A stretch of 16,114 bases of DNA from Flavobacteriaceae bacterium (GTDB lineage: Bacteria > Bacteroidota > Bacteroidia > Flavobacteriales > Flavobacteriaceae), in contig NZQO01000004.1 in NCBI GenBank assembly GCA_002693605.1, positions 1-16,114 on the forward strand, in the 5' to 3' direction. Below the pieces are notes generated by a model. The model saw nothing but the letters and a program-made list of their open reading frames with translations, ran no database searches and was not told the DNA's origin. Positions within the stretch are counted from its first letter, which is position 1. Every line of letters begins with the position of its first letter. This document shows, piece by piece, positions 1-16,114 of this stretch. A program made the position numbers and the translations under genes.

Positions 1-108
1 GCCTGCGCGGAGTCTAATCAGGCTTGTTTGATCAGTGAGGACGAAGCGTTGCTGAACGCGGCCGTTTTTTTTGGCATAGACGCGCGCCTTGCCTCAAATC
101 GCAGCTGA
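1..108 (+). CDS. possible 3' end of an upstream gene (partial)
   Basis: Frame 1 is open from the window edge to a TGA at 106-108 and gives 35 residues with ordinary composition, ending in the residues RLASNRS. The other two forward frames close within 30 bases. It could be the C-terminus of a host gene or of a gene lying just outside the island. A competing reading is a terminator: GCGTT (46-50) pairs with AACGC (55-59), followed by GGCCG and eight T at 65-72. The fragment is too short to recognise a family. Confidence 0.33.
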   Translation, partial: ACAESNQACLISEDEALLNAAVFFGIDARLASNRS

Positions 109-340
109 GCACTATAGGCAGGAAGCTGAGTCTACTTAACCTGCTGTAACAACACGGAAATAAATTGGAGGCGCGGGTCTCTGCCTTCACCATGTACTAC
201 GCAGTAACACGCTGCACCAAAACCCGTTGTTTATACTGAACTTTTCCTAACTCCTTGTAACAGACTGTAGTATACAGTAGCATCCAAATTCAAGCTTTTT
301 GTTGTTTTTATGTTGGATCGCCTTCTGGAGTCACAGTCTA
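109..340. other. integrase leader region; likely attL side of the island
   Basis: No gene is seen in these 232 bases. P4-type integrase genes usually lie beside the attachment site with their promoter pointing inward, so the left junction could lie here or just outside the window (inference). No tRNA 3' end is recognisable, and I found no matching direct repeat at the right edge of the window. TATACT at 232-237 and TATACA at 271-276 could be -10 elements, but neither has a good -35 at proper distance. Small palindromes are listed separately. Confidence 0.4.
265..277. promoter_or_regulatory. palindrome upstream of integrase (candidate operator)
   Basis: CTGTA-GTA-TACAG is a perfect 5+5 inverted repeat with a 3-base centre, 64 bases before the integrase GTG and overlapping a possible -10 (TATACA). 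It is not a LexA box, because the CTGT and ACAG halves are only 5 bases apart, not 8. A repressor or AlpA-type regulator site is possible; no binding protein can be assigned from sequence. Confidence 0.35.
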
Positions 341-1660
341 GTGCCGAAAAAATCAAAGCCACTTTCCGCCAAGCAAGTGGAGCATCTAAAGAAGCCGGGG
401 CTGCACAATGTTGGTGGTGCGGATGGACTCTATTTGAAGGTCTCCGAAACCGGCGCCCGGGCCTGGGTTTTCAGGTACGCAACGCCTGAAGTCAGAATAT
501 CCAAAACCGGCAAACCGTTCCGGGCCCGCCGTGATTTGGGTTTGGGCGGATATCCAGAGGTTGGATTGGCTGAAGCCAGACAGGCCGCCCGCGAATATCG
601 TCGCAGGATCAAGGACTATGGCGAGGATCCCGCCGAGCAACGACGAGCCGCACAACGCGAGTGGGCTGAAAGCCTCCGTAAGAATGTGTCGTTCGAGCAA
701 GCAGCTCGCCAGGCTTTCGCCAAAAAGGCGCCTGAATTCCGAAGCAAGAAGCACCGTGACCAATGGATCAGCCGACTTGAACATTACGCCTTTCCAAAGA
801 TTGGGCACCTGCCAGTGGCTGAGATTGACGTTAACCACGTTCTGGACGTTCTCCGGCCTATCTGGCACACCAAGACGGAAACGGCTACACGGGTGCGTCA
901 GAGGATTGAATCGGTTTTGACCTGGGCGAAAGTGTCCGGCCTTCGTGAAGGTGACAACCCCGCTGAGTGGCGGGGAAATCTGAAAGAGCTGTTACCAGAT
1001 CCCAACAAGCTGAGAAAGGCGCAACACTTCCCTGCTCTGCCATATAAGCGCCTTCCCGATTTCTTCAAAGCCGTTCGCGCCCGCGATGGGTTTTCGGCTC
1101 GTGCGCTGGAGCTCGTCATTCTCACCGCTGCCCGATCTGGTGAAGTTCGCGGCGCCACTTGGGATGAGCTGGATCTCAAAGCAGGCACCTGGAAGATTCC
1201 AGCCGACCGAATGAAGAACGGCAAAGCGCACACTGTCCCGTTGACCAAGACCGCCGTGGAAATGCTGAAGGCCCTGCCGAGGCTGGAGGGCAATAACTAT
1301 GTGTTCCCCGCCGTTCGAGGAGGCCAGATGTCTGACATGTCGCTGACCCAGCTCGTCAGGCGCATGAACACCGACAACGAAAAGCCCTGGATCGATCCAT
1401 CGACCGGACGAAACATTACGGTTCACGGATTGCGGAGCACCTTCAAAGACTGGTGTAGAGAACGCACACGTTACCCGGATGAGGTCAGTGAATTGCAGCT
1501 GGCACATATCAATGACGATAAAACACGGGCCGCCTACGCCCGCTCAGAGCTGATCGACAAGCGCCGACTCATGATGGCGGATTGGGAGCAATTCTGTTTG
1601 CACGGCGAGACCAAGAACGAATCCGGCAAGGTGATAGCCATTGGCGAGGGGAAATCATGA
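341..1660 (+). CDS. int: P4-type tyrosine integrase
   Basis: This is a site-specific recombinase of the tyrosine family that would catalyse integration and excision of the island. From the GTG at 341 it is 439 aa, a normal length for P4-like integrases. The N-terminal ~100 residues look like the arm-binding DUF4102 domain (LSAKQVEHL, then GGADGLYLKV). A core-binding domain follows, then the catalytic domain with all expected residues: Arg265 (AARSGEVR), a Lys near 292 (MKNGKAH), His362-x-x-Arg365 (HGLR), His389 (LAHI) and nucleophile Tyr399 (AAYARS). The open frame extends back to a TTG at 299, but the GGAG at 327-330 and the start of homology favour GTG 341. Its stop overlaps the next start as ATGA. 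The gene appears intact, so the island may still be mobile. Confidence 0.95.
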   Translation: MPKKSKPLSAKQVEHLKKPGLHNVGGADGLYLKVSETGARAWVFRYATPEVRISKTGKPFRARRDLGLGGYPEVGLAEARQAAREYRRRIKDYGEDPAEQRRAAQREWAESLRKNVSFEQAARQAFAKKAPEFRSKKHRDQWISRLEHYAFPKIGHLPVAEIDVNHVLDVLRPIWHTKTETATRVRQRIESVLTWAKVSGLREGDNPAEWRGNLKELLPDPNKLRKAQHFPALPYKRLPDFFKAVRARDGFSARALELVILTAARSGEVRGATWDELDLKAGTWKIPADRMKNGKAHTVPLTKTAVEMLKALPRLEGNNYVFPAVRGGQMSDMSLTQLVRRMNTDNEKPWIDPSTGRNITVHGLRSTFKDWCRERTRYPDEVSELQLAHINDDKTRAAYARSELIDKRRLMMADWEQFCLHGETKNESGKVIAIGEGKS

Positions 1661-2550
1661 AAAGTTCCGAAGTTAAAGCCGAGCGCAAAAGGCCCATAGG
1701 ATGGGTAATCGATCCTGTAGCTTCTTTCGTGGACGGCGGGCCCGGACATAAAGATGAAGTGCTAATAATTGCGGGCTTAAGTCGTGAAAAGCATATCGAG
1801 CGCGAGACACTTTGGAAGGCAGGTAAGCGAGCCTTTGACTTGATTTTTCCTCCGGGAGAGGAAATTTCCTTGGATGAACTAGAGGAGTTCTTGACTGTCT
1901 CTACTGAAGAGCTGGCCTCTTTGTGGAACCGATTCCGAAGCCCTCTGGAGCAAATGATAGAGGAGGGCCTTTTGGTCATATATCCATACGATTCAGAGGA
2001 ACCGATTAAAGAGTTCCGAGAGCTTAAGATCAATCCGACCAATCCATGGGCCTACCTTCACCTTGAGCCCTACATATTTGCCATCGATTCTCTTTTTGAA
2101 CAATCCAATTTGCTCTCCGAAGATGAAGAAGAGATCTGGCCCTACGATAGAGAGCTGCTAGGGGCCTACTTCACATTGTGCTTTCTAGACGATGTTGCAG
2201 CCGGGATCGATCTCAATGAAGAGAATTCAGAAGCAGCCGGTTGGGTAACTTTCTGGTTCGACAGAATCGATCAATTTAACCGAACACGGGAAGTCATCAA
2301 GCACCAAGAAAGCATCCGAAAACAACAGAAGTCTCAGTCAATGAACAAGATGCGCCACGCCAGAAGGAACGAGGCAAGACAGCTTGTAATAGATGACTGG
2401 CACCAAAGAAAAAGCGAGTTTCGAAGCGCCGAAAAGGCCGGCAACTATTACGCCGACTGGCTCGAAAGCAAAGGCTTTGAATTCGAACCCCGCACAATCA
2501 CTACCTGGATCCGGAAGTACGCCAAGGACAATGGTATTAAGCTGAGATAG
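1657..2550 (+). CDS. hypothetical protein coupled to integrase, C-terminal HTH-like region
   Basis: The product is 297 aa and not recognised. The start ATG at 1657 overlaps the integrase stop (ATGA) and has GAGGGGA at 1646-1652, so it is translationally coupled to int. The first ~220 residues are strongly acidic with many E, D and W (for example SLDELEEFL and LLSEDEEEIW). The last ~65 are basic (RRNEARQLV) and end in a segment reading RTITTWIRKY that resembles the recognition part of a helix-turn-helix. The family is unknown. Co-expression with the integrase suggests an accessory role in recombination or its control, or a cargo role such as defence; this is inference only. A hairpin terminator begins directly after its stop. 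Confidence 0.8.
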   Translation: MKSSEVKAERKRPIGWVIDPVASFVDGGPGHKDEVLIIAGLSREKHIERETLWKAGKRAFDLIFPPGEEISLDELEEFLTVSTEELASLWNRFRSPLEQMIEEGLLVIYPYDSEEPIKEFRELKINPTNPWAYLHLEPYIFAIDSLFEQSNLLSEDEEEIWPYDRELLGAYFTLCFLDDVAAGIDLNEENSEAAGWVTFWFDRIDQFNRTREVIKHQESIRKQQKSQSMNKMRHARRNEARQLVIDDWHQRKSEFRSAEKAGNYYADWLESKGFEFEPRTITTWIRKYAKDNGIKLR

Positions 2551-2576
2551 CAGTCTCCACAGGAGACTGTTCTTAG
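2551..2576 (+). terminator. hairpin terminator after the integrase operon
   Basis: CAGTCTCC (2551-2558) and GGAGACTG (2562-2569) form a perfect 8-bp stem with a 3-base loop, followed by a short, imperfect T-rich tail (TTCTTAG). It starts on the first base after the preceding stop codon. It separates the int operon from the alpA operon. Confidence 0.6.
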
Positions 2577-2639
2577 TCCACTGGAGAGGCGTCTCAGCCC
2601 GCTCTCTGCCCTGATTTACTGCTCATGTGTTTAACAACC

Positions 2640-2650
2640 CCTGTAACAGG
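2640..2650. promoter_or_regulatory. CCTGTAACAGG palindrome before alpA
   Basis: CCTGT-A-ACAGG is a perfect 5-1-5 inverted repeat 11 bases before the alpA start, and it touches the AGGAAGG ribosome binding site. The core TGTAACA also occurs at 145-151 and 256-262 in the integrase leader. It could be an operator shared by int and alpA, perhaps for autoregulation by AlpA (inference). Confidence 0.35.
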
Positions 2651-2661
2651 AAGGTTTAACC

Positions 2662-2853
2662 ATGAGCAAGCAATCCCTCCGCTATATATCGGATAAGCAG
2701 TTATCCGAACGCCTCGAAGTCAGCCGCCAGACCGTTTGGCGCTGGGTGAGAGAAGGCAACCTGCCAAGACCGATCAAGCTGGGCTCAAATTGCACCCGCT
2801 GGAGACTCTCAGACGTTGAAGCCTGGGAAACCAGCAAGGAGGCTGCAGCATGA
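2662..2853 (+). CDS. alpA: AlpA-family transcriptional regulator
   Basis: The product is 63 aa, typical for AlpA. It contains a MerR/excisionase-like winged helix: SDKQLSERLEVSRQTVWRW, then a wing with GNLPRPIKLG and CTRWRLSDVEAW. AlpA proteins of P4-like and PICI-like elements activate excision and replication genes and can act as excisionases. It is the first gene of a six-gene operon and has a clear AGGAAGG ribosome binding site at 2649-2655. Its stop overlaps the next start (ATGA). The palindrome just upstream suggests self-regulation. The family call is secure; whether it acts as activator or excisionase is not visible. Confidence 0.93.
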   Translation: MSKQSLRYISDKQLSERLEVSRQTVWRWVREGNLPRPIKLGSNCTRWRLSDVEAWETSKEAAA

Positions 2854-3068
2854 GAGTTACCACTCAAGTAAAGCCAGGCTTTTTCTGGAAAGCAGGCCGC
2901 CAGTACATGGCTCTGTCCGAAGTGCCCCGCACTTTGAATCTGACCGCATCAGAAGTAACAGATGCCGTAGGCCGAGATGAGCTGAAGGTCGAGAAGGTAT
3001 CTGGCTGCAAAGTTGTTTCGATGGAAGCGCTGCTTGGTTACGTCACTATGAGGGAGGGCCAGAAATGA
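2850..3068 (+). CDS. small conserved protein, paralogue A
   Basis: This 72-aa protein of unknown function starts at an ATGA overlap with alpA and ends in an ATGA overlap with the primase gene. Residues 8-65 align without gaps to residues 15-72 of the protein at 6529-6777, with 18 of 58 identical. Shared points are PG then two aromatics and K, E-V/I-P, E-K/R-V-S/A-GC-K/R-VV, and a final YV. No domain is recognised. The compact beta-rich look and place beside AlpA suggest a small DNA- or protein-binding accessory of replication control (inference). Confidence 0.8.
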   Translation: MRVTTQVKPGFFWKAGRQYMALSEVPRTLNLTASEVTDAVGRDELKVEKVSGCKVVSMEALLGYVTMREGQK

Positions 3069-4090
3069 AAAAAGCGCCCGCTCCCGAAGAAGCCAAGCGC
3101 CAGACCCGGCTCAAGTATAGCATCGGACAATCGGATCAAAACACAGTAAATCGTAAGCACGACGAAGCTGCTGGAGGATACGCATCCCTCCTAGATTCAA
3201 TACGCACAGCTCTGCTTGAAGCGGGTATAGAACCCGCGAATCCTGACGCCCTCCTCTCACGACTGGCTGAGGCGGAGGGCAAACCTGTGCGATTTGGAAC
3301 AGTCACAAAGCCTCGAAGCAAAAACGGATGGTTGATTGCCTACCATGATCGAAGCCTTCCGTTTGTGGTGATTGCCGGAGACTGGGCAACCGGGGCAGAA
3401 ATGAAGTGGATAGCCGGTCACTTAAACTCCATGACGCGAGCTGAACAGCGAGAGCTGAAGCGCCGAATGGATAGAGCGCGAGAAGCCAGAGAGGAAGAGC
3501 AGGCCCGCCAATGGGAGGCCAGAGCCATCGAAGCAGGCCGCCGCTGGCACTCTTCCGCGACAGCCGACCAATTTCATCCCTACCTTCTACGAAAGGGGAT
3601 ACAGCCGCACAGAGCCCGCCAGCATGGCAGAGAGCTTGTGTTATTGCTGACGGATTTCAACGGTAAGGCCTGGAGCCTGCAAACCATAGACGAAGCCGGT
3701 GAGAAACGTTTGATGGCTGGCGGAAAGAAGGCCGGTCACTTCATCGTCGTGGATGGACCGGACTACCCTGCCCGCGTTTTGATATGCGAAGGCTGGGCCA
3801 CCGGCTGCACCCTCGCAGAGTCAGATCCTGCCGCGCTGGTGTTAGCTGCAGTGGACTGCGGAAACCTTCAGGCAGTGGCAACAGGAGCCCGGAACCGTTG
3901 GCCCGATGCCGACCTGATCGTATGTGGAGATGATGACCGGACAACACCAGGCAATCCGGGAGCGACCACCGCCAGATCTGCGGCTTTGGCCGCTGGTGCA
4001 CGATATGCGCTTCCGCAGTGGCCGCCAGCAGCCCCCCTAAACCTTTCCGACTTCAACGACCTGTCAAATTGGCGGAAGGGGGCAGCATGA
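3065..4090 (+). CDS. TOPRIM-domain primase-like protein
   Basis: This 341-aa protein resembles phage and plasmid DNA primases of the TOPRIM_2 type, which would make RNA primers for replication of the excised island. The TOPRIM signature is visible: Glu242 in LICEGWATG and the acidic triad Asp289-Asp291 in CGDDDR. Before it is the family's usual region ending in GDWATG and a highly charged helix (about 120-160) reading REAREEEQARQ. No CHC2 zinc finger is present at the N-terminus, so the zinc-binding part is missing or replaced. Residues ~20-32 are encoded by DNA that carries a variant of a motif repeated elsewhere in the island. The start and stop both overlap neighbours as ATGA, coupling it to the helicase. 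Confidence 0.88.
   Translation: MKKAPAPEEAKRQTRLKYSIGQSDQNTVNRKHDEAAGGYASLLDSIRTALLEAGIEPANPDALLSRLAEAEGKPVRFGTVTKPRSKNGWLIAYHDRSLPFVVIAGDWATGAEMKWIAGHLNSMTRAEQRELKRRMDRAREAREEEQARQWEARAIEAGRRWHSSATADQFHPYLLRKGIQPHRARQHGRELVLLLTDFNGKAWSLQTIDEAGEKRLMAGGKKAGHFIVVDGPDYPARVLICEGWATGCTLAESDPAALVLAAVDCGNLQAVATGARNRWPDADLIVCGDDDRTTPGNPGATTARSAALAAGARYALPQWPPAAPLNLSDFNDLSNWRKGAA
3144..3158 (+). repeat. variant copy of the island 15-mer (inside primase gene)
   Basis: CAGTAAATCGTAAGC differs at one base from CAGTAAAACGTAAGC at 7000-7014 and 15391-15405, in the same orientation. The preceding ACA also matches the 7000 copy. The 11-base palindrome that precedes the other two copies is not conserved here (about 5 of 11 bases). 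Confidence 0.5.
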
Positions 4091-5973
4091 GCGAAACCAG
4101 CACTGCACTACAGATTTCGGAGGTAACCGAGGTAACCGGGGTAACTCCCCTGTCTCCCAACACTTCCAGCGGTAACCCCAACGAAAAACTTGAGGTAACC
4201 GGGGTAACTATCAACCCGGAAAGCCCACTCACGACACCCCCTAAAGCTCCTGAGGAAGCGAAGATAAACCGCCCGTGTTTTGCGACCCATGATGATTGGT
4301 TCAAGCTGAACGGCGAGCTTCAAAAGCCAGGCCTGTACTGGCACGGCTGGAGCAAAGCACACGGTGACAGTGAACCGGAACCATTGGACACATGGGTAAG
4401 CACTCCAATCCACTCAATTGCCCTTACTCAAGACGAGCATGGGAGCAATCACGGGCTACTTTTGCGGTTCTGCGATCCATCCGGCAAGTGGAAGGAATGG
4501 GCAGCCCCGTTACATCTGCTTAAAGGCAGTGGCGAAGAATTGCGAGGCGAGCTGCTGAGCAATGGGCTTAGATACAACCTTCAAGCTCAGCGACTCTTAC
4601 TGCAATGGATGATGAGCCAGTACCCAAACCGGTGGATCATTGCAGCGACCACAACCGGTTGGGGGCCTGACACCGATGCGTTTGTTCTTCCGGGGGCAAC
4701 TATCGGCCAAACAGAAATACGCTTTCAATCGGAGCATGCAGCCCACGATGCCTATGTTCAACGCGGCACCCTGGAGTCATGGCGCAACAACGTATCCAAG
4801 CGATGCGAAGGCAACCCTGTCTTGGTGTTGGCAATTTCCGTTGCCTTCGCCGGCCCGCTGATTCTGAAGGCTCGCCAACAGCACACCGGTGGCGCCGGTA
4901 TCCACCTGATGGGCGATTCATCCAAAGGAAAGACAACGGCACTCCAAATCGCCGCCAGTATTTGGGGAGCACCTGATTTCGTCTGCTCCTGGAGAGCAAC
5001 CGGCAATGGCCTCGAGGCTACCGCTTCAGCAAGGAATGACACTCTCCTTCCCCTCGATGAAATCAGTGAGAGCAATCCGAAAGAGATTGGTTCAATCGTC
5101 TACGCCTTAGCGAATGGCCACGGAAAGCAAAGAGCTGCGCGAACCGGTGGCGCCCGGCTTTCTGCACGCTGGCGGATTATGGCCCTGTCCAGCGGTGAGC
5201 GAAGTCTCTCTGCACACATGAATGAATCTGGACAGAAAGTGAAAGCTGGCCAGGAGGCCCGTCTACTGGATCTCCCGGGCACGAATCGCGTTCATGGCGC
5301 ATTCGACAAACTGCACGGCCTGGAGAGTGGCAGCCAGTTCTCGAACGCCCTTAAGGAAGCCACTAGCAAGGATTACGGCTTGGCGGGCCCCGAGTTTGTG
5401 GCGCGCCTGATCCAAGACGAGAGCGATTTGCCCGGGCTGTACGCGGAAACGTGCAACCTTCCCGGCTTCACTGGGTCGGACGGCGTCGAATCACGGGCTG
5501 GCAGTACGTTTGCATTGATTGCCATGGCAGGAGAGAAGGCCACTGAGTACCAAATCACTGGATGGGCCGAAGGAGAGGCCCTTACTGCTGCGATGGATGC
5601 GTTCAACGAATGGCGATCATTCAGAGGGCAAGGCAGCACGGAACACCGACAAATCTTGAGCGGAATACGTGACTTCATCGCGAGGCACGGTGACAGCCGA
5701 TTCTCCGAACGTAACCCAACGAATGAGATCGCTCCGCCGGTTAGAGACAGGGCCGGGTATTGGGAGGACACCCAGGATGGCCGGGTTTATTACTTCAACG
5801 CGCCAGGCCTGAAAGAAGCCGGCAATGGCCATGATATGCCTCGTATTCTGGAAGCCGTCGAATCCGCAGGATGGATAGTGGAGCGGGACGGCAACAAACG
5901 CTCGAAGCGTAAGAAAATTTCAGGGCAAGTCGTCGCTCTGTACGCGCTACGCTTGGAGGATCCAGAACCATGA
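4087..5973 (+). CDS. DUF927 AAA-type helicase/ATPase
   Basis: This 628-aa DUF927 protein is probably the replicative helicase of the island, unwinding its origin together with the upstream primase. Walker A is GDSSKGKT at residues 276-283 (Lys282), and Walker B is LLPLDEIS with Asp324-Glu325. The domain starts around residue 60 after a low-complexity tail (12-41) made of EVT/GVT units, which are encoded by GGTAACC repeats. The C-terminal ~130 residues look like a small winged-helix region. I chose ATG 4087 because it overlaps the primase stop (ATGA) and follows a GGAAGGGGG ribosome binding site, although the frame stays open upstream. DUF927 proteins are common beside TOPRIM primases in phages and islands. 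Confidence 0.9.
   Translation: MSETSTALQISEVTEVTGVTPLSPNTSSGNPNEKLEVTGVTINPESPLTTPPKAPEEAKINRPCFATHDDWFKLNGELQKPGLYWHGWSKAHGDSEPEPLDTWVSTPIHSIALTQDEHGSNHGLLLRFCDPSGKWKEWAAPLHLLKGSGEELRGELLSNGLRYNLQAQRLLLQWMMSQYPNRWIIAATTTGWGPDTDAFVLPGATIGQTEIRFQSEHAAHDAYVQRGTLESWRNNVSKRCEGNPVLVLAISVAFAGPLILKARQQHTGGAGIHLMGDSSKGKTTALQIAASIWGAPDFVCSWRATGNGLEATASARNDTLLPLDEISESNPKEIGSIVYALANGHGKQRAARTGGARLSARWRIMALSSGERSLSAHMNESGQKVKAGQEARLLDLPGTNRVHGAFDKLHGLESGSQFSNALKEATSKDYGLAGPEFVARLIQDESDLPGLYAETCNLPGFTGSDGVESRAGSTFALIAMAGEKATEYQITGWAEGEALTAAMDAFNEWRSFRGQGSTEHRQILSGIRDFIARHGDSRFSERNPTNEIAPPVRDRAGYWEDTQDGRVYYFNAPGLKEAGNGHDMPRILEAVESAGWIVERDGNKRSKRKKISGQVVALYALRLEDPEP
4122..4209 (+). repeat. GGTAACC iteron cluster A
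   Basis: Six direct copies of GGTAACC or GGTAACT start at 4122, 4131, 4140, 4171, 4194 and 4203. Neighbouring copies are 9 bases apart in runs of three and two. They lie in the first 41 codons of the helicase gene. Iterons beside replication genes are typical binding sites for satellite or plasmid replication proteins, so this is a candidate origin or cis-replication element. Confidence 0.7.
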
Positions 5974-6536
5974 GTTATGCCGAGCTATTGCGTAAGTTTG
6001 CAGAGCGCCCGGTTACCCCGGTTACCCCGTGCAAAGAGGCCAAGGTAACCGAAAACCGTGAGGAAAATCAGACAGGTAACCTCAGTTACCTCAGTTACCC
6101 CAAGGAACCTAGAGAAGCTGAGCGAAACCGTAAGCCACGAAGACTTGAGGCTCCTTTGCATGAGATCGCGCAAACCCTCGGGGCCTGCCCCAACATCCTG
6201 AGATCCCTTCTGTCTGAAGATGACATGGAGGACATAGCAGAGGGGCTAATCAGTCGAAGCCATCTAATCGCCTACTTCAGGCTGATGCGCTCAGAGGGTA
6301 TACCGCTGACAGAGGATTATCCGAGCTTCAAGCGTTCACCAGAGAATCGATCTGGACACGTTCAGAGGATGCAGGTTTGGAAGCCTGCTCACGAAGACCT
6401 GATAGACCATCTCATGGCCTGCGCTGATTGCCACGCCCCACTGAAACGTTACTGCGAACAGGGCGCGTCACTTAGACAGGCTTACATCGACCTTTGCACC
6501 GCCCCATTAGAGAACAGGACTACAGTCAATGAGTGA
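5970..6536 (+). CDS. hypothetical protein with four-cysteine (zinc-ribbon-like) C-terminus
   Basis: This 188-aa protein begins at an ATGA overlap with the helicase stop. Residues 14-44 are encoded by a second GGTAACC cluster and look like a disordered tail. The rest is helical. Near the end are Cys151, Cys154, Cys162 and Cys176 (CADC, then RYC, then DLC), a spacing that could bind zinc. The family is not recognised. Its place between the helicase and the second small paralogue suggests a replication accessory such as a helicase loader or origin-binding protein (inference). Confidence 0.78.
   Translation: MSYAELLRKFAERPVTPVTPCKEAKVTENREENQTGNLSYLSYPKEPREAERNRKPRRLEAPLHEIAQTLGACPNILRSLLSEDDMEDIAEGLISRSHLIAYFRLMRSEGIPLTEDYPSFKRSPENRSGHVQRMQVWKPAHEDLIDHLMACADCHAPLKRYCEQGASLRQAYIDLCTAPLENRTTVNE
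6011..6099. repeat. GGTAACC iteron cluster B (mixed orientation)
   Basis: There are six copies: GGTTACC at 6011 and 6020 (reverse), GGTAACC at 6044 and 6075 (forward), and AGTTACC at 6084 and 6093 (reverse). The two reverse pairs keep the 9-base spacing of cluster A. The copies are translated as VT in some places and as GN or SY in others, so the conserved unit is DNA and not peptide. It lies 1.9 kb from cluster A, on the other side of the helicase coding region. Confidence 0.7.
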
Positions 6537-6777
6537 TGAGACTACGCAACCCGAGTTCACCGAACGCTACCAGCCAGGTTGGTACTTTAAAGGCCAGGCG
6601 CCATGCCTGGCAGTCTATGAAATACCGAAATATGCATTGATGACAAACTTAGAAGTGGAGGTGGCCATAGTAAATGGTGATTTTCAGCTTGAAAGGGTCG
6701 CCGGATGTAGAGTTGTCCCCCTTGCCGACGTATTCAGATATGTAGAAAGGCGTGCAGCTGTTTGGGGAGAAAAGTAA
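6529..6777 (+). CDS. small conserved protein, paralogue B
   Basis: This 82-aa protein of unknown function overlaps the previous gene by 8 bases. Residues 15-72 align without gaps to residues 8-65 of the 72-aa protein at 2850-3068 (18 of 58 identical), including the aromatic motif after PG and the E-R-V-A-GC-R-VV stretch. The two copies form the second and last genes of the same operon. An acidic N-terminal extension (SDETTQPEFTE) is specific to this copy. It could be a homo- or heterodimer partner of paralogue A. Confidence 0.78.
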   Translation: MSDETTQPEFTERYQPGWYFKGQAPCLAVYEIPKYALMTNLEVEVAIVNGDFQLERVAGCRVVPLADVFRYVERRAAVWGEK

Positions 6778-6940
6778 ACAAGGCTCTTTCAACTGAACTG
6801 AGGCCGGGGCGCCCTGGAAGAATCACACCTTCCCGCCCTGGTCGTCATTGCCCAACTTCACGCGCGCATACTGGTCCGAAAACCTCCCTCATAGCTCGAA
6901 GAATAAACACTGTTTATCCGCACATATATCAATGCAAAAC

Positions 6941-6949
6941 TGTTATAAT
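6941..6949 (+). promoter_or_regulatory. extended -10 promoter of the late block
   Basis: TGTTATAAT combines a perfect TATAAT (6944-6949) with the extended -10 TG one base before it. No good -35 lies 16-18 bases upstream, which fits extended -10 or activator-dependent promoters. Transcription would start near 6956, inside the tandem GTAGGACA repeat, giving a leader of about 90 nt before the gene at 7046. Confidence 0.55.
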
Positions 6950-6950
6950 T

Positions 6951-6966
6951 GTAGGACAGTAGGACA
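6951..6966 (+). repeat. tandem GTAGGACA octamer at the late promoter start site
   Basis: GTAGGACA occurs twice head to tail directly after the extended -10. The GGACA units resemble the GACAA arms of the palindrome 18 bases downstream. The position over the predicted start site suits a repressor or regulator site. Confidence 0.45.
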
Positions 6967-6983
6967 AAATTACTTAACGAAGA

Positions 6984-7014
6984 TTGTCAGACAAAGACAC
7001 AGTAAAACGTAAGC
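6984..7014 (+). repeat. 31-bp composite motif, copy 1
   Basis: An 11-base perfect palindrome TTGTCAGACAA (6984-6994) is followed by 5 variable positions and CAGTAAAACGTAAGC (7000-7014). The same palindrome, spacing and 15-mer recur at 15375-15405. It lies 31 bases before the start of the gene at 7046. Function unknown: it could be a packaging, recombination or regulator site. Confidence 0.7.
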
Positions 7015-7045
7015 TGACTTAAACCTTTTTGTTTGAGGTATCGCT

Positions 7046-7228
7046 ATGGCACGCACAAGAGGCGCCACCAACGCCAAGCCCTCCAAGAAAGCCCTCAAGA
7101 CCTATTACGCAATGCTCCGCAGCGCTGCAGACCAAGGCGACCTCGCCGCAGCCGGCAAACTCATCGAACTGGACCACCTCGAAAAACAGCGTCAGCTTCA
7201 AGCAGAGGAGAAACACCAATGCGGGTAA
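7046..7228 (+). CDS. small basic phage-type protein
   Basis: The product is 60 aa and rich in Lys and Arg, with an N-terminus reading ARTRGATNAKPSKKALK and a following helical part (YYAMLRSAADQGDLAAAGKL). It has GAGG at 7035-7038 seven bases before the ATG. It overlaps the next start by 10 bases. Short proteins of this look are common in phage genomes, but I cannot name a family; a DNA-binding role is only suggested by charge. It is the first gene of the block leading to the giant protein. Confidence 0.65.
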   Translation: MARTRGATNAKPSKKALKTYYAMLRSAADQGDLAAAGKLIELDHLEKQRQLQAEEKHQCG

Positions 7229-7809
7229 CAAAATTCCACCCAGAGCTTGCCCCTCCCCCACTTGGGAAAAACTTCGAGGAAGGCACAGAGCCCACCGGTG
7301 ATGGCTGGGTAGATCACCCTTCAGAATTCCCCAACACCAAGGTTTACCTCTACCACCCCTGGAAAGCGCCACGAGGGGAAACGTTCGAACAGGGCGAAGA
7401 ACCGCAAGAACCCGGCTGGGTAACCTCCAAGAAACACCTTCCGACTATGCCGGATCCACTAGGGCCGATTTACAACGAGAAGCGAATTCCTGCCCTCGTG
7501 AGGGTTGCTGAAGTGCTGCGTGCTCGAGGCTTTCCCGAAGTTGAGATCAAGAGGCACTTGGAGACGGTTAACCAGCGGGAATGCTTGCCGGCAGTAGAAG
7601 TGCACAGCCTTGATGAGGTTGTTCAGGGCACAACGCCAATCGGAATGCCTCACCTGAGTTTTGTTCTACAGGACGTTGCAGATGAGCTGGCCAGGCAAGG
7701 CAAATCCATAGAGGCCGCATACGAGACGCTGAACGACTTGAACACCAACCGGGGCAACAGCGCGCTTGGTGACGATGACATGCAGCAATTCTACAACCGC
7801 TTTTCCTGA
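7219..7809 (+). CDS. hypothetical protein with N-terminal tandem repeat, precedes giant protein
   Basis: This 196-aa protein is not recognised. The frame stays open to 7033, but the upstream part has nonsensical Arg-rich composition and overlaps the 60-aa gene. ATG 7219 follows AGAGGAG and begins sensible sequence. Residues 16-34 and 53-68 are a repeat of the form G-K/E-N/T-FE-E/Q-G-T/E-EP, then GWV. The C-terminal half is helical and acidic. It ends 22 bases before the giant gene, so it may be a partner, scaffold or chaperone of that protein (inference). Confidence 0.75.
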   Translation: MRVTKFHPELAPPPLGKNFEEGTEPTGDGWVDHPSEFPNTKVYLYHPWKAPRGETFEQGEEPQEPGWVTSKKHLPTMPDPLGPIYNEKRIPALVRVAEVLRARGFPEVEIKRHLETVNQRECLPAVEVHSLDEVVQGTTPIGMPHLSFVLQDVADELARQGKSIEAAYETLNDLNTNRGNSALGDDDMQQFYNRFS

Positions 7810-7831
7810 AGCAGCTGGCCGGGAGGCTTCC

Positions 7832-10800
7832 ATGGTGAATCCATACAACGAGATTGCAGACCAGATCGACCAGAAAACGATAGGAAATGATAAGTCAGCA
7901 ACACCGGAGAGACGTCAACCGCTGGCGCCACCCAACCCTTACGAGGCGTCAATCAAGAAGGTAGAACAGCAAAGGAACGTGCTGCTAAACCGCGCACTGA
8001 AACGCGCAATGGGTAACCCGCCTGATGAGATTGCTGAGGTAATCGGCCTTTCCAGAGCCACCGGACTGAACCCCGAAATCGTCAAAGGTCACAAGCAGGA
8101 GGTGGAATTTCGAGCCAGGCAGCGCGAGACCGGCGCCCAGGTGGCTGCACTCTCTCGCCCTGGCCAGGAATGGCTCACAGAAAAGTACAACCTGGATCTG
8201 TCCCGAGATGACCTTGCCAACATTAAGGCTCTTGATGACGCCATCCAGAACCGTGACTACTACGAACAAACCGCTCTGGAGCGAAATCTGGTCACTCCTG
8301 TACGCGATGCCCTTCTCAGCATTCGGTCTGCCTTCACCTCGCAGAAAGCCGCGGCCAATGCTCCGGTAATTCCGGTGCTCGAGCAAGCTGAGGAGATCCT
8401 GCAGACTCAGGGCCGGGAAAAGGCCCGCGAGTGGGCCCAAACAGACGAGCGGGTCCGGGAGCTCGGCATTCACTCCAATGTCGATTACTTCCTCAGACAG
8501 TCGGAGAACAAGCGCCAAGAGCTTCTTGGATACCGCCAGCAATCAGCCACAGAGGCCGCACAAGCGACCGTAGAGACCGAGACAGAGCGCCAGGGACTGC
8601 CGAGAAACCCGCGCCTGACAGAAGCTGAGGGCTTCACCGGTGTCACCAGCGCAATCTTCAACAATCCTGAAATCATCCTTCAGGAAGCAACCCGGGCTAC
8701 TGCCCTCTCCTTGCCGATGCTCGCCATGGGCGCCGCTACCGGTGGCGTTGGTGCCGCTGCCATTGGATTCGAGACAGAGCGCAGCCTGGAAATCCTCAGC
8801 CGACTGCAGAAAGCCGGAGTAGACGTCACCGACACCGATGTACTGCTGGCGGCCTTCGCTGATTCCGACCTGATGGAAGAAATTGGGGGCGAGGCAGTTC
8901 TGAAGGCAGGAGGCGTAGCCGTAATGGATCTGCTGAGCTTCGGAGTAGCCGGTAAGCTGTTGGCACCGGCCGCCATCGGCTCCAGAGCGCTAACAGGGCC
9001 GCAACGAGAATTGCTGAACGTCATGGCCCAGGTTCCGGTTCAGTCAGCCTTTGAGGGCGGTGGTGAGGCCCTTGGCCAGCTGCTGGCGGATGGTGAAGTA
9101 GATGGGGCTGAAGTCGCCATAGAAATGATTGCTGGCGCTGCCACGTCCACGCCCGAAGTCGCTGTGTTTGGTGGCCGTCGAATTGCTGAGACCTTCACCC
9201 GCAAAGCGCTGGACTACCGCACGGCAAAGCGAGACAGAGCGTATCTCACCAATGTGAAAGAGGCGGTGAACCAGACCAAGCTCCAGAAGCGTGACACCCA
9301 AGCCTTGAAAGAACTGATAGCCAAGCTGAACGAACAGGCGCCCGCGAAAGAAGTGTTCATTGGCGCCGAAGATTTCCGTGAGCTCTTCCAATCCCGGGAC
9401 ATGGATCCGGATGAATACGCCAAACGCATGGACTCTGTAGGCAGTCAGTACACCGAAGGACTCGCCACCGGCTCTGATATCGCGGTATCCATGGAGGACT
9501 TCGCCTCAATCATTGCGCCCCTGGAGCTGGCAGAAGACTTTATTGAGCTCGCCAGAACGCAACCGCTCGGCATGAGCCCGGCAGAGGCTGAGGCCTGGAT
9601 GAGCGAGGAAGCGCGGCCGGCGCTGGACGATGTACTGAGTGCGCAGAAGGATGAACTGCTGGCCTCCGGTGACCGAGTTTTTCAGGAAGTTACCCAGGCA
9701 CTGAACGCAACCGGCATGGAGCGCCGCACCGCTGAGCGCAACGCCACGCTCTACCGGGCATTTTTCGAGACTCAGGCCGAAAGCGAAAGCCTGGATCCTT
9801 ACGAGCTGTTTCGCTCTTACAATCTCAACATTTCTCAACAACTACCTGAGGCTCTGACAGCCAACAATCTGGACTCGCTGGACCCCTTACTCAATGAGAT
9901 ACGCGAGAAGGCGACAGCTGAAACGGACACCGCCCCTGAACAACAGACCCAAACATCAGAACCGCTGAACGCCGGTGAACGCTCGCAAGACGTGGCCGCC
10001 ATCGCTGCCGAACTGGAACGCCTTGGCTTGTCAGTTGCCGAGATGGACAACGACTCTATCAAGGCCGCGCTGCGCCGCATGGACAGCCGGGGCCCAATCG
10101 ACTCTGAAACGATTCTCTCTCAGGGCTCAGAGGGTGACGAGACCAGCGCAGGGAATCGCGGCCGCATTCGATTTAACCGGGACGACAAACGTTTTCAGAT
10201 TGAGCTCATGGAAAACGCCAATCTGTCCACGTTCCTCCATGAATCAGGGCATTTCTTCCTGGAGGTATTGGGAGACCTGTCGAGCCGGGACAACGCCAGC
10301 GAGCGGGTCAAAGCTCAATACCAGAGCCTGCTTGAGTGGCTTGAAGTCCCAGGCCGCGATTCGATAGCAACCGAGCAACACGAGCAATTCGCGCGCGGCT
10401 TCGAGGCTTACCTGATGGAGGGCAAGGCCCCTACACCGGAGCTGCAATCCATCTTCTCCCGGTTCCGTGCCTGGCTGCTCTCGATCTATAAACGAATTAG
10501 CCGGCTAAATGTTCAGCTATCAGATGAAGTGCGCCAGGTAATGGACCGGATGCTTGCGACTGATGAAGCCATCGCACAGGCCCGGGAAGGCGCCGCCTAT
10601 TCCGCCAGCCTTGCAGATATCGAGTCGTTGAACTGGACCGAACAGGAGCGCGCCCGATACCGGGATCTGGTGACCCAGGCACGGAACGACGCCGAAGAGA
10701 CGTTGACCCGCCAGCAACTGGCCGATTTGGACAAGGTCAATCAGCGCTGGTGGAAACAGGAGGCCAAGCGAGAGCGAGAGAAAGCGCTGAAGGCCATGAA

Positions 10801-13800
10801 CGAGGAAATGGCATACGTTGCCCGCTCCCTTCTGCAAAAAGGCGTCATGCCTGACGGTAGCTCCCTTCCTGAACCTCTGCGGGCCATGAAACTGAACCGG
10901 CAGGCCCTGGCGGATATGTACCCGGCTGACAGCGACGTCTGGAAGCAGCTGAAGGCGATGAAAGGCACCTACATCTACACCAGAAAAGAAACCGGAGTGC
11001 ACCCGGATATCTTGGCCGAGGTGCTTGGTTTTGGCTCAGGTGATGAACTTGTGAAAGCCGTTATCCAGACCCAGCCGATTGCGGACGAGGCACAAGCCAG
11101 AGCGGACGCCGCAATGAAAGCCGCCTATCCGGATCTCAGTCTCAGCGGTGAAGCTTCACAGGAAACAGTTGAAGCCATCCATAACGAGAGGCAGGCGGAG
11201 CTGTTGCTTACTGAACTGAAGAAGTTGCACAGTTTGGGCAACCGAACCGGACGCCCTCTCACGCCCGCCAGGATGCTGAAAGAGACCGCCGCCTCCGTTA
11301 TCGCCGGCACACGTGCCAAGGACATCAGACCTGACCTCTACCGTCGTGCTGAGGCGAAGGCCGGACGAGAAGCGTTTGAGGCCGCCGTTCGGCAGGACTT
11401 CGAAAGCGCCTACAGAGCAAAACAGCGCCAACTTTTGAACCACTACCTATACCGAGAGGCCAGACAAGCTCAGGAGACCTCAGAGAAGGTTTACCAGTAC
11501 GCCAAAAGCTTCAACCGGAAAAGTACACGAGAGCGCATTGCAAAGGCTGGAGGCGGTTACCTCGAACAGATTGACGCGATTATCGACCAGTACGAATTTC
11601 GCAGGGTGTCAGTCCGCCAGCTTGAGCGGCGCCAGTCTTTACGTGCATGGACCGAGGAGCAACGGGCGAACGATCTACCGCTCGATATCCCTGAAGACGT
11701 TCTGGAGCGCTCCCAGCGGGTGAACTATCGGGAACTGACCATGGAGGAGCTGCAGGGTGTCTCCGACTCCATCCGGAACATCGCCCACGTAGCAAGCCTC
11801 AAAGGCCGGTTGCTCAAGGATCGACAAAAACGTGAGCTGGAAGAAGCACGCCGCCAGGTGGTGGAAGGCATCACTGAAAATGCCAACCGAAAGGCCAGGG
11901 ACGATGTAGAGACCCGCCTACCCTTCCAGGAAGCCCGGTATATGGTGGGCAACTACTTGGCATCTCACCGACGCCTCTCCAGCCTCATCCGTGAGATGGA
12001 CGGCGGGAAAGATGGTGGCACGCTCTGGCAAATGGTGATGCAGCCACTGAACGAAGCGGGCGACCTCGAGACCGAGCGGACGCGAATCTATAACGAGGCG
12101 CTGGCCAAACTGTTCAAACAGTACAATCCGGGCGAGCTGTCCCGCTTCTACCGCAAGGAATACATCCCAGAGTTGGACTACAGCATGAGCAAGCAGGGCC
12201 TGCTTATGATGGCCCTGAATGCCGGAACCGTGGATAACTGGCAAAAGCTTGTCGCCGGCTATCAGCAGCGTAAAGGCTGGACGGAAGAACAGATGCGAGC
12301 CGCCATCAACCGGCTTGAGAAACGAGACTGGGAGTTCGTGCAAGGCGTCCTGGATCTGGTGAACAGTCTTTGGCCAGACATCGAGGCGAAAGAGAAACGG
12401 GTTAAGGGCATCGCCCCTGAGAAGATTCCAACCCAACCGATCCAGACACCATACGGCACTTTCCCGGGTGGCTACTTCCCTTTGACATACGACGAGCGAC
12501 AGAGCGAAAAGGCTTATTCCGACCGGGTGAAGGAAATGGCTGAGAAGACGATGCAGGGAGCCTTCACAGCCGCCACAACAAAGCGAGGATTCACCAAGGC
12601 CCGGGTTGAGGGTGTGGTTCTGCCGGTCCGCCTGGACTTCGGTGTCATCTTCGAACACTTCAACGAAGTCATCCACGACCTGACCCACCATGAAGCGCTG
12701 TTGGACGTGAATCGGATTCTGCAATCGCAGTCGGTTCAGGAATCGATCTACAGCGCCTATGGAAACAACGTCTACCGGACCATGAAGGCCGCCGTTGACG
12801 ATATCGCTGCCGGTGACGTGCCCGCCATTCACGCCCACGAGAAAGCGCTCAGGCATCTGAGGAATGGTGTAACGATTGCTTCAATGGGCTGGAACATCGG
12901 AACTGCGGCCATGCAGCCACTGGGCATCACGAATTCCATTGTTCGAATCGGTCCCAAATGGGTTGGCCGGGGTGTGAAGCGGTGGATTGGAGACGCAGCC
13001 AAAATGGAGAACACGGCGGCCTGGATCTTCGAGGTATCTCCATTTATGAAGGATCGCGTGTTCACACAAAGCCGAGAGATAAACGACATACGCAACCAGA
13101 TGCGAGGACGCGGAAAGCTCTCTTGGGTTGAAGACTCCTATTTCTGGTTCATCACACGCATGCAGATGACCGTTGATATTCCGACCTGGCTGGGCGCCTA
13201 CGAAAAGGCACAGAGCGAGGGCGCGACGGAAGCAAACGCTATATCCATGGCCGACCAAGCTGTTATAGACGCCCAGGGCGGAGGACAGATTAAGGATTTG
13301 GCTCAGATTCAAAGGGGGCACCCAGCTCTGAAATTGTTCACGAATTTCATCAGCTACTTCGTGACGACCTGGAACCTCATGGCGGAGCGGTACCGGCTGA
13401 ACAAGTTCGAGAGCATGGCGGACGCTGGCCGGTTCGCCTCTGACTTCCTGCTGCTCTACACAGTGCCTGCAGTGCTTGGCTACTTCGTTTCCGGCGCTCT
13501 CCGTGGATTTGGTGGGGATGACTTGGAGGATCCAGAGGAAATGGCCGGAGTTCTCGCCAGAGAGCAGCTTTCCTACATGCTCGGCGGCTTCTTCGGGATA
13601 CGCGAACTGAGCTCTGGTATTCAGGGGTTCTACGGCTATTCCGGGCCGGCTGGCACTAGATTCTTCAGTGAGGCGGTGAGTGCAATGAACCAGGCAAGCC
13701 AGGGTGAAGCGGACGCAGCGCTGGCGAAATCCTTAAACGATATGGGCGGGATACTGTTCCACTACCCAGCCGGCCAAGTAGAACGCTCAGTGGAAGGCGC

Positions 13801-13867
13801 CAGCCTGATTCTGGAGGGCGAGACAATGAACCCCTTTGTTCTCCTGACCGGTGAGAAACGGGAATAA
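7832..13867 (+). CDS. giant polyvalent-type protein with zincin motif (LPD38-like C-terminus)
   Basis: This single 2011-aa frame covers more than a third of the window. ATG 7832 is chosen because GGGAGG at 7821-7826 precedes it; the frame continues upstream inside the previous gene. Visible parts: an N-terminal helical region; hydrophobic glycine- and alanine-rich segments at ~289-312 and ~350-390; a central zinc-protease-like motif His803-Glu804-S-G-His807, then HEQFARGFEAY at 850-860, which may supply the third ligand; a long charged helical stretch (~950-1500); and a hydrophobic C-terminal part (~1674-1715, FTNFISYF near 1835-1845, 1868-1895). The layout matches phage large polyvalent proteins, which are thought to be packaged and injected with DNA. 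The LPD38 assignment is from memory and tentative. The reading frame is intact. Confidence 0.82.
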   Translation: MVNPYNEIADQIDQKTIGNDKSATPERRQPLAPPNPYEASIKKVEQQRNVLLNRALKRAMGNPPDEIAEVIGLSRATGLNPEIVKGHKQEVEFRARQRETGAQVAALSRPGQEWLTEKYNLDLSRDDLANIKALDDAIQNRDYYEQTALERNLVTPVRDALLSIRSAFTSQKAAANAPVIPVLEQAEEILQTQGREKAREWAQTDERVRELGIHSNVDYFLRQSENKRQELLGYRQQSATEAAQATVETETERQGLPRNPRLTEAEGFTGVTSAIFNNPEIILQEATRATALSLPMLAMGAATGGVGAAAIGFETERSLEILSRLQKAGVDVTDTDVLLAAFADSDLMEEIGGEAVLKAGGVAVMDLLSFGVAGKLLAPAAIGSRALTGPQRELLNVMAQVPVQSAFEGGGEALGQLLADGEVDGAEVAIEMIAGAATSTPEVAVFGGRRIAETFTRKALDYRTAKRDRAYLTNVKEAVNQTKLQKRDTQALKELIAKLNEQAPAKEVFIGAEDFRELFQSRDMDPDEYAKRMDSVGSQYTEGLATGSDIAVSMEDFASIIAPLELAEDFIELARTQPLGMSPAEAEAWMSEEARPALDDVLSAQKDELLASGDRVFQEVTQALNATGMERRTAERNATLYRAFFETQAESESLDPYELFRSYNLNISQQLPEALTANNLDSLDPLLNEIREKATAETDTAPEQQTQTSEPLNAGERSQDVAAIAAELERLGLSVAEMDNDSIKAALRRMDSRGPIDSETILSQGSEGDETSAGNRGRIRFNRDDKRFQIELMENANLSTFLHESGHFFLEVLGDLSSRDNASERVKAQYQSLLEWLEVPGRDSIATEQHEQFARGFEAYLMEGKAPTPELQSIFSRFRAWLLSIYKRISRLNVQLSDEVRQVMDRMLATDEAIAQAREGAAYSASLADIESLNWTEQERARYRDLVTQARNDAEETLTRQQLADLDKVNQRWWKQEAKREREKALKAMNEEMAYVARSLLQKGVMPDGSSLPEPLRAMKLNRQALADMYPADSDVWKQLKAMKGTYIYTRKETGVHPDILAEVLGFGSGDELVKAVIQTQPIADEAQARADAAMKAAYPDLSLSGEASQETVEAIHNERQAELLLTELKKLHSLGNRTGRPLTPARMLKETAASVIAGTRAKDIRPDLYRRAEAKAGREAFEAAVRQDFESAYRAKQRQLLNHYLYREARQAQETSEKVYQYAKSFNRKSTRERIAKAGGGYLEQIDAIIDQYEFRRVSVRQLERRQSLRAWTEEQRANDLPLDIPEDVLERSQRVNYRELTMEELQGVSDSIRNIAHVASLKGRLLKDRQKRELEEARRQVVEGITENANRKARDDVETRLPFQEARYMVGNYLASHRRLSSLIREMDGGKDGGTLWQMVMQPLNEAGDLETERTRIYNEALAKLFKQYNPGELSRFYRKEYIPELDYSMSKQGLLMMALNAGTVDNWQKLVAGYQQRKGWTEEQMRAAINRLEKRDWEFVQGVLDLVNSLWPDIEAKEKRVKGIAPEKIPTQPIQTPYGTFPGGYFPLTYDERQSEKAYSDRVKEMAEKTMQGAFTAATTKRGFTKARVEGVVLPVRLDFGVIFEHFNEVIHDLTHHEALLDVNRILQSQSVQESIYSAYGNNVYRTMKAAVDDIAAGDVPAIHAHEKALRHLRNGVTIASMGWNIGTAAMQPLGITNSIVRIGPKWVGRGVKRWIGDAAKMENTAAWIFEVSPFMKDRVFTQSREINDIRNQMRGRGKLSWVEDSYFWFITRMQMTVDIPTWLGAYEKAQSEGATEANAISMADQAVIDAQGGGQIKDLAQIQRGHPALKLFTNFISYFVTTWNLMAERYRLNKFESMADAGRFASDFLLLYTVPAVLGYFVSGALRGFGGDDLEDPEEMAGVLAREQLSYMLGGFFGIRELSSGIQGFYGYSGPAGTRFFSEAVSAMNQASQGEADAALAKSLNDMGGILFHYPAGQVERSVEGASLILEGETMNPFVLLTGEKRE

Positions 13868-14042
13868 GGGGTTTTCGGAGTCCATAAAAAGGCAGGGACG
13901 CCAAGACCGCTTTATGAGAGCTTGCAACAATTATGGGTCATCTAAACGCTCAGACAGTTACGAAATCAGCACGCCATTTATTTCCTGATAGGATGGTTCC
14001 TGAGCTTCGACAAAATCCGAAACAGAGAGGGAAGCCCGGATT
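13868..14042. other. intergenic, no clear feature
   Basis: In these 175 bases I see no gene, no strong terminator after the giant gene, and no clear promoter. The AGAGAGGGAAG at 14024-14034 is the ribosome binding site of the next gene. Confidence 0.4.
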
Positions 14043-14303
14043 ATGACCAGTGAAGAATTCATGGAGCGTTTCCAGAGCCATCCACTCGGCTGGGTTTTCC
14101 AGTCCATGGAGACGGCCGAAAATGAGACTCAGCTTGAGCGCTATCTGAGTATGGCTCACGGTATGATTTTACTTTTGGAGTTTCAAAAGGAATTGAGTGA
14201 AGACGAAGCAAGCTTTCTCAACGAGGCCGCCCGCGGAAATGCGAAGCGCAACTACGACAGAGTAACGAAAACCAATTTCGAGCCACCCAGCACCAGACAG
14301 TGA
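14043..14303 (+). CDS. small hypothetical protein
   Basis: The product is 86 aa, mostly helical and acidic in the middle (ETAENETQLERYLS, LEFQKELSEDEASF) with a polar tail. A strong AGAGAGGGAAG ribosome binding site lies 8 bases before the ATG. No family is recognised. It sits after the giant gene on the same strand and converges with the small membrane-protein genes. Confidence 0.62.
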   Translation: MTSEEFMERFQSHPLGWVFQSMETAENETQLERYLSMAHGMILLLEFQKELSEDEASFLNEAARGNAKRNYDRVTKTNFEPPSTRQ

Positions 14304-14323
14304 GAGCCGACAAACTTCTCACT
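14299..14323. terminator. weak hairpin between convergent genes
   Basis: AGTGAGA (14299-14305) pairs with TCTCACT (14317-14323) around an 11-base loop, spanning the stop codons of both convergent genes. There is no T-run on either strand, so this is only a possible bidirectional terminator. Confidence 0.28.
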
Positions 14324-14474
14324 CAAGCTTGGCGACGTAGCCCACAGCCAGAAGCACCACCGTGATAATTGCGGCGGTGAAGACCTCTACGCCACCTTTT
14401 GCCACGCTGATCCACAGAGACAAGATGACGCAGGCGACAACTGCCCATTTGATGACAGATCCACTGTTATCCAT
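14319..14474 (-). CDS. 51-aa two-pass membrane protein
   Basis: Reading the minus strand from 14474 gives MDNSGSVIKW, then two hydrophobic segments: about residues 10-24 (AVVACVILSLWISVA) and 31-47 (VFTAAIITVVLLAVGYV), split by KGGVE. The ribosome binding site GAAGG lies 7 bases before the ATG. It starts 23 bases after the 108-aa membrane gene, so the two form an operon. Both begin MDN-Y/S-G. The function is unknown; holin-like, superinfection-exclusion or toxin roles are possible for proteins of this form. Confidence 0.6.
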   Translation of the reverse strand: MDNSGSVIKWAVVACVILSLWISVAKGGVEVFTAAIITVVLLAVGYVAKLE

Positions 14475-14497
14475 AGATTCGCCTTCAAGGCCACAAA

Positions 14498-14824
14498 TTA
14501 GAGTAGAGACACCAGACCGCCAATAACTGCTACCCAGAGGCCAACCACAAGCGCCCCGATAATCGATTGAACAGCTATGAATCGAATCTGAGTAGAGGCC
14601 CCTACCCCATGAATGATGTTTTGCATTTGAAACATTGGGTTCTCTTTGGACTCAGCCCTGAACCTGCCCACAAAAAGCACTGCCCTGATATTGGCGATGA
14701 AAAGCCCAATGCCTGCGCCGACTGATACTGCGACCCAAAACGAATCAAAGACAAAGATAAGGCCGATTGAGCAAGGAATCACAAGCAGTCCGAGAGGGCC
14801 AAGAGGGGTTCCGTAATTGTCCAT
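14498..14824 (-). CDS. small multi-pass membrane protein
   Basis: The product is 108 aa with three likely membrane segments: about 10-27 (LLVIPCSIGLIFVF), 31-52 (VAVSVGAGIGLFIANIRAVLF) and 82-107 (FIAVQSIIGALVVGLWVAVI). A charged loop (RFRAESKENP) lies between segments two and three. GGAG at 14838-14835 on the minus strand precedes the ATG. It is transcribed away from the terminase gene, with the two starts 87 bases apart. The family is not recognised. Expression opposite to the rest of the block suggests a cargo (moron-like) gene active in the integrated state (inference). Confidence 0.68.
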   Translation of the reverse strand: MDNYGTPLGPLGLLVIPCSIGLIFVFDSFWVAVSVGAGIGLFIANIRAVLFVGRFRAESKENPMFQMQNIIHGVGASTQIRFIAVQSIIGALVVGLWVAVIGGLVSLL

Positions 14825-14911
14825 AATTTATTTGCTCCACCTCTAAGGGGGTAAGATTTCCCGTGCCCTTAAAACTAGCACAAGCAAGAACACTGGCTAA
14901 ATCAGGTACAG
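14825..14911. other. divergent intergenic region upstream of terS
   Basis: These 87 bases separate the minus-strand membrane gene from the terminase gene. No clear sigma-70 promoter is visible on the plus strand. In lambda the cos site lies immediately upstream of the Nu1 gene, so this stretch is a place to look for a cos-like site. I see a GGGGG...TTTCCC arrangement at 14847-14862 but nothing I can call cos. Confidence 0.3.
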
Positions 14912-15370
14912 ATGGCTGAGAGCCTGGGCATAACGGTTAACGCCTTCGCCCGTTGGAAGGTGGAGCCCGTGGCCAGAATCGGCAAAAACGTCTATTACGA
15001 TGTGCGGAGCGTGCTGGACAATCGCCTGAGCCATGCTGAGGGCAACAGCCTGACCGCTGGCGATATGGAAGCCGAGCGGCTCCGGCTCACCCGGGCACAG
15101 GCAGAAGGCCAGGAGATTAAAAACGAGCTGGCCAAGGGCAAGACCGCGCCCATTGAAATCATCAGTTTGGTGTTATCGAAGATTGCCGGAGAGGCAGCCG
15201 GGATTCTCGACAGTCTCCCGCTCGACATTCGGCGCCGGCATCCAGAATTGCCGACTGCAGTCATTGAATCGATCAAGCGCCAAGTGGTGAAATCTCAGAA
15301 CGCTATCGCCCGCACAGATGAGACGCTGGAACACGCCCTGGAAGATTACCTGGAGCAGTTGGACGCATAG
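14912..15370 (+). CDS. terS: phage terminase small subunit, lambda Nu1 type
   Basis: This 152-aa protein would bind the packaging site and pair with a large terminase; none is encoded here, so a helper phage's enzyme is the likely partner. The match to lambda Nu1 is recognisable throughout: winged-helix start (AESLGITVNAF), VARIGKNVYYD, then RLRLTRAQAEGQEIKNELA, LVLSKIAGEAAGILDSLPL, RRRHPELP and a C-terminal EDYLEQL. The start is uncertain. ATG 14912 has only a weak CAGG, and homology seems to begin about six codons earlier (WLNQVQ), where no start codon exists before a TAG at 14876-14878. The N-terminal helix may therefore be shortened. A lone terS is a hallmark of capsid-hijacking satellites. 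Confidence 0.88.
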   Translation: MAESLGITVNAFARWKVEPVARIGKNVYYDVRSVLDNRLSHAEGNSLTAGDMEAERLRLTRAQAEGQEIKNELAKGKTAPIEIISLVLSKIAGEAAGILDSLPLDIRRRHPELPTAVIESIKRQVVKSQNAIARTDETLEHALEDYLEQLDA

Positions 15371-15374
15371 CGGG

Positions 15375-15405
15375 TTGTCAGACAATCCCGCAGTAAAACG
15401 TAAGC
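15375..15405 (+). repeat. 31-bp composite motif, copy 2
   Basis: TTGTCAGACAA (15375-15385) followed at identical spacing by CAGTAAAACGTAAGC (15391-15405) repeats the element at 6984-7014 in the same orientation. It lies between the terS stop and the terminator hairpin, 4 bases after the TAG. Here the palindrome is extended by CGGG (15371-15374) and CCCG (15387-15390). Confidence 0.7.
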
Positions 15406-15423
15406 CCCGGACCAGCCGGGGCT
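15403..15423. terminator. bidirectional terminator between terS and the 165-aa gene
   Basis: AGCCCCGG (15403-15410) and CCGGGGCT (15416-15423) form a perfect 8-bp GC stem with a 5-base loop between convergent genes. On the minus strand it is followed by a broken T-rich tail (TACGTTTTAC), which is the 31-bp motif itself. On the plus strand there is no T-run. Confidence 0.6.
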
Positions 15424-15430
15424 CAGTGCA

Positions 15431-15928
15431 TTACTTGAGGCTTTCGCTCAAAGCCCACGATGCTTCGATTGCCCGATCCATGTTGTTGACCAGTTGCCAG
15501 GCGTAGTTTTCAAGCTGCGAATCGCTCAAGGCTTCTTCACCCTGAGCGGCCCGCCGATGATTCAACATGAGCATGTGAAGCAGTGACCGCGTTTGTTCGT
15601 GGATCTCGTCTATCGTGTCGAGGTGCTGATTGTAACGCGCCGGGCTGGTCGCTTGCGGCTTCTGTAGAGTGTCGTGAATCTCTCTGGCAATAGTCTGGAC
15701 CTCTGCCTTTACTTCCCCGTCATGCGTGTCACACATTTGCTCAGTATCGCCGCAAGCCTCACCGACGAGATGCCAGGCTTTATCGATCATGGCGCCGAGC
15801 GTAACCTCTGGAGAACATTCCTCCAGTAGATTGTTCAGGTTTTCTGGCTTGTGCAGATAGTTCAGAATTGCCTCAGCATCCAGCAGGCGTGAACGGCAAT
15901 CAGTCAGGCGATTTGAAAAGTTGTTCAT
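15431..15928 (-). CDS. hypothetical helical protein with structured leader
   Basis: The product is 165 aa and not recognised. ATG 15928 is preferred over GTG 15934 because the AAGGA lies 9 bases before the former and only about 3 before the latter. The sequence is soluble, helical and acidic, with a His/Met-rich stretch (LLHMLMLNHRR) and a C-terminal part reading YAWQLVNNMDRAIEA. It is monocistronic, convergent with terS, has its own promoter and a leader hairpin that includes the ribosome binding site. It could be island cargo or the first host gene; the island's right end is not visible. Confidence 0.72.
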   Translation of the reverse strand: MNNFSNRLTDCRSRLLDAEAILNYLHKPENLNNLLEECSPEVTLGAMIDKAWHLVGEACGDTEQMCDTHDGEVKAEVQTIAREIHDTLQKPQATSPARYNQHLDTIDEIHEQTRSLLHMLMLNHRRAAQGEEALSDSQLENYAWQLVNNMDRAIEASWALSESLK

Positions 15929-15938
15929 GGTCACAGTT

Positions 15939-15976
15939 CCTTAATTTGGTTTGGCCCGAAGCGGGCGAAATTAAGG
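15939..15976 (-). promoter_or_regulatory. leader hairpin covering the ribosome binding site
   Basis: In the minus-strand transcript CCTTAATTT (15976-15968) pairs perfectly with AAATTAAGG (15947-15939), which contains the AAGGA ribosome binding site of the 165-aa gene. Inside it GCCCG (15966-15962) pairs with CGGGC (15958-15954) around a 3-base loop. The two stems are separated by a small asymmetric bulge. Translation may be limited by this fold. Confidence 0.5.
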
Positions 15977-16041
15977 AGTCAGTGAATCAAGTTCAGGATG
16001 TTGGCTTAATGTAATATTTTTTTCATATCACTGTCCATGTT

Positions 16042-16070
16042 ATTATTCCATGTCTCTTACTAGATGACAA
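16042..16070 (-). promoter_or_regulatory. sigma-70 promoter of the 165-aa gene
   Basis: On the minus strand TTGTCA (16070-16065) and AATAAT (16047-16042) each match the consensus at 5 of 6 bases and are separated by exactly 17 bases. Transcription would start near 16035 and give a leader of about 105 nt. Confidence 0.6.
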
Positions 16071-16114
16071 CCACATAAACATTTGCCGTCTTGACAAGTA
16101 GTACAATCACAGCC

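Follow-up and report, generated by a model that had tools for sequence, protein, structure and literature searches.

A contig of 16,114 bp joins the replication genes of a phage satellite to a gene of 2,011 codons that has homologs in podoviruses. Phage satellites are already known for redirecting how capsids are assembled and DNA is packaged. What would a satellite do with such a gene, and which helper would it serve? The window, meaning the whole stretch of DNA analysed, is the complete contig; both of its ends are open and no host flanks are included. Its features are listed in Table 1.

Satellite core and origin

A phage satellite is the most likely identity of the element. Its left 6.8 kb is similar to the core of the Pseudomonas satellite phiAH14b, with the AH14b-type order of P4-type integrase, AlpA, Toprim primase and DUF927 helicase. 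Pfam and PHROGs searches found these four genes and the Nu1-type small terminase (TerS) where the initial annotation had placed them. Its proposal of a satellite with its own replication module is well supported by the helicase, whose two best matches among 22 phage records are the 10,183-bp element vB_Pae_U10 and phiAH14b (16,812 bp), with shared gene order. The helicase is 38–40% identical to vB_Pae_U10 and phiAH14b p16, and the window and phiAH14b integrases are 30% identical. A weak relative of the 188-aa protein lies shortly past the helicase in phiAH14b and in 16 of 21 DUF927 loci. The left-end integrase, AlpA and replication module are traits of Gram-negative PICIs, as given in the part of the source available (PMC6092414). 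In Vreelandella utahensis (L026), a member of the 297-aa family lies next to genes for an integrase and an AlpA-like protein; searches for the family gave no match in viral contigs or in the 21 DUF927 loci.

Neither Pfam and PHROGs scans of the 17 proteins nor podoviral queries turned up a homolog of a large terminase, portal or major capsid protein, in agreement with the initial annotation. These searches also gave no capsid, portal or head-protease homolog on the contig; capsid genes of their own are a feature of cf-PICIs. The window gave no tape-measure match in Pfam or PHROGs and no RNA families at gathering scores. Joining its ends as a circular form gave a 3-base overlap only, and no convincing frame was found across the join.

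The contig is probably a misbinned metagenome fragment. The bin has a composition unlike the window: across the first 3 kb of 13 contigs, GC is 0.32–0.57 and the tetranucleotide correlation with the window is 0.17. The giant was present in 1 of 99 genomes searched, the window's own. For both reasons the bin was not treated as the host genome. A plasmid search with a piece of the bin gave no match. The satellite probably originated in the marine bacterium Marinobacter. An order-wide draw of genomes around Vreelandella yielded one weak giant match and eight TerS matches (30–44% identity) in 390 genomes, and only an already-known relative of the 297-aa protein in 293 genomes. Eight records with TerS relatives contained no giant (0/8), which is uninformative. 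No Marinobacter podovirus able to serve as helper was found. A giant 97% identical to that of the window (P0001) is encoded on a 43,460-bp contig, which would be the probable helper or donor if it proved to be a full podovirus. Marinobacter sp. DS40M6, the source of P0002, is a candidate carrier of the element.

Table 1. Features of the 16,114-bp window
Feature	Coordinates	Strand	Matches and remarks
P4-type tyrosine integrase, 439 aa	341..1660	+	PF00589, PF13356, phrog_1; GTG start
297-aa protein, family A1 (Marinobacter, Vreelandella)	1657..2550	+	26 relatives; no assigned function
AlpA-like regulator	2662..2853	+	PF05930/HTH_17, phrog_66
72-aa ORF	2850..3068	+	No match in Pfam, PHROGs or 21 DUF927 loci
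Toprim primase	3065..4090	+	PF13362 (Toprim_3), phrog_2249 3.6e-49
DUF927 helicase	4087..5973	+	PF06048 1.1e-84; ATG at 4087 picked by eye
188-aa protein, phiAH14b p17 relative	5970..6536	+	5.4e-6 vs phiAH14b p17 region
82-aa ORF	6529..6777	+	No match in Pfam, PHROGs or 21 DUF927 loci
Repeat D3 copy 1, 31-bp direct repeat	6984..7014	+	Intergenic; 87% identity to 15375-15405
60-aa ORF	7046..7228	+	Relatives just upstream of tape-measure gene in satellites L220, L222
196-aa ORF	7219..7809	+	Relatives not found, including in 21 DUF927 loci
Giant podoviral structural-cassette protein, 2,011 aa, putatively ejection-type	7832..13867	+	phrog_9880, LPD22
86-aa gene	14043..14303	+	Relatives directly upstream of cos-terS in Marinobacter-type satellites
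108-aa ORF	14498..14824	-	Hydrophobic by eye; occupies cos position of kin
Nu1-type TerS	14912..15370	+	PF07471 5.1e-21, phrog_57 5.6e-27
Repeat D3 copy 2, direct repeat	15375..15405	+	Intergenic
167-aa protein	15431..15934	-	tblastn 1e-11 across 59 aa to L161

The giant gene and its recurrence beside DUF927 helicases

The giant is the most telling part of the element. It matches phrog_9880 at 1,494 bits and is homologous to a podoviral structural-cassette protein, which goes against the earlier description of an element with no virion genes. Homologs include BPP-1 bbp10, Carin1 gp32 and a gene of HU1, and bbp10 is annotated as belonging to the structural protein cassette. By tblastn the giant matches 43 phage records, 42 of them 38.7–47.6 kb long; as a single query in viral contigs it gave no match. 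Several structural proteins of Carin1 are marked as structurally validated, yet gp32 is labelled hypothetical.

The conserved part spans the entire C-terminal half of the protein and is common to phages that pair the giant with lysozyme and internal-protein genes. An HExxH motif lies at about 10238-10252, and its H, E and H are invariant in 39 of 39 aligned rows. LPD22 is the sole Pfam domain above cut-off. Structure models of two regions had mean pLDDT of 66–67 and no PDB match at E 0.001 or better. We infer that the giant is probably an ejected virion protein, of the kind that short-tailed viruses probably shoot into the cell with their DNA. Since it is homologous to a podoviral structural-cassette protein, the helper would be short-tailed rather than lambda-like.

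From 448 giant relatives, 80 loci were retained, and 54 of these, L073 and L067 among them, extend 3 kb or more upstream of the giant. Homologs of lysozyme, internal-protein or tail genes lie within 5 kb upstream in 53 of these 54 viral loci (exception L076). No podoviral tail, lysozyme or internal-protein genes were found upstream of the giant in the window. L050, L092 and L094 were considered as giants lacking podoviral neighbors and rejected, as their giant frames begin close to the locus start.

The pairing of giant and satellite core recurs. In L073 (25,125 bp) a P4-type integrase, truncated at the contig end, occurs with Toprim, DUF927, an internal virion protein (phrog_418, 1.6e-29), lysozyme and a giant. 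L219 encodes an integrase, AlpA, Toprim, DUF927, an internal protein, lysozyme and a giant, the last of these truncated where the contig ends. In a tree of 103 rows, the giant of the window groups in a different clade from those of L073 and L067. One or more tail, capsid or ejection genes follow the helicase in 17 of the 21 DUF927 loci, a set that includes the L073 contig under the handle L239. These late genes are tape measures in seven loci, tail-assembly protein I in nine, two of which are also among the seven, a capsid gene in one and ejection cassettes in two. No such gene was seen past the helicase in L224, L227, L231 and L236. The 60-aa ORF of the window matches its relatives in L220 and L222 by phmmer at 7e-6 and 1.7e-4 across 39 residues, a link that may count as one case because these two satellites look closely related.

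Tentatively, and at somewhat less than an even chance, Toprim/DUF927 satellites form a modular class with one late slot past the helicase for a delivery component suited to the helper, by which they would take over DNA entry. With long-tailed helpers the slot would hold a tape measure, and with podoviral helpers an internal-protein/lysozyme/giant ejection cassette; a capsid gene would be a third option. The window would then represent the podoviral type, with only the giant left.

Two other accounts of the giant are both very improbable. The window could belong to a complete temperate podovirus, its structural genes being located beyond the contig; both contig ends are open, and in one or more viral contigs that encode podoviral structural proteins (L048) a window-related integrase lies a few kb from the giant. 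Against this, the position occupied by podoviral genes in nearly all the viral loci holds the satellite core in the window, and no TerL frame follows TerS there. Alternatively, the giant could be an injected host-takeover or protection (polyvalent) protein that serves conflict instead of DNA entry. Such proteins are proposed to be injected along with phage or plasmid DNA, according to the accessible portion of the source (PMC5512222). The LPD22 domain fits this account, as do the ADP-ribosyltransferase domain of relatives such as P0005 and seven plasmid records with partial giant matches (25–49% identity), some annotated as LPD23 proteins. The window giant itself, however, has no other Pfam domain above cut-off, and its conserved half is the one common to phages that site it with lysozyme and internal-protein genes.

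Small terminase and right end

The TerS is present as a candidate packaging gene. It is 99% identical to a cluster of 165-aa proteins and is of the Marinobacter form. It lacks the first 13 residues of these relatives, and an in-frame stop lies 12 codons upstream of its ATG. In related contigs the order is small gene, cos, TerS, and these contigs share their cos with phage contigs whose TerS is 67–69% identical to that of the window. A kin-type cos was not found in the window (best nhmmer E 0.42, versus 7e-12 to 0.014 in six of six test relatives), though a cos of another type, or a pac, may be present. At 166-178, 13 bases match the cos region, but at chance level (E 0.5; 2.3), and this candidate was rejected. 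The 86-aa gene has tblastn matches of 1e-6 to 2e-9 in L158-L162 and L180, and the partial relative of the 167-aa protein in L161 lies downstream of terS on the terS strand. No TerL reading frame follows TerS within the window. The TerS appears to be a remnant of a cos-type layout.

Repeat D3 has a weaker copy at 3128-3158, and its core is beyond chance in a shuffle test. The exact core occurs in 38 viral contigs, but the remainder of the repeat in none of them. In phage contig L011 the motif opens a short reading frame.

The initial annotation had the satellite use its own TerS to redirect the packaging motor of a lambda-like cos helper. In such a PICI-like element the giant would be incidental cargo. 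The near-identity of TerS to its cluster, the gene order and shared cos of its kin, and the relatives of both neighboring genes in cos-terS contigs favor this account. It is nevertheless distinctly unlikely: the TerS start is missing, a minus-strand ORF stands at the cos position of kin, the cos profile is not above chance and a TerL frame is absent. The shortened TerS and the missing cos also suit an island that is chimeric or decaying, or a join made in assembly, in which a real satellite core, a podoviral gene and a broken TerS module lie together and the giant has no present role. That the contig is probably a misbinned fragment without flanks and that the giant lacks its usual partner genes also point this way. 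We nonetheless consider such an origin unlikely. The giant is open over its full length, its ribosome site is good by eye and its HExxH is invariant, while a real slot is suggested by the tie of the 60-aa ORF to the tape-measure position and by the independent L073 and L219 cases. The 297-aa protein cluster is listed in 10 contigs, the longest 16,170 bp, which counts against an assembly artefact without proving the arrangement real.

Proposed role and known systems

With slightly better than even confidence, we read the element as a satellite with an AH14b-type core and a podovirus-type giant ejection gene, whose product is supplied to a BPP-1-like podovirus helper. When such a helper grows in the same cell, AlpA would turn the satellite on, and the satellite would replicate by its own primase and helicase. 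Its giant may then be loaded into helper-made heads, replacing the helper's own or alongside it. Particles with satellite DNA would enter the next cell using the satellite-made ejection protein, to the presumed benefit of the satellite. The giant alone may not form a working ejection set, because no gene for an internal protein or lysozyme is detectable in the window, unlike in L073 and L219. Judged by the kin of its TerS the helper would be lambda-like, and judged by the giant a podovirus; replacement is the sole explanation offered for this mismatch.

These genes suggest that such parasites may swap part of the entry machinery of the helper virus. If this holds for the window, L073 and L219, satellites would have, whatever the tail type, the strategy of swapping an ejected component. 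A simple system would also result in which one could ask which ejection proteins have to fit the DNA, the head or the host membrane. If the modular slot is real, Toprim/DUF927 satellites would take over the DNA-entry step, beyond packaging. Among the matches listed in the open-access literature, with bioRxiv outside the scope, no published precedent for a satellite-encoded ejection protein was found.

The closest architecture is that of phiAH14b (KU708005, PMC4936722), which is 16.8 kb long and, like the window, encodes a P4-type integrase, AlpA, Toprim primase, DUF927 helicase and p17-type gene. A helper-related tail gene occupies its late position; past the helicase it carries tail-assembly protein I and a lipoprotein, and no giant. 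Its authors found no terminase gene in it (PMC4936722). vB_Pae_U10 (PP003922) similarly has an integrase, excisionase-type regulators, a primase, a DUF927-related helicase (annotated as primase) and one annotated virion gene; unlike in the window, this gene is annotated as major capsid protein GpN and is followed by an exonuclease. BPP-1-like podoviruses (BPP-1 bbp10, Carin1 gp32, HU1) share the homologous giant, but are phages of about 40–43 kb with their own structural genes. SaPIbov5 is a cos-phage-mobilised satellite whose capsid-like gene, Ccm, is thought to be helper-derived; Ccm alters capsid size and is not an ejection protein (PMC6893505).

In March 2026, PLEs of Vibrio cholerae were shown to assemble chimeric tails that use a tape measure of their own; the same authors pointed to predicted tape-measure genes in further satellites (PMC12987554). 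Purified PLE11 particles were shown to contain the PLE11 tape measure as a virion component. PLEs thus described encode a central virion component and take most of the rest from the helper, as the window may. The PLE component is a tape measure for a long contractile tail, whereas that of the window is a predicted podoviral ejection-type protein. The proposed scheme would be the short-tail counterpart of these chimeric tails.

Gene content and origin of the contig

The integrase, AlpA, Toprim primase, DUF927 helicase and Nu1-type TerS proposed in the initial annotation were all confirmed where it had placed them. In the 17 window proteins scanned, neither a large terminase nor a portal or capsid protein could be recognised, and podoviral queries also revealed none. 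The window is a single entire contig of 16,114 bases from a metagenome bin (161 contigs, 68% complete). Its GC content is 0.55, versus 0.32–0.57 in 13 other bin contigs (first 3 kb of each), and its tetranucleotide correlation with those 13 stretches is just 0.17. Several close relatives of window proteins come from Marinobacter. Because bin composition differs and protein relatives point to Marinobacter, the contig was probably binned wrongly and probably belongs to a host that is Marinobacter or related to it. Features are listed in the table; L-numbers denote viral-contig loci.

Coordinates of features in the window and in viral contigs
Feature	Contig	Coordinates	Strand	Remark
Open frame	window	1–108		Enters from left contig end, stops ahead of integrase; possibly the tail end of a neighbouring gene
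31-bp repeat	window	6984–7014 and 15375–15405		Flanks the block from 60-aa ORF to TerS
31-bp repeat, further copy	window	3128–3158
60-aa ORF	window	7046–7228	+	Upstream of giant
Giant	window	7832–13867	+	2,011 aa
Giant, HExxH domain	window	10124–10786
86-aa gene	window	14043–14303	+
TerS	window	14912–15370	+
167-aa gene	window	15431–15934	-
Motif of 31-bp repeat	L011 (phage contig)	1720–1753		Also opens a short frame
Mob_Pre gene of L073 element (G497)	L212	5080–6096	-
990-aa protein of a DUF927 satellite	L233	11468–14440	-	Matches phosphoesterases weakly; may be a defence gene

Giant protein and the slot behind the helicase

The giant matches phrog_9880 with 1,494 bits and, by homology, is kin of a podoviral structural-cassette protein. 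Tblastn matched 43 phage records, of which 42 are 38.7–47.6 kb and the other, a weak match, is 125 kb. Podovirus BPP-1 has a homolog, bbp10, which its record assigns to the structural protein cassette; it comes after tail proteins, an internal virion protein and a structural lysozyme. In podoviruses Carin1 and HU1, the equivalent position is taken by a lysozyme gene. Of 80 viral loci retained from 448 giant relatives, 26 were too short to count; the other 54, L073 and L067 among them, extend 3 kb or more past the giant on its upstream side. Within 5 kb on that side, 53 of the 54 (exception, L076) show lysozyme, internal-protein or tail homologs; none was found upstream of the giant in the window. 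The HExxH motif of the giant is kept in 39/39 aligned rows, which we take to suggest a metallopeptidase, and LPD22 is the sole Pfam domain above cut-off. Neighbours, size and the polyvalent-protein literature suggest that the giant may be ejected along with DNA.

Scans of viral contigs, with four helicases as queries, yielded 21 DUF927 loci (L239 is the L073 contig again); locus scans detect only relatives with the chosen peptide patterns, so locus counts are not natural frequencies. Downstream of the helicase, seven loci encode a tape measure (L220–L223, L228, L232, L234; six named by PHROGs, L222 assigned by similarity). Nine encode tail-assembly protein I, two of them together with a tape measure; these calls use similarity to p20 of the Pseudomonas satellite phiAH14b, with PHROGs run on one (L229). 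A P2-type capsid protein occupies this position in L235 and an internal-protein, lysozyme and giant cassette in L219 and L239. No such late virion gene was found in L224, L227, L231 and L236, and L227 stops right behind the helicase. Large terminase, portal and capsid queries, the first two labelled by eye (L010) or from record annotation, matched the L235 capsid alone across the 21 loci. In the seven tape measure loci, head genes were undetected with the queries used. Relatives of the 60-aa ORF lie directly 5′ of the tape measure in L220 (7e-6) and L222 (1.7e-4), a hint that giant and tape measure take the same slot; these two loci are apparently close kin of each other. A relative of the window 188-aa gene, itself 3′ of the helicase, closely follows the helicase in phiAH14b and 16/21 loci, with weak scores (6e-8 to 6e-5 in 15, 3e-4 in L224). 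No relatives of the 72-, 82-, 196- and 297-aa proteins were found in the 21 loci.

Two of these contigs join the core to an ejection cassette. Locus L073, examined whole, encodes a P4-type integrase (truncated at the contig end), Toprim primase, DUF927 helicase, internal virion protein (phrog_418, 1.6e-29), transglycosylase lysozyme and giant, followed by an AlpA-like gene and a Mob_Pre protein. Given Mob_Pre, this element may also be mobilisable by conjugation. L219 encodes integrase, AlpA, Toprim, DUF927, internal protein, lysozyme and a giant truncated at the contig end; L067 is a shorter L073 relative without the helicase. A tree of 103 giants places L073 and L067 together as a clade inside a 14-member group with complete phage HU1 (support 1.0), and the window giant clusters with relatives P0001–P0006 (support 1.0). 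The giant of the window is therefore no close kin of the L073 giant, which fits two separate acquisitions.

Terminase module and cos

Two exact lengths recur among 83 TerS relatives, 165 aa in 31 of them and 177 aa in 16. A 639-aa frame, taken by eye for TerL, overlaps the 177-aa form in phage contig L010, and in the N15 record an annotated large terminase adjoins the TerS relative. Four different elements on viral contigs carry the 165-aa form: L158 (with its near copies L159 and L160), L161, L162 and L180. There it follows cos and a small gene akin to the window 86-aa gene; this gene and TerS are common to the window and the group. The adjoining cos in these satellites is helper-like. A protease-capsid fusion gene is present in L158, L161 and L162, and a tape measure in L180, whose contig begins in an apparent capsid gene end (by eye). 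L161 also contains a partial relative of the window 167-aa gene, its orientation to TerS being the reverse of that in the window.

In the window, a stop lies 12 codons ahead of the TerS ATG, and the frame lacks 13 residues present in its relatives. A cos profile search of the window found nothing (best, 0.42); the profile recovers 6/6 test relatives (7e-12 to 0.014), one of which, L005, is almost identical to a training sequence. Owing to the shortened start and absent cos match, the module is read as a probable relic; the shortened TerS could still work. Viral contigs L005, L006 and L008 all open at one shared conserved motif, 116 nt ahead of the matched start of TerS, which is what physical cos ends would give.

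Proposed role and comparison with known satellites

The simplest account would be that a podovirus helper receives an ejection protein from the satellite and that helper particles would load it. The benefit might be to avoid exclusion, match a small genome or block the helper. Against this account, partner proteins are undetectable in the window, no helper is known, giant and TerS are of mixed origins, and the contig could contain a join. In T7-like podoviruses, internal ejection proteins serve DNA delivery (PMC8954989). Tails of PLE11, a PLE of Vibrio cholerae, contain its own tape measure; PLE11 virions carry this protein and lack that of the helper. The other PLEs encode tape measures too (PMC12987554).

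Judged by homology, the left half of the window is a satellite core. Its helicase matched 22 phage records, the best being vB_Pae_U10 (10,183 bp) and phiAH14b (16,812 bp). PMC4936722 reports phiAH14b as a satellite packaged by phiAH14a, with phiAH14a proteins the only virion proteins identified. Both vB_Pae_U10 and phiAH14b resemble the window in the order integrase, regulator, primase and helicase.
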